Shown in pieces: positions 1 through 51,665 of a stretch of DNA of 51,665 bases; the stretch's first letter is position 1, and each line of letters starts with the position of its first letter. The notes beneath the pieces were generated by a model. It made no database searches. It was not told where the DNA came from and worked only from the letters and a program-made list of their open reading frames with translations. The stretch comes from an uncultured Pirellula sp. (GTDB lineage: Bacteria; Planctomycetota; Planctomycetia; Pirellulales; Pirellulaceae), in the NCBI GenBank assembly GCA_903930765.1, contig CAIYZV010000118.1:1-51665 (forward strand), given 5' to 3'. The position numbers and the translations under genes were made by a program.

Positions 1-1
1 A

Positions 2-1459
2 CCACTGGTCGTCACCTCGGGGAATCTCTCCGAAGAGCCCATGGTCATCGAGAACGATGAAGCGTGGACTCGCCTACGTTCGATCGCAGATGATTTCCTG
101 TTCCATGATTTGGACATTGTCCAACCGTGCGACGACTCAATCATTCGTGCGATGCACGATGAGTCGATTATCGTACGGATGGCGCGAGGAATGGTGCCGA
201 AAGCATTCCCACTGCCCTCGCCACTGCCCGCGCCACTGCCCGCGCCACTGACGCCTACTACGGATTTCGCGGAACCGGAGCGATTCACGGAACGATTTAC
301 GGAACGAGCAAACGCCGAGGTCGGGTTGGCATTGGGCTCGGATCTTAAAACGGCATTGTGCATTTCCCAGGCTGGTTGTGCGACCTTGTACCAACCAATC
401 GGGGATGCGGTTCATCTTGAGACCCTTCGAACACTGGAGGATTTCTCGCAGCACATTCAAAGCATCACCAAGGCGGAATGCGATGTTGTGTTGTGCGATT
501 TGCATCCGGACTATGTGACGCACGACTGGGCTCAGAAGTATGCGAAGACAAACGCTTGCGATGTTCATGCTGTGCAGCATCACCATACCCATCTTGCGGC
601 GTTAGTCGCTGAACATGAGTATTGCTCCGACCGGGAAATATGCGGCTTCGTGTTTGATGGGACAGGGTACGGAGGCGATGGGACGAGCATGGGAGGCGAG
701 GTCCTATTCATGCGCGATGGGGTGTGCCGTAGGATCGGACACCTCAAGCATACGCTACTTCCTGGGGGCGATCTTTGTGCAAAGCATCCAGCAAAGACCG
801 CCCTAGCTATGCTTGTTTCATGCGGTTTGGCGTGGGATAGTCGCCTTGCCTGTGTGCGAGCGGTCGATCATGAGGAAAGAGTTGTTCTGGCTGCTCAATT
901 GGAGCGAAGTTTGAATTGCGTTTTATCGAGTAGCATGGGACGGTTATTTGACGCGATCTCGTCGATCCTCGATTTGCGCCACCTTAATGATTTCGAGTCG
1001 CACGCAGCACTTGCGTTAGAAGGCTTGGGGACGCGATGGATGGAGAGGGGGCTCCCCAACCGCTGGGACGCGGGGGACGGGCCGAAACGGTACAGCTTTG
1101 CTTTTCAAAAGGACCGCGATCCATTCCTGATCGATCCGACACCCGTGCTCAAGAACATCGTGCGGGACGTGCTCGATGGGGTAAATTTCGAGCAGATAGC
1201 CTTCGAGTACCACGTGGCCGTAGCGACCGTGATCGCAGACATTTCTGAGTGGGTGAAACGGGAAGGGGAAAACCGAGAAATTGGAATCACGGGAGGCGTT
1301 TTCCAGAACTCGCTTCTCGTCCATCTGACACGGCAAATGCTGAACCGTCGCGGCATCATTCCTTGGACGCATCAACGATTGACGCCAAACGATGGAAGTT
1401 TGGGAGTTGGTCAAGCATGGGTGAGGGCAGAATCGATCCGTCGACGTTCCTCTAAGTAG
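2..1459 (+). CDS. hypF: HypF, C-terminal part (carbamoyltransferase), 5' truncated by window edge
   Basis: HypF turns carbamoyl phosphate into the thiocarbamate on HypE that becomes the CN ligands of [NiFe]-hydrogenase. The reading frame is open from base 2 and begins with the YrdC-domain motif VVTSGNLSEEP, so the acylphosphatase, zinc-finger and most of the YrdC domain lie outside the window. About 485 residues remain of a family usually 750-800 long. The Kae1-like domain is present: HHHTHLAALVAEH metal site, FDGTGYGGDG, GGEVL, and ITGGVFQN near the C-terminus. Between the YrdC and Kae1-like domains sits an unusual Pro/Leu/Ala-rich linker coded by 12-bp repeats, followed by ERFTERFTER from a second 12-bp repeat. 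The 3' end overlaps convergent hypB by 49 bp. The ATG at 41 is internal, not the start. Confidence 0.93.
   Translation, partial: PLVVTSGNLSEEPMVIENDEAWTRLRSIADDFLFHDLDIVQPCDDSIIRAMHDESIIVRMARGMVPKAFPLPSPLPAPLPAPLTPTTDFAEPERFTERFTERANAEVGLALGSDLKTALCISQAGCATLYQPIGDAVHLETLRTLEDFSQHIQSITKAECDVVLCDLHPDYVTHDWAQKYAKTNACDVHAVQHHHTHLAALVAEHEYCSDREICGFVFDGTGYGGDGTSMGGEVLFMRDGVCRRIGHLKHTLLPGGDLCAKHPAKTALAMLVSCGLAWDSRLACVRAVDHEERVVLAAQLERSLNCVLSSSMGRLFDAISSILDLRHLNDFESHAALALEGLGTRWMERGLPNRWDAGDGPKRYSFAFQKDRDPFLIDPTPVLKNIVRDVLDGVNFEQIAFEYHVAVATVIADISEWVKREGENREIGITGGVFQNSLLVHLTRQMLNRRGIIPWTHQRLTPNDGSLGVGQAWVRAESIRRRSSK
209..250 (+). repeat. 12-bp in-frame tandem repeat in hypF linker
   Basis: About 3.5 copies of ccactgcccgcg (first copy one base different) code PLP(S/A) repeats between the YrdC and Kae1-like domains. 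A second, diverged 12-bp series at 278-313 codes ERFTERFTER. Confidence 0.85.
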
Positions 1460-2091
1460 TCAAACCAGTTTTCTAAACCTGTGCCGGTTTTGGTCGACAC
1501 CTCAAAGATCTTCGCTTTGGGTTGGATCGATTCGATGTTTTTGAGAGTCGCCTGTCGATCGAAATCACAAACAGCGGCAAGGTCGGATTTGGTGATGAGT
1601 ACAACATCGGAGGTGTTGAATAAGCCGGGATATTTGAGCGGCTTGTCTTCTCCCTCAGTAACGGACAGGAGCGCGATTCGAAGGGATTCACCAAGATCCC
1701 AACTTGTGGGGCACACCAAGTTGCCGACGTTTTCAATGAAAAGAAAATCCATGGTTGCAAGTGGTAGATGGACCAGCTCTCGCTCGATCATGTCCGCCTC
1801 CAAATGGCAGCACCCATGCGTCATGATTTGCCTGACCGGAGCACCGCTTCTGGCTAGCCTCATTGCGTCTCGGTCGGTTTCCAAATCTCCAACGATTGCG
1901 CCGACAGAGAAGCCACGATGAAGCAATTCCCGCAGGGTAACTTCCAACAAAGCCGTTTTTCCGGAACCTGGGCTAGATACCCAGTTCGATACGAAAACCC
2001 CCAAATCCTGAAACCGGGATCTCATGGACCGGGCCAATTCGTCATTCTTCTTCAGGATCTTTGTTCGAACTTCGAGGATTCGTGGTTCCAT
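1411..2091 (-). CDS. hypB: HypB, GTPase for hydrogenase nickel insertion
   Basis: Cytoplasmic SIMIBI-class GTPase that delivers nickel with HypA to the hydrogenase large-subunit precursor. The 226-residue protein has the P-loop SSPGSGKT (about 39-46), the switch motif GDLETDRDA, the metal-site Cys-His of THGCCHLEA (about 92-98), the family signature ENVGNLVCP and a TKSD base-recognition motif in place of NKxD. There is no N-terminal His-rich nickel-storage stretch. I chose the ATG at 2091 because the sequence from MEPRILEV matches the family start; the frame runs open upstream through hypA, but residues there are not HypB-like. It lies 10 bp after hypA, so the two are probably one operon. The 3' end overlaps hypF by 49 bp tail to tail. 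Confidence 0.93.
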   Translation of the reverse strand: MEPRILEVRTKILKKNDELARSMRSRFQDLGVFVSNWVSSPGSGKTALLEVTLRELLHRGFSVGAIVGDLETDRDAMRLARSGAPVRQIMTHGCCHLEADMIERELVHLPLATMDFLFIENVGNLVCPTSWDLGESLRIALLSVTEGEDKPLKYPGLFNTSDVVLITKSDLAAVCDFDRQATLKNIESIQPKAKIFEVSTKTGTGLENWFDYLEERRRIDSALTHA

Positions 2092-2101
2092 AGTTTGTAG
2101 T

Positions 2102-2479
2102 CTATGTCCTGGATGATTTATCGGGGGCCTCGGATGCCAGCTCAATCCATTCCAACTCCAATTCCTGACCTTGACGGATATCGCCGGTGGCTCCATCGCA
2201 TTTAGGGCATCGAAGGGACTGAACGCCGTGGATGGAATCGCTCACTCGCTCGCATGCCGGGCAGTAGACCGCTAAGGGGATTCTTTCGATAACTAACTCG
2301 GTGCTTTCCATCGGGGTTCCTTGGGTGAGCATCGAAAACGCTTTGCTGAGGGAATCCTGATGAACGCACGAAAACTCGCCCAACCGGATCTTGATCCTGA
2401 GCACGCGTGGTGCAGGCTCGTTGGGAAGATGTGCGTTGGTGATTGCGATCAATTGCTGTGCAATCGAGAGTTCATGCAT
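2102..2479 (-). CDS. hypA: HypA, nickel metallochaperone
   Basis: Small nickel-binding chaperone that works with HypB in hydrogenase maturation. It is 125 residues, close to the family length (about 115). It starts MHELSIAQ, where His2 and Glu3 form the nickel site, and carries the zinc site CPAC (about 73-76) and CPKC (about 91-94). The C-terminus (QGQELELEWIEL) matches the family. It is divergent from hypC across a 195-bp gap that should hold both promoters. Confidence 0.95.
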   Translation of the reverse strand: MHELSIAQQLIAITNAHLPNEPAPRVLRIKIRLGEFSCVHQDSLSKAFSMLTQGTPMESTELVIERIPLAVYCPACERVSDSIHGVQSLRCPKCDGATGDIRQGQELELEWIELASEAPDKSSRT

Positions 2480-2549
2480 AGCGGGAATCCATTACTTATG
2501 GGCAAAAGCAGCAGGAAGTGTCGCCAAGCAAAGAACGGTACTCTCCAAT

Positions 2550-2579
2550 GGTCTATGCTAAGCTGGTCTATGCGAAGAA
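2550..2579. repeat. 15-bp imperfect tandem repeat between hypA and hypC
   Basis: Two adjacent copies, ggtctatgctaagct and ggtctatgcgaagaa (12 of 15 bases equal), in the divergent hypA/hypC promoter region. Confidence 0.6.
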
Positions 2580-2674
2580 CCGTAGCGGTTTATGATACCA
2601 AGTGCACATGCTGCTCGTAATCCTTCGAAATGATGTCCCGTTGCTTCTCCCGAGATCGTCTGACTGCCACCGCA

Positions 2675-2944
2675 ATGTGTCTCGCTGTTCCCGGAAAAAT
2701 AATCAGTATCGATCCTTCGCGAGGATTCCTCATGGGACTGGCCGATTTCGGCGGTGTCGTCGCCGAAGTGTGCCTGGAATATCTCCCCGATATCCATGTT
2801 GGCGACTATGCGATCGTGCATGTAGGATTCGCAATCAGCAGGATTGATGAAGACGTAGCATTGAGGACACTCGCTCATTTTCGCGAACTGGAGATTTTGA
2901 AAGCGGACGTTGCCGAGCAGATCCCATCTGTGGACGGACATTAG
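2675..2944 (+). CDS. hypC: HypC, Fe(CN)2CO assembly chaperone
   Basis: Small chaperone that holds the iron-cyanide-CO unit with HypD and passes it to the hydrogenase large subunit. The start at 2675 gives the diagnostic N-terminus MCLAVPGKI, with the essential Cys2; the open frame extends 15 codons further 5' without family resemblance. The conserved GDYAIVHVGFAISRID segment is present. At 89 residues it is normal in length. It lies 45 bp upstream of hypD. Confidence 0.95.
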   Translation: MCLAVPGKIISIDPSRGFLMGLADFGGVVAEVCLEYLPDIHVGDYAIVHVGFAISRIDEDVALRTLAHFRELEILKADVAEQIPSVDGH

Positions 2945-2989
2945 TCGATCCACAAAAGTCTGGCCCTTCGAATCGCAGAGCTAATACCA

Positions 2990-4096
2990 ATGAAGCATCT
3001 TCAAGAATACCGTGATGGCGATATCGCCGATTCCATCGCTCGATCGATCCATGAAAGCACAACACGGTCCTGGTCGATTATGGAGGTCTGCGGTGGGCAG
3101 ACACATTCCATCATGAGGTATGGTATTGACCAATTGATCCCGAAATCGATTCAACTGATCCATGGGCCGGGATGTCCTGTTTGCGTCACCCCGATCGAAA
3201 CCATCGATCGAGCGCACGCGATTGCCCAGCAGCCCAAGGTGATTCTTTGTACCTACGGAGATATGCTGCGAGTTCCCGGGTCTCGAGGGAGCTTGAGCGG
3301 TCTAAAGACCCAGGGTTGCGACGTTCGGACTATTTATTCTCCGCTCCAAGCATGCCAGATTGCGCGAGACAATCCGAATCGATCCGTGGTTCTTTTTGCG
3401 ATAGGGTTTGAGACCACCGCGCCAGCGAATGCGATGGCGATAAAAATTGCCAAAACGGAGAAACTTAAGAACTTCAGCGTCTTGGTCTCGCATGTCTTGG
3501 TTCCCCCAGCGATCGAAATGATCGCATCGGATCCTACTTGCCGAGTAGACGCGTTTCTCGCAGCGGGGCATGTGTGCGCCGTTACCGGTTACGAAGCCTA
3601 CCATCGGCTTGCCGAAACGTACCGCATTCCTATCGTTGTAACGGGCTTCGAACCGGTGGATCTCCTCGAGGGGATCAGGCTCGCTGTATTGCAGCTCGAG
3701 AAAGGCCAAGCGTTCGTCGAGAATGCTTATCAGCGCACGGTTGCGGCCGAGGGAAATCCAACGGCCCAAGGTGTACTCAAGGAGGTTTTTCAGGTAACCG
3801 ACCGTGAATGGAGAGGGATCGGAACGATTCTGAGCAGTGGATACACCCTCTCGGAGGCGTTTCGAGATTTCGATGCGGAAGTTCGATTTCCCTTGGAGTG
3901 GAAACCGGTGGAGTGTACGAATTGCAGGGCTGGTGATGTTTTGCGTGGGCTCCTCAAGCCGAATCAATGCGCGGAATTTGGTAAGGGGTGTACTCCGGAT
4001 TCACCCCTTGGTGCACCCATGGTTTCCCATGAAGGCGCATGCGCAGCCTATTATCAGTTTTCACAGCTGAGTCCCAAGATGAACGCCTCACGATGA
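2990..4096 (+). CDS. hypD: HypD, iron-sulfur scaffold for Fe(CN)2CO assembly
   Basis: 368-residue scaffold that binds the iron ion and, with HypC and HypE, assembles the Fe(CN)2CO group. Visible motifs are MEVCGGQTH (about 31-39), GPGCPVCVTP (about 59-68), FAIGFETTAP, GFEPVDLLEG, and the C-terminal cysteines that hold the [4Fe-4S] cluster (CTNC, NQCAEFGKGC, GACAAYY). The 3' end overlaps hypE in an ATGA junction, pointing to translational coupling. Confidence 0.96.
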   Translation: MKHLQEYRDGDIADSIARSIHESTTRSWSIMEVCGGQTHSIMRYGIDQLIPKSIQLIHGPGCPVCVTPIETIDRAHAIAQQPKVILCTYGDMLRVPGSRGSLSGLKTQGCDVRTIYSPLQACQIARDNPNRSVVLFAIGFETTAPANAMAIKIAKTEKLKNFSVLVSHVLVPPAIEMIASDPTCRVDAFLAAGHVCAVTGYEAYHRLAETYRIPIVVTGFEPVDLLEGIRLAVLQLEKGQAFVENAYQRTVAAEGNPTAQGVLKEVFQVTDREWRGIGTILSSGYTLSEAFRDFDAEVRFPLEWKPVECTNCRAGDVLRGLLKPNQCAEFGKGCTPDSPLGAPMVSHEGACAAYYQFSQLSPKMNASR

Positions 4097-5259
4097 ATGA
4101 AAACCCCGAGACAGCGAGCACTCCCGATACCAAGAGCAACCTCGATACCAAGAGTGCTCCGGATACGGCGAACACTCCGGACACGGCGAACACTCCGGAC
4201 ACGGCGAGAACTGCCGGATTGAGTTCGTGGCAATGCGCAATCCTGTTCTCGGAAAACGAACGGGTCAGTATGACGCATGGGGGTGGGGGCAAGCTATCGC
4301 AGCGATTGGTGGATGAAATCTTCTTTCCAGCGATGGAAAACTCCATTCTCCATCGCAAGCTCGATGCGGCATTGTTGGATTGCCCAAACGGCACGATCGC
4401 GATGACGACGGATTCCTATGTGGTAACTCCAAGATTTTTTCCAGGAGGCAACATTGCGAAGCTCTCCGTCTACGGAACCATCAATGATCTCGCCGTCAGT
4501 GGCGCAACCCCAATCGCTATCAGTGCCGCGTGGATCCTGGAGGAAGGGCTTCTGCTCAGCGAGCTCAAGCAATTGGCAGAAGAAATGGGGGCGGCCGCAC
4601 GCGAAGTCGGCGTAGCGGTGGTCACTGGAGACACCAAAGTGGTCGATCGAGGTCGCGGGGATGGATGTTACATCACAACGACGGGGATCGGAATCGTCCC
4701 ACCGGGTAGGAACATCGGTCTAAACCGCATCTGCGCGGGTGATGCGATTTTGATGAGTGGAACGATTGGCGATCACGGCATGGCGATCATGGCCGCGCGT
4801 GGCGGGCTACCGATCTCGACCGCGATTGTTAGCGATTGTGCACCACTCCATGAGTTGATCGCCTCGTTGGTCCGTGCAGGAATCCGTATTCACGCGATGC
4901 GGGATCCAACCCGAGGTGGAATCTCGAGCGCCCTCAATGAGTTGGCGAACGCTGTTCGGCTCGGTTTCGTGATCGAAGAAAGTTGTGTTCCGATTGCCCC
5001 GTTGGTTCGATCTGCGTGTGAGATGCTAGGGATCGATCCATGGACGGTTGCCAACGAGGGAAAGTTCCTTTTGTTTGTTCCGATGGCTGAGTCTGAGCGC
5101 GCGTTGAAAGTCTTGCAAAACCATCCGCTCGGTCAGTCCGCGGCCATCGTCGGGAGGGTGGTCCAGGATCATCCAGGTATTGTGGTGGGCAAAACACCCT
5201 ATGGGACGCAACGCGTTGTGGTCATGCCTACAGGGGATTCGCTGCCACGAATTTGCTAG
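4093..5259 (+). CDS. hypE: HypE, carbamoyl dehydratase
   Basis: HypE receives the carbamoyl group from HypF on its C-terminal cysteine and dehydrates it with ATP to a thiocyanate, the cyanide donor. The C-terminus ends in the catalytic signature PRIC. The AIR-synthase-like fold is marked by MTHGGGGK, TTDSYVV, GTINDLAVSGATP, GDTKVV, MRDPTRGG and NEGK. I chose the ATG at 4093 because it overlaps the hypD stop as ATGA; a start at 4039 would lie inside hypD. The odd part is the N-terminal extension of roughly 55 residues before the usual start of the family, built of hexapeptide repeats (PDTxxx) coded by 18-bp DNA repeats. Confidence 0.94.
   Translation: MNENPETASTPDTKSNLDTKSAPDTANTPDTANTPDTARTAGLSSWQCAILFSENERVSMTHGGGGKLSQRLVDEIFFPAMENSILHRKLDAALLDCPNGTIAMTTDSYVVTPRFFPGGNIAKLSVYGTINDLAVSGATPIAISAAWILEEGLLLSELKQLAEEMGAAAREVGVAVVTGDTKVVDRGRGDGCYITTTGIGIVPPGRNIGLNRICAGDAILMSGTIGDHGMAIMAARGGLPISTAIVSDCAPLHELIASLVRAGIRIHAMRDPTRGGISSALNELANAVRLGFVIEESCVPIAPLVRSACEMLGIDPWTVANEGKFLLFVPMAESERALKVLQNHPLGQSAAIVGRVVQDHPGIVVGKTPYGTQRVVVMPTGDSLPRIC
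4120..4209 (+). repeat. 18-bp in-frame tandem repeat at hypE 5' end
   Basis: Five 18-bp units. The last two share actccggacacggcga and the earlier ones are more diverged. They code (T/N/A)(P/L)DT repeats in the HypE N-terminal extension, just after the hypD/hypE ATGA junction. Confidence 0.88.
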
Positions 5260-5275
5260 AGATTCGAGCGTTGCG

Positions 5276-6610
5276 CTAGCGTCTTGGCGAATTTGGCAGA
5301 GTGACTTCGGGTTTCAGTGACTCCACTTGGATGGAACCAGGAACAGCAGCTGGTAGTGGCAATGAAGATCCGTTCGCGGCGGTAAAGACTTCCGTCGCAT
5401 CTTTGCTTGGATTTGAAGTCAAGTCGGTGAGGTTTTGTTTTGATATGGATTCCAGCATCTCGTTGACGGTGGACGCGACGAGTTTCGCTGGGATTGCGTA
5501 GGAGCATACACGGCCGGCGCGTGCAATGTTCATGCCCACGACGTTTCCATCCACGTCGATCACTGGACCTCCACAGTTTTGAGGAGAGAGGACGGTATCG
5601 TGTTGAATGATATTGCGAAACCCAGTAGCCCGTGCGCTGATGCTTCCGTTGACTTCCATCTCGGTAGGATCGAGAAGGGAATTGGACAAGTCCATCATCT
5701 GGGCGACCAGCTTGACACGTTCGCCTGATCGTTCGACCCCAACAGTTAACCTTTGTCCAGCGGGCATGCTGATTAAGTGGTCTAGGACTTCGCGGCGGGT
5801 GGCTAGCTCTTTGCCATCGATCTCACGGATGATATCGCCATCTTTGATTCCTGCTTTTTCGGCTCCGCTACCTAAGACGACATTCTCCACGAAGGCGATA
5901 TCGCGTTGGGCGGAAAGCTGAACCCCGAGTACGGCACGTTCTTGTCGAACGTTTCGGCTGAGCACGCTCACCACTCCTAAAGCGAGAGGCAATGCTCGAT
6001 AATCGGCGCTGGCAAGCCATCCTCCAAGTGGGACTTCGACGTCTTTACTCCATTGGATTGCGGGTAGCTGGTCGCGTTCGATTTTGATCAAGGCGAGGTC
6101 CAGGTCCGGTCGACGAATCTTTACGGCTCCTTGAGCTCGTGAACCATCGAACAGTCGAACTTCGATCGGTGTATCGGGGACTTCTGTCGATTTTGTGGTG
6201 ATCCAGCCGTTTTCACGCACAATGGAACCCAGCGCTAATTGCTTGCTGTCAGCTAGGATTTGGACAGTCGACTTCCACTGGTCGCCAATGGCTTCGCGAT
6301 AAATGCGGAGCGTTCCATGGTGGCTTCGTTGGTTGGAACGGCTTCCGAGGAATCGCGACTCTTTTCCCAACAACCCGGCACCCTGTTGGACAAATCTTGA
6401 GGAATCATCCTCGTCGGGTTCGCTGTCGGAACGAATCCAGTTCCCGAGAAACGGTGCAGACTGGATCAACGGATTATTCTCTAGATCGCAAGCGGTCCGA
6501 GCACCGTTGAGAAGAACGCAACACTTGGAATCTTGATCGCTCACCATCGAGACGCCGCCCCATAATCCCAACGACGCAACGATCGCAATCTTTCCAAGTC
6601 CGTTTTTCAT
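5276..6610 (-). CDS. Exported HtrA-like pseudoprotease with PDZ domain inserted in the protease fold
   Basis: 444 residues with an N-terminal signal peptide or anchor (MKNGLGKIAIVASLGLW). Residues about 115-220 match the first barrel of a trypsin-like HtrA domain (GSIVRENGWITT, DLDLALIKI, LGVVSVLSR). A PDZ domain follows at about 226-305 (VLGVQLS, SGAEKAGIKDGDIIREIDGK), and only then the nucleophile loop QNCGGPVID (about 344-352) and the closing strands. The catalytic His position reads Thr (ITTKSTEV), Asp171 is kept, and the nucleophile Ser is Cys346, so it is probably not an active serine protease. The ATG at 6610 is chosen for its upstream GAAAGGTG; a GTG three codons earlier is the alternative. 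It lies 255 bp downstream of the intact HtrA gene on the same strand, but has its own promoter-like sequence. Confidence 0.8.
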   Translation of the reverse strand: MKNGLGKIAIVASLGLWGGVSMVSDQDSKCCVLLNGARTACDLENNPLIQSAPFLGNWIRSDSEPDEDDSSRFVQQGAGLLGKESRFLGSRSNQRSHHGTLRIYREAIGDQWKSTVQILADSKQLALGSIVRENGWITTKSTEVPDTPIEVRLFDGSRAQGAVKIRRPDLDLALIKIERDQLPAIQWSKDVEVPLGGWLASADYRALPLALGVVSVLSRNVRQERAVLGVQLSAQRDIAFVENVVLGSGAEKAGIKDGDIIREIDGKELATRREVLDHLISMPAGQRLTVGVERSGERVKLVAQMMDLSNSLLDPTEMEVNGSISARATGFRNIIQHDTVLSPQNCGGPVIDVDGNVVGMNIARAGRVCSYAIPAKLVASTVNEMLESISKQNLTDLTSNPSKDATEVFTAANGSSLPLPAAVPGSIQVESLKPEVTLPNSPRR

Positions 6611-6668
6611 GAATCGCACCTTTCGACCAAGGTTTTATCTCTTGAAGCTCGTGAGTGAGAGGACTCTG

Positions 6669-6697
6669 ATTATAAACAAGCCGCTACGCGATTGCTA
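6669..6697 (-). promoter_or_regulatory. Candidate sigma70-type promoter for the HtrA-like pseudoprotease
   Basis: On the minus strand a perfect TATAAT (plus-strand positions 6669-6674) follows a weak TAGCAA -35 box (6692-6697) with a 17-nt spacer, about 60 nt before the ATG at 6610. Confidence 0.45.
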
Positions 6698-6865
6698 TTT
6701 TTCCAGCTCAATCTTCGAGAATTGACACCGAATTTGTGATTCGTTGAACCGCACAATCGTCAGTGCTGTTGGGTGTTACCTGAGCGAATCATTCGGTTGA
6801 TAGAGGCAGAAAGCAATGGCTGAACAGGGCGATTTGCACAGATGATACGACGACGAAAATGCCGA

Positions 6866-7960
6866 TCAAGATTCGTCGGAAACACCGACAATCAATCGGA
6901 GCGTTACTCGTTTGCCCTCGCGCAAAACCTCCAAGGTAACTCGCTCGCCAGGGACGGTGGCATCCACTTCTTCCTTCAGTCGATCAAAGCTTGTGATCTC
7001 GGAACCGTTGAAGCGAACGATTTGATCTCCTGGCTTGACACCTGCTTGGGCAGCAGGACCATTCGCAGAAACGCTGCCGATCACGCATTCTTTTTTGGCA
7101 TCGGATGTGCGTGAAGCGGTCACTCCGATGACAGGCTTAAATCCTGGGAGCGTGCCCCATGCTTCACTGTTCGCCAATCGGTCCCACGATGTCATAAAGA
7201 CCTTCATGGGAACATGCATGTTATCATCCACATCCACACCGATACGGCTGTGGATCCCGATCAGTTTGCCCTGAAGATCGAACAAGGGACCGCCGCTGTC
7301 TCCTCCGATCAGCGAGCAATCGGTGACGATGGTCGTATCGGTAACACGAAGGATTCGACCGACTCGGATAACGGAAGGGCGGTCAGGCATCCATCCACCA
7401 GGATGGCCACCAGCGATGCACCACTGACCGACTTTGAGTCGTTCATCCATGGCGGGCAGGGCTGCGTGCGCCCACGGTTGGTTGTTGTCATCGCGATTCT
7501 TAAGAATGCGAACGAGTCCAGCATCATTGTCCCTATTCACACCCATGCTGATGCCTTCGACGCGACGGCCGTCATGAAGAACGACGGTAATTCGTTGCTT
7601 CGGCTTGCCAGCGACGTGAGCGGCGGTAAGGATGTAGCCGTCCTCATTGATAATGACACCGCTTCCTTGAGTGCTGCCATGTTGGAGATTAACGGTCACA
7701 CGATGGACCTTTTCGGCAACCTTGGATTGCTGCCTTTGCAGGGCCTTTAGTTCCTTGAGGTCGCGAGGATCATCGCCTCGCAAGAGTCGATCAATTCCGG
7801 GTTCGATCGATACATACGTCGCCGCAACGACGGCGGAATCAGGCGAGGTTGGTTCGAAGACAGGTATTTTGAGGGAAGATCGCTCCTGAGTTCCCGGGAC
7901 TTCTTGGGATACCGCAACGCCAGCTAAGCAAAAAATTGCCAAGATGACTCCTGGGAGCAT
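6866..7960 (-). CDS. Exported HtrA/DegP-type serine protease with one PDZ domain
   Basis: Envelope quality-control type protease. The 364-residue protein starts with a signal peptide (MLPGVILAIFCLAGVAVSQE). The trypsin-like domain has all three catalytic residues: His115 in LTAAHV, Asp146 in NDAGLV and Ser222 in GGDSGGPL. One PDZ domain covers about 280-355 (GPAAQAGVKPGDQIVRFNG). I chose the ATG at 7960 because it begins the signal peptide and has AGAGG 7 nt upstream; the longer open frame (to 8095) would bury the signal peptide behind 45 residues. It is followed on the same strand by the degenerate paralogue, so the pair may act together, the active enzyme cleaving and the inactive one binding substrate. 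That pairing is inference. Confidence 0.88.
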   Translation of the reverse strand: MLPGVILAIFCLAGVAVSQEVPGTQERSSLKIPVFEPTSPDSAVVAATYVSIEPGIDRLLRGDDPRDLKELKALQRQQSKVAEKVHRVTVNLQHGSTQGSGVIINEDGYILTAAHVAGKPKQRITVVLHDGRRVEGISMGVNRDNDAGLVRILKNRDDNNQPWAHAALPAMDERLKVGQWCIAGGHPGGWMPDRPSVIRVGRILRVTDTTIVTDCSLIGGDSGGPLFDLQGKLIGIHSRIGVDVDDNMHVPMKVFMTSWDRLANSEAWGTLPGFKPVIGVTASRTSDAKKECVIGSVSANGPAAQAGVKPGDQIVRFNGSEITSFDRLKEEVDATVPGERVTLEVLREGKRVTLRLIVGVSDES

Positions 7961-8288
7961 CCTATCGCCTCTTCGCACATGATGAACGAGACTGGAGCGT
8001 GTATGAATCGCCGTGACGATGCTCGGGATGCGGGTCGATTTGCAAGCAAAATTCTCAAAAGTATTTCCGCTTCCGTCCACCATTCGATCCTCCAAACATC
8101 ACACGCATGCCGCTGAACCCAGAAATTACGAGGATCCAGCAAGGTCACCAAGGATGGAATCGATTATTCGCTAAGCCCAGCCAAAATGAAACCCTCCTGT
8201 ACAATGGAACTTTAGAAAGATTCGGAAACAATCCAAGGTTCTTGAATCTTTGTTCCGTTCGTAACGATTCGGCAGGCAGTCCTTGAAG
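7961..8288. other. Divergent intergenic region, 328 bp
   Basis: Lies between the HtrA gene (-) and the SDR-type gene (+) and must carry both start regions. I saw no convincing -10/-35 pair, no hairpin with a T-run and no tRNA. An open frame from the HtrA gene continues to 8095 but does not look coding. Confidence 0.6.
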
Positions 8289-9290
8289 ATGAAATCAGTC
8301 CGTTTGATTGTAGGGTGCGGCTATGTGGGAACCCGTGTGGCCGCCCGCTGGCTAGCAAACGGAGATCGAGTGCTGGCCATAACCAGGACTGAGGAACGAG
8401 CTGCTGAGCTGCGGGTGGCTGGAATCGAGCCGATCGTTTGGAATTGGCTTTCGCGGGAGTTGCGAGCGGAACTTCCGCCGGTTCCGCTCGCGACAATACT
8501 TATCGCCGTTTCTCATTCTCCTCCCCCTGGACAGTTGCCTGAGACCGCACATGCCGTGGGATTGGAGAATCTTTGGTGCTGGATGCGATCGCAGGAAGTC
8601 GCAGTGAGTCCGAACGGCAGCGCGCGGGCCGAGCCTCGCTGGGTTTACCTCTCGACCACAGGGGTTTTTGCACCTACGGGAAGTGTTAATCATGGCGCGG
8701 AATGGGTCGATGAATCGTCGGCGGTTGGCCCTGTGCGGCCTGGTTCGATCGCAGCGTTGGGAGGGGAAGATTGGATCAACAAGTCGCTTTCAGCGGAGGA
8801 TCGCGTGATTCTACGGCCTGCCGGAATCTATGGTCCGGATCGCGTTCCGCGTTGGCAAGCGATCCGCGATCAGAAACCTCTCGAAGTTGACCCCGCAAGC
8901 TACTTAAACTTGATCCATGTCGACGATTTGGTAACAGCGATTCTTGCTGTTGCAGATCACGCAGCACCGAGCGCTCTGTACTGCGTCAGCGATGGAAATA
9001 GTCCAACTCGCCAGGAATACTACGAATGGATTTCGCAGTGGATGGGCTTACCGCTCCCGGTTTTTGCTGAGGGCGGAGAGTTACCCAGTCGAGAATTACC
9101 GACCGAGACCACAACGGGGGAGCCGATGATTGGTATGCAGGACAGGGTATCGAAAAAAAATCGACCTGTTTCACGCAGCGACTCGAACAAGCGAGTCAGC
9201 AATCGAAAACTAGTAGCGGAATTGAACCTCCAATTTCAGTATCCAACGTTTCGCCAAGGGCTTCAATCCTTGATGCACCATCCTCAATGA
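8289..9290 (+). CDS. Extended SDR / NAD-dependent epimerase family protein (YeeZ-like)
   Basis: Cytoplasmic NAD(P)-binding protein related to sugar-nucleotide epimerases; the substrate is unknown. The Rossmann motif is IVGCGYVGTRVA near residue 7. A WVYLSTTGVFA segment holds the usual active-site Ser/Thr strand, and RPAGIYGPDR and NLIHVDDL are typical of the family. The canonical YxxxK is not obvious, as in other YeeZ-like members. The ATG at 8289 is preferred over the TTG at 8283. The last codons lie in a 10-bp tandem duplication that also creates the start of the next gene, so the two are probably co-transcribed. Confidence 0.8.
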   Translation: MKSVRLIVGCGYVGTRVAARWLANGDRVLAITRTEERAAELRVAGIEPIVWNWLSRELRAELPPVPLATILIAVSHSPPPGQLPETAHAVGLENLWCWMRSQEVAVSPNGSARAEPRWVYLSTTGVFAPTGSVNHGAEWVDESSAVGPVRPGSIAALGGEDWINKSLSAEDRVILRPAGIYGPDRVPRWQAIRDQKPLEVDPASYLNLIHVDDLVTAILAVADHAAPSALYCVSDGNSPTRQEYYEWISQWMGLPLPVFAEGGELPSRELPTETTTGEPMIGMQDRVSKKNRPVSRSDSNKRVSNRKLVAELNLQFQYPTFRQGLQSLMHHPQ

Positions 9291-9300
9291 TCCTCAATGA
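9281..9300 (+). repeat. 10-bp perfect tandem duplication holding a stop and the next start codon
   Basis: tcctcaatga occurs twice in a row. The first copy supplies the TGA of the SDR-type gene (9288-9290) and the second the ATG of the amidohydrolase (9297-9299). Each copy contains an ATGA, so a single copy could have served as a normal overlapping stop/start. Confidence 0.92.
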
Positions 9301-10499
9301 TTCCACTGAAACGATTTTTCGCAATAGTCTTATCGGTATCGGTCTTTCTCGTTCCCGATTCTGGTTTGGGGCAATCGACAGATGTAGCCCCTGATGTGGC
9401 TTCTGATGTGGCTTCTGCATCGGAGCGAGCACCCAGTGCCAAATTGCGAGTTACCGACGTGCTGTCGGCGCGTTTTCCGGTCGTAGACATCCATACACAT
9501 TTTTACGTCAAGGCCAAGCATGATCCTGAGTTGCTCGAGCGTTATGTCGAATGGATGGATCGCAATAACATTGCTGTCAGCGTCTCTCTCGATGCTCAGC
9601 TCTCTCAGCGTTTGGACTCGCACGAGGAGTATCTCTGGCGGAAGTATCGCGACCGATTTGTGTTGTTTGCAAATATCGATTTCCAAGGGAGTGGTAAACC
9701 GGACGAACCGAGTACTTGGGCCTGCAACCAGGATGGCTTTGTTCCAGACGTCGTGGCGCGATTGCGGGTGGAGCACCAACGAGGACGCATCAGTGGACTA
9801 AAGTTTTTCAAGGATTTCGGACTGCGATGGAAGAACCGTGATGGGTCGAAGATTCGCATTGATGATCCTCGATGGGATCCGATTTGGGAAGTTTGTGGAC
9901 GATTGCAGTTACCTATCTTGATGCACACGGCGGATCCCAGTGCATTCTTTCGTCCCATCGATTCCCACAATGAGCGGGAAACCGAATTGCGAGCGCATCC
10001 CGATTGGTCGTTCTTTGGTGAGGAATTTCCATCTCGGTCGGAATTGCACGCAGCCAGGAACCGGGTGATTGCTCGTTTTCCCGGGACGATCTTCATCGCT
10101 GCACATTTGGGAAATGACGGCGAGGACCTACAGCAACTTGCTGGGTGGTTGGATGAGTATCCAAACTTGATGGTCGAGATTTCGTCTCGCATCAATGAGT
10201 TGGGAAGGCAGCCCTATCGATCCAATGAGTTTATAGAGAAGTATTCGGATCGGGTCTTCTTTGGGACCGATGGGCCATTTCCTGAAGAACGACTTCGTAT
10301 CTACTGGCGATTTCTCGAGACGCGAGATGAGTACTTTCTGTACTCGGAGAAGTCACCTCCTCCCCAAGGGGATTGGAGAATCTATGGTCTGGGGCTCTCC
10401 CCCGGCACCTTGGAAAAAGTCTATTCTGGCAATGCCATACGGGTAATTCCAGGTGTTGCAGCTCGACTGGAAAAATATCGAGCTCGGAGTAATCCATAG
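9297..10499 (+). CDS. Exported amidohydrolase-family metal-dependent hydrolase
   Basis: 400-residue TIM-barrel hydrolase of the amidohydrolase-2 group (COG2159-like); the substrate cannot be told. A signal peptide is visible (MIPLKRFFAIVLSVSVFLVP...GLGQS), so it acts outside the cytoplasm. Metal and catalytic motifs are DIHTHF (64-69), the barrel His in LMHTADP, FIAAHLGN and FFGTDGPFP, whose Asp is the expected catalytic acid. Just after the signal peptide the DVAPDVASDVAS stretch is coded by a 12-bp repeat (9381-9416). The start codon lies in the second copy of the 10-bp junction duplication. Confidence 0.85.
   Translation: MIPLKRFFAIVLSVSVFLVPDSGLGQSTDVAPDVASDVASASERAPSAKLRVTDVLSARFPVVDIHTHFYVKAKHDPELLERYVEWMDRNNIAVSVSLDAQLSQRLDSHEEYLWRKYRDRFVLFANIDFQGSGKPDEPSTWACNQDGFVPDVVARLRVEHQRGRISGLKFFKDFGLRWKNRDGSKIRIDDPRWDPIWEVCGRLQLPILMHTADPSAFFRPIDSHNERETELRAHPDWSFFGEEFPSRSELHAARNRVIARFPGTIFIAAHLGNDGEDLQQLAGWLDEYPNLMVEISSRINELGRQPYRSNEFIEKYSDRVFFGTDGPFPEERLRIYWRFLETRDEYFLYSEKSPPPQGDWRIYGLGLSPGTLEKVYSGNAIRVIPGVAARLEKYRARSNP
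9381..9416 (+). repeat. 12-bp in-frame repeat after the amidohydrolase signal peptide
   Basis: Three units of gatgtggcttct, the last two identical and the first diverged, coding DVAP-DVAS-DVAS. Confidence 0.85.
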
Positions 10500-10522
10500 T
10501 TGCGGGCAATGGGTTAAGCTGT

Positions 10523-10587
10523 TAGCCCGAACCTAATCGGTTTTCCCTCCATCTGTTACCTTCCGTCAGCAAATCGTAATCGGGCTA
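10523..10587 (+). promoter_or_regulatory. 8-bp inverted repeat spanning the leader of the DUF485 gene
   Basis: tagcccga (10523-10530) and its exact complement tcgggcta (10580-10587) enclose about 49 nt. The right arm ends on the first base of the start codon, so pairing could mask initiation. An 8-bp match at this distance may be chance. Confidence 0.25.
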
Positions 10588-10841
10588 TGCATCATTCAGC
10601 AAATACCGTCGAGCATGAATCGGTTTCTGTAATCCAGCGGCGCCAGCGCATCGGATTGATCCTGCTCTCTCTCTTCAGCATAGCCTATGGGGGCTTTATC
10701 GCTCTGTGCGCCTTTGCGTACCAATGGATTTCACAAACGCGGGTTTCGGGGATTCCTCTAACGGTGGCCTATGGAGTTGGACTGGTTTTTTTCTCACTGG
10801 CCATTGCCATGATCTACGGGCTACTGTGCCGAGATAAGTAG
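10587..10841 (+). CDS. DUF485-type small membrane protein
   Basis: 84 residues with two predicted membrane segments (about 22-48 and 56-80). The arrangement matches the DUF485 (YjcH-like) proteins normally coded next to acetate/cation symporters, which is exactly the case here: the symporter begins 113 bp downstream. Its role, probably as a partner of the transporter, is inferred from this conserved pairing. Confidence 0.75.
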   Translation: MHHSANTVEHESVSVIQRRQRIGLILLSLFSIAYGGFIALCAFAYQWISQTRVSGIPLTVAYGVGLVFFSLAIAMIYGLLCRDK

Positions 10842-10954
10842 CTAGGTTTCGTTTTGGTTTCTCATCGATAGTCGGGAATCGACGATGGTCCGTCGTCGCT
10901 CCAACGCAAACAAACTCCAACGCCAACAAAATAGTGTAGTTCGCGAGTAGTATT

Positions 10955-12691
10955 ATGGTTTACGAATCCAGCCCAGTGGCGATTGTCGTGTTTGCTCTGA
11001 TGGTTTCAGGAACGATCGGGCTCAGTTTTTACCTCGGTGCTCGAGCGCGTTCGAGTGCTGGCTACTTTGCAGCAGGTGGTTCTATCCACTGGTTCGTCAA
11101 CGGGATCGCATTTGCGGGAGACTATCTTTCGGCTGCGTCGTTCCTAGGTATCTGCGGCAGGATTGCATTTTATGGCTTTGATGGATTCCTCTATTCGATC
11201 GGCTATCTGGCGGGTTGGTTGGTTGCGTTGCTGGTGATCGCCGAGCCTTTGAAGCGACTTGGTAAGTACACATTCGCGGATGCGCTGGCGAGCAAATTTA
11301 AGTCCGAGGGGATTCGAACCGCAGCGGGTTTCAGCACATTGGTGGTGAGTCTGGTGTATCTCGTTCCGCAGATGGTTGGAGCCGGTGCGTTGGTCAAGCC
11401 GCTACTCGGGTTGCAGTACTGGCAAGGAGTTGTTTTGGTAGGATCGATTGTCGTGATTATTGTCGTCACGGCGGGGATGGTCAGTACGACGTACGTTCAA
11501 TTCCTCAAGGGCGGATTGCTAGTCATCTTTTCGTTGGTCTTGACGATTCTAGTACTCAATCGGGGAATAAACGTCTCGCAGGAGGGAGCACGCACTACTT
11601 CACAACGGATCACCCTTGATTCCAACCAAAAGAAATTGGTGGATGGAGTACCTTTGGGATTGGGGAAAGATCAGCGGAATGTGCAACCTGTCGGCCGAGT
11701 GCTAGAGCTTTCAGAAGGCCGGCTTTCGACGGGGCCTCTTGGGCCTGTCAGCTTCCTGACCGAGTTGTCAGGAAGCACCATCGAACTGTCTCAGACGACG
11801 AAAAGTACGAGCGATGGTAGTCCAGTTATTGAGTATGCCCCACACCCCGTGAAGGGAGACTCGATGATGGCGCCTGGGAATCTCCCAACCTTCAAAGGGA
11901 TTCGAGACGATCAGTGGTTCCCCAAGTTGGATTTTATTTCTTTAATGCTTGCGCTCTTTGGCGGCACAGCGTCTTTGCCCCATATTCTGATCCGGTATTA
12001 CACGGTTAAGGATCAATCGTCCGCAAGAAAGAGCACGATTGTCGGAATCGGCGCGATCGGCTTTTTCTACATGCTGACGCTGTACATCGGATTTGGAGCC
12101 ATGGTCAGTGGGGCTCTTGATCCCAGCGATTCGAACATGGCCGCGCCACTCCTTGCAAAAAGCTTTTCGGAGCTTCTCTTCGCGGCTGTTTCCGCGATTG
12201 CGTTTACGACCGTACTCGGGACCGTCAGTGGATTGATTGTTGCCGCCGGTGGATGCGTTGCACACGATTTTGTAGGTGGGATGCTGGGACTGAAACTCAG
12301 CGATCAGCAGTTAATTCGTGTCGCTAAGATTTCCTCGATCGCGATTGGGGCCATCGCCATCCTGTCCGGGCTCGCCTTCGAGGGGATGAACGTCAGCTAT
12401 CTCGTGGGCTGGGCGTTTGCAATTGCGGCATCTGCAAACCTACCAGCACTGCTGATGCTGTTGTTTTGGAAGAGGACCACCAAGCAGGGAATTATTGCAG
12501 GAGTGTTGGTGGGATTGCTTACGTCGGTTGTATGGATCGCGGTTTGTCCCGAGATGTTCAAGAATCTATACGGATGGGACCCTAAGGGTGCGTGGGTTCC
12601 GTTCAGCCAACCTGGATTGGTTACCATTCCGTTGAGTTTTCTAGTGATAACCCTCGTTTCTTGGCTCAGCAGGGAACCCCAGAAAGCCTAG
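10955..12691 (+). CDS. Sodium:solute symporter family permease, acetate (ActP)-like
   Basis: 578-residue inner-membrane carrier of the SSS family, probably taking up a monocarboxylate such as acetate with sodium. The family motif GDYLSAASFLGI lies near residue 56, and about 13 hydrophobic segments are visible. A soluble insertion of roughly 110 residues (about 205-315, rich in Ser, Thr, Gly and Gln) interrupts the membrane segments just before LDFISLMLALFGGTASLPHILIRYY; such a loop is absent from typical enterobacterial ActP. The upstream DUF485 gene supports the ActP-like assignment. Substrate specificity is not shown by sequence alone. Confidence 0.85.
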   Translation: MVYESSPVAIVVFALMVSGTIGLSFYLGARARSSAGYFAAGGSIHWFVNGIAFAGDYLSAASFLGICGRIAFYGFDGFLYSIGYLAGWLVALLVIAEPLKRLGKYTFADALASKFKSEGIRTAAGFSTLVVSLVYLVPQMVGAGALVKPLLGLQYWQGVVLVGSIVVIIVVTAGMVSTTYVQFLKGGLLVIFSLVLTILVLNRGINVSQEGARTTSQRITLDSNQKKLVDGVPLGLGKDQRNVQPVGRVLELSEGRLSTGPLGPVSFLTELSGSTIELSQTTKSTSDGSPVIEYAPHPVKGDSMMAPGNLPTFKGIRDDQWFPKLDFISLMLALFGGTASLPHILIRYYTVKDQSSARKSTIVGIGAIGFFYMLTLYIGFGAMVSGALDPSDSNMAAPLLAKSFSELLFAAVSAIAFTTVLGTVSGLIVAAGGCVAHDFVGGMLGLKLSDQQLIRVAKISSIAIGAIAILSGLAFEGMNVSYLVGWAFAIAASANLPALLMLLFWKRTTKQGIIAGVLVGLLTSVVWIAVCPEMFKNLYGWDPKGAWVPFSQPGLVTIPLSFLVITLVSWLSREPQKA

Positions 12692-13031
12692 AAAAGCTGG
12701 ACTTCTGCTGATTCCAAAAACCCTATCGGGCTCCGACGCACTATCCGACGTACCAACGGTCGATTGCGGGCGAGCCAACTTTAGCTCTTTCGCCCTTTCT
12801 GGATGCCATCTGCTCGCGCCCGGTGTTGCTAATCGGAACCATCGTCATAAACGGCCTTGCTATTCAGAGAAAGTTTTCCGTTTGGGTACGATGCGCCAGG
12901 TCTATGAGCCATGTTTGGACTAAGGATCCCTGGGCCCGATGATGGGCAAGTCCTGCGAGCGCGATCGACGATGGTAGCAACGGGCTACTACGCTGCGTTC
13001 CGGTTAACAGATTTTTCTGCAGCCAAGAATC
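12692..13031. other. Intergenic region, 340 bp
   Basis: Separates the symporter from the HlyD/M50 cassette. Only very short reading frames are present; one of 70 codons (12911-13123) runs into the next gene out of frame and looks spurious. No tRNA, clear promoter or T-tailed hairpin seen. Confidence 0.55.
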
Positions 13032-13868
13032 ATGCATTCCAAACGAACCATCCTCGGAATTATCTCCGTTCTGTGCGTGGTATTTGCAGCGGAACAAACG
13101 TTTGCTCAATCCGCACTCCCTAGACGGGCTACCGACGTCAAAGAGGACGCCCTTCGGGGGGTCCTCGAGGCTCATCTCAATACCGAAGTTGCAACGGCAG
13201 AAATTGGAGTTATCAAAGAGATCGCGGTCAAGCCTGGAGACAAAGTGAAGCGAGGGCAAAAGATAGCCCAGTTGCAAGATAATCTGCAACGCATTCAAGT
13301 CGAAGAGGCGGAGATCGAGTGGCAGTCTCAAGGCACAATCGATACCGCACACCATGAATACGAGTTCAATCGTCGAAAATTCGTCGCTATCCAAGATCTT
13401 TCCAAGCGAACTCGCGTCAGTCCATTGGAATTGAAACGCGAAGAATTGGAAATGAACATTTCCCATTCGAAATGGATCGCGCAACAAGAAGCAAAAGAAA
13501 TCGCTTATGCGAGATTGGTCAAAGCGATGAATGCGCTTGACGACCGTACTGTTTCAGCCCCCCACGATGGCATCATCGTTGAGGTTCTGCACGATGTCGG
13601 CGAATACGTTGCCGCCACGCAACCCGCGATCGTTCGGATGATGGACACGTCGAAGCTGCGAGCCCGATTTTTGTTGAGCGATGAAATGGCACAGAAATTC
13701 CGCGAGCGGAAAACGGCCAATGTTCGATTGCTCAATGGGGTTGTGGTGAGTGCAGAGATCGAGTTCATTGCACCTATCGCGACCGAAAATATCACTCAAA
13801 TGACGATTCTCATCGATAATTCGAACGACGATATTCGATCGTCTGCCTGCGATTTAATCCGTCCCTAA
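13032..13868 (+). CDS. Exported HlyD-type periplasmic adaptor
   Basis: 278 residues with a signal peptide (MHSKRTILGIISVLCVVFAAEQTFAQS). The lipoyl/barrel-sandwich halves are visible as IGVIKEIAVKPGDKVKRGQ (about 57-75) and VSAPHDGIIVEVLHDVGEYV (about 174-193), with a helical hairpin between them and a short beta-barrel after. This is the layout of RND/ABC membrane-fusion adaptors, here without a membrane anchor. It is the first gene of a three-gene cassette, all coding adaptor domains, with gaps of 20 and 16 bp. It presumably forms part of a periplasmic conduit or scaffold with the next two products. Confidence 0.82.
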   Translation: MHSKRTILGIISVLCVVFAAEQTFAQSALPRRATDVKEDALRGVLEAHLNTEVATAEIGVIKEIAVKPGDKVKRGQKIAQLQDNLQRIQVEEAEIEWQSQGTIDTAHHEYEFNRRKFVAIQDLSKRTRVSPLELKREELEMNISHSKWIAQQEAKEIAYARLVKAMNALDDRTVSAPHDGIIVEVLHDVGEYVAATQPAIVRMMDTSKLRARFLLSDEMAQKFRERKTANVRLLNGVVVSAEIEFIAPIATENITQMTILIDNSNDDIRSSACDLIRP

Positions 13869-13888
13869 CCCTCTGACTTTGGATAACC

Positions 13889-15514
13889 ATGAGCTCTGGC
13901 TCAACGACACCAACGACCAACGGAGACGATCTCGATCGAACCGCCGAAGTAAATTCGGTGGGCGAGGGGGGGGCGTTTGATCTGGCTGAGGATATCAGGC
14001 GGATTTGCAAACCTTCCGTTGCTCCAGCAAACGAAGGTTTGATTGACAAGATAGCGTCGCTCCTGTCAGGTTTGACTGCTGAAGGAACCCAAACGGCAGG
14101 TCCGAGTGCTCGTCGCTCTAGCCATGTTGAGTTCAAGTCCACTCCGGATCCTTCGACGGGCGATTCCGACACGCCGGCCTTTCCGCAGAGCAATAGTGTA
14201 AATCTGTTTTCCCCGCTCTGCTTGCAGCAAGTTGCCGAGTCGGTTGCGAGGTTCACCACGGAGCGAACTGCGATCCTGGTTCTATCACCTTCCGGAAATG
14301 TCGTGGAGAGTGGCCAATGCGGTTGGCGATCTAGCGAATTCCGAATCTACTTGTCGGATCTGACCACGGTCGCACGTGAGTCACTTTGGAGCAAGTCCGG
14401 GCACTACGCGATCGTGGAACCTGATTGGATCAATGACGTTGAAGCCTTCCAAAAGCTTGTGTTTCAGCCCAGTTTGCTTTTGAGTCAATGGACGCAAAAA
14501 CTCGGTGATCGTGCGGTCGCGGTCAAAACCTTTCCGCTCCAAGAATCCAGGGGCAGTTGTTTGATGATTTGCAGTGTGGAATCATCAACTGCTCGTGAAC
14601 GATTCGCGAAGCTTTGCGAAAACAGTTTTGAGCATGTCGCGACGCAAGTTGATGCGTGGTATGCCATTCGTCGAAACCGAAAGTTTTCGAGATGGATTGG
14701 GATCGTGGATTGGATGGTATCGAATCCTCGCTGGTGTGCTATCCCCGTGGCATTGATGATCCTGCTGATGACACTCCCGATTCCGTATTTTCCAAAGCGA
14801 GAGTGTGTCATTGAACCTGAGGCGAAACAGTTTGTTGCTAGCCCGATACAGGGCCGAATTGCGACATGCGCAGTGCGTCCTGGAGATTTCGTAAATAAAG
14901 GGGAGCTTTTAGCGACGATCGACGACGATCAAATGCAACGTGATCTGGCGACCGCAAAGGCGGAATTCGAATCGGCGAAGCAAAAGGCGAATGCGGCCCT
15001 TGCGAATAAAGCGTCCAGCAATTATTCACTTGCGATGCTCGAGTGCGAACAAGCTCAATTGAAGATCGACAGCATACAAAACCAGTTAAACCGTCTCGAA
15101 ATACGAACTCCGGTCACTGGTGTCGTCATCTACGGTGATCTTCAAAAGAGCATTGGGATGCCGGTCAATTTAGGTCAAAACCTTTTCGAAGTCGCCGAGC
15201 TCGGATTGATGACCGCTGAGGTGCGACTGACAGCATACGACTTGGAGCAAATCTCTGTTAGCGATACGGTTACAGTTCGCTCTGATGCGACGGGATTCCG
15301 AGCATTCCACGGCAAAATTCTCCGTATCGATCCAAGGGCCACAGTCATCGAGAACGAGGCGGTTTTCGTGGCGGATGTACTAATTCGAGACTCGGAATCA
15401 GGGCTGCGCCCCGGGATGAAAGCCTCCGCTCGCATCGGAGCGGGATGGCGAACGTTGGGATGGTTACTTTTCCATCGACCCGTTCAGTGGCTATCACAGC
15501 AGTGGGTCTGGTAA
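13889..15514 (+). CDS. GAF-like domain, membrane segment and HlyD adaptor fusion
   Basis: 541 residues. The first about 90 are low in complexity. Residues about 105-265 look like a GAF sensor domain (LCLQQVAESVARF, TAILVLSPSG, LMICSVESS). A single membrane segment follows at about 282-302 (IPVALMILLMTLPIPYF), then a periplasmic adaptor with split lipoyl halves (ATCAVRPGDFVNKGELLATI and LEIRTPVTGVVIYGDL) around a coiled hairpin, and a barrel (AEVRLTAYDLEQISVSD). A cytoplasmic sensor joined to a periplasmic adaptor would let an internal signal control an envelope assembly; that link is inference. The gene sits between the exported adaptor and the M50 gene. Confidence 0.78.
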   Translation: MSSGSTTPTTNGDDLDRTAEVNSVGEGGAFDLAEDIRRICKPSVAPANEGLIDKIASLLSGLTAEGTQTAGPSARRSSHVEFKSTPDPSTGDSDTPAFPQSNSVNLFSPLCLQQVAESVARFTTERTAILVLSPSGNVVESGQCGWRSSEFRIYLSDLTTVARESLWSKSGHYAIVEPDWINDVEAFQKLVFQPSLLLSQWTQKLGDRAVAVKTFPLQESRGSCLMICSVESSTARERFAKLCENSFEHVATQVDAWYAIRRNRKFSRWIGIVDWMVSNPRWCAIPVALMILLMTLPIPYFPKRECVIEPEAKQFVASPIQGRIATCAVRPGDFVNKGELLATIDDDQMQRDLATAKAEFESAKQKANAALANKASSNYSLAMLECEQAQLKIDSIQNQLNRLEIRTPVTGVVIYGDLQKSIGMPVNLGQNLFEVAELGLMTAEVRLTAYDLEQISVSDTVTVRSDATGFRAFHGKILRIDPRATVIENEAVFVADVLIRDSESGLRPGMKASARIGAGWRTLGWLLFHRPVQWLSQQWVW

Positions 15515-15530
15515 CACAAGAAGTGACATC

Positions 15531-16625
15531 ATGAATCCAATTGCATTTCGGCTTCGCTCTGACCTCCATATCGCCCCCGTCCGATCCGGCAACGACTTGA
15601 AATACATCGTTGATGACAAGTTGTCTGGAAGGATTGTTCGGCTTGGGAAAATGGAATACACCCTTTGCTCGTTGTTCGTAAAGCCGATGCTGCTCAACGA
15701 CGCAATCGAAATCCTGCAAGCTTATGGCGAAAGCGAGGGCGTCGATCCTGGCAAGCTGCAGAAGTTGGTGTCATGGCTTATGCAATCGGGACTTCTCGAA
15801 CCCGCAACCGCACCGGAGTTCACGGAATCTGCCCTTCAAGACACCAAATCAAGCCCGCTGGCACCGAAGCCCAAAGCTCCTGTTCGACCGTTTGACCCGA
15901 GTTTCGTCCGGTTCCCGCTATTGTCGGGTAAGTGGATCCATTACTTTTGCCAGCCATGGAAATTCCTTGTTTCATGGCCGAGTCTGATCTGTGCGATCTC
16001 GATCTGGGTGACAGGGGCCGTCTACGCATTTAGCAATTGGCAGGAACTCAATTCCGTTACCAGTGAATTGTTCATTCCCGGCAGCCAGTGGTGGTGGTTG
16101 ATCGCTTGGCTAATCTTGAAAGCGGTACACGAAGCGGGGCATGCGATCGCGTGTGAGCGGGTTCATGTTAGGACATCCGGCGCAGGCGTCGGATTTATTT
16201 TTTTCGCACCATCTCCTTATGTCGACGTGTCCCGATTATGGACGCTTGAAAACAAATGGTACCGGATGTTGGTTAGCAGCGCCGGGATGATTTTTGAATT
16301 GACCCTAGCAGCCATCTGTGCCATCGTCGCCTGTTCCACCGAGAACAACAATCTACGATATCTTTGCGCTTCGATTGCTTCGCTGGGAACCGTGACGACG
16401 TTCGCCTTCAACGCGAACCCACTCATGCGTTACGACGGTTACTATATAATGATCGATTGGCTGGGGCGACCGAATTTGTGGCAGGATGCAAATCGGGCCA
16501 TGAGAGGCTTCGTTCGCTCGCTAATTACCAAGGATAGCGAAGTTAGTTACGGTACGCCGATGGTTATCCTTTATGGGATCGCTTCGTGGATATCCAGGAT
16601 GGTTGTCATCATCACTATGGGATGA
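15531..16625 (+). CDS. PqqD-like domain plus M50 intramembrane metallopeptidase, cut short by in-frame TGA
   Basis: 364 residues up to a TGA at 16623-16625. Residues about 10-92 resemble a PqqD/RRE-type winged helix (YIVDDKLSGRIVRLG ... LVSWLMQSGLLEP). The membrane part has the M50 zinc site HEAGHA (His200, Glu201, His204) and the second-ligand motif NPLMRYDGYY (about 296-305, Asp302). The same frame continues past the TGA with membrane and HlyD-type sequence to 17672, so the intact gene was very likely one open frame coding a protein of about 713 residues. A single change (for example TGG or CGA to TGA) would explain it. Without the C-terminal adaptor this product may be inactive or partly working. 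Fourth-gene partners such as an ABC ATPase were not found nearby. Confidence 0.78.
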   Translation: MNPIAFRLRSDLHIAPVRSGNDLKYIVDDKLSGRIVRLGKMEYTLCSLFVKPMLLNDAIEILQAYGESEGVDPGKLQKLVSWLMQSGLLEPATAPEFTESALQDTKSSPLAPKPKAPVRPFDPSFVRFPLLSGKWIHYFCQPWKFLVSWPSLICAISIWVTGAVYAFSNWQELNSVTSELFIPGSQWWWLIAWLILKAVHEAGHAIACERVHVRTSGAGVGFIFFAPSPYVDVSRLWTLENKWYRMLVSSAGMIFELTLAAICAIVACSTENNNLRYLCASIASLGTVTTFAFNANPLMRYDGYYIMIDWLGRPNLWQDANRAMRGFVRSLITKDSEVSYGTPMVILYGIASWISRMVVIITMG

Positions 16626-17672
16626 GGTGTCTTCATTGCATGGGATGGTGTTGGATTAGCCATCGTTTCATTTTTCGTCGGGATTTGGTTCGTCTTTCCA
16701 TTTCTCGCGAAACGAAAAACCAGTCAATCTCCACAGGCCGCTTCGCTTTTCGCATCGATCTGCCCAAAGAAAACATTACGGGCATCCCTCGTAGGCTTGG
16801 GCGTTGCACTGCTCGGGTTTGCTCCAAGTCCTCTTCAGGTAGTGTGGCCCGGTGTGGTGGACTTCGTTGAGCCACAGGAACTGAGGACCGATGTGTCAGG
16901 TTTCATTCGAAGTGTCCATGCATACGATGGCCATTATGTAACCGCTGGTACTTGTATCTTGGAGCTTTCGAATCCTGATGTGGAGTTGGAGTGCGAACGG
17001 GCTAGGACTGAGTTCTTACTCTGCAGCGAACGATGCAACAGCCTACGCACTCAGCAAAAATTGACCGAACTGCAAAATGAGGAATCGTTGCTTGAGTCAC
17101 TTCGGGTGAAGCTCCAAAGCCTGGAGAAGAAAGTGGAGTCGCTTCAAGTGCGAGCGCAGCGGGATGGGGTTCTTATCGCCCGAGACTCCAAGCATTGGAC
17201 AGGAAGTTTCCTGCAAGAAGGAGCTATGTTGGGATTGATTGCGAATCCGAGCCAGTTGGAGGTCCGAGCATCTATCCCTCAATCGGAATGGGATCGGGTT
17301 TCAAGAAATCTGGGGAAATCGGTTATGGTTTACCGTTCATCGGACGGTTCGATCCTCGGGCAACTGCTCCGCTCGATGCCCCACGCAGAGCAATATGTCG
17401 ATTATCCATCGTTGGCCGCAATCTACGGAGGTCCGCTCGTGGTATCCGTCGATCGAAAGCCAGATGGCTCCGAAGAACTGAAAACCGATCAACCGCGATT
17501 AGCGGCGCATGTCGAATTGAGCAATCCACGAGATCGGTTGCCTCAAATAGGAAGCGTGTGCACGATTCGTTTCTCCGATGGCTACGAATCGATTTGGAAA
17601 ATGCTCTATCGCAATGGAGCGGCCTTGCTCGATCGCAAACTACCCACAACGATCGACGACAGTAACAGCTAG
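16626..17672 (+). pseudogene. C-terminal half of the M50-HlyD protein, downstream of the in-frame TGA
   Basis: This is the same reading frame as the M50 gene, directly after the TGA. It codes a continuing membrane segment (GVFIAWDGVGLAIVSFFVG), a basic loop, another membrane segment (LVGLGVALLGFAP) and a periplasmic adaptor: VDFVEPQELRTDVSGFIRSV, HYVTAGTCILELSNP, a coiled hairpin, VRAQRDGVLIARD, then a barrel to the end. There is no in-frame ATG near its 5' end; a TTG at 16797 could restart translation but would leave out the first membrane segment. The stop codon lies in a 21-bp tandem duplication. It could be a nonsense allele, a sequencing error, or readthrough; I regard the first two as most likely. 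Confidence 0.72.
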
Positions 17673-17705
17673 GCCAAAAACGCGAACAGCTAGGCCAAGA
17701 ACGCG
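17664..17705 (+). repeat. 21-bp tandem duplication across the M50-HlyD stop codon
   Basis: Two adjacent 21-bp copies (17664-17684 and 17685-17705) beginning aacagctaggcca differ at one base. The TAG stop (17670-17672) is in the first copy; the second carries a further in-frame TAG at 17691-17693. Confidence 0.92.
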
Positions 17706-17762
17706 AAGCGTAAAGTCAGTTGGAAACGGAAGGCTCGCGGAGGACGGATCGCTTGCCGAGTG

Positions 17763-17804
17763 CTGGGCCTGATTTTCTGGGCCTGATTACTTGGGCCGAT
17801 TACG
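17763..17804 (-). repeat. 14-bp tandem repeat across the SDR stop codon
   Basis: ctgggcctgatttt (17763-17776) and ctgggcctgattac (17777-17790) are followed by a third, diverged copy (ttgggccgattacg). The stop of the minus-strand SDR gene (17787-17789) lies in the second copy. Confidence 0.82.
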
Positions 17805-18581
17805 AATTCGGAACATCTCTTGATAGGGAAGTACGATCCCGCCGTCGATGGAAAGAGTCGCTCCCGTGATGTAGTCGCTTCTCGGGTCGCACAAAAAGAC
17901 GATGCCGTGCGCGATGTCTTCCGGTTTAGCAAGCCTGCCCCAGGGCAAGTTTTCACCATGTTGTTTTAGCTCATCTTCGAAAAAGAACTTGCGCTCGCCG
18001 GGAGTGTCGGTCCAACCCGGGTGAACGATATTGACCCTAATGCGATGTTCTGAGAGCTCTACGGCTGCCGTTCTCGCCATCTGGTCCAGTGCAGCTTTGC
18101 CCATGTTGTAAGCCATCGCGCCAGGGATAGCTTTGTAGGCGTGTGGGGAACTAACGAAGACCATGTTGCCACCTGTACCGCGAGGTATCATCTGATTTGC
18201 GACAGCCCTCGCCAAATAAAATGGGCCCCACATGCAAACATCGATCGTTTTGCGGAAACCATCCATGTTTGCCGCGTAAAACAATTCACGGTCACTGTAC
18301 GCTGCGTTGGAGACCAAGATCGAAATCGGTCCGAGTTGCTCCTCGCAAGCCCTCACCATGGATTCGACGGTAGCTTGATCAGAAACGTCACCGACCAATC
18401 CAATCGCATTCACACCGGCAGACCGACACGCCGCCAGGGTCTCGTTCGGCTCTCGAAGATCGTTGATGGCTACGTTGGCACCAGCCTCCGCGAGTGCAAT
18501 GGCGACAGCGGCTCCAATACCACGTCCACCACCCGACACGAGAGCTGTTTGGCCAGCCAAGAGTTTGGTCGATTCCGACAT
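17787..18581 (-). CDS. Short-chain dehydrogenase/reductase (FabG-like)
   Basis: 264-residue classical SDR oxidoreductase, NAD(P)-dependent, substrate unknown. Motifs are the cofactor loop SGGGRGIGAA (about 16-25), LVSNAAYS at the NAG position, Ser in FVSSPHA, the catalytic pair in YNMGKAALDQ (Tyr and Lys four apart) and the PG-type motif HPGWTDTPGE. The last, SITGATLSIDGG-like segment reads YITGATLSIDGG. The start at 18581 is preceded by two AAAGGA-like sites. It is convergent with the M50-HlyD gene; the tail ends in a 14-bp repeat. Confidence 0.9.
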   Translation of the reverse strand: MSESTKLLAGQTALVSGGGRGIGAAVAIALAEAGANVAINDLREPNETLAACRSAGVNAIGLVGDVSDQATVESMVRACEEQLGPISILVSNAAYSDRELFYAANMDGFRKTIDVCMWGPFYLARAVANQMIPRGTGGNMVFVSSPHAYKAIPGAMAYNMGKAALDQMARTAAVELSEHRIRVNIVHPGWTDTPGERKFFFEDELKQHGENLPWGRLAKPEDIAHGIVFLCDPRSDYITGATLSIDGGIVLPYQEMFRIRNRPK

Positions 18582-18837
18582 ATTCCTTTGAATCCTTTAG
18601 TTCCGGAGCGATGAAGGCCGCATCAACATTCGGAAAGACGATAATCAAATCGGTGAACTTGTCTATCCCCACAGAAAACACAGAATCGAAATCGTACATC
18701 GACTCGCGGAACGCTCGAGCATTTCCGTTAAGAAACGCTTCGTGATCGAGTGAGGCATGAGAGGACGCTCGCCTCAAAATAGAGCGATCGAAAGCTCACG
18801 CGCGCCTGCAAATGAGCAAAGTCTTGAGCCGCAGCGG

Positions 18838-21318
18838 TCATTGGTTGATTTCGGGCTGCTCGGGAACGCTCAGTTCCCGCAAACGAATTTGTTTTTTCGC
18901 CAAACTTCGTTTCCATGCCTGCAACGACTCCGCCGAAGGATTAGAGGCTTGGTAGCCATGAGTAACGCCCGTGATCATTTCCAGTTGCATGATAGCTAAT
19001 GCTCGAATGTCGATCATGGAATCCGACAAGTAGTCGACGAGTTGTTTATCGGAACCCGATTCGAGTTCACGTTTTGTTTTTGGGATCAAAAGCTCCATGA
19101 CTGCAACATCCCGTTCACCAACTTGAGCTTTCAACTGCTTTTGAAACTCTGCTACATCCTCCGCGCATCTCAATTGCGTCCGTAGAAGATCGAGGAGGTT
19201 ACCCAATTCCGACTGCAGTTCTGAGCGTCGAAAGATTCCGTCGGGACCGAACAGAAGGTCGTACTTTCCGAGTTGAATCTGCGCACGCAATCCTTCCAGA
19301 GCAGACTCGGTGTTTTCGCTCTGTGCAAAGCGGGCTAGGGTATTCAGCCAATCGCTTGGCGAGGCCAGCATTGCTAGCTGCATCGGTGTTAGACCCGCAT
19401 GATTCCTAAAATCCAGTTCCTCCTCCCACCACCAAGGGAATTCGGAACGCTGGGTCTGGAGGGCAAAAAAGGTGGCTTCACCTTCCTTGGGCAATGCGAT
19501 CACGGCTTCGTCGAACGGGCTCAATACGACATTCCCGAACACGACATTTACTTTTGCGTTGTGTGTTGGATCACTCGAAGAGGGGTGCAACAGGTTTCTT
19601 GGCTTCCATTCCAGCCCCAATTCTCCACCCACTGCAGCGATTCGTGCTTCGCCGAGGCCGATGAGTGCGTCTGGTACTGCGCTGGCGGTGTGGGGAAGTT
19701 GGCTGCGAGTTTGAATGCACGCTTCGCTCTGGCTCGATAAAAAATGGAGGACCAAAATGCCGGAATCGAAGTCGAGTTCTAGCGATCGGCTCTTTTCCGA
19801 CGGAAGGATTTTCGCGAATCGAGTCGCTAAACGAAATCGAGGTGATTGCTCGGAAGTTTCGACGCATTCCAAGTTGGTATCCCCGGAAACGATCCATCGG
19901 AAATCCGATCCTTGGTCCGTGGAGTTCGTCGTCAACTCGCAATGCGATGGAGAAACGATTGCGATCTGGTCGCTCGATGGGATAACGATTTTGTCGGCGT
20001 TGGCTTTCATCGACCAATCTGGCTGGTTTTTACCCTTCACAAAAAGGATTCGAACATCGTCTGGGGTCGATGCGGCGGGCCAAGTCCAAGTCGTATTGGC
20101 AACGCTACCCGCAGGGCCCACGGTTTCCGCAGTCCTCGCAGGACTGCTCCCATTTGAGTCGCTCGTACGCGATGGGCTGACGCCCTCATCGTTGGGGAGA
20201 TGATCCGCTGGCTGATCGCGGTCCACAGGCAACCGATTGGAGCTACCCTCTGCCGATTCGTTCGCTGAATCCGATCCCGTTTCGGGGCTGTGTTCGAGGG
20301 TTGTCGTCGGCTCTACTTTATTTGCGGCATCCAATTCCAGTTCTGCGGATTGGGGAGAGTCCAAAGTTGTTCCTGGAGCGGATGATTGGATAGGCTCGAG
20401 GTTTTGTGGAGGAGACGTTTGTTTTTCTGCGACTAGCAGTCGTTGAATCCGATCGATTGGCCCCATCGCCATCCAAACAGAAAAGAGGAATAGCGTGAGC
20501 AGGATAGCAAACGTCAGCATATCGGAGAACCGTTTTTTATCACCGCCCAGTAAGTACTCAGGGATTTGCGAACCCAAGCGATCATCAAGCTCGATGCCTG
20601 TGTCGACAAAGTCTTCGATGACTCCGGAGTTCCTTCTCAGGGAACCGGAAAGCGCGTGATCAGCGGGGCGCCCAAACTCGGCACTAGAATCAGAAATACT
20701 CGCCGGAGCCCCAAGTGTTTCGTCTGCTACATGGTCGCTCTGGACCTTGAGTCGGTGCAAATAAGGAGCATTTGGAGTTGCGTGGTTTGAGTCGACTCGA
20801 TGCGGGGTCGAGACTCGACTATTGGGTGCTTCCGTGATTGGCTCTGCGGTTCGAGCGGATTCCATTCGCGAGGCTTCCGATTCGGGGCCAGATTGGGATC
20901 CGGGGTGGCCGTGATCGAGAGACGACGACGAGGTTGTATTTCCTGCTTGAAACAAACGGTCAAGCAGTTCCTTGCTGACGTGTGCATTTGCCCTTATCGC
21001 CCGACTCAGAATCTGATGCGACGCGGCAACCTCAGCCAGGAGGGAGTTGCTTTCAAGGCATTGTCGCTCCATGTCGGGAAGCCTATCCAAAGGCATCGTG
21101 CCATCGAGAAATGTTGCAACATCATTCGGGTCCACGCCGAACCCTTTGGCGTCGATCGGGAGAGCAAGCAGCTTGCGATTTCGAATCGCCGATTCGATCC
21201 TTTGTGAAATGGATTGCGCGGTCGCGCTTTCTTCGAATTTCTTTTTCAGCTCCGAAACGTGAACGGCATCGAGAACCCCGTCTCGATACGCCAGGAGCGT
21301 TCTCAAGGTTAGTCTCAT
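18838..21318 (-). CDS. Large planctomycete-type single-pass membrane protein
   Basis: 826 residues. The first about 110 match a domain I recognise from planctomycete proteins, beginning MRLTLRTLLAY and containing two zinc-finger-lacking, anti-sigma-like helical halves (FLDGTMPLDRLPDMERQCLES, EVAASHQILSRAI). A long Ser/Pro/Glu-rich linker, one membrane segment at about 265-287 (MLTFAILLTLFLFSVWMAMGP), another acidic low-complexity stretch and a large extracytoplasmic region (about 430-826) follow. That end is partly beta-rich and partly helical. No catalytic motif was seen. Function unknown; an envelope-stress or regulatory role would be a guess from the N-terminal domain. Confidence 0.75.
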   Translation of the reverse strand: MRLTLRTLLAYRDGVLDAVHVSELKKKFEESATAQSISQRIESAIRNRKLLALPIDAKGFGVDPNDVATFLDGTMPLDRLPDMERQCLESNSLLAEVAASHQILSRAIRANAHVSKELLDRLFQAGNTTSSSSLDHGHPGSQSGPESEASRMESARTAEPITEAPNSRVSTPHRVDSNHATPNAPYLHRLKVQSDHVADETLGAPASISDSSAEFGRPADHALSGSLRRNSGVIEDFVDTGIELDDRLGSQIPEYLLGGDKKRFSDMLTFAILLTLFLFSVWMAMGPIDRIQRLLVAEKQTSPPQNLEPIQSSAPGTTLDSPQSAELELDAANKVEPTTTLEHSPETGSDSANESAEGSSNRLPVDRDQPADHLPNDEGVSPSRTSDSNGSSPARTAETVGPAGSVANTTWTWPAASTPDDVRILFVKGKNQPDWSMKANADKIVIPSSDQIAIVSPSHCELTTNSTDQGSDFRWIVSGDTNLECVETSEQSPRFRLATRFAKILPSEKSRSLELDFDSGILVLHFLSSQSEACIQTRSQLPHTASAVPDALIGLGEARIAAVGGELGLEWKPRNLLHPSSSDPTHNAKVNVVFGNVVLSPFDEAVIALPKEGEATFFALQTQRSEFPWWWEEELDFRNHAGLTPMQLAMLASPSDWLNTLARFAQSENTESALEGLRAQIQLGKYDLLFGPDGIFRRSELQSELGNLLDLLRTQLRCAEDVAEFQKQLKAQVGERDVAVMELLIPKTKRELESGSDKQLVDYLSDSMIDIRALAIMQLEMITGVTHGYQASNPSAESLQAWKRSLAKKQIRLRELSVPEQPEINQ

Positions 21319-21523
21319 CGGATTTATGCCTTATCCAAGGGAGCGAGGAGTATCTGGCTGGGGCCCTTCATTTTGACGCCAATCGGGGGATAGGCTCCCA
21401 TCATTATTCGGAAAAACCAGAAAAATCAGTACATGCGGAGTCTTTTTGGAGGGGAATAACACTTGCCGGAGGCCGGTACGTTAAAAGATTTACATGTTCT
21501 GAGCTGGTAATTATCCTCGATAG

Positions 21524-22330
21524 ATGCGCTCTTTGCAGGCCCTCCAATTTCACTCCCAATGCACTCAGGATGCCGTGACCGAACCCCCTCGTTCGATGTC
21601 CGGATTGTCCTTGGTCGTCCCTTGCTTCAACGAAATCGAGGGAATCGAAACGTTGCGGACGCAACTCGAGGATCTGCGGAGGCGATGCTCCGGCCACTTC
21701 GATCTCGACGTGATTTTGGTGGACGACGGGAGCAACGACCGTACGGCGGACGAATTACCCAGGGTATTCGAATCGTTGCCGTGGGTGACGGTTATTCTCC
21801 ACGACCGCAATTGTGGGGTGGCCGCGGCAATTTTGACAGGGATCAAGGCATCTCGGCAAGAGTATGTCGCTTCGATGGATGCGGACTGCACTTATGCACC
21901 CATCCAATTGCTTCAGCTTTGGGAATGCATGGATAGCGAGACGTCGATGGTGACGGCTTCTCCGTATCACCCCGAGGGCCGCGTCGAAGGGGTACCGGCA
22001 TGGCGGCTGGCTCTTTCCAAGAGTGCATCGCGTGTCTATCGGACGGTGACTGGGAGTTCGATCCACACGTTTACTAGTTGCTTTCGGATCTATCGACGTC
22101 GCGATTTCGACGGCCTGCAACTGAAGAATCAAGGGTTTGTAGGGATCGCTGAAATGTTTTGGTGGATAAAGAAACAGGGTGGATCGATCCGTGAGGCACC
22201 AGCAACGTTGACGACGCGGAAAACTGGATTTTCGAAAATGAGAACAGTACCCGTGATTTGGGCGCATCTGCAGTTGATCCAACGGATTGCATGGGAGCGA
22301 TTTTTCGATGCGACTAACAAATGCGGCTAA
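21524..22330 (+). CDS. Family 2 glycosyltransferase
   Basis: 268-residue GT-A glycosyltransferase like those that add sugars to lipid carriers (dolichyl-phosphate mannosyltransferase type). Motifs are LSLVVPCFNE at the N-terminus, VILVDDGSNDRT, NCGVAAAILTGI, and the DxD-like SMDADCTY. There is no C-terminal membrane segment. Start choice is uncertain: ATG 21524 gives a 24-residue lead before the conserved sequence, GTG 21575 has AGGA 4 nt upstream, and ATG 21596 begins directly at the fold. It opens the polysaccharide block. The final codons and stop lie in a 13-bp duplication, which probably changed the C-terminal residues. Confidence 0.87.
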   Translation: MRSLQALQFHSQCTQDAVTEPPRSMSGLSLVVPCFNEIEGIETLRTQLEDLRRRCSGHFDLDVILVDDGSNDRTADELPRVFESLPWVTVILHDRNCGVAAAILTGIKASRQEYVASMDADCTYAPIQLLQLWECMDSETSMVTASPYHPEGRVEGVPAWRLALSKSASRVYRTVTGSSIHTFTSCFRIYRRRDFDGLQLKNQGFVGIAEMFWWIKKQGGSIREAPATLTTRKTGFSKMRTVPVIWAHLQLIQRIAWERFFDATNKCG

Positions 22331-22333
22331 CAA
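22308..22333 (+). repeat. 13-bp tandem duplication across the glycosyltransferase stop codon
   Basis: atgcgactaacaa (22308-22320) and atgcggctaacaa (22321-22333), one mismatch. The TAA stop (22328-22330) is in the second copy; because 13 is not a multiple of 3 the first copy is read in another frame. Confidence 0.9.
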
Positions 22334-22466
22334 ATCGAAAGGCATCCCCAGAGAACACCACGTCGAATCCTAACCTGAACGATAAGCCCGCCAAAAAAGC
22401 AAGACGGCAAAAAGAGAAACGCGCATTCAACCGACCGCAGTAGGCCTGTTTAAAGAATTTACATCC

Positions 22467-23696
22467 ATGAGCATAGCAACGACCAACGACCTATCCATTC
22501 TGCCTCTTCCATCGGATCAAGATGCGAGCGGTAGGACTTTTGGAACCGAAGAAATCGCAGCCGTTACGGCTGCGTTAAAGAGTGGTACTCTGACCAGCAC
22601 CAAGGGTGAATTTACCAAGCAGTTCGAAATCCAATTCGCAAAAATCATGCATCTGGAGCATGCTCATGCTTGTTCGTCGGGCTCTGCCGCATTGCACACT
22701 GCGGTTGCTGCGGTTAATCCCGAGCCCGGGGAAGAGATCATCACGACATCCATCACTGACATGGGAGCGCTTTCCGCAATCCTGTTTCAGGGGGCCGTCC
22801 CCCGTTTTGCGGATGTGGATCCGAGAACCTACAACGTAACCGCCGAATCGATTGAGCGTTGTATTTCGAAACGAACTCGGGCGGTCATGGTTACCCACCT
22901 GTTTGGGAACCCATGCGACATGGATGCGATCCTTGAGTTGGCACGTCGTTATTCGTTGCCTGTCATCGAGGACTGCGCTCAGGCTTTCCTTGCGGAATAT
23001 CAGGGACGCATGGTTGGTTCGCTGGGAGATATCGGATGTTTTTCGCTTCAACAAGGGAAGCATATCACGACGGGCGAGGGAGGAATTGTCGTCTCCGATC
23101 GGGATGATTTTGCTCGCCGAATGTTTTTGTTCATCAACAAGGCATGGGGGTATGGCGATCCCAATCCAGACCATTATTTTCTGGCTCCAAACTATCGAAT
23201 GAACGAGCTCACGGGAGCCGTGGCGCTCGCGCAGCTTGACAAGCTTGACTTCAGCGTACGTCAGCGGGTCGCGACAGCGGAAGAGCTGACCCAACAGATC
23301 CAATCCGTTCCTGGCGTTGCAACCCCAACGATCCGATCTGGAAACCGACATACCTATTGGAAGTACTGCTTGGACGTGGATCCCGCTGTGATCCCAGGCG
23401 GGACGGTTGCATTGGGGAAAATGCTTCGAGAACAAGGGGTTTTCTGTGCGCCGAGATATATCCAAAAACCCGCTTTTCAATGCCAAGTGTTTCGAGATCA
23501 ATGCACGTTGGGGTCAAGCGGCTTCCCGTTCAATTTGGCTGCACCCGAAGCGTTGGATTACTCCCCTGAACTCTTCCCTGGAACGTTCGAAGCTCTCGCT
23601 CGAGTTCTGGTGCTTCCATGGTCGGAACGCTACGAGGCTCGACACATTGACTACATCGGGAAAACGATCCGCGACAGTGTGCGTGCGTTGTTGTAA
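22467..23696 (+). CDS. DegT/DnrJ/EryC1/StrS-type sugar aminotransferase
   Basis: 409-residue PLP enzyme that transaminates a keto-sugar nucleotide. Visible features are SSGSAALHTAV for phosphate binding (about 70-80), the cofactor Asp in VIEDCAQAF (about 166-174), and the Schiff-base Lys198 in SLQQGKHITTGEGG. The C-terminal region around NYRMNELTGAVALAQL is typical of the family. With the next two genes it makes the set seen in WbpE/WbpB/WbpD pathways, which build 2,3-diamino uronic acids. At 409 residues it is longer than WbpE (about 360), so an inositol- or other keto-sugar aminotransferase is also possible. Confidence 0.9.
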   Translation: MSIATTNDLSILPLPSDQDASGRTFGTEEIAAVTAALKSGTLTSTKGEFTKQFEIQFAKIMHLEHAHACSSGSAALHTAVAAVNPEPGEEIITTSITDMGALSAILFQGAVPRFADVDPRTYNVTAESIERCISKRTRAVMVTHLFGNPCDMDAILELARRYSLPVIEDCAQAFLAEYQGRMVGSLGDIGCFSLQQGKHITTGEGGIVVSDRDDFARRMFLFINKAWGYGDPNPDHYFLAPNYRMNELTGAVALAQLDKLDFSVRQRVATAEELTQQIQSVPGVATPTIRSGNRHTYWKYCLDVDPAVIPGGTVALGKMLREQGVFCAPRYIQKPAFQCQVFRDQCTLGSSGFPFNLAAPEALDYSPELFPGTFEALARVLVLPWSERYEARHIDYIGKTIRDSVRALL

Positions 23697-23763
23697 TTGG
23701 GTGCCTAGGTGTTTCGTGTAACAACGTCCCACATGTGATATTTTTTGAAAAGCTACCCATATC

Positions 23764-24792
23764 ATGAGTTCGAGTTCCAAACAACCATTGCGATTGGCGC
23801 TGATCGGTGCTGGGGGGATCGCGCAGACGCACTTACAAGCCATTTCGAAAAGCGACATGGCGGAACTAGTTGCCGTCGTGGATACCAGACCGGACGCTTG
23901 TCGAGCCGTTTCCGACGCATACGGTTGCAGCGCTTTTGGTTCGATCGATTCTATGCTGCAGACATGCCATTGCGATGCAGCGTTGGTATGCACTCCACCA
24001 TCTACCCATCCGGCCATTTGCGAGCAACTAGCTAAGAATGGTATTCATGTTTTGTGTGAAAAACCCATCGCGATCGACTTGAAATCAGCGGTATCCATGT
24101 TTGAGACGGCGAACGCATCGAAGACCATTTTGGCGATGGCTTCCAAATTCCGGTACGTCGCCGACATGATTTTTGCGAAGCAATTGATTACATCGGGATT
24201 GATTGGAGATGTTCTTCTCTTCGAAAATACTTTCGCCGGACATGTCGATATGACTCGGCGATGGAATAGCAATCCTGAGATTAGCGGCGGAGGGGTATTG
24301 ATTGACAATGGAACACACTCGGTCGATATCCTGCGTTATTTGCTCGGGCCATTGGTGTCCATTCAGGCGATTGAGGGGATCCGGCACCAACGCATACCGG
24401 TTGAAGACACGGTCCGCATTCATGCGAAAACGGATAAAGGTGCATTGGCCGCAATGGATCTGTCGTGGAGCATCAACAAACAGTCACCTTGGTGGGTAAG
24501 TATCTATGGCACCTGCGGTACGATTCTCATCGGCTGGAAGGAATCGAAATACAAGCGGGATGTGGATAGCAACTGGACGATGATCGGAGCAGGGTATGAC
24601 AAATTGCAAGCCTTCAAATCTCAGTTGGAAAATTTCTGTCTCGCTATTCGCAGTGAGGAGCCTTTACTGATCACATCCGAGGATGCCTTGGCGTCGGTAG
24701 AGGCTATTCATGGAGCCTATGAGTCGATGAAGCATCATCATTGGGTTCAAGTGAATGCTTACCCGTCGCGAACTCTACGGGTGGTTTCATGA
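23764..24792 (+). CDS. Gfo/Idh/MocA family NAD(P)-dependent sugar dehydrogenase
   Basis: 342 residues. The N-terminal Rossmann fold has ALIGAGGIAQTH (about 12-23), and the family lysine is in LCEKPIAID (Lys100, Pro101). The C-terminal domain carries GGGVLIDNGTHSVDILRYL, with the expected active-site Asp/His. It probably oxidises a sugar-nucleotide hydroxyl to the ketone used by the upstream aminotransferase (WbpB-like role, inferred). The 3' end overlaps the acetyltransferase as ATGA, so the two are coupled. Confidence 0.9.
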   Translation: MSSSSKQPLRLALIGAGGIAQTHLQAISKSDMAELVAVVDTRPDACRAVSDAYGCSAFGSIDSMLQTCHCDAALVCTPPSTHPAICEQLAKNGIHVLCEKPIAIDLKSAVSMFETANASKTILAMASKFRYVADMIFAKQLITSGLIGDVLLFENTFAGHVDMTRRWNSNPEISGGGVLIDNGTHSVDILRYLLGPLVSIQAIEGIRHQRIPVEDTVRIHAKTDKGALAAMDLSWSINKQSPWWVSIYGTCGTILIGWKESKYKRDVDSNWTMIGAGYDKLQAFKSQLENFCLAIRSEEPLLITSEDALASVEAIHGAYESMKHHHWVQVNAYPSRTLRVVS

Positions 24793-25403
24793 CAAATCGG
24801 GTCCATGCTACTGCACTGGTTGAAGAAGGCGTCTTATTAGGAGAGGGAACTTCCGTTTGGGATCACGTTCATATACGCCATGGCTCCGTCTTGGGTGACC
24901 AATGCATCGTGGGAGGAAAGACGTATATCGCTTACGATGTGAAGATAGGAAATCGCTGCAAGATCAACTCGAATGTGTATATCTGCAATGGTGTCACCAT
25001 CGAGGATGGAGTGATGATTGCTGCTGGCACTATTTTTACCAATGACCGTTTTCCCCGCGCGGCAACCTCGGACTTAACCGCCCTCCGGTCGAGCGATCCT
25101 GACGAATCGACCGAACGGACACTGGTGCGCTGCGGAGCGACCCTAGGAGCGGGATCCATCGTCGGTAGTAACCTTACCATCGGAAGATGGGCCATGATCG
25201 GAATGGGGGCGATCGTTACGTCGGACATCCCAGATTTTCATTTGGCTCTAGGTGCACCGGCAAAGAGTATTGGCGCGGTGTGCCGCTGCGGGACTCCTTT
25301 TGTGCGATTTTCGGATTCCATCGAATCGGAGCAGACGCATGTGTGCGATGTTTGCCAGAGTCGCTACCAGCGTTTAGGACAAACGATTCGTGAGTTGGAA
25401 TAA
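24789..25403 (+). CDS. Hexapeptide-repeat sugar N-acetyltransferase (WbpD-like) with C-terminal Cys4 motif
   Basis: 204 residues; the ATG at 24789 overlaps the upstream TGA. The left-handed beta-helix pattern is clear (HATALVEEGVLLGEGTSVWD, IGNRCKINSNVYICNGVTIED, GATLGAGSIVGSNLTIGRWAMIG). The VHIRHGSVLG and FTNDRFPRA segments resemble UDP-sugar N-acetyltransferases of the WbpD/PglD sort. It likely acetylates the amine made by the DegT enzyme. After the helix comes a CRCG...CDVC tail that could bind zinc, a feature not needed for the transferase fold. The stop lies in a 13-bp duplication. Confidence 0.88.
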   Translation: MTNRVHATALVEEGVLLGEGTSVWDHVHIRHGSVLGDQCIVGGKTYIAYDVKIGNRCKINSNVYICNGVTIEDGVMIAAGTIFTNDRFPRAATSDLTALRSSDPDESTERTLVRCGATLGAGSIVGSNLTIGRWAMIGMGAIVTSDIPDFHLALGAPAKSIGAVCRCGTPFVRFSDSIESEQTHVCDVCQSRYQRLGQTIRELE

Positions 25404-25416
25404 CGAGTTGGAATAA
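25391..25416 (+). repeat. 13-bp tandem duplication across the acetyltransferase stop codon
   Basis: tgagttggaataa (25391-25403) and cgagttggaataa (25404-25416), one mismatch. The first copy ends exactly in the stop TAA. Confidence 0.9.
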
Positions 25417-25427
25417 GAATACGTCTT

Positions 25428-26351
25428 ATGTTTGCAAGCCTATCGCTGGATCTCGATAATCAATGGTCTTATATGAAGACGCACGGCGATCCCGGCTGGG
25501 AGTTGTATCCGACTTACTTTCCTGTTGTGGTGCCGAGAGTCCTGGAGTTGCTCAAGCGACTCGATTTAAAAATCACATTCTTTATCGTCGGCGCAGATTG
25601 CGAGCGACCTGAGAATCAGGATGCATTGCGATCGATTTCGGATGCTGGGCATGAGATCGGAAATCATTCCTTCCATCATGAACCATGGCTACATCTTTAT
25701 ACGCGTGCCCAAATCGATGAAGAGTTGGAACGCGCGGAGGACGCGATCCAAACGGCAACAGGTGTCAAGCCGAAAGGGTTTCGCGGTCCTGGATTCAGTT
25801 ACTCCGAGGATGTGCTTCAAGCATTGCAAGAACGCGGTTACATCTACGATGCGTCCACGTTCCCAACGTTTCTCGGGCCACTTGCGAGAGCTTATTACTT
25901 CATGCACAGCCGCCTTAGTCGAACCGAGCGAGATCAGCGCAAGGTGCTGTTCGGTCATTGGTCAGCAGGATTTGGCTCCATCCGTCCATTCCGCTGGAAA
26001 CGATTTGGGCCGCTTCAAGAAATTCCTGTGACGACACTTCCCTGGTTCAAGGTGCCGATCCATCTCAGTTACGTGATGTATTTGGCGAGCTTTTCAAGGT
26101 TCATGGCGGCCAGCTATTTCCGCACGTCGATGTTGTGGTGCAAACTGAATCGAGTTGAGCCATCGTATCTACTACACCCTCTCGATTTCCTAGGTTGCGA
26201 TGACGTTTCGTCGCTCGCTTTTTTCCCAGGCATGTCACTCCGTGGGTCTGAGAAAATGGAACTGGCCGAGCGTTTTCTCGGTTCCATGGCATCCATGCTA
26301 GAGTGCGGTACGATGCTCGAGCATGCTAGGAGATCGCAGAAAACCGTCTAG
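25428..26351 (+). CDS. NodB-type polysaccharide deacetylase
   Basis: 307 residues of the carbohydrate esterase 4 fold. Motif 1 is SLDLDN (Asp8, Asp10); motif 2 is HEIGNHSFHH with the metal pair His80 and His84; motif 3 is FRGPGFSYS. No signal peptide is seen, so it may act on a lipid-linked sugar at the inner membrane face, as in some exopolysaccharide or archaeal-type paths. The C-terminal 150 residues are less conserved and rather hydrophobic (about 200-225). It closes the polysaccharide block, 24 bp after the acetyltransferase, and is convergent with folC. Confidence 0.87.
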   Translation: MFASLSLDLDNQWSYMKTHGDPGWELYPTYFPVVVPRVLELLKRLDLKITFFIVGADCERPENQDALRSISDAGHEIGNHSFHHEPWLHLYTRAQIDEELERAEDAIQTATGVKPKGFRGPGFSYSEDVLQALQERGYIYDASTFPTFLGPLARAYYFMHSRLSRTERDQRKVLFGHWSAGFGSIRPFRWKRFGPLQEIPVTTLPWFKVPIHLSYVMYLASFSRFMAASYFRTSMLWCKLNRVEPSYLLHPLDFLGCDDVSSLAFFPGMSLRGSEKMELAERFLGSMASMLECGTMLEHARRSQKTV

Positions 26352-26379
26352 GGCGGATAGTCTGAGGCTAACGTTCGAC

Positions 26380-27783
26380 CTAGGACTTGAGTAACCGGAG
26401 TTTGGCTTCGGATGCGATGAAAAAAGAACCGGTGATACAAATCATTTCGTTTTTGCCGGTGTTTCGCGTTGCAAAACGAATCGCTTCGTCGATGTTTGGT
26501 GCTGAAAAGAGTTCGGTTTCGCTGTTGGGGGGCGAACCGGACACGTTGGAACTAAATTCATTCGATTTCAATTCCGATGCCAATGCCGCGAGTCGTTCGA
26601 CGGGGACAAAGCGAGGATTGGAGTGGTACTGGGTCAAAATCAATCGGTCGCATTTGGGCAGGATCTTTTGAAGCATCTCTCGGTACTTTTTGTCTTTCGA
26701 GCACGCAAAGATGATCGTGCGACGGTCGACATCAAAGTACGAATGCAATGTATCCAAGAGAGCGTCGATGGAGGCTTCGTTGTGAGCGCTATCGATGATG
26801 ATTGTCGGTGATGTCTGAACAATTTCCACGCGGGCCGGAACTTGCGTTTCGGAGAGGGATTGTTGGACCGCGTTGGGAGAAAGAGCCCAACCATCTGCGG
26901 TCAGCCTTTGCCATGCCGCGATAACCAATGCAGCGTTGTCTCCTTGATGACGGCCGAGCATGCCTAGTTGGTAGTTTGTCATCGAGGGCGAGAGTACCCG
27001 GCTCGAGAGTCGAAGGAACTCAAGTTGGCTTTTGCGAGGAGGTGGATTCGGAGTGATTTTGACGTCGAAGTCGACGCCGATCTCCCATAAATCCGAGCCA
27101 TGGCTTTTCGACACACGCCGGATGACATCGCGAGCCTCCTCATCGCGGACGCCGTGAATCACAGGAACCTTATCCTTGATAATCCCCGCCTTTTCCGTGG
27201 CGATCTTTGCCAAGGTATCTCCTAGTTGCTGCTGGTGATCAAAGCTGATGCTGGTGATCATCGACAGGGCGGGGGTACATACATTGGTGCTGTCCAAGCG
27301 GCCTCCTAAGCCGACCTCGATCACGTTGACGTCGGTGTTGGCGTGTTGAAATAGGATCCAAGCGAGGGCCGTGGTGAGTTCAAAGAAGGTTGGAGTGCCA
27401 TGCTCGGACTTTTCGCAGCGCTCGGTTGCTCGCTGGAGGCGTGGCAACATGTTCACCCAACTCTCGGGTGAAACTGGTTGACCATGAATTACGAACCTCT
27501 CCTCGAGGAACTCCAGGTGGGGGGATGTGTAGAGCCCGGTAGACAACCCGGAGCGTCGAAGTCCTTCCGCCAGCAACCAAGCCACCGAGCCTTTGCCCTT
27601 GGTTCCCGCGATGTGGATCACGGGTGCGCTGAGGTGTGGGTTTTCGAGGCACTGAAGCAGGAAAACCATTCTGCCAAGTCGAAAGGTTTGCTGGTCGTAA
27701 GGCCGGTCGACTGTCTTTTCGTAGTTGATGCGATCCAGCAGAAATCTTGCAGCCGCAGCGTACTTCGGGTCGGATCGTTCCAT
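26380..27783 (-). CDS. folC: Folylpolyglutamate synthase / dihydrofolate synthase
   Basis: ATP-dependent cytoplasmic Mur-ligase-type enzyme that adds glutamate to dihydropteroate or folates. The 467-residue protein has the P-loop GTKGKGS (60-66), TSPHLEFLEER, FELTTALAW, EVGLGGRLDSTN, SISFDHQQQLG, EKAGIIK and IDSAHNEAS. I chose the ATG at 27783 with AAGAG 6 nt upstream; the longer frame to 27903 adds 40 residues coded partly by a 16-bp repeat and unlike the family. It stands alone on the minus strand. Confidence 0.93.
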   Translation of the reverse strand: MERSDPKYAAAARFLLDRINYEKTVDRPYDQQTFRLGRMVFLLQCLENPHLSAPVIHIAGTKGKGSVAWLLAEGLRRSGLSTGLYTSPHLEFLEERFVIHGQPVSPESWVNMLPRLQRATERCEKSEHGTPTFFELTTALAWILFQHANTDVNVIEVGLGGRLDSTNVCTPALSMITSISFDHQQQLGDTLAKIATEKAGIIKDKVPVIHGVRDEEARDVIRRVSKSHGSDLWEIGVDFDVKITPNPPPRKSQLEFLRLSSRVLSPSMTNYQLGMLGRHQGDNAALVIAAWQRLTADGWALSPNAVQQSLSETQVPARVEIVQTSPTIIIDSAHNEASIDALLDTLHSYFDVDRRTIIFACSKDKKYREMLQKILPKCDRLILTQYHSNPRFVPVERLAALASELKSNEFSSNVSGSPPNSETELFSAPNIDEAIRFATRNTGKNEMICITGSFFIASEAKLRLLKS

Positions 27784-28190
27784 CAAACTCTTTTCGATCA
27801 AATTCGGTTCGAACAACGCCGCGATGCGACCGTGGCAAGATGTGACCGTGGCAATGCGTGTCGAGAAACAACGCAAACGTTGCGGACACCCGGTTTGCCC
27901 CAAATTATAGGGAGCCTCGCGAAAATGGGGACTGCCGGAACGGGGAATTTGGGCCTTTGTAAAGCTTCTATTTCTCTCCGCAAAGACGTCCCGGTATCGT
28001 TTTTCCTGTTCTTTGGGACCTTTCCCGTGTCTCGATGAACCACCTGCGCTAGGAAAGCGTAAACGGAAAGTGCGCGAACTCGGCGCTCGATACTTCCCGC
28101 TTTTGTTTTTCGCCCCCGTCCCGAAAACGCGAGCGGCGGCCCCCTTCGATTCCGTCTGTCCACTTCTCCCTTATTACTTACGCGATTCCA
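27784..28190. other. Divergent intergenic region, 407 bp
   Basis: Lies between folC (-) and the ABC operon (+). It holds the 16-bp repeat at 27823-27854. Reading frames there (for example 27478-28038 +) look like antisense or run-on frames. No tRNA or clear promoter box was found. Confidence 0.5.
27823..27854 (-). repeat. 16-bp tandem duplication in the folC leader
   Basis: gatgcgaccgtggcaa (27823-27838) and gatgtgaccgtggcaa (27839-27854), 15 of 16 bases equal, 40-71 bp upstream of the folC start. Confidence 0.9.
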
Positions 28191-29120
28191 ATGGCGACGA
28201 CTCTGGCCCAAAATCCGGCGGCACCCAACTCCGTCAACGACCCCACGAACGTCATCGTGGAGACCCGCAACCTAGGAAAGATCTACCGCGATTTCTGGGG
28301 GCGCAAGAAGGTAAACGCTCTCAAGTCGTTGGATTTAGAAGTCCGGAAGGGGGAGATCTTCGGGCTTTTGGGGCCGAACGGTTCTGGGAAGTCGACGACG
28401 ATCAAGCTGATGCTGGGGCTTTTGTTCCCGACGGCGGGGCGAGTGTTCGTTTTCGGCAAAGAAGCCACCGACGTGTCCAAAAACGAGCGAATCGGTTACC
28501 TTCCGGAAGAGTCTTACCTGTACAAGTTCTTGAATGCCGAGGAGACGCTCGATTTCTACGGTCGCCTTTTCGATATGTCGGCCGAAGTCCGAAGGGAGCG
28601 GACCGAGAAACTCATTCAAATGGTCGGTCTGCAACGTGCTCGACGTCGGCAATTGCGAGAGTACTCCAAGGGGATGACCCGCCGGATCGGTCTGGCACAA
28701 GCCCTCATCAATGAGCCGGAGTTTTTGGTTCTCGATGAACCGACAACCGGTTTGGATCCAATCGGTACTCGCGAAATGAAGGATTTGATTCTCCGCTTGA
28801 GGGAAGAAGGCAAGACGATCCTGCTGTGCTCGCACCAGTTGGCGGATGTTCAGGATGTTTGTGATCGGGTTGCGATTCTTCACCAAGGAGAACTCAAGGA
28901 GTTAGGGCGGGTCGATAGTTTGCTCAAGGTGCAGGATGTGACCGAGATACATGCATCAGGGCTCTCGGAAGAGGCCAAGAAGGAGATCCAAGCAATCATC
29001 GAACGATCGGGGGGTGCGCTCAAGCGGATGGATAACCCGACGACGACAATGGAAGAGTTGTTCTTGGACATCGTTCGCGAAAGCGAGCAGCGACCCGGTC
29101 GTCGCGGTAGCAATTCCTAG
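28191..29120 (+). CDS. ABC transporter ATP-binding protein
   Basis: 309-residue ATPase of the drug/Nat/Ccm-like (ABC-2 exporter) group. Walker [10 protein letters not shown] (about 63-71), Q-loop region YLPEESYLY (Glu for Gln), signature [13 protein letters not shown] (LSGGQ variant), Walker B FLVLDEP and the switch His in CSHQLADV are present. The permease follows 95 bp downstream and the third gene overlaps it, so they form an operon for export or membrane work. The substrate is unknown. Confidence 0.92.
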
Positions 29121-29215
29121 CCGTTAAGCCAACGAAAAGCGTCGGAACTTTCCGGCGTTTGACCTCTTTTCGAATTTTGATTCCGTGATCTCGGTGCTGT
29201 TGAAGCAAATCGATT

Positions 29216-30994
29216 ATGCGACTTTCACCTGAACAGTTCTGGACCTACAGCGAGTGGTTGTTTCAAAAGAACGGCCTCCGCGATGGATTCTTTTTGGCCT
29301 TGGTCCTCGCCATCCTTGGGTTTGTTATCGGTTACATCGTAGCCGTGATCAAGCATGGGCCGAGTGAAGGGTTCCTTCACGTCGCTCGCATCATCGGCCA
29401 GTTGTTCGCCGTCGACATTCCAAAGATGTCCTTTCGGCGAATCTTTGCAATGGCGAAGCTCGCCATCAAAGAGTCGATTCGGAAAAAGGTCTTGGTGGTT
29501 GTCGGTATCTTTATCGTCGGAATGATGTTTGCTGGTTGGTACCTCGATGAAAACGCGGACTATCCTGCACGGCTCTACATTTCTTTCGTATTGACGATGA
29601 CCAATTACATGGTCATCGTCCTAGGGTTGTTCGTGAGTTGCTTCAGCATTCCAGCGGATATCAAGAGCCGCACGATTTACACGATTGTTACCAAACCTGT
29701 TCGCCCGCTGGAGTTGTTTCTCGGGCGTGTGCTCGGATTCACCGCTATCGGAACTTTGGTTTTGGTAGCTATGGGACTATTGAGTTATGTGTTCGTCGTG
29801 CGGGGGTTGAAACACACGCATGAGACCGTGACGACCTCTGCAGAAGGGACCATTGGCGAGACCTCGTACGTCAGTCGGCACAAACACACCTACACGCTCA
29901 ATGAATCGGGACGCGGAACGACGAATGAGGTAAAAGGGCACCGCCACATCGTCGAGAAGGTGGGGGATAAGATTATCGTCAAGGAACCGATCGACGATTT
30001 GACGGCGAGGGTTCCTGTCTATGCAAAATCGTTGGCGTTCACTGGACGCGACGGGGAAAACAACACCGGCTACAACGTCGGTTACATGTCGGAGTACCAG
30101 AAGTACATCGAAGGCGATACACTCTCGAGCGCTGTTTGGCGGTTCGAGGGGGTCTCCCCCTCGTTGTTCAAGGACGTCATCAGTTATGACATGACGATCT
30201 CGGCGTTTAGGACCTACAAAGGGGATATTGTTACCCCGGTGGGTGGCATAATTTACTTTCGAAGCATCGATGGCAACGCCGAAACGGAACGCGAAGCCTT
30301 CAAGGTCAAGGAGTTTCAGGTCGACCGCCGAACGATCAAGACGAAGGTGAAGGGATTCAAGGATGGGCAGCCTGCGGAACTGGATTTCTTCAAGGACATA
30401 GCTCCCAACGGAAGCTTTGAGGTTGTCATTCGATGCCAAGACCGTGGGCAGTACCTAGGAATGGCAGCGGCGGACGTTTATCTACGGCCGAATGATCTGC
30501 AGTTCTGGTGGAACTTTGTAAAGGGTTACATTAGCATTTGGTTGCAGATGTTCATCGTCATCTGTTTCGGGGTCATGTTTTCAACGTTCTTGTCGGGACC
30601 GGTCGCAATCATCGCTACGATCTCTGCGATCGTTTTAGGATTCTTCGGGTTCTTCATCGATCAGATTCAGAGCACCAACACCAAGGGTGGTGGACCGCTG
30701 GAGTCATTGATCCGAATTCCGCTGCAAACCGGTTCCCAAATTGAACTCGATCTGGGGAATGAAGCGTTGCAAACAGCGATCACGAAGATTGACGAGCAGT
30801 TGTTGAGGGCTGTGGTCCAACTGAAGAATGCGGTTCCAAACTTTGACCAACTCGGAACAGCGGATTTCGTGGCCTACGGATTCAACTTGTTCGGCGGGTT
30901 GCTAGGGCGGCACTTAACCATCGCATTCGGATACTTTATATTGACTAGTCTGGTGAGTTATTTCTTCCTGAAAACACGGGAGATGGCAGCGTGA
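29216..30994 (+). CDS. ABC-2-type permease with large HxH-containing extracytoplasmic domain
   Basis: 592 residues. Membrane segments appear at about 23-45, 91-110, 118-143, 170-195, 438-480 and 560-582. Between the fourth and fifth lies a soluble domain of about 240 residues. Its start carries three His-x-His pairs (200/202, 222/224, 242/244) spaced 22 and 20 residues apart, which looks like a metal site or metal sensor. The remainder of the domain is beta-rich. The segment SRTIYTIVTKPVRPLELFLGR is the coupling region seen in ABC-2 permeases. The gene ends in a GTGA overlap with the next. Confidence 0.85.
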   Translation: MRLSPEQFWTYSEWLFQKNGLRDGFFLALVLAILGFVIGYIVAVIKHGPSEGFLHVARIIGQLFAVDIPKMSFRRIFAMAKLAIKESIRKKVLVVVGIFIVGMMFAGWYLDENADYPARLYISFVLTMTNYMVIVLGLFVSCFSIPADIKSRTIYTIVTKPVRPLELFLGRVLGFTAIGTLVLVAMGLLSYVFVVRGLKHTHETVTTSAEGTIGETSYVSRHKHTYTLNESGRGTTNEVKGHRHIVEKVGDKIIVKEPIDDLTARVPVYAKSLAFTGRDGENNTGYNVGYMSEYQKYIEGDTLSSAVWRFEGVSPSLFKDVISYDMTISAFRTYKGDIVTPVGGIIYFRSIDGNAETEREAFKVKEFQVDRRTIKTKVKGFKDGQPAELDFFKDIAPNGSFEVVIRCQDRGQYLGMAAADVYLRPNDLQFWWNFVKGYISIWLQMFIVICFGVMFSTFLSGPVAIIATISAIVLGFFGFFIDQIQSTNTKGGGPLESLIRIPLQTGSQIELDLGNEALQTAITKIDEQLLRAVVQLKNAVPNFDQLGTADFVAYGFNLFGGLLGRHLTIAFGYFILTSLVSYFFLKTREMAA

Positions 30995-32763
30995 ACAATC
31001 GAAGTTTGGGTCGGAAAATTGTTTACATCCTCGCGATCGTTGCGTTGTTGCTACCGCTCTATTACTTAGGGCGACCCGCTAGCAAGGGGGAAGGCAAGAT
31101 CACCGAAATGCGGAGCCGATACAGGATCGGGCAAGCGGATCTTGGCAAACTGGATCCCACCAGCGAGAGCATGCGTTTGGCGACATTGGGCATGCGCGGA
31201 ATCGCGTCGACCATACTCTGGATTCGGGCGGACTACTACAAAGAGGAGAAATACTTTGATCGTTTCTCCGCTACGTTGAACCAGATCGCGTTGCTGCAAC
31301 CCCACTTCATCAGTGTATGGCAGCATCAAGCCCACAACTTGAGCTACAACGTATCGCCGGAATTCGAAGACTTCCGTCAGCGGTATGAATGGGTGAAGAA
31401 GGGGATCGACTATTTGGTTAAAGGGACCAAATTCAATACTCGCAAGCCGATTTTACAGTATGAGTTGGGGCATTATGTCGGAAACAAACTCGGGAAGGCT
31501 GACGAAAAGAGGCAGTACCGGGATCTCTTCCGAAACGACAACGAGTTTCATCAGTACTTCGTCGAAAAAGGCCTGAATGCGACGTCGGATGATGCCATGG
31601 GGCCGGATCGCAAGCCAGATAACTGGCTGGTTGGAAAGCTTTGGTTTGAAGCGGCTTATCGGTTGGTCACCGAAGGTGCACCGATCAAGAAATCGCCTCA
31701 CTTGCTCTTTAGCTACGCCCCTTTGTGGCAGATGTATCACGGTGAAGCCATCGAAGACGAAGGGGTCCTCGACGATCGGGCGAGGTTCGTGTGGGAACGA
31801 GCGAGCCGGGAGTGGAAGGATTTCGGGAACAGGGAACTCGGCGGGACGTCGTCCACGGCGGTGACCCTGAGAAGTCTTGATATCGCAAAGCAAAACGTTT
31901 TTGACCTTAAGAAAAAGTTCTTCGATTTGACTCAGAGCGCCAGAGAAGCGGTTCGTGAATCCAAGAAGAGCAAAGTTCCCGCTGCAAAGTTGGAAGCGTA
32001 CAACAAGCCTGCCAACGAGCGAAACACCCAAGATCGCATTGCTGCGGCGGAAGTTGAGACGATGATTGAGCCTACCTACCAAGAACTCGCAGGGCAATTG
32101 CCTCGAGCGAATCAGATCGAGGCTTTAGAATTGGCTAACGATTTGTCCGTCGCCGAAGACTATGCCCGCAACACCAATTCTCTCCGCGATCAAGTCAACT
32201 ACGCCTACTGGGAAGTTCGGGCACTCGCTGAGCAGCAGCAGATGATGGTCGATGCGAGACGTTTGATGTTCGAGGCCAACCAACTGATCGATGTTGCCGA
32301 CATCAAGGGGGCCGTCGAGAAGTACGAAGCTGCCTGGGTGCGTTGGGATAAAGTCTTTCGATTTTATCCCGTCGTGATGACGGAAGATGTGGGTGAGGAT
32401 GTTCTCAAGTCGATCAATCGCTACAAAAAGCTGATCGATGAAGAGATCGACGAACGATTTGTACTTTACGAGTTCATGATGTTCCGACGGGCCTATGACG
32501 CCGACTACCTCGATTTCAACGTGGAGAAAACGCTGGCGGATTGGAGAGCCAAATCCTCGGAATTGGGAAGCCCTGAGGACTTCTTCAGCACCCCGCTCGC
32601 AAAGGCATACGGTTTCTCCGAGCCAGTGGCAAAACCGGCTGAGGAGACCCCCAAGCCCGAATCCCCAACGTCTGAGACTCCGGCCGCGACTCCTGCCTCG
32701 CAAGGTCCCCCGGAGGATGGTAATCGTCCACCCAAGCTCGACAATCCCAGCGATCAGCGTTAA
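30991..32763 (+). CDS. Membrane-anchored extracytoplasmic protein of the ABC operon
   Basis: 590 residues starting with GTG, which overlaps the permease stop (GTGA). One N-terminal membrane anchor (about 9-26, IVYILAIVALLLPLYYLG) is followed by a helix-rich domain without a recognised catalytic motif, and a Pro/Glu-rich C-terminal tail (about 550-590). The early segment LATLGMRGIASTILWIRADYYKEEKYF has the look of the helical TPR-like proteins coded next to such planctomycete permeases. Close coupling suggests it is a subunit or substrate-handling partner. Function unknown. Confidence 0.75.
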   Translation: MNNRSLGRKIVYILAIVALLLPLYYLGRPASKGEGKITEMRSRYRIGQADLGKLDPTSESMRLATLGMRGIASTILWIRADYYKEEKYFDRFSATLNQIALLQPHFISVWQHQAHNLSYNVSPEFEDFRQRYEWVKKGIDYLVKGTKFNTRKPILQYELGHYVGNKLGKADEKRQYRDLFRNDNEFHQYFVEKGLNATSDDAMGPDRKPDNWLVGKLWFEAAYRLVTEGAPIKKSPHLLFSYAPLWQMYHGEAIEDEGVLDDRARFVWERASREWKDFGNRELGGTSSTAVTLRSLDIAKQNVFDLKKKFFDLTQSAREAVRESKKSKVPAAKLEAYNKPANERNTQDRIAAAEVETMIEPTYQELAGQLPRANQIEALELANDLSVAEDYARNTNSLRDQVNYAYWEVRALAEQQQMMVDARRLMFEANQLIDVADIKGAVEKYEAAWVRWDKVFRFYPVVMTEDVGEDVLKSINRYKKLIDEEIDERFVLYEFMMFRRAYDADYLDFNVEKTLADWRAKSSELGSPEDFFSTPLAKAYGFSEPVAKPAEETPKPESPTSETPAATPASQGPPEDGNRPPKLDNPSDQR

Positions 32764-32791
32764 TTCATCCGTCAGGTTGGGAGCGAATACT

Positions 32792-32825
32792 CGAAGCCCA
32801 CTGATGCACGAAGCCCACTGATAAA
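32792..32825 (+). repeat. 17-bp tandem duplication between the ABC operon and the rhomboid gene
   Basis: cgaagcccactgatgca (32792-32808) and cgaagcccactgataaa (32809-32825); the first 14 bases are identical. Confidence 0.88.
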
Positions 32826-32855
32826 CACCGAGAAGGTCTGCTAAAATACCCCAGT

Positions 32856-33752
32856 ATGGGACTCTACGATCGCGGATACTACCGAGAGGAATCCGGCCTC
32901 GACCTGAGGCCAGATTGGAACCAGCGGTCTGCTGTTTCGATCCTCATCATTGTCAATGTTGCGGTATTTATCGCGAACATACTATTTGGGTCCCCCACGG
33001 TCGGGAACCAAGGCAAGGTCAACGAAGCGTTGATGCTGTGGCCTCAGGATTGGGCGGAACCGCTGAAATGGATCCGGACAATTACGTACGCATTCGTGCA
33101 CGATGCGAGCAGCCCCGGGCACATCTTCTTCAACATGCTAAGCCTGTACTTCATGGGGCGAGCCGTTGAGCAAACGTATGGACGAAATGAGTTCTTGCGG
33201 ATTTATTTAAGCAGCGCCACGTTTTGCGGTGTGTGCTGGTTGCTGACCCGGTTTTTTTACGGTGGTTCCATCCCGGTTCTCGGCGCCTCCGGGGCTGTTC
33301 TTTGCACCTCGATGCTCTTCGTGTTTAACTATCCGCGGGCAACGGTCGTGTTTCTGGTTTTCCCGATGCCGGCTTGGGTGCTCGGGGTAATTTTTGTACT
33401 GAGCAATTTCTTCTTGCAGCCGGGTCAAGGTGTCGCGTACGACGTTCACATTTTTGGTATTTTGTTCGCCGCACTCTATTTCTTTCTCAAATGGAATTTT
33501 TCGTTTCTAGAATCCCCCGCAGAGGCATTTCGAAAAGTCCTTCGCCGACTGACCGGACCTCGATTGAAGGTCCACTCGGAACGCGATTTGGATCGAGAAG
33601 AAAAGGATGCGGCGGAAGCAGATCGTTTGCTGGAGAAAATTCACAACTCTGGCAAGGATTCGCTCAGTTCTCGCGAAAAGAAGTTTCTGGAACGGTATTC
33701 GCAATCCGTTCGCAACCGATCGGCTCAGAATAAAAAATGGTCGGACTCCTAG
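32856..33752 (+). CDS. Rhomboid-family intramembrane serine protease
   Basis: 298 residues with about six membrane segments between 27 and 215. The catalytic dyad is Ser145 in VLGASGAV and His198 in YDVHIFGILFA; the helix-2 motif HIFFNMLSLYFMG (about 89-101) supplies the conserved His/Asn. A charged cytoplasmic tail of about 75 residues is rich in Lys and Glu. It follows the ABC operon after 92 bp and may share its transcript. A hairpin lies 45 bp downstream. Confidence 0.9.
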   Translation: MGLYDRGYYREESGLDLRPDWNQRSAVSILIIVNVAVFIANILFGSPTVGNQGKVNEALMLWPQDWAEPLKWIRTITYAFVHDASSPGHIFFNMLSLYFMGRAVEQTYGRNEFLRIYLSSATFCGVCWLLTRFFYGGSIPVLGASGAVLCTSMLFVFNYPRATVVFLVFPMPAWVLGVIFVLSNFFLQPGQGVAYDVHIFGILFAALYFFLKWNFSFLESPAEAFRKVLRRLTGPRLKVHSERDLDREEKDAAEADRLLEKIHNSGKDSLSSREKKFLERYSQSVRNRSAQNKKWSDS

Positions 33753-33796
33753 CGTAGTTCGCTCACGGGTTGCAGAATAACCCCATCGCACAACAC

Positions 33797-33814
33797 GCCC
33801 ATTGCAGAATGGGC
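33797..33814 (+). terminator. Hairpin after the rhomboid gene
   Basis: A perfect 7-bp stem, gcccatt and aatgggc, closes a gcag loop 45 bp after the rhomboid stop. There is no T-run after it, so it may be a weak or factor-assisted terminator. Confidence 0.35.
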
Positions 33815-33990
33815 ATGGATTGCGGGATCGACTCGGGAGTATACGCACGGGAATCAAGGCATAAGAATAAACGCATGGGAGATCGAGTGGAAAGCGATTC
33901 AGTCGTAGGGCGGTCGTTTTTCAACGGGACGGAGTGCGACTCTCCCAATTCAACGCATCATCTACTTTCGAACGGAAAGATAAGCAGCAA

Positions 33991-35271
33991 ATGTCGGTAG
34001 CTACCAATCGCTTTAGCGCAACGAGACAAGACATCGCGGGGCAGCCGATTGTCGATCTAGTAGCTCAGTACGGTACGCCATGCTATGTCTACGACATGGA
34101 CGTAATTCGGCGGAGAGTCGAAGATCTCAAGACTTTCGATGTCGTGCGTTATGCACAAAAAGCATGTTCCAACATCGCGATTCTCGACCGGTTGCGTCGG
34201 CTCGGCGTGGTTGTAGATGCGGTTAGTGCTGGAGAAGTTCGTCGAGCGTTGTCGGCGGGGTTCGATCCTCACAGCAAACCTCATGGGATTGTTTACACCG
34301 CCGATGTATTCGATCGTGAAGCGATCGACTTGGTCAAGGAGTTGGGGTTGCACGTGAACTGTGGCTCACCAGACATGATCGAGCAGTTGGGGAGTGCGGT
34401 CCCCGGTGCGAGTGTGACGCTTCGAATCAATCCAGGTTTCGGGCATGGGCATAGCCAAAAGACCAATACAGGGGGACCGCAATCCAAGCATGGAATTTGG
34501 CATGAAGATGTCGACCGATGCCTTCGGCTAGCGGATTTGCACAATGTCGCAGTGACAGGTTTGCACATGCACATTGGTTCAGGAACCGATTTGGAGCATC
34601 TTTCTCAGGTATGCAGTGCGCTCGAGCGGGTGGCGCATCAAATTGGTCGTACGCTTACGACAATCAGCGCCGGCGGTGGATTGCCTGTGCCCTACCGCGA
34701 TGGTCAATCCTATGTGGATTTGGATCAGTACTATCGGCTTTGGGATACGAGCCGAAAGAGGCTTGAAGCGGACTTTGGACACGCGATTACATTGGAATTG
34801 GAACCGGGGCGTTACCTGGTTGCTGAAAGTGGATTTCTGATCGCGGAGATTCGAGCGGTCAAAAAGATGGGCGAAAACCTCTTTTATTTGCTCGATGCGG
34901 GATTCAATGATTTGGCGAGGCCAATCCTCTACGGTGCATACCATCCCATTTCGATCGCCCATCGAAATGGAAGAACCCCGACGGAATTGGTGGATGTCGT
35001 GGTCGGAGGGCCGCTGTGCGAAAGCGGCGATATCTTCACGCAGGAAGAAGGAGGGTTTGTCGCCAAACGCAAACTTCCTCCTGCCGGCGTCGGGGATTTT
35101 TTGATTCTAGAGGTTGCAGGAGCCTACGGCTTTGTGATGTCCAGCAATTACAACGGCCGTTATCGAGCCCCGGAACTCCTTGTGGAAGACGGGAAAGTCC
35201 ATTGCATTCGCAAGCGGGAAACGTACGATTGTTTGATCCAAGGCGAGAGTATTCCTCCCGTCTCCGCTTGA
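33991..35271 (+). CDS. lysA: Diaminopimelate decarboxylase-like PLP enzyme (fold III)
   Basis: Probably the last step of lysine synthesis (meso-diaminopimelate to lysine). 426 residues. The Schiff-base Lys57 is in RYAQKACSN; HMHIGSGTD, SAGGGLPVPY, LELEPGRYLV and the substrate-site CESGD are as in LysA. Tyr near the C-terminus (GAYGFVMSSNYN) also fits. The ATG at 33991 is preferred; the frame is open from GTG 33934 but those residues are not family-like. Other fold-III decarboxylases (ornithine, carboxynorspermidine) fit less well because of the CESGD motif. No lysine-pathway gene adjoins it. Confidence 0.85.
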   Translation: MSVATNRFSATRQDIAGQPIVDLVAQYGTPCYVYDMDVIRRRVEDLKTFDVVRYAQKACSNIAILDRLRRLGVVVDAVSAGEVRRALSAGFDPHSKPHGIVYTADVFDREAIDLVKELGLHVNCGSPDMIEQLGSAVPGASVTLRINPGFGHGHSQKTNTGGPQSKHGIWHEDVDRCLRLADLHNVAVTGLHMHIGSGTDLEHLSQVCSALERVAHQIGRTLTTISAGGGLPVPYRDGQSYVDLDQYYRLWDTSRKRLEADFGHAITLELEPGRYLVAESGFLIAEIRAVKKMGENLFYLLDAGFNDLARPILYGAYHPISIAHRNGRTPTELVDVVVGGPLCESGDIFTQEEGGFVAKRKLPPAGVGDFLILEVAGAYGFVMSSNYNGRYRAPELLVEDGKVHCIRKRETYDCLIQGESIPPVSA

Positions 35272-35287
35272 CACACACCCATAATCC

Positions 35288-35316
35288 TTCAGTGATTACT
35301 CCGAGTTGCTTATAAC
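35288..35316 (+). promoter_or_regulatory. Candidate promoter for the glutathione peroxidase gene
   Basis: TTCAGT (35288-35293) and TATAAC (35311-35316) are 17 nt apart, 45 nt before the start codon; AGGA stands 7 nt before the ATG. Confidence 0.45.
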
Positions 35317-35361
35317 CCGGTTTTGTTTCAAAGCCCCTGTCCCCCCCTTTAGGAACCGTTC

Positions 35362-35934
35362 ATGCGATCCAAAACTTTGTTGGCTGGAATTGTAGCCATG
35401 GCGCTTTTCTCCGTAGGTTTGGCAGAAGAGTCTCTCAAAGATGCTCCTCCGTCACTTGCGTTTTCGATGAAGTCGCTCGAAGGCGAAAATGTGGACCTGA
35501 GCAAGTACGAAGGCAAGGTCGTTCTTTTTGTGAATGTTGCGAGCAATTGCGGATATACCAAGCAGTACACCGGTCTGCAAAAGCTGCACCAGACTTATGC
35601 TGAGAAGGGTTTGGCAGTGATCGGTGTTCCGTGCAACCAATTCGGTGGTCAAGAACCTGGAACCAACAAAGAGATCAAGCAGTTCTGCTCGAGCAAGTAC
35701 AACGTGACGTTTGATATGCTCGATAAGGTGAACGTCAATGGCACAGATGCATGCGGGTTGTACAAGTACCTCACCGGGGTTGATACCAAGCCTGCAGGTA
35801 AGGGAGCCATCAAATGGAACTTTGAAAAGTTCTTGGTAGACCGCAAGGGAAATGTAATTGGTCGATTTGGTTCGGGAGTCGATCCAAGTTCGCCGGAAAT
35901 GGTCCAAGCCATTGAAAAGGCGTTGGCAAACTAG
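35362..35934 (+). CDS. Exported glutathione peroxidase-family thiol peroxidase
   Basis: 190 residues that reduce peroxides, usually with thioredoxin when a Cys replaces selenocysteine. A signal peptide (MRSKTLLAGIVAMALFSVGLAEES) places it in the periplasm, which is unusual for bacterial members. The catalytic set is Cys63 (VNVASNCGYT), Gln97 (CNQFGGQE) and Trp152-Asn153 (KWNFEKFL). The active-site codon is TGC, not TGA. The gene ends in one arm of a palindrome shared with the convergent gene. Confidence 0.92.
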   Translation: MRSKTLLAGIVAMALFSVGLAEESLKDAPPSLAFSMKSLEGENVDLSKYEGKVVLFVNVASNCGYTKQYTGLQKLHQTYAEKGLAVIGVPCNQFGGQEPGTNKEIKQFCSSKYNVTFDMLDKVNVNGTDACGLYKYLTGVDTKPAGKGAIKWNFEKFLVDRKGNVIGRFGSGVDPSSPEMVQAIEKALAN

Positions 35935-35958
35935 TTCGAGGTCCTCGACCAACTAGTT
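35929..35958. terminator. Imperfect palindrome between convergent stop codons
   Basis: aactagtt at each end and cgagg/cctcg inside form a hairpin on either strand. The GPx stop TAG (35932-35934) is in the left arm and the stop of the minus-strand gene (35953-35955) in the right arm. Probably a bidirectional terminator, though T-runs are lacking. Confidence 0.4.
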
Positions 35959-38475
35959 AATACCGTTCCGATCGATCGCATCTAGCATCCATTGGATCTG
36001 GTCTTCCCAACTTTTTCTGCTCTGACGAGTGTTGGCTAAGAAACGCTCGTCATTCTCGCTAGGGATTCGGCTCAGTACGTCGAGTGCCATCTCGAGAGTT
36101 CGTCGCATCTCATTGATTTGCCCCATGGCTTCCTGACAGCGGGCGATTTGGAGAAACGCTTCGAGAGATTCCGGTTCGTTGATGAAGCGATTCGCGACGT
36201 CCCGGTACGCTTCTAAGGCACCATTGAAGTTGCCTTCGTGAAAGTAGAGGTCTGCCTCGCCGAAGTAGCTGTTCCGAAGCATCTCTTTGGCATTCGGATC
36301 TCGAACGCCCTCGTCGCCGATAGAATTGATTTCCTTTCTCAGTTGGGCAAAGGTATCTCGAGATCGAATGAGGAGTTCTTTTCGCTGGTTTTTCCATTGC
36401 GAGATCGCCTCTTCGCTGATCACTCGGTTCTCTTTGAGCAGAATATCTGGCCAGTAAGATGCCATCCGGTACGCCTTGGCCGTCATGTAAAGCAACTGGT
36501 ACCTACGCGGATCGTCCTTGAACCTTCTCAGACCTTCTTCCATGCTTGAGATACTTCGCATCAGTTGCTCAAAACTTTGTTCAATTTCGGGAAGTAAGGT
36601 CGAAGCCTTGGACGGGTTTTCGACGATGGCGCCCTGTGCTTGAACTTGCATTCGTTCCCCGCGGCGGTACATCAACGTACCGAGTTCCAGCAGGGATTCT
36701 TTCCAGAGAGGACTCTCCGGGCGCAAGCTCCCGTGATACAGGTTTTCCGTAATCAACGTTTCCGCTTGCTCGAAATTCCCCTTGTTCCAATTCATTTTTG
36801 CCGCGATCAGCTTGGCATCGTAAATCAGAGGGCTATCGGGATTCGAGAGAATTAGGTTGTCTAAGGTATTGAGAGCTAGGTCGACTTCACCCGACGCTGC
36901 ATGGTTCTTTGCCTTCAGCAGCAACGCTTTTGCTCGTTCCGTTCGAGGCACCAAATTCAGATAACGGTCGATGAGTTTGTTGCTGTTTCGAAAGTCATTG
37001 GCAAAGTGGTAATCCTCGATGCCACGCCACATCAAGTCGAGGAACGTGGGGGATCGCATTTCATAGCCGCAGAGTGTGTCTAGAGCGGATGCCGCACGAC
37101 GGAACGACTGCTCCATTTGCTCCGCGAGTTTATGGTTTTCCGGATCTCCTTCAACCCGAGAAGCCCATTTGTCTTGCAGGGAGCGGGCCCAGCGGTCGTG
37201 GACGGCAACTTCCAATCGAAGGCGATCTACTTCATTGCATACTGGAGGCAGTCGTTTTACAAACTGCTCTCCCACATCGTAGGCTTCTTGGTCGAGAATC
37301 CGAGTGGCGGAGGCCAGGATTCGCTCTCGCATCCGCTCAAGCGGCATCCAACTGTTCTGATACCACTTGGACTCACCAAAGTTCTTCATGAGGTGTTCCA
37401 TGGTGGAAATTGTTTCATCAAACTCTTTCCTATCGATCAACGCATCGATTTCTTCAATCCCAGCCGCCATGAATTCGGGTTCGAAGGGTGAGGCTAAGCG
37501 AAGGCTGCTAAAGGTGCTGACGGCCAAACTGGTGCGTCTCTGGTCTCTATAGATTAGCCCTTCCTGAAGGGCTGCTTGGCGACGTGTCGGATTCGAAACG
37601 GTGGGCATGGAGTTCACATCGTCGAGATATTGCAAGGCCTCTTTTCGTATTGCGTCGGCTTCAGCGGGAGGTTTGTCTTTCGCCAATTCACGCAGGTAAC
37701 CTGCAAAGAGCACATTGGCATCGGGACGGACTGACGAGGCTGCATCGATGGATTGGAATCGCTTTCGAACCTCATCAGGCTTCCCCTCAAACTTGGCGAT
37801 TTGCATCCTTTTCATGGCAATCCTATCCAACTCAACGGGTGAGATCGCGGGCAGCGATGCCCAGCGATCTAAACGGTGAGTCGCCGCAGCGATGTCGGGT
37901 TTGTTCTGAAAAAGATCGATGTCGATTAGATTTTCGACCGAGTCACTTCGTCCCTGAGGCCAACGTTCCGAAGCGATCTCGAGAGGTTCCTTGGCTTCTT
38001 TCCATCGGAACAATTCGAAAAGCGCCGAACCTAAAAGGTAATTCCCCAAACCTTCATATCCGGCTGGAAATTTGAGCTTCCGGCTTTCCTCCAACCGATT
38101 CGCAGCGGTTTCGTTGAGATCCGTTCGAGCTCGTCGTTGGGATAGATTCTTTGCCGAGACGCGCGCGTCCGCTCCGATCAAGAAATGACGCGTCGAGCGA
38201 TCCGAGGAACGCTCTATGGTTTTTTCATCGGTTCCATTGGCGATTTTTGCAGACGTCGAAAAGTCACCTCGACGAGCCATCCGAAGCGCAATGTTGAGCT
38301 TGTCATGCGGGTCTTCCGGGCGGCTTGCATAAATCCAAACACCCAGAGTTAGACCAGAGAGTGCGATTAAACCCCCGACAGCACCCAAGATTGCAGTACG
38401 ACCTATCCCGCGGCGGGTGCGCCATCGGGGACCAATTCGGCTTCGGGCTCGCGATGGGGTGCTTTGTTCATGCAT
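35953..38475 (-). CDS. Membrane-anchored TPR-repeat protein
   Basis: 840 residues. The basic N-terminus (about 1-26) and one membrane segment (about 27-49, TAILGAVGGLIALSGLTLGVW) precede a long helical region of TPR-like units. Clear ones are LGNYLLGSALFELFRWKEAKEPLEIA, KAKNHAASGEVDLALNTLDNLI and ADLYFHEGNFNGALEAYRDVANRF. It is probably a periplasmic scaffold. I chose ATG 38475 because the 60 residues upstream in the open frame (to 38655) overlap the preceding gene and are not TPR-like. The preceding minus-strand gene ends 23 bp upstream, so the two are likely co-transcribed. Confidence 0.8.
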   Translation of the reverse strand: MHEQSTPSRARSRIGPRWRTRRGIGRTAILGAVGGLIALSGLTLGVWIYASRPEDPHDKLNIALRMARRGDFSTSAKIANGTDEKTIERSSDRSTRHFLIGADARVSAKNLSQRRARTDLNETAANRLEESRKLKFPAGYEGLGNYLLGSALFELFRWKEAKEPLEIASERWPQGRSDSVENLIDIDLFQNKPDIAAATHRLDRWASLPAISPVELDRIAMKRMQIAKFEGKPDEVRKRFQSIDAASSVRPDANVLFAGYLRELAKDKPPAEADAIRKEALQYLDDVNSMPTVSNPTRRQAALQEGLIYRDQRRTSLAVSTFSSLRLASPFEPEFMAAGIEEIDALIDRKEFDETISTMEHLMKNFGESKWYQNSWMPLERMRERILASATRILDQEAYDVGEQFVKRLPPVCNEVDRLRLEVAVHDRWARSLQDKWASRVEGDPENHKLAEQMEQSFRRAASALDTLCGYEMRSPTFLDLMWRGIEDYHFANDFRNSNKLIDRYLNLVPRTERAKALLLKAKNHAASGEVDLALNTLDNLILSNPDSPLIYDAKLIAAKMNWNKGNFEQAETLITENLYHGSLRPESPLWKESLLELGTLMYRRGERMQVQAQGAIVENPSKASTLLPEIEQSFEQLMRSISSMEEGLRRFKDDPRRYQLLYMTAKAYRMASYWPDILLKENRVISEEAISQWKNQRKELLIRSRDTFAQLRKEINSIGDEGVRDPNAKEMLRNSYFGEADLYFHEGNFNGALEAYRDVANRFINEPESLEAFLQIARCQEAMGQINEMRRTLEMALDVLSRIPSENDERFLANTRQSRKSWEDQIQWMLDAIDRNGIN

Positions 38476-38498
38476 TGAGAAACTCGAATCAGCGGATC

Positions 38499-39896
38499 TC
38501 AAATCCCAAAAAGCACACTGGAAAACGCCGCCAAAGGTGCCTTGAAAAGTAGCTCGCGCCACACGGAGTCTACCCCATAGCGAAGCACAAAGATGCAAAG
38601 CCAAGCGACCAAAAGCATATCGCCGATCGCAGGCCCATCGGCGGTGAACAGCCAATATCGATTGAATCGATTAATCCGGGCGACATGCTCCAAACTCAAT
38701 CTAGGATCCCGCGAGTCAACGTCGATCACCCGTCGCTGAGCTTCATTTTGATTTTCTATCTCTGGCGTGGGAATGGTGTTGGTCTGAAACGTCTCAGTGC
38801 TGGAACGCAACACATCATTTTCCAGGTTTTGATGAGCCAACACCCCCCAATAAGCAATCGAATGCTGCTCCAATGCCCGAGCGATTTCCGACTCGTCGTA
38901 GGGTACCTCGGAAGGATGCTGCACTCGACGAAAAACTCGGTTCGCATTGGCGGGTAGCGTCCATAGCCAACGTCCACTCCGTCGAAGGATTCTCGGCGAC
39001 CCAAAAGTAAGCCCAACGGCCAACGAGGTCGCAAGGAAGATCGCGAACATCGAACGAACCCACGAGAACTTTCCTGGCAAGGCGGAAACTCTGGGAGCTC
39101 CCGTAAGTGCAAAGTGGCCGGAAGATACCGCGACAACTTGCTCCAACTCCTCTTCCAAGCGTCTGACGTTACCCTCGTGGATCGCCTTCATTTCAGCGAG
39201 TCGATTCCACGTGGAGCGGTCTGCGTCCGTGAGCTTCCGTCGTTCGGATCCGGAGTTGCCATCGGCGGTTTCGTGTTCCTGCGACGAGGGATTGCCGGGA
39301 ACGATTCGTTTCGGGTGCGAGGCCAGTCGGAAGGTACCTGCCGCAGTCGAGTCGGACATAGCGATGCCTTCTCGATCGCAATCCAATCGGAATCGTTGGA
39401 TCTGATGATTGACGACTTCGACCCGCCAACGTTGCTCGCGCAGTGATTTACGTAATGGAGCGGTCGCTTCAAGGTTCGAACTCGGGCGTGTCAAGCGTTC
39501 GATTTCACGCTCGACAAACGGAGCATCACCCGTCTTTCGCAATCCGACCCGTATCTTCAAGACCTTCAATTCCGACGTGGGTGAACCAAGCTGAGAATCG
39601 ACTGCCGGGACGCAATCAAGCCATTGGATTTTCTCGGAATCGATCCCCTGGGTTCGGCTAAGCAAAACCAACTGATGCCATCGAGATTGCGTCGCCACCG
39701 CGTTTCCTAGGAATACGTAGGTGGGTGCTTGGATCGGTACCCAATTGATCAACCACAACAAACATGCAAAGGCGATCAACGTGATTCCAGGAACTGTCGC
39801 CCGTGAACTCCCACTCCGTTGGCGAGGAGGTTCCGGCAACGCTCGATCGATTCCCGATGAATCCTGCATGGGCTGTGGTGATGCGATGTTTGCCAT
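38499..39896 (-). CDS. Three-segment membrane protein with periplasmic coiled region (Wzz-like architecture)
   Basis: 465 residues, not recognised as a known family. A membrane segment at about 38-62 is followed by a periplasmic part with a coiled-coil stretch (about 240-260, NVRRLEEELEQVV), a second membrane segment at about 283-303 (SMFAIFLATSLAVGLTFG) and a hydrophobic C-terminus (about 420-465). The layout (membrane, coiled periplasmic part, membrane) recalls polysaccharide co-polymerases, but their Pro-rich motif is not seen. ATG 39896 is used; TTG 39899 is adjacent. It probably forms an operon with the TPR gene. Confidence 0.65.
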   Translation of the reverse strand: MANIASPQPMQDSSGIDRALPEPPRQRSGSSRATVPGITLIAFACLLWLINWVPIQAPTYVFLGNAVATQSRWHQLVLLSRTQGIDSEKIQWLDCVPAVDSQLGSPTSELKVLKIRVGLRKTGDAPFVEREIERLTRPSSNLEATAPLRKSLREQRWRVEVVNHQIQRFRLDCDREGIAMSDSTAAGTFRLASHPKRIVPGNPSSQEHETADGNSGSERRKLTDADRSTWNRLAEMKAIHEGNVRRLEEELEQVVAVSSGHFALTGAPRVSALPGKFSWVRSMFAIFLATSLAVGLTFGSPRILRRSGRWLWTLPANANRVFRRVQHPSEVPYDESEIARALEQHSIAYWGVLAHQNLENDVLRSSTETFQTNTIPTPEIENQNEAQRRVIDVDSRDPRLSLEHVARINRFNRYWLFTADGPAIGDMLLVAWLCIFVLRYGVDSVWRELLFKAPLAAFSSVLFGI

Positions 39897-40213
39897 CAAT
39901 ACTTGCTGGGACTACTTGCTGGAGCTTTGGTAACCTACAAAGATCCGAACAACTTTTTCGAATCTTCCGATTGTGTCGGCTTCTACACTCCTGCGCCGTG
40001 AAGCTTTTTCGCAAAGAGGCAACGCTAGCAAATCGCGACTGCCTCAAGGCAGGTTTTTGGATGCACCAGTAGCGCTCATCGCGGACAGTCGGTTTGTTTC
40101 AAAGGGTCAGCAATAGCCGCGGTTTACGAATACCAGGAATCCGGTAAGCCGCACAAACCGGGTATGTTCACCGGTGCGGTTGTCAGTTAGGCAGTTGCCA
40201 GTGAATAGGATCG
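39897..40213. other. Intergenic region, 317 bp
   Basis: Holds a 13-bp repeat next to the start of the gene at 39896 and an inverted repeat (ccgcac at 40149-40154, gtgcgg at 40174-40179) that could end the minus-strand gene starting at 40798. The inverted repeat has no T-run. Confidence 0.45.
39900..39925 (-). repeat. 13-bp tandem duplication just upstream of the start at 39896
   Basis: tacttgctgggac (39900-39912) and tacttgctggagc (39913-39925), 11 of 13 equal, in the leader of the minus-strand gene. Confidence 0.75.
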
Positions 40214-40798
40214 CTAGTAGGAGCGACGATTTCCCCAAGCGTTTGGAGATGGAGGCCTGGAGAAAGGCAAGTCGGGCTGCGGGAATGGAGGAGCGAGCGG
40301 AACATCGAAAGAGAATGGAATTGGAATTGGTCCCGGGTTGCGTTTCATCGCATGTTGGATCGCGGTGACCAGTCTGGCGATTCGGCGATCTAGGCTCTCC
40401 ATATAAGTTCGCATGGTTCGATCGGTACGCATATGGCAATCGGATTCGATCATGACGGCGACGTGTCTCCACAGCCGATTGGTTTGCTCCAAACCGAATC
40501 GCACTTGGTCACAGTGGGCACCGGACTTGAGCATTTCAACAAGTCGGCAGGCGGAGTTGTCGAGCATTGCGGCCGGCTGAGCCACAAAACTCCGCGGGTA
40601 TTTCTCATGAACACGTTCCAGGATATCCTCGGTCCTGCCTTGGACAGCAGTCGCCCCGCCAACGGCGGTACTCCAAGGGTTTCCTGCGGCAGCGATTTGA
40701 GGTAACCCGGACCATGCTCCAAGAAGCATCCCAATACCTAATACGGCTCGCCCGACTACGGCTCGGCAGACCATTGGCGTTGTTGATAAGACTCGCAT
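40214..40798 (-). CDS. Small exported protein with Pro-rich C-terminus
   Basis: 194 residues, family not recognised. A signal peptide is visible (RVLSTTPMVCRAVVGRAVLGIGMLLGA, split here by my reading; cleavage after AAAG is plausible). The middle is helical with three cysteines (about 84, 97 and 122) and the tail is rich in Pro and Phe (PFPQPDLPFSRPPSPN). ATG 40798 is preferred over 40831 because GGGGAG stands 7 nt upstream and it begins the signal peptide. It stands alone between two gaps of about 320 bp. Confidence 0.65.
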   Translation of the reverse strand: MRVLSTTPMVCRAVVGRAVLGIGMLLGAWSGLPQIAAAGNPWSTAVGGATAVQGRTEDILERVHEKYPRSFVAQPAAMLDNSACRLVEMLKSGAHCDQVRFGLEQTNRLWRHVAVMIESDCHMRTDRTMRTYMESLDRRIARLVTAIQHAMKRNPGPIPIPFSFDVPLAPPFPQPDLPFSRPPSPNAWGNRRSY

Positions 40799-41118
40799 GC
40801 TTGACTCCCCTTCGATTCCCATGTTTCCCATCGACCCCTACAGGACTTGTTCTCGCAATGGGTGCGCCCACTGTGCAATCCATCAGGGAAAAGTAGATAA
40901 CAAGTGGTGTGCCGAAACCAAAAGATTTTTTCGCATTCGTTAAAATCACTACAATCAGATAGACTCTTTAGGTGGATGGCGGGGGAGCCGTGGTCTTTTG
41001 AAGAGGTCGGGGCTGTCCATGATTTGATCACACCGTGCATGATTTGATCACACCGTGCATGATTTGATCGACGCACTGTTTTCCTTATCTTTCCTTTATC
41101 GAACTTGGAACACCGACG
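40799..41118. other. Divergent intergenic region, 320 bp
   Basis: Contains an A/T-rich stretch (40900-40970) and the 20-bp tandem repeat at 41018-41069. It must carry the start regions for the small exported protein and for moaB. Confidence 0.5.
41018..41069 (+). repeat. 20-bp tandem repeat upstream of moaB
   Basis: Two perfect copies of catgatttgatcacaccgtg (41018-41037, 41038-41057) and a third partial copy (41058-41069). Each full copy holds the palindrome TGATCA. It ends 49 bp before the moaB start, so it could be an operator, or simply another local duplication. Confidence 0.92.
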
Positions 41119-41667
41119 ATGTTGTCAGCCGGGGGCACGAAATCGACCGAAACGCACGAGTCAGAGAGCACGCAATCGCACAAACGCAGCGCGCCCAGGT
41201 GCTTGATGGTGGGTATTTTGACGGTTAGCGACACGAGGACGTTGGAGAGTGATGAGGGAGGGCGCCTGATTGAGCAGTATCTGGTCTCTGCAGGTCATTC
41301 CGTGAAGGAGCGGATGATTGTTCGCGACGAGAGGGAACTGATTTCGCAGAGTGCTCGTCAGCTACTATTCCTGGATGGGGTGCATGCATTATTGGTCACT
41401 GGGGGAACCGGTTTGTCGGCTCGAGATCAAACGACAGAGGGGATTGAGACTCTCTACGATGCGGTGATTCCAGGCTATGGAGAGCTTTTCCGGATGCTGA
41501 GCTTCCAGGAGATTGGCTCGTCGGCCATGCTGAGTCGCGCTAGTGCAGGACGTCATGGCAAGCAAATCATCATTACGATGCCTGGCTCTCCGGCAGGTGT
41601 CCGACTGGCAATGGAGCGGCTGATTCTACCGGAGTTAGCCCATTTGGTTCATCATGCAGGGAATTGA
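41119..41667 (+). CDS. moaB: MoaB/Mog-type molybdopterin adenylyltransferase
   Basis: Cytoplasmic enzyme of molybdenum cofactor synthesis, adenylating molybdopterin (MoaB/MogA fold). 182 residues; the fold starts at VGILTVSDTRT (about 31), with the nucleotide-site LLVTGGTGLSARDQT (about 90-104), the GYGELFRMLSFQEIGSSAMLSR segment and the MPGSPAGV loop. The first about 30 residues are an unconserved Ser/Thr/Glu-rich lead; a start at 41206 (Met30) would remove it. No other cofactor gene is near. The esterase follows 4 bp downstream. Confidence 0.88.
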   Translation: MLSAGGTKSTETHESESTQSHKRSAPRCLMVGILTVSDTRTLESDEGGRLIEQYLVSAGHSVKERMIVRDERELISQSARQLLFLDGVHALLVTGGTGLSARDQTTEGIETLYDAVIPGYGELFRMLSFQEIGSSAMLSRASAGRHGKQIIITMPGSPAGVRLAMERLILPELAHLVHHAGN

Positions 41668-41671
41668 AAAC

Positions 41672-42688
41672 ATGCGCTTGTTTTGCGTCGGAAAAATGTC
41701 AGCGGTGGGGGCGAACCGTTCCGGTCTTCACAGCGATCGCCGGTCCGCGAATGCATTGGTACTTGGTTGCCTGCTCAGCAGTTGTTTCTACACGGAGCGT
41801 TCGCTCTCCGCGCAAGAATTACGATCCGACGTTGGTCCATCTCAAACTCCTGAAACGCAGCGGTCGGATGCATTGGATTTGTCCCAAAAGCCCCCAGTCG
41901 AGTCCGACTCGCCACAAAAAGGGGCCATGAAGATTAAGGTAAAATACAACGTTCCGTATTGCGAACAAGGAGACCCGTACCAGCGATGCGATCTCTACAT
42001 GCCGATCGACTCAGGAGTTTATCCGGGGATCATTATGATTCATGGAGGTGCATGGGTCGCGGGAGATAAAGCCAACGATTCTGGACATGCGCGAAAGATC
42101 GCCTCCAATGGTTATGTCGTCATGGTGATCAACTATCGATTGGCACCCAAGCACAAGCATCCTGCGCAGATCGATGATTGTTTCGAAGCGTTGAATTGGA
42201 TGAATCGCAACGCCGAAGAATTGAGGGTCGATTTGTCCCGCCTGGGTGTTTGGGGGTATTCCGCGGGAGGGCATTTGGCAGCATTGGTAGCTACAAATCC
42301 CAGGTCGGATCTTCCTCGTGTTCGCGCCTGCGTCGCTGGCGGTGCTCCTTGTGACCTCGAGTTGATTCCCTCGGAGAGTTCGTTGCTAGCAGGATTTCTC
42401 GGCGGGACGCGTCAGGAAATCCCCGACGTCTACGTCGAAGCGTCCCCGATCCAGCACGTTTCATCCGACGACCCTCCGATCCTGTTATTTCACGGCGATG
42501 GAGACAAACTGGTGCCGATCCAATTTGCTGAACGAATGCGAGGAAGGCTTGAGGCCAAAAGTGTTCCCCACGAGTTCATCACGTTGCCGCGAAAATCCCA
42601 CATCATGGCATTCGTTGACCCGAAGGCGCTCAATGCATCGATCGAGTTCTTCAACAAGCACTTAAAGGAATTGGGTTCCAGCAAATAG
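41672..42688 (+). CDS. Exported alpha/beta hydrolase (esterase/lipase family)
   Basis: 338 residues. The N-terminus has a hydrophobic stretch ending LVLGCLLSSCFY (about 28-38), which may be a lipobox or an ordinary signal. The hormone-sensitive-lipase-type fold shows the oxyanion motif MIHGGAW, nucleophile elbow GYSAGGH (Ser about 184), the acid in FHGDGDKLVP and the catalytic His in RKSHIMAF. ATG 41672 is used because it lies after moaB with AGGGA upstream; ATG 41654 overlaps moaB by 14 bp. The substrate is unknown; an acyl ester or carbohydrate ester fits the family. Confidence 0.88.
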   Translation: MRLFCVGKMSAVGANRSGLHSDRRSANALVLGCLLSSCFYTERSLSAQELRSDVGPSQTPETQRSDALDLSQKPPVESDSPQKGAMKIKVKYNVPYCEQGDPYQRCDLYMPIDSGVYPGIIMIHGGAWVAGDKANDSGHARKIASNGYVVMVINYRLAPKHKHPAQIDDCFEALNWMNRNAEELRVDLSRLGVWGYSAGGHLAALVATNPRSDLPRVRACVAGGAPCDLELIPSESSLLAGFLGGTRQEIPDVYVEASPIQHVSSDDPPILLFHGDGDKLVPIQFAERMRGRLEAKSVPHEFITLPRKSHIMAFVDPKALNASIEFFNKHLKELGSSK

Positions 42689-42735
42689 AAGACAGCATCG
42701 CGAGATTCGAAGTTTGATCGCCCCGAATCACTTTT

Positions 42736-42768
42736 CCGTATTATCGCGTTACCGTATTATCGCGTTAC
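42736..42768 (-). repeat. 16-bp tandem duplication across the stop of the 860-residue gene
   Basis: ccgtattatcgcgtta occurs at 42736-42751 and 42752-42767. The stop codon of the minus-strand gene (42757-42759) lies in the copy nearer the gene; the other follows it. Confidence 0.92.
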
Positions 42769-45339
42769 CGTTTGACTGGCCTTGAAAGCGGCAACGCTGG
42801 CGGCTTCGGCTTCGCTGACTGCGATCGCAAACCAACCGTCTCGCATTTCGAGTTGAGATACTGCAAGTCCTTTTGCTCTGGGATCGTTGGCGAGTTCCTG
42901 CGAGACCATGGGCATCGAGGTCCTGCCCGAGAAGACTTTGGTGAAAATCGCTCGAAGCGGCAATCGATCCCGAACGCCAATCTTGTGCCCATCGATGCTG
43001 ATGACACCATCGCGAACAATGTCAGCTTGGATACCATCAATCGATGGAGCGAACGAGGTACGGATCGTAAAATTCTTGAGTAGGATTCTTCCTGGTTGCT
43101 CCAGCGATGCGATTCTGAGAGTTAACCACATTCGGTTGTCCTCGAACTCGACGGTCATTGGATTATGTTCCATGAAACGGATCACGACATCATTCGGTGT
43201 GTCTTCTGGAAGTTCCGGGCGCGTCTGCTGAAGTACGTCCGCAATTTGCACTGCCAGATCTCGAATTGTCCAATCGCGCGTCGTATCGATTGCCTGCGAA
43301 ATCAAATTATTGAACGCTGATTGGTGCAATTGCAACGAAATCAAACTGTCACCCGGTGCGACGGGTCTTGGAGTGTAAGCCGAGATCTGATTGGCTCCTG
43401 CAACGCGGTAGCGAACCACCAGACGGTTTTCCGTGGTCTGCATATCGAGTACGAGAGGTTGCAACTGCAACGATTGCAACGGACCCAAGAGCCGCTTGTC
43501 GACTTGCGACCTTGCGGCTTCAAGGTTCGTTTTTAGCTGGCTGTCAAACTCTTGATCGGTTTGCTTTGCAATCATTTTTTGGGTCAATCGCTTCGCAATC
43601 GGCCTCGACTGTACGAACTCTTGGTGCGCGATATACCGAATCATTTCGCCTAGCACCGGCATGGAATCCCAGTTCGTGGAGAACTTCCGGAGTGAATCGC
43701 TGGACTCAACGGTTGCCGGTTTCCCATCGATCTGGAGAGAGGTGGCATCGATACGAATATCTCGAGATGCTTGAACATGCGCCTTCGTTGCATTGTAAAA
43801 CGTCGCACCGTTTCGACTGCTGCGGGTACTGCTGTCGATTTGACCGTCGAGGTTGAGTGCGACGTGCCAAGCGGACGGGTCGGGAATGAAATCCACCTTC
43901 AAGTTTGTACTGGCTTGGCTTGCTCCTCGCGTGTCAGCACCGAGGATGCGTTGCTGCACAGGGCGGTTGGATACTTGACCTCGTGGCATCATCCGATTGA
44001 TAAACGCTTCGGAGACGCTCATGCGGATATTGGCGTTTCGGTAATGAGTGCCGATGACATCGGCAACGGAAGCTTGTTCAGGATGTTCCGAGAATCGTAA
44101 CGACTGAATGGCATCCGCGAGGTCTACGCTGCACCTGTGGACAGGATTGCTCTCGATGGCTTCGATATCGATTAAGATTTTTCTGTAGTCGACAGGTCCA
44201 ATGGTCAACGGGTGGACTTGATCCGCCAATCGATGCACTTCGGCGCTGGTTAGAATCCGTCGCTGATCCGCGGTGACACGTGCATCGGTAACCCTCCCTA
44301 AGAACTCGCGGGCCAAGCCGACCTGGTTTTCCCGTGATTCAATGCGTTGATGCGCGAGATCGTCGATGCGATCCAGCATCAAATAACGCCCCCAGTTCTC
44401 GACGTCATCGGTCGAGATAAGTGCGCGGCGAACCGTCTCAAGCCGTTCCTGCAGTTTGTTGTAATCCATGTCATAGGATCGTATTGCAACGAACCGCTCA
44501 CGACCGATCCGTTTGCACGCATGCACTGCTGTCCATACGACAACCCGTCGCTTCACCGAATAAGAAACGCGATTCAAAGCGCCAGCCAATGTGGGAGAGT
44601 CCGAAGCGTATTCGGAAGCCCACGAGAAGCCTTGGTCAGACAGCGCACTCAATTCCTCGAGCAGTACCAGCGATTGGGTTTCGGTGATCGCGACGGTTTG
44701 GAGCGACTCGAAAACCTCACCGATCCGATGGTTCCAATCACGCAACGCATCCCGAATCGGCAGCGTGCATTCCGCGATTTGAATCTCACGGAAATCGTTC
44801 AGCTCCGATTGCATTTGCAGTGCGACGGGCCAAGTATTCCCGATGACCGAGACTTTGGAAGAAAGAGTACTCGAGGTGAACGCGTTCGACGGCTCATTCA
44901 TCTTCCTTATTGCGGATACCGCATTGGCCGTGATTGAGTCTTGCGACTCCTGCTCGCTCATCGCCAAACGGGGCCGTGCCGCGAACTCAGGAAATGGATC
45001 GATGAATTGGTCGGATACAGGCGCTGCCAGCTTCACACCGGCTGGAGGTTCGGCGAGGGCGATCGACGTTGGGGCCTCTGTTCGATAATCCACCCACCTG
45101 GATCGGTTTACCAATTGCTCGGACGGCTCCATCTCGAACGGAATGGGTTCCGCTACAATTCGCACCGTACTGCGAGGACGCATCGCCACGCTCAATTTCG
45201 TGGTCCGAGGCGAAAAGAAATACCCCGGACGCTTGATCCGGGAGTACTGTTCACCTGCCACAAATAGCAAAATCAAAGCGACGGCGACCACCAAGGCATA
45301 GAACCAACCTCGTACGCTCCTCGCTGATCCGTTTGCCAT
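42757..45339 (-). CDS. Large membrane-anchored extracytoplasmic protein
   Basis: 860 residues, family not recognised. A single anchor (about 9-28, WFYALVVAVALILLFVAGEQ) is followed by a long extracytoplasmic region that is helical in the first half and beta-rich in the second (from about 480: TNLKVDFIPDPSAWHVALNLDG, VRYRVAGANQISAYTPRP). No catalytic motif was found. ATG 45339 has GAGGTG 6 nt upstream; GTG 45348 is the alternative. It is convergent with the esterase, and its stop lies in a 16-bp duplication. Confidence 0.75.
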   Translation of the reverse strand: MANGSARSVRGWFYALVVAVALILLFVAGEQYSRIKRPGYFFSPRTTKLSVAMRPRSTVRIVAEPIPFEMEPSEQLVNRSRWVDYRTEAPTSIALAEPPAGVKLAAPVSDQFIDPFPEFAARPRLAMSEQESQDSITANAVSAIRKMNEPSNAFTSSTLSSKVSVIGNTWPVALQMQSELNDFREIQIAECTLPIRDALRDWNHRIGEVFESLQTVAITETQSLVLLEELSALSDQGFSWASEYASDSPTLAGALNRVSYSVKRRVVVWTAVHACKRIGRERFVAIRSYDMDYNKLQERLETVRRALISTDDVENWGRYLMLDRIDDLAHQRIESRENQVGLAREFLGRVTDARVTADQRRILTSAEVHRLADQVHPLTIGPVDYRKILIDIEAIESNPVHRCSVDLADAIQSLRFSEHPEQASVADVIGTHYRNANIRMSVSEAFINRMMPRGQVSNRPVQQRILGADTRGASQASTNLKVDFIPDPSAWHVALNLDGQIDSSTRSSRNGATFYNATKAHVQASRDIRIDATSLQIDGKPATVESSDSLRKFSTNWDSMPVLGEMIRYIAHQEFVQSRPIAKRLTQKMIAKQTDQEFDSQLKTNLEAARSQVDKRLLGPLQSLQLQPLVLDMQTTENRLVVRYRVAGANQISAYTPRPVAPGDSLISLQLHQSAFNNLISQAIDTTRDWTIRDLAVQIADVLQQTRPELPEDTPNDVVIRFMEHNPMTVEFEDNRMWLTLRIASLEQPGRILLKNFTIRTSFAPSIDGIQADIVRDGVISIDGHKIGVRDRLPLRAIFTKVFSGRTSMPMVSQELANDPRAKGLAVSQLEMRDGWFAIAVSEAEAASVAAFKASQTVTR

Positions 45340-45774
45340 CCTGAACACCTCATGCGTCGTTCGACGCGAGACTCCGTCCCGTTCTTAACCTCGATCCCGA
45401 CCTACAGGGCCCCCAAAATTCGGGACCCCTTAATCAGAACTTCTCGCGAGACAAATCCGAAAGCTAGCTCGACAATGGTCACGCATCGCTTCGGAAACGG
45501 TTTCTCTCGCCTCCCTATCTTCGACCAGCCGAACCCGCTCGATGGAAGCAAGCTGGCTCCATTTGCGCGTTTATTCACCACCCGATGTCCCCCCTGTACC
45601 ACTTAGATAAAATGTAACGGCAGAACGGAATGCTAGCACTTGAGGCTTGGTGATTAGGTATGATGGAGGCCCGGTCGGGGGAAGCGCGAGGGGTACGTAC
45701 GTATTCCGGTTTTCTTCAGGCTACTTGGATCCCGACATTCCCCGATACATACCCCCGTAATTTTCGAAGGTACC
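45340..45774. other. Divergent intergenic region, 435 bp
   Basis: Lies between the anchored protein (-) and the S9 peptidase (+). Short frames there are not convincing. No tRNA, no T-tailed hairpin and no clear promoter box was found. Confidence 0.5.
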
Positions 45775-48009
45775 ATGACGATTGCTCACAGGTTTTCGAT
45801 AACGCTTGCCTCTTTTTTCCTGGTGATTGCGATGCAAGTGGAAGACAGCGTTGGTCAGACTTCCGTTTCGACTCGGGCTCAAAGCGAAGGCTCACGAAAA
45901 TCCCGGGCGATGAAGCTCGAGGATCTTTTCGGTTTTGTTCGAATTGCGGAGCCCCAGCTGAGTCCTGATGGTTCTCAAGTCATCTATCAGGCGACTCGGT
46001 TTAGCGACCCGGGCAAGAATGCGAAGGCGACGCAATTGTGGAGCATCGCGACACTGGGTCAGCCTTTGCCGGGCGCCTCTTCGACGGAGGCTGTAGCTGG
46101 GGCTGGGGCTGGGAATGCTTCTCTGCCTCGGCAGGTAACTCAATCCGGAAAGTCGGATACCCACCCTCGCTTTTCACCCGATGGCAAAAAGATCCTTTTC
46201 GAATCCAACCGCGATGGTTCTCCGCAGCTTTACGTTCTCGATTCGAGTCAGATTGGCGAAGCGAAAAAACTGACAAAGATATCGACAGGGGCTGGCACGG
46301 GTATTTGGTCGCAGGATGGAAGTAAGATCGCGTTTGTGTCTACAGTGCGGCCAGAGTGGAGCCAGTTGCCGTTTTCTGAGTCGGATGCCAAAAATCGCGC
46401 CGCAGATGATGAGTCAGCGGCCAGTCCGGTGAAAGCTAAAACGTTTACAAAACTCTTCTATCGACATTGGGATTCGTACACCGAGGATAAGCGTCAGCAC
46501 ATTTTTGTCATCAACGCAGATGGTTCGGAATGTGTCGATGTGACGCCGGGAGATCGCGACGCGTATCCCACGAGTACGACTTTTAGTGCGGGCGATGATT
46601 TTTGCTTTACCCCCGACGGCAAGCATCTCATCGTGACAGCAGTTCCAGCGAAAGGGGAGTCGTGGACAACAGGATATGACCTTTGCCGAATCGACTTGAG
46701 CAAACCTTCCGTCGAATGGGAAACCCTGACAGGAGCCAATCCAGCGGCTGACTGCACTCCTAAATTCAGCCCGAACGGCAAGCGACTCGCCTATCGCTCT
46801 CAATCAAAACCCGGGTATGAAGCCGACAAATGGAATCTTATGGTTGTCGATTGCAATGCGGATGGTTCATGGACCGGTAAGCCAGCGTCTTGGACTCAGT
46901 CGCTCGATCGCTCTGTAAGCGATTTTGTTTGGCTCGACGATCAGACGGTCGCTTTCACGGCCGAGGAAAATGGGGCAGTGGCCATGTACCGAGTTGGCAC
47001 GGATGCAAAGCCTTCGCGTGTGGAACTCGATTTTGGCGATCAGAGAGCCGGCCAAATCACCGCCTTGCAAACCGCCGGTGGCAAGGTGGTCGTCTCGCGT
47101 GCGGTGATGAATCGTCCTGCTGAACTCTACGTGGGATCAGCTAGGTCGTTGGGCGTTATGAAAAAAATAACTACGGAGAACGACTCGCTCGCTAACGAAC
47201 TGGAGTTGGTTCGACCCGAGAGTGTTCGGGTGGATGTTGAAGGTAGTACCACGATGCAAATGTGGATCTTAAAACCCCCTGCTTTTGATGGTTCTAAGAA
47301 ATGGCCCGTGGTTTATTTGATCCATGGTGGTCCACAGGGTGCATGGGAAGATGGCTGGAGCTTCCGATGGAATCCGCAGCTTTGGGCCGCGCAGGGATAC
47401 GTTGTCGTTTTGCCCAATCCCCGAGGATCGACTGGTTTCGGCCAAAACTTCTGCGACGAAATCAGTGGTGATTGGGGAGGCAAGTGTTACCGTGACCTGG
47501 TAGCTGGATTGTCCTACGTAAAGAAGCTGCCTTATGTCGATGATTCGCGGATCGCTTCTGCTGGCGCGAGTTTTGGTGGTTACATGCAAGACTGGTTCGC
47601 AGTGAACGAGATCGCGAAAGAGTTTCGTTGCTTGATCACCCACTGCAGCGTCTACAATTTTGAGAGCATGTGGGGCACCACCGACGAGCTGTGGTTCGAT
47701 GAGTACGAACACGGCGGACTGCCGTGGGAGATCCCGGGCAAGTATCGGGAATTTAGCCCTCACACGTTGGCAGGGAATTTGGGTAAGTACAAAACGCCGA
47801 TGCTCGTCATCCACAACGATCTCGATTTCCGATGCCCGATCGGTCAAGGCCACGAGTTGTTTCAAGCCTTACAACGTCAAGGAGTTCCAAGCCGCTTTGT
47901 CAATTTTCCCGACGAAGGGCACTGGGTTTCGAAAGCAGCAAACAGCATCCACTGGCATCGAGAAGTCTTTGGCTGGCTTGCCAAGTATTGCCCACCGGGT
48001 GCGAAGTAA
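45775..48009 (+). CDS. Exported S9-family prolyl oligopeptidase-type peptidase
   Basis: 744 residues. The signal peptide (MTIAHRFSITLASFFLVIAMQ) precedes a beta-propeller with WD40-like TolB repeats (QLSPDGSQVIYQATR, HPRFSPDGKKILFESNRDGS, CTPKFSPNGKRLAYRSQ). The alpha/beta-hydrolase domain starts about residue 500: HGGPQGAWEDGW, NPRGSTGFGQ, nucleophile GASFGGY (Ser599), Asp in VIHNDLDFRCP and His in DEGHWV. This matches acylaminoacyl/dipeptidyl peptidase-5-like enzymes that clear peptides outside the cytoplasm. A Gly/Ala insert in the propeller (about 108-114) comes from a 6-bp repeat. Confidence 0.93.
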   Translation: MTIAHRFSITLASFFLVIAMQVEDSVGQTSVSTRAQSEGSRKSRAMKLEDLFGFVRIAEPQLSPDGSQVIYQATRFSDPGKNAKATQLWSIATLGQPLPGASSTEAVAGAGAGNASLPRQVTQSGKSDTHPRFSPDGKKILFESNRDGSPQLYVLDSSQIGEAKKLTKISTGAGTGIWSQDGSKIAFVSTVRPEWSQLPFSESDAKNRAADDESAASPVKAKTFTKLFYRHWDSYTEDKRQHIFVINADGSECVDVTPGDRDAYPTSTTFSAGDDFCFTPDGKHLIVTAVPAKGESWTTGYDLCRIDLSKPSVEWETLTGANPAADCTPKFSPNGKRLAYRSQSKPGYEADKWNLMVVDCNADGSWTGKPASWTQSLDRSVSDFVWLDDQTVAFTAEENGAVAMYRVGTDAKPSRVELDFGDQRAGQITALQTAGGKVVVSRAVMNRPAELYVGSARSLGVMKKITTENDSLANELELVRPESVRVDVEGSTTMQMWILKPPAFDGSKKWPVVYLIHGGPQGAWEDGWSFRWNPQLWAAQGYVVVLPNPRGSTGFGQNFCDEISGDWGGKCYRDLVAGLSYVKKLPYVDDSRIASAGASFGGYMQDWFAVNEIAKEFRCLITHCSVYNFESMWGTTDELWFDEYEHGGLPWEIPGKYREFSPHTLAGNLGKYKTPMLVIHNDLDFRCPIGQGHELFQALQRQGVPSRFVNFPDEGHWVSKAANSIHWHREVFGWLAKYCPPGAK
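46096..46113 (+). repeat. 6-bp in-frame repeat in the S9 peptidase gene
   Basis: Three perfect gctggg units code AGAGAG in a loop of the propeller. Confidence 0.8.
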
Positions 48010-48081
48010 GACTCCTTTACCTAAATCTCGCCGTTACCTAATTCTTATAGGCTCAGTCACGCAGGCTCATTGGATGCCCCT

Positions 48082-49341
48082 ATGAAAACGTCGAATCGGC
48101 TAACGCTCTATATCTTAATTGCCATGGTAGCGGGGGCTGTCTTGGGCTACATCGTCCATGTTAGCGCTGAACAGGAGTTCAGGGAAGCGTTCTCCAAGAA
48201 CATCAAATTGCTGACGACCATTTTCATCCGGCTCGTTCAGATGATCATAGCACCGCTTGTTTTCTCGACCTTGGTGGTGGGAATCGCGAAGCTGGGAGAT
48301 TTAAACTCAGTCGGCAGGGTCGGTGGCAAGGCGATGCTATGGTTCATAGCAGCGTCACTCGTCAGCTTGCTTCTGGGGATGGTGTTGGTGAACTTCTTTC
48401 AACCGGGTGTTGGTTTTACGGACATCCAAGGGGATGCGGCCGAGGCGGAGAAATTGGCCAGCAATACCAAGCAATTCAATCTGCAACAGTTCGTTGAACA
48501 CATTGTTCCGCGCAGCGTGGTGGAGTCCATGGCGACCAACGAAATCTTGCAGTTGGTCGTCTTCAGCATCTTTTTTGGGGTGGCAACCGCTGCTATTGGT
48601 GATAAGGCCAAGGTGATCGTAGAAGGACTAGACGCTGTGGCCCATGTGATCTTGAAGATGGTCGGTTATGTGATGAATGTGGCACCCCTAGGAGTTTTCG
48701 GTGCCATCGCGGCTGTTATTGCTGTGAAAGGGTTGGACGTCTTTTGGTTCTACGGCAAGTACTTATTGTTTTTTCTTATCGGCATTTCGATGCTCTGGAT
48801 GATTTTGCTCTCCGTGGGGTATCTCATCCTAGGCAAACGACTACCGGAGCTATTGCGGCATATAGCTTCGCCATTGATCATTGCCTTCAGCACTACCAGC
48901 AGCGAAGCTGTGTTTCCTAAACTGACAGAGGAATTAGAGAAATTCGGCTGCAAGGACAAAATCGTTTCATTCATCTTGCCCCTTGGTTATTCGTTCAACC
49001 TCGATGGCAGCATGATGTACATGACGTTCGCCAGCATCGCGATCGCGCAAGCAAACGGCATCGAGCTGGATTTAGGTACGCAACTGACCATGCTCCTGGT
49101 GCTCATGCTGACCAGCAAAGGGATCGCCGGTGTGCCTCGCGCGTCCCTCGTTGTGGTCACCGCCACTTGCGCCATGTTCAAGATCCCGCCCGAGGGCATC
49201 GCACTGATCCTGCCCATCGATCATTTTTGCGATATGTTCCGCACGGCGACCAATGTCTTGGGAAACACGTTAGCCACAGCGGTTGTGAGCAAGTGGGAAA
49301 ATGAATTAGGTCCTGCCCAGCCCCCTGCAGAATCTGGTTAG
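48082..49341 (+). CDS. Dicarboxylate/amino acid:cation symporter (DAACS family)
   Basis: 419-residue inner-membrane carrier of the GltP/DctA group, importing dicarboxylates or acidic amino acids with sodium or protons. Family motifs are FSTTSSEAVFPK (re-entrant loop 1), SFNLDGSMMYMTFASIAIAQA and the C-terminal TNVLGNTLATAVV. About eight membrane segments are seen. ATG 48082 is preferred over TTG 48070. The stop overlaps that of the convergent Hsp70-like gene in a TTAG tetranucleotide. Confidence 0.92.
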   Translation: MKTSNRLTLYILIAMVAGAVLGYIVHVSAEQEFREAFSKNIKLLTTIFIRLVQMIIAPLVFSTLVVGIAKLGDLNSVGRVGGKAMLWFIAASLVSLLLGMVLVNFFQPGVGFTDIQGDAAEAEKLASNTKQFNLQQFVEHIVPRSVVESMATNEILQLVVFSIFFGVATAAIGDKAKVIVEGLDAVAHVILKMVGYVMNVAPLGVFGAIAAVIAVKGLDVFWFYGKYLLFFLIGISMLWMILLSVGYLILGKRLPELLRHIASPLIIAFSTTSSEAVFPKLTEELEKFGCKDKIVSFILPLGYSFNLDGSMMYMTFASIAIAQANGIELDLGTQLTMLLVLMLTSKGIAGVPRASLVVVTATCAMFKIPPEGIALILPIDHFCDMFRTATNVLGNTLATAVVSKWENELGPAQPPAESG

Positions 49342-51665
49342 TTTTTCCCTCGAAGGGAGAAGCCTAGTGGTAGTGTGTCTCCCACGATACTAGATGTGTT
49401 TTCTTCGTCGAGGCTACCACCATCTGCAACGAGAGTTCGATGCAAAGGCGGGGATTTCAACGCATCCATTCGCTGCAACACTTTCTCTCGAATTTCGCGA
49501 GAGACGTCGCGATACCTGTCTCCTGTTCGACGCGACATTAGCATCAGGGCTAAGGAGTACGATGGGACGAGATCTATCGGTGGTTCCATGCCTAAAAGTC
49601 GACCGAGCCAATCGGAGACCTTGTCAACGGGGACTGTTTGCTGAAGGGTAGCGTAGATCGGGACGCGATTTCCCATCCGACCGATCATCCACAACAATGC
49701 GGAGTGGAGTGGCAGAAGTTTCTTCTTATTGAGCCCGCTCAGCGCGAGTTCTACAGCGGCTGCTTTATCTTTTGAACGCAGACGCTCTAGGGACCCGAGC
49801 AATCGTAACAATTCGATCGCGATATTGGTGTTGAGTTGCTCTCGGCCGATGTTGGTCCCCCCTAGCATCGGTTTGACCCGAGTCCATGTGTCTTGAAAGA
49901 GTGCATTCTGCTGGCCCGTCGTGAAACCACCGGAGATTCGACGCCACAGGATTACCGCCTCGGACACACTTGCGGGACTTCGATGCATCAATTTATTGTG
50001 GACCAATCGCCAAGTTGTTTGGACGCGCCAGTCGTCGGCGGGGAATCCAAATCCAGGGCGAAGAGACCAGCCGGCGAGATTCAGCCAACGTGATTCATGT
50101 TCGGGTGACAATTTTCTCGAATCCGAATGATCCGCTAGAAATCGCCAAATCTCGCGAAGTAATGACGGTGGCCAGTCGCGACGACTCATACCCAACGCGT
50201 CTATCAGCGTATTGAAACAGTCTTTTGGTTTCTGAGTCGGGTTGGAGCCAAAGATGGTTTCCAAGGCGGAAATCGCTTTTTGGATTTGGTCCTCTGAAAC
50301 CAAAGGTCCTCGACTTGCTGCACCCGTGGTACTCCCACTTTCTGAAATGTCACCAGGTGTACCACCTCGCACGTCGAACTCCAGGTTCCAGCGTCCGGCG
50401 AGGTTTTCGTCACCCGATGCGCGCGATGGATCGCTATTCGGGATGGAAACCACTCGCATTTTGAGCGTGCCGATCTCGCTGAGTTCGCTCTCCAAATGGA
50501 CAGGCAGGACTGCGCGACGGTTTGCTCGACCTAGTTCGAGGACTGTTTGGATCGGCGGGAGTTGGGTCATCGATTTCGGGTCGACATCGACCAATTCACC
50601 GAACGTGTGGGTTAATTGGCTACTGCTATAGTAAAGTGGGAATTGAACCGGTTCGCCAAGGATCAAATCGAAAGGCCGATCATCGAGCGTATATCGATCC
50701 AAAGGAAGAGCGCTCGCAGGCATGACGCAGACTGCTTGCAATGGCTCGTTACTGACCAGAAGGTAGTAGGACCTCGCCAACCTCGCATCGATGCGGATTC
50801 CCTCTCCTCGCCGGACCATTCCAAAGTACGCTGCTCCTTGGGCTACGGCGAGATCTAGCCGATTTCCTTCGAGGACTCCAGGTTGCCAGATTGGATCAAT
50901 TCCAGTGGCAAACCATTCCTTGATTTGAGTCAGTATCGCGTCACGGATCGAATCCGACTCGAGCACTCCGCCGTTGAACAAGACCCAATCCGGCTTTGCA
51001 GCTTGCAAGTCGGACATGCGTTCGCGATCGGAGTCGTTTCGTCCTGCCCAGCGGTGATCCCACAAGAAGCTCGCGAGATGCTTGAGTACATTGGGCTCGT
51101 TTTCGTAGGGTAAACCAAATTCCTGGAAACCCTCCTGAGTGCTATCGGGTCGGCTATCGAGTGGAACCTTTCCAAAAAATCCATCGACCAGCAGAGCTTT
51201 CGCCCATTCTCGTTCAATTTTCACAGTCCGCGATCCAGCGATGATCTTGGAACCGAGGGCGGGTAGGGAAATGGAGTAATGCTCAGGAGGAGTTGTCCCC
51301 AGGAGGGTTTCTTTCGCGCTGCAAGCATGCGCTTTCAAGACATCCCACTGCCGAGCGCTCAATCGTTCTTTACCTGGTGAGTTGGTTATTAGTTGTTGCT
51401 CGAGATGACGAGCCAAGGCCAAATCCAGGTTATCACCACCCAGCATCAAGTGTGGACCGACCGCTACACGGTGCAGACCAAAAACAGTCTCGAGCTTTTT
51501 ACTCACTGAGGAACTAACATCGGCGGAACTAACATCGGCGGAACTAACATCGGCTTCACGACCTGGCTTTTCCAAAGCCAGTGGATCTGACTCTAGGGTT
51601 GGATCTTGGGAAACTGCGGAGTCGATCACGCGGATCAGCGTAAAGTCGGTGGTTCCTCCGCCGAT
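49338..51665 (-). CDS. Divergent Hsp70-like protein, N-terminus outside the window
   Basis: The frame is open to the right edge. Its first visible residues, IGGGTTDFTLIRV, are the phosphate-2 motif of the Hsp70 ATPase domain, so the N-terminal part is missing. PDWVLFNGGVLESDSIRDAI is the adenosine motif. The remaining region after about residue 430 differs from DnaK: there is no typical substrate-binding domain, but a long helical C-terminal part (to 775 visible residues). I recall this type in planctomycetes as Hsp70 with a separate C-terminal domain of unknown function. A linker contains DVSSADVSSADVSS from a 15-bp DNA repeat. It is convergent with the symporter. Confidence 0.82.
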   Translation of the reverse strand: MGGGTTDFTLIRVIDSAVSQDPTLESDPLALEKPGREADVSSADVSSADVSSSVSKKLETVFGLHRVAVGPHLMLGGDNLDLALARHLEQQLITNSPGKERLSARQWDVLKAHACSAKETLLGTTPPEHYSISLPALGSKIIAGSRTVKIEREWAKALLVDGFFGKVPLDSRPDSTQEGFQEFGLPYENEPNVLKHLASFLWDHRWAGRNDSDRERMSDLQAAKPDWVLFNGGVLESDSIRDAILTQIKEWFATGIDPIWQPGVLEGNRLDLAVAQGAAYFGMVRRGEGIRIDARLARSYYLLVSNEPLQAVCVMPASALPLDRYTLDDRPFDLILGEPVQFPLYYSSSQLTHTFGELVDVDPKSMTQLPPIQTVLELGRANRRAVLPVHLESELSEIGTLKMRVVSIPNSDPSRASGDENLAGRWNLEFDVRGGTPGDISESGSTTGAASRGPLVSEDQIQKAISALETIFGSNPTQKPKDCFNTLIDALGMSRRDWPPSLLREIWRFLADHSDSRKLSPEHESRWLNLAGWSLRPGFGFPADDWRVQTTWRLVHNKLMHRSPASVSEAVILWRRISGGFTTGQQNALFQDTWTRVKPMLGGTNIGREQLNTNIAIELLRLLGSLERLRSKDKAAAVELALSGLNKKKLLPLHSALLWMIGRMGNRVPIYATLQQTVPVDKVSDWLGRLLGMEPPIDLVPSYSLALMLMSRRTGDRYRDVSREIREKVLQRMDALKSPPLHRTLVADGGSLDEENTSSIVGDTLPLGFSLRGKN
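51511..51555 (-). repeat. 15-bp in-frame repeat in the Hsp70-like gene
   Basis: Three copies of gaactaacatcggcg, the last with one change, coding DVSSA repeats between two strands of the ATPase domain. Confidence 0.92.

What the first reader, a model, noticed from the sequence alone, without database searches (positions are those of the whole stretch)
9281..42768. Short tandem duplications recur across stop codons and other gene boundaries
By eye I find adjacent direct repeats of 10-21 bp at 2550-2579, 9281-9300, 17664-17705, 17763-17804, 22308-22333, 25391-25416, 27823-27854, 32792-32825, 39900-39925, 41018-41069 and 42736-42768. Six of them (9281, 17664, 17763, 22308, 25391, 42736) contain a stop codon in one copy. 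Copies are mostly 90-100% identical, so they are recent, and most unit lengths are not multiples of 3. They sit where coding constraint ends. A mutational process that makes small tandem duplications (slippage, or staggered-break fill-in and joining) is the simplest cause; a role as spare stop codons is possible but less likely, since the second stop is often out of frame.
Basis: partly seen in the sequence, partly recalled or inferred. Interest (0 to 1): 0.75.

Follow-up and report, generated by a model that had tools for sequence, protein, structure and literature searches.

The report
Fifteen-base tandem duplications in a planctomycete
This freshwater planctomycete keeps making small head-to-tail copies of about 15 DNA letters, which survive where they break no reading frame; they mark no stop-codon device, but their narrow size range and high rate look unusual for bacteria.

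Summary
The window holds 15 near-perfect adjacent repeats against 1.7 in shuffled sequence. The stop-codon link does not hold: outside the window 5 of 35 non-coding duplications in the same genome touch a stop, as chance gives (14%). Frame decides: 26 of 27 coding units in this genome are multiples of 3, and density is 8-9 times higher outside genes. Of 28 tested against a relative 90% identical, 15 lack the extra copy there, 5 share it, 8 are unresolved. The unexpected part is size. Perfect units over 10 bp fall almost wholly in 12-22 bp, mode 15, and gaps between the two close genomes have a second peak there (31 gaps against 14 of 3-8 bp; proteobacterial pairs 5 against 13). E. coli K-12 has none in 200 kb, this genome 45 in 360 kb. 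Ku is absent from the genus (0 of 25), so Ku-dependent joining is unlikely. Best reading: microhomology-assisted misalignment of a displaced strand of about 15 nt in replication or repair, filtered by selection. The enzyme is unknown.

The parts
209..250 (+). 12-bp array, about 3.5 copies, in a hypF-like gene
   Evidence: TRF; a 24-base insertion relative to G018
281..307 (+). 12-bp tandem duplication in the same gene
   Evidence: one copy in G018, though the stricter scoring leaves it unresolved
2549..2577 (.). 15-bp duplication upstream of hypC, old
   Evidence: TRF 92%; two diverged copies in G018 as well
4157..4207 (+). 18-bp array, 2.8 copies, in a hypE-like gene
   Evidence: 18-bp insertion against G018
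9280..9301 (+). 10-bp duplication that splits an ATGA stop/start overlap: first copy keeps the stop (9288-9290), second the start (9297-9299)
   Evidence: single copy in G018 and G007; sequence
9391..9417 (+). 12-bp duplication near the start of an amidohydrolase gene; 3-bp microhomology
   Evidence: single copy in G018 and G007; h=3
10899..10930 (.). 16-bp duplication between genes
   Evidence: single copy in G018
17664..17707 (+). 21-bp duplication across the stop of a HlyD-like gene
   Evidence: one copy in G018, unresolved by the stricter scoring
17761..17803 (.). 14-bp partly degenerate array across the stop of the SDR gene on the minus strand
22308..22335 (+). 13-bp duplication across the stop of a glycosyltransferase gene
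   Evidence: two copies in G018; no clear second copy in G007 by eye
25391..25416 (+). 13-bp duplication across the stop of a hexapeptide-repeat transferase gene
   Evidence: one copy in G018, two diverged copies in G007: a likely loss in G018
27823..27854 (.). 16-bp duplication upstream of a Mur-ligase-like gene
   Evidence: two copies in G018, one in G007
32792..32825 (.). 17-bp duplication (15/17) between genes, shared with G018
39900..39925 (.). 13-bp repeat (11/13); G018 has a further 18-bp duplication here
41018..41069 (.). 20-bp array, 2.6 copies, between genes
   Evidence: single copy in G018 and G007
42736..42771 (-). 16-bp duplication across the stop of a minus-strand gene; 4-bp microhomology
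   Evidence: two copies plus a further diverged one in G018, one in G007; h=4
51510..51554 (-). 15-bp array, three copies, in an Hsp70-like gene; one copy more than in G018; a contig break lies here
   Evidence: contig C410 overlaps the window end by exactly 141 bases and stops after two copies

Best explanation
The repeats are products of a recurrent mutational process, not functional elements. In this Pirellula-like lineage a strand segment of about 15 nt (12-22) is displaced during replication or repair synthesis, pairs again one unit out of register, often helped by 3-5 bp of microhomology, and is sealed in as a direct copy (ABA to ABABA). The length is set by whatever sets the displaced strand (an Okazaki primer or flap, or a repair patch). 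Duplications that shift a reading frame are removed by selection, so survivors lie in non-coding DNA, across stop codons, or in genes as multiples of 3. Shown: the duplications, that many are recent, their size range, the frame rule, enrichment in this clade, excess microhomology, absence of Ku. Inferred: the displaced-strand step and the source of the 15-nt length.
For: 15 versus 1.7 expected. Relatives lack the extra copy at 15 of 28 tested sites (examples). Unit lengths of perfect duplications in 1.1 Mb of four genomes of the genus: non-coding 12-16 bp 42, 17-22 bp 13, 23-40 bp 0; coding 12:4, 15:25, 18:11, 21:1, 33:1 (copies shared by two genomes count twice). Gap spectrum own x G018 (133 kb): 1-2 bp 40, 3-8 bp 14, 9-11 bp 10, 12-22 bp 31 (14 strict duplications), 23-60 bp 10, two longer; seven proteobacterial pairs (112 kb): 34, 13, 1, 5 (0 strict duplications), 4, one longer. 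Frame: 26 of 27 coding in own genome, 63 of 72 over four genomes. Microhomology of 3-5 bp in 22 of 57 perfect duplications (21 of 78 with longer overlaps left out) against 5% expected. No hairpin tendency (mean z -0.001, n=78) and no GC bias. Ku 0 of 25 in the genus. The 141-base contig overlap ends where a 2-copy and a 3-copy allele would part, which suggests live variation.
Against: 35 of those 57 have microhomology of 2 or less, 18 have none, so strict direct-repeat slippage cannot be the whole story. Slippage is expected to favour short lengths (recalled), not a peak. The repair defects I could test are not there: Pol I 5' nuclease domain in 30 of 30 genomes, RecJ in 16 of 17 with the Streptomyces genome the miss, XseA in 17 of 17. 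The two-peaked spectrum rests mainly on one species pair: other pairs of the genus (46 kb) give 5 gaps of 3-8 and 5 of 12-22 (1 strict duplication), own x G007 (59 kb) 4 and 4, and four other planctomycete pairs (23 kb) 14 and 1. Density varies within the genus (G002: 1 unit of 12-22 bp in 160 kb). The frame rule is looser in G018 (21 of 25) and G005 (13 of 17).
Confidence: 0.6

Rival explanations
1. Staggered double-strand breaks with overhangs of about 15 nt are filled in and rejoined, duplicating the overhang.
For: Gives a defined size and needs no microhomology, as in 18 of 57 cases with none. The one Streptomyces locus, whose genome has two Ku matches, has many adjacent repeats (14 in 21 kb).
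Against: No Ku in 25 of 25 genomes of the genus, the single-contig G005 included (some of the 25 are only 76-83% complete). Microhomology is in clear excess. The loci of the four other Ku-bearing genomes (L053, L079, L087, L090) have 4, 1, 1 and 0 adjacent repeats, so Ku does not track repeat density.
Confidence: 0.15
2. Ordinary replication slippage between short direct repeats, with no special length, the apparent peak being made by loss of longer repeats and by chance matches hiding shorter ones.
For: Excess of 3-5 bp microhomology. There is also an excess over shuffles of perfect units of 6-10 bp. Perfect repeats of 23 bp or more may be lost faster (inference).
Against: The peak is also in gap lengths between species, where 3-8 bp events are not hidden by chance (14 against 31 of 12-22). 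Coding gaps of 15 bp (6) are as common as those of 3 bp (5). Control pairs run through the same pipeline show no such peak.
Confidence: 0.2
3. The duplications are kept as spare stop codons or boundary elements.
For: Five of 8 non-coding ones in the window touch a stop.
Against: Not seen outside the window: 5 of 35, 4 of 32, 0 of 7, 1 of 14, all near or below expectation. In-frame coding copies and intergenic copies away from stops are as characteristic.
Confidence: 0.02
4. Assembly artefacts of metagenome binning.
For: The own genome is a draft of 527 contigs, the named records matching G018 and G007 are MAGs, and one array sits at a contig break.
Against: Some copies are shared, with differences, by own and G018 (22308, 27823, 42736), 26 of 27 coding ones keep frame, and the single-contig genome G005 has them too (23 of 12-22 bp in 400 kb).
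Confidence: 0.03

Closest known systems
Short tandem duplications as the main class of short insertions in primates and flies (Tanay and Siggia 2008, PMC2374710; passages seen)
   Same: Inserted sequence is a copy of its neighbour; [quoted passage not shown]
   Different: The passages seen speak of near-geometric lengths with some excess of long ones; here there is a second peak at 12-22 bp, and in bacteria.
Direct-repeat duplications ABA to ABABA in yeast rad27 (FEN1) mutants (PMC5677150; passages seen)
   Same: Short repeat A at both ends of the unit; a 16-bp unit example; copy number unstable.
   Different: There B spans 1-91 bp and A 1-21 bp and a flap nuclease is missing; here the Pol I 5' nuclease domain is present, sizes are narrow and many events lack microhomology.
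Bacterial minisatellites (VNTR loci; recalled)
   Same: Tandem arrays whose copy number changes.
   Different: Here mostly two- or three-copy duplications of unrelated sequence spread over the genome.

Membership tests
Slippage-type tandem duplication (ABA to ABABA) | second copy adjacent and absent from the orthologous site of a relative | tested here: met
   extra copy lacking in G018 at 15, present at 5, unresolved at 8 of 28
Slippage-type tandem duplication (ABA to ABABA) | short direct repeat at the two ends of the unit before duplication | tested here: inconclusive
   microhomology of 3-5 bp in 22 of 57 (5% expected), but 35 of 57 have 2 or less
Slippage-type tandem duplication (ABA to ABABA) | lengths falling off steadily (recalled as the usual expectation) | tested here: not met
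   second peak at 12-22 bp, mode 15, mainly from one species pair
Ku-dependent end joining | Ku gene in the genome | tested here: not met
   0 of 25 genus genomes; the positive control Bacillus subtilis was found
Okazaki flap-processing defect (rad27/polA type) | 5' nuclease missing | tested here: not met
   PF02739 in 30 of 30 genomes, 12 of them of the genus; activity not testable
Dispersed intergenic repeat family (REP/MITE) | units of different sites share sequence | tested here: not met
   59 non-coding units in four genomes; by inspection no shared unit apart from one orthologous pair and one neighbouring pair; best 4-mer 14 against 5.1 expected
Stop-codon device | stop codons hit more often than other non-coding sites | tested here: not met
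   not met in the four sets outside the window, met in the window itself (5 of 8)

The most novel reading that the evidence does not exclude
Some planctomycetes carry a mutational process with a built-in ruler of about 15 nt: an enzyme or replication intermediate of fixed length repeatedly duplicates adjacent DNA, with or without microhomology, and supplies a large share of the indels above 8 bp (own x G018: 31 of 53 such gaps are 12-22 bp, 18 of 53 are strict duplications), including 5-residue steps in proteins.
Probability: 0.3. Interest if true: 0.75.

Novelty: new variant of a known kind. Interest (0 to 1): 0.5.

Why it matters
Insertion-deletion spectra are usually taken to fall off with length. 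A bacterial lineage whose indels have a peak near 15 bp points to a replication or repair step of fixed size that model bacteria lack or suppress, and shows how proteins and gene junctions gain short segments; the 9280 site splits a stop/start overlap in one step. It can be tested in cultured relatives.

Tried and rejected
Stop-codon preference: only in the window. Ku end joining: gene absent. Missing Pol I 5' nuclease, RecJ or XseA: present in the genus genomes searched (12, 10 each). Hairpin-driven slippage: no fold signal in the single-copy contexts. Common motif or repeat family: none seen. A plasmid search with 567 bases of one gene gave nothing. Ten literature searches listed no paper that I recognised as describing a bacterial duplication process with a size peak; two of them listed nothing, they cover open-licence PMC papers only, and only two papers were opened (passages). 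and 38 counts for the own genome include two stretches that read N; one search repeats them without these. A contig-end scan found repeats of 9 bp or more at 4 of 36 ends, three of them ends of the window or C410, so breaks at arrays are not general.

Rows dropped: the Streptomyces locus L074 from the non-planctomycete total (it has 8 perfect repeats of 10 bp or more, five of 12-22, in 21 kb), and L036 and L053 from both totals (titles at odds with the planctomycete group; with them and without L074, 2 units of 12-22 in 636 kb). L089, in the non-planctomycete set, is titled Planctomycetota; one search finds no repeat in it. Loci that repeat stretches of G000, G018 or G007 (L001-L004, L014, L015), the genus loci L005-L013 and the loci that came were not in the totals, apart from those that are part of the sets named there. 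Gaps with flank identity under 75% were left out of the own x G018 spectrum (154 to 107); the same filter was used for all pairs.
Full report
What was checked. The window is one contig (C118) of a draft genome of 5.7 Mb in 527 contigs; by one gene its nearest named relatives are MAGs titled uncultured Pirellula sp. and Planctomycetota bacterium. With unit 9-40 bp and at most 10% mismatch it holds 15 adjacent repeats, against 1.7 +/- 1.6 in 60 dinucleotide shuffles. Five more lie in genes with units of 12, 12, 18, 12 and 15 bp, one of 16 bp lies between genes (10899), and one of 10 bp (14913) is the kind chance gives.

Dating. One relative (G018) aligns over the whole window at 90.2% identity and another (G007) over its right half at 79.7%; further G007 contigs cover nearly all of the left part that was searched (bases 1-19500). 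Three-way alignments show single copies in both relatives at 9280, 9391 and 41018, two copies in own and G018 but not clearly in G007 at 22308, 27823 and 42736, and at 25391 a likely loss in G018 (read by eye, and the scoring rates the G007 flanks too diverged at most sites). Over four own contigs (134 kb), 28 duplications have a G018 orthologue: 15 lack the extra copy in G018 (at 51510 this means two copies against three), 5 have it, 8 are unresolved. In the other direction, 38 G018 duplications were tested: 18 have no own orthologue in the contigs at hand, 6 lack the extra copy in own, 8 have it, 6 are unresolved. So copies have been gained in both lineages since they parted. At 9280 the duplication split an ATGA stop/start overlap: the upstream gene now ends in the first copy and the downstream gene starts in the second.

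Where they sit. With a simple hexamer gene caller, the own genome sample (360 kb, N stretches left out) has 70 duplications of 11 bp or more: 27 coding, 10 over a stop, 1 over a start, 32 elsewhere. Of the 27 coding, 26 are multiples of 3; of the other 43, 21 are. Density outside genes is 8-9 times that inside. In relatives the coding multiples of 3 are 21 of 25 (G018), 3 of 3 (G007) and 13 of 17 (G005). Stop codons are not special: outside the window the share is 5 of 35 with 14% expected (P=0.55), and 4 of 32, 0 of 7 and 1 of 14 in relatives. Start codons look avoided: 2 of 96 non-coding duplications over all five sets, when random placement puts about 12% there (starts are called less surely than stops). 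The 10-bp duplication at 9280, which touches a stop and a start, is below the 11-bp floor of this count.

Size. Perfect duplications in 1.1 Mb of four genomes of the genus: non-coding 11:0, 12:8, 13:4, 14:5, 15:15, 16:10, 17:1, 18:3, 19:1, 20:4, 21:1, 22:3, none of 23-40; coding 11:0, 12:4, 15:25, 18:11, 21:1, 33:1. Own and G018 share some of these, so they are not all independent. At 6-10 bp there is also an excess over shuffles (non-coding 6:48 against 32, 7:28 against 9, 10:4 against 0; coding 6:371 against 207, 9:14 against 4), but chance matches make the shortest hard to read. Between own and G018 the gap lengths are 1-2 bp 40, 3-8 bp 14, 9-11 bp 10, 12-22 bp 31, 23-60 bp 10, longer 2; 14 of the 31 are strict duplications. 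Seven proteobacterial pairs through the same pipeline give 34, 13, 1, 5, 4 and 1, with no strict duplication of 12-22 bp, at higher divergence (14% against 7.9%). Per thousand substitutions that is about 2.9 gaps of 12-22 bp against 0.3. Two control species are used twice, and the control loci all lie around one gene. Other pairs do not show the peak on their own: genus pairs (46 kb) 5 gaps of 3-8 and 5 of 12-22, own x G007 (59 kb) 4 and 4, other planctomycete pairs (23 kb) 14 and 1.

Lineage. Perfect units of 12-22 bp: own 45 in 360 kb, G018 32 in 363 kb, G007 6 in 100 kb, G005 23 in 400 kb, G002 1 in 160 kb, other genus loci 5 in 127 kb, other planctomycete loci 14 in 444 kb, G030 3 and G029 1 in 200 kb each, E. 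coli K-12 0 in 200 kb, non-planctomycete loci 0 in 612 kb without Streptomyces. The Streptomyces locus has five in 21 kb. So the trait is strong in this clade, uneven in the genus, and not unique to it.

Mechanism. Among 57 perfect duplications of 12-22 bp (21 of 78 with overlaps above 6 bp, mostly third copies, left out) 22 have 3-5 bp of microhomology, against 5% expected; 18 have none. Units share no motif that I could see, have no GC bias and no hairpin tendency. Ku is absent from 25 of 25 genus genomes and present in 5 of 72 genomes searched in all; loci of those five have 14, 4, 1, 1 and 0 adjacent repeats. Pol I 5' nuclease, RecJ and XseA are present in the genus genomes searched (12, 10 and 10). 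I therefore favour misalignment of a displaced strand of about 15 nt, with microhomology helping but not needed. That the length reflects a primer, flap or repair patch is inference.

Live variation. The window's right end overlaps contig C410 by exactly 141 bases, and C410 stops after two copies of the 15-bp unit of which the window has three. A graph assembler would break there if 2-copy and 3-copy alleles coexist; reads are needed to show it.

Known work. Short insertions in flies and primates are mostly tandem duplications (PMC2374710, passages). Yeast rad27 mutants make direct-repeat duplications, one with a 16-bp unit (PMC5677150, passages). I found no report of a size peak near 15 bp in bacteria in ten searches of open-licence papers (listed in Tried and rejected), which is weak evidence of absence.

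Verdict. The feature is real and its cause most likely mutational; the stop-codon framing is not borne out; the narrow size and the lineage enrichment are the parts worth following.

Noticed in passing
L101:16051-16287 and further places in G000: A dispersed repeat of about 230 bp with 38 further full or partial matches (72-97% identical) over many contigs of the own genome (40 of 69 candidates scored, so a lower bound); perhaps a MITE-like family.
   Followed up: no
window 51480-51665: The right end overlaps contig C410 by 141 bases; the Hsp70-like (DUF3731) gene 49338-51665 appears to run on into C410, so its listed start is probably not the real one.
   Followed up: partly
L131:1-91 (own contig C410 start): Contig starts inside a 16-bp array of more than five copies.
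   Followed up: no
L074 (Streptomyces roseicoloratus locus): 14 adjacent repeats in 21 kb, far above the other non-planctomycete loci; its genome has two Ku matches and no RecJ match.
   Followed up: no
window and four-genome sample: Start codons seem avoided by duplications: 2 of 96 non-coding ones, about 12% expected by random placement.
   Followed up: partly
window 1-5259: Hydrogenase maturation genes (hypF part, hypB-like, hypC, hypD, hypE-like) in a Pirellula-like genome; no hydrogenase structural gene was looked for.
   Followed up: no
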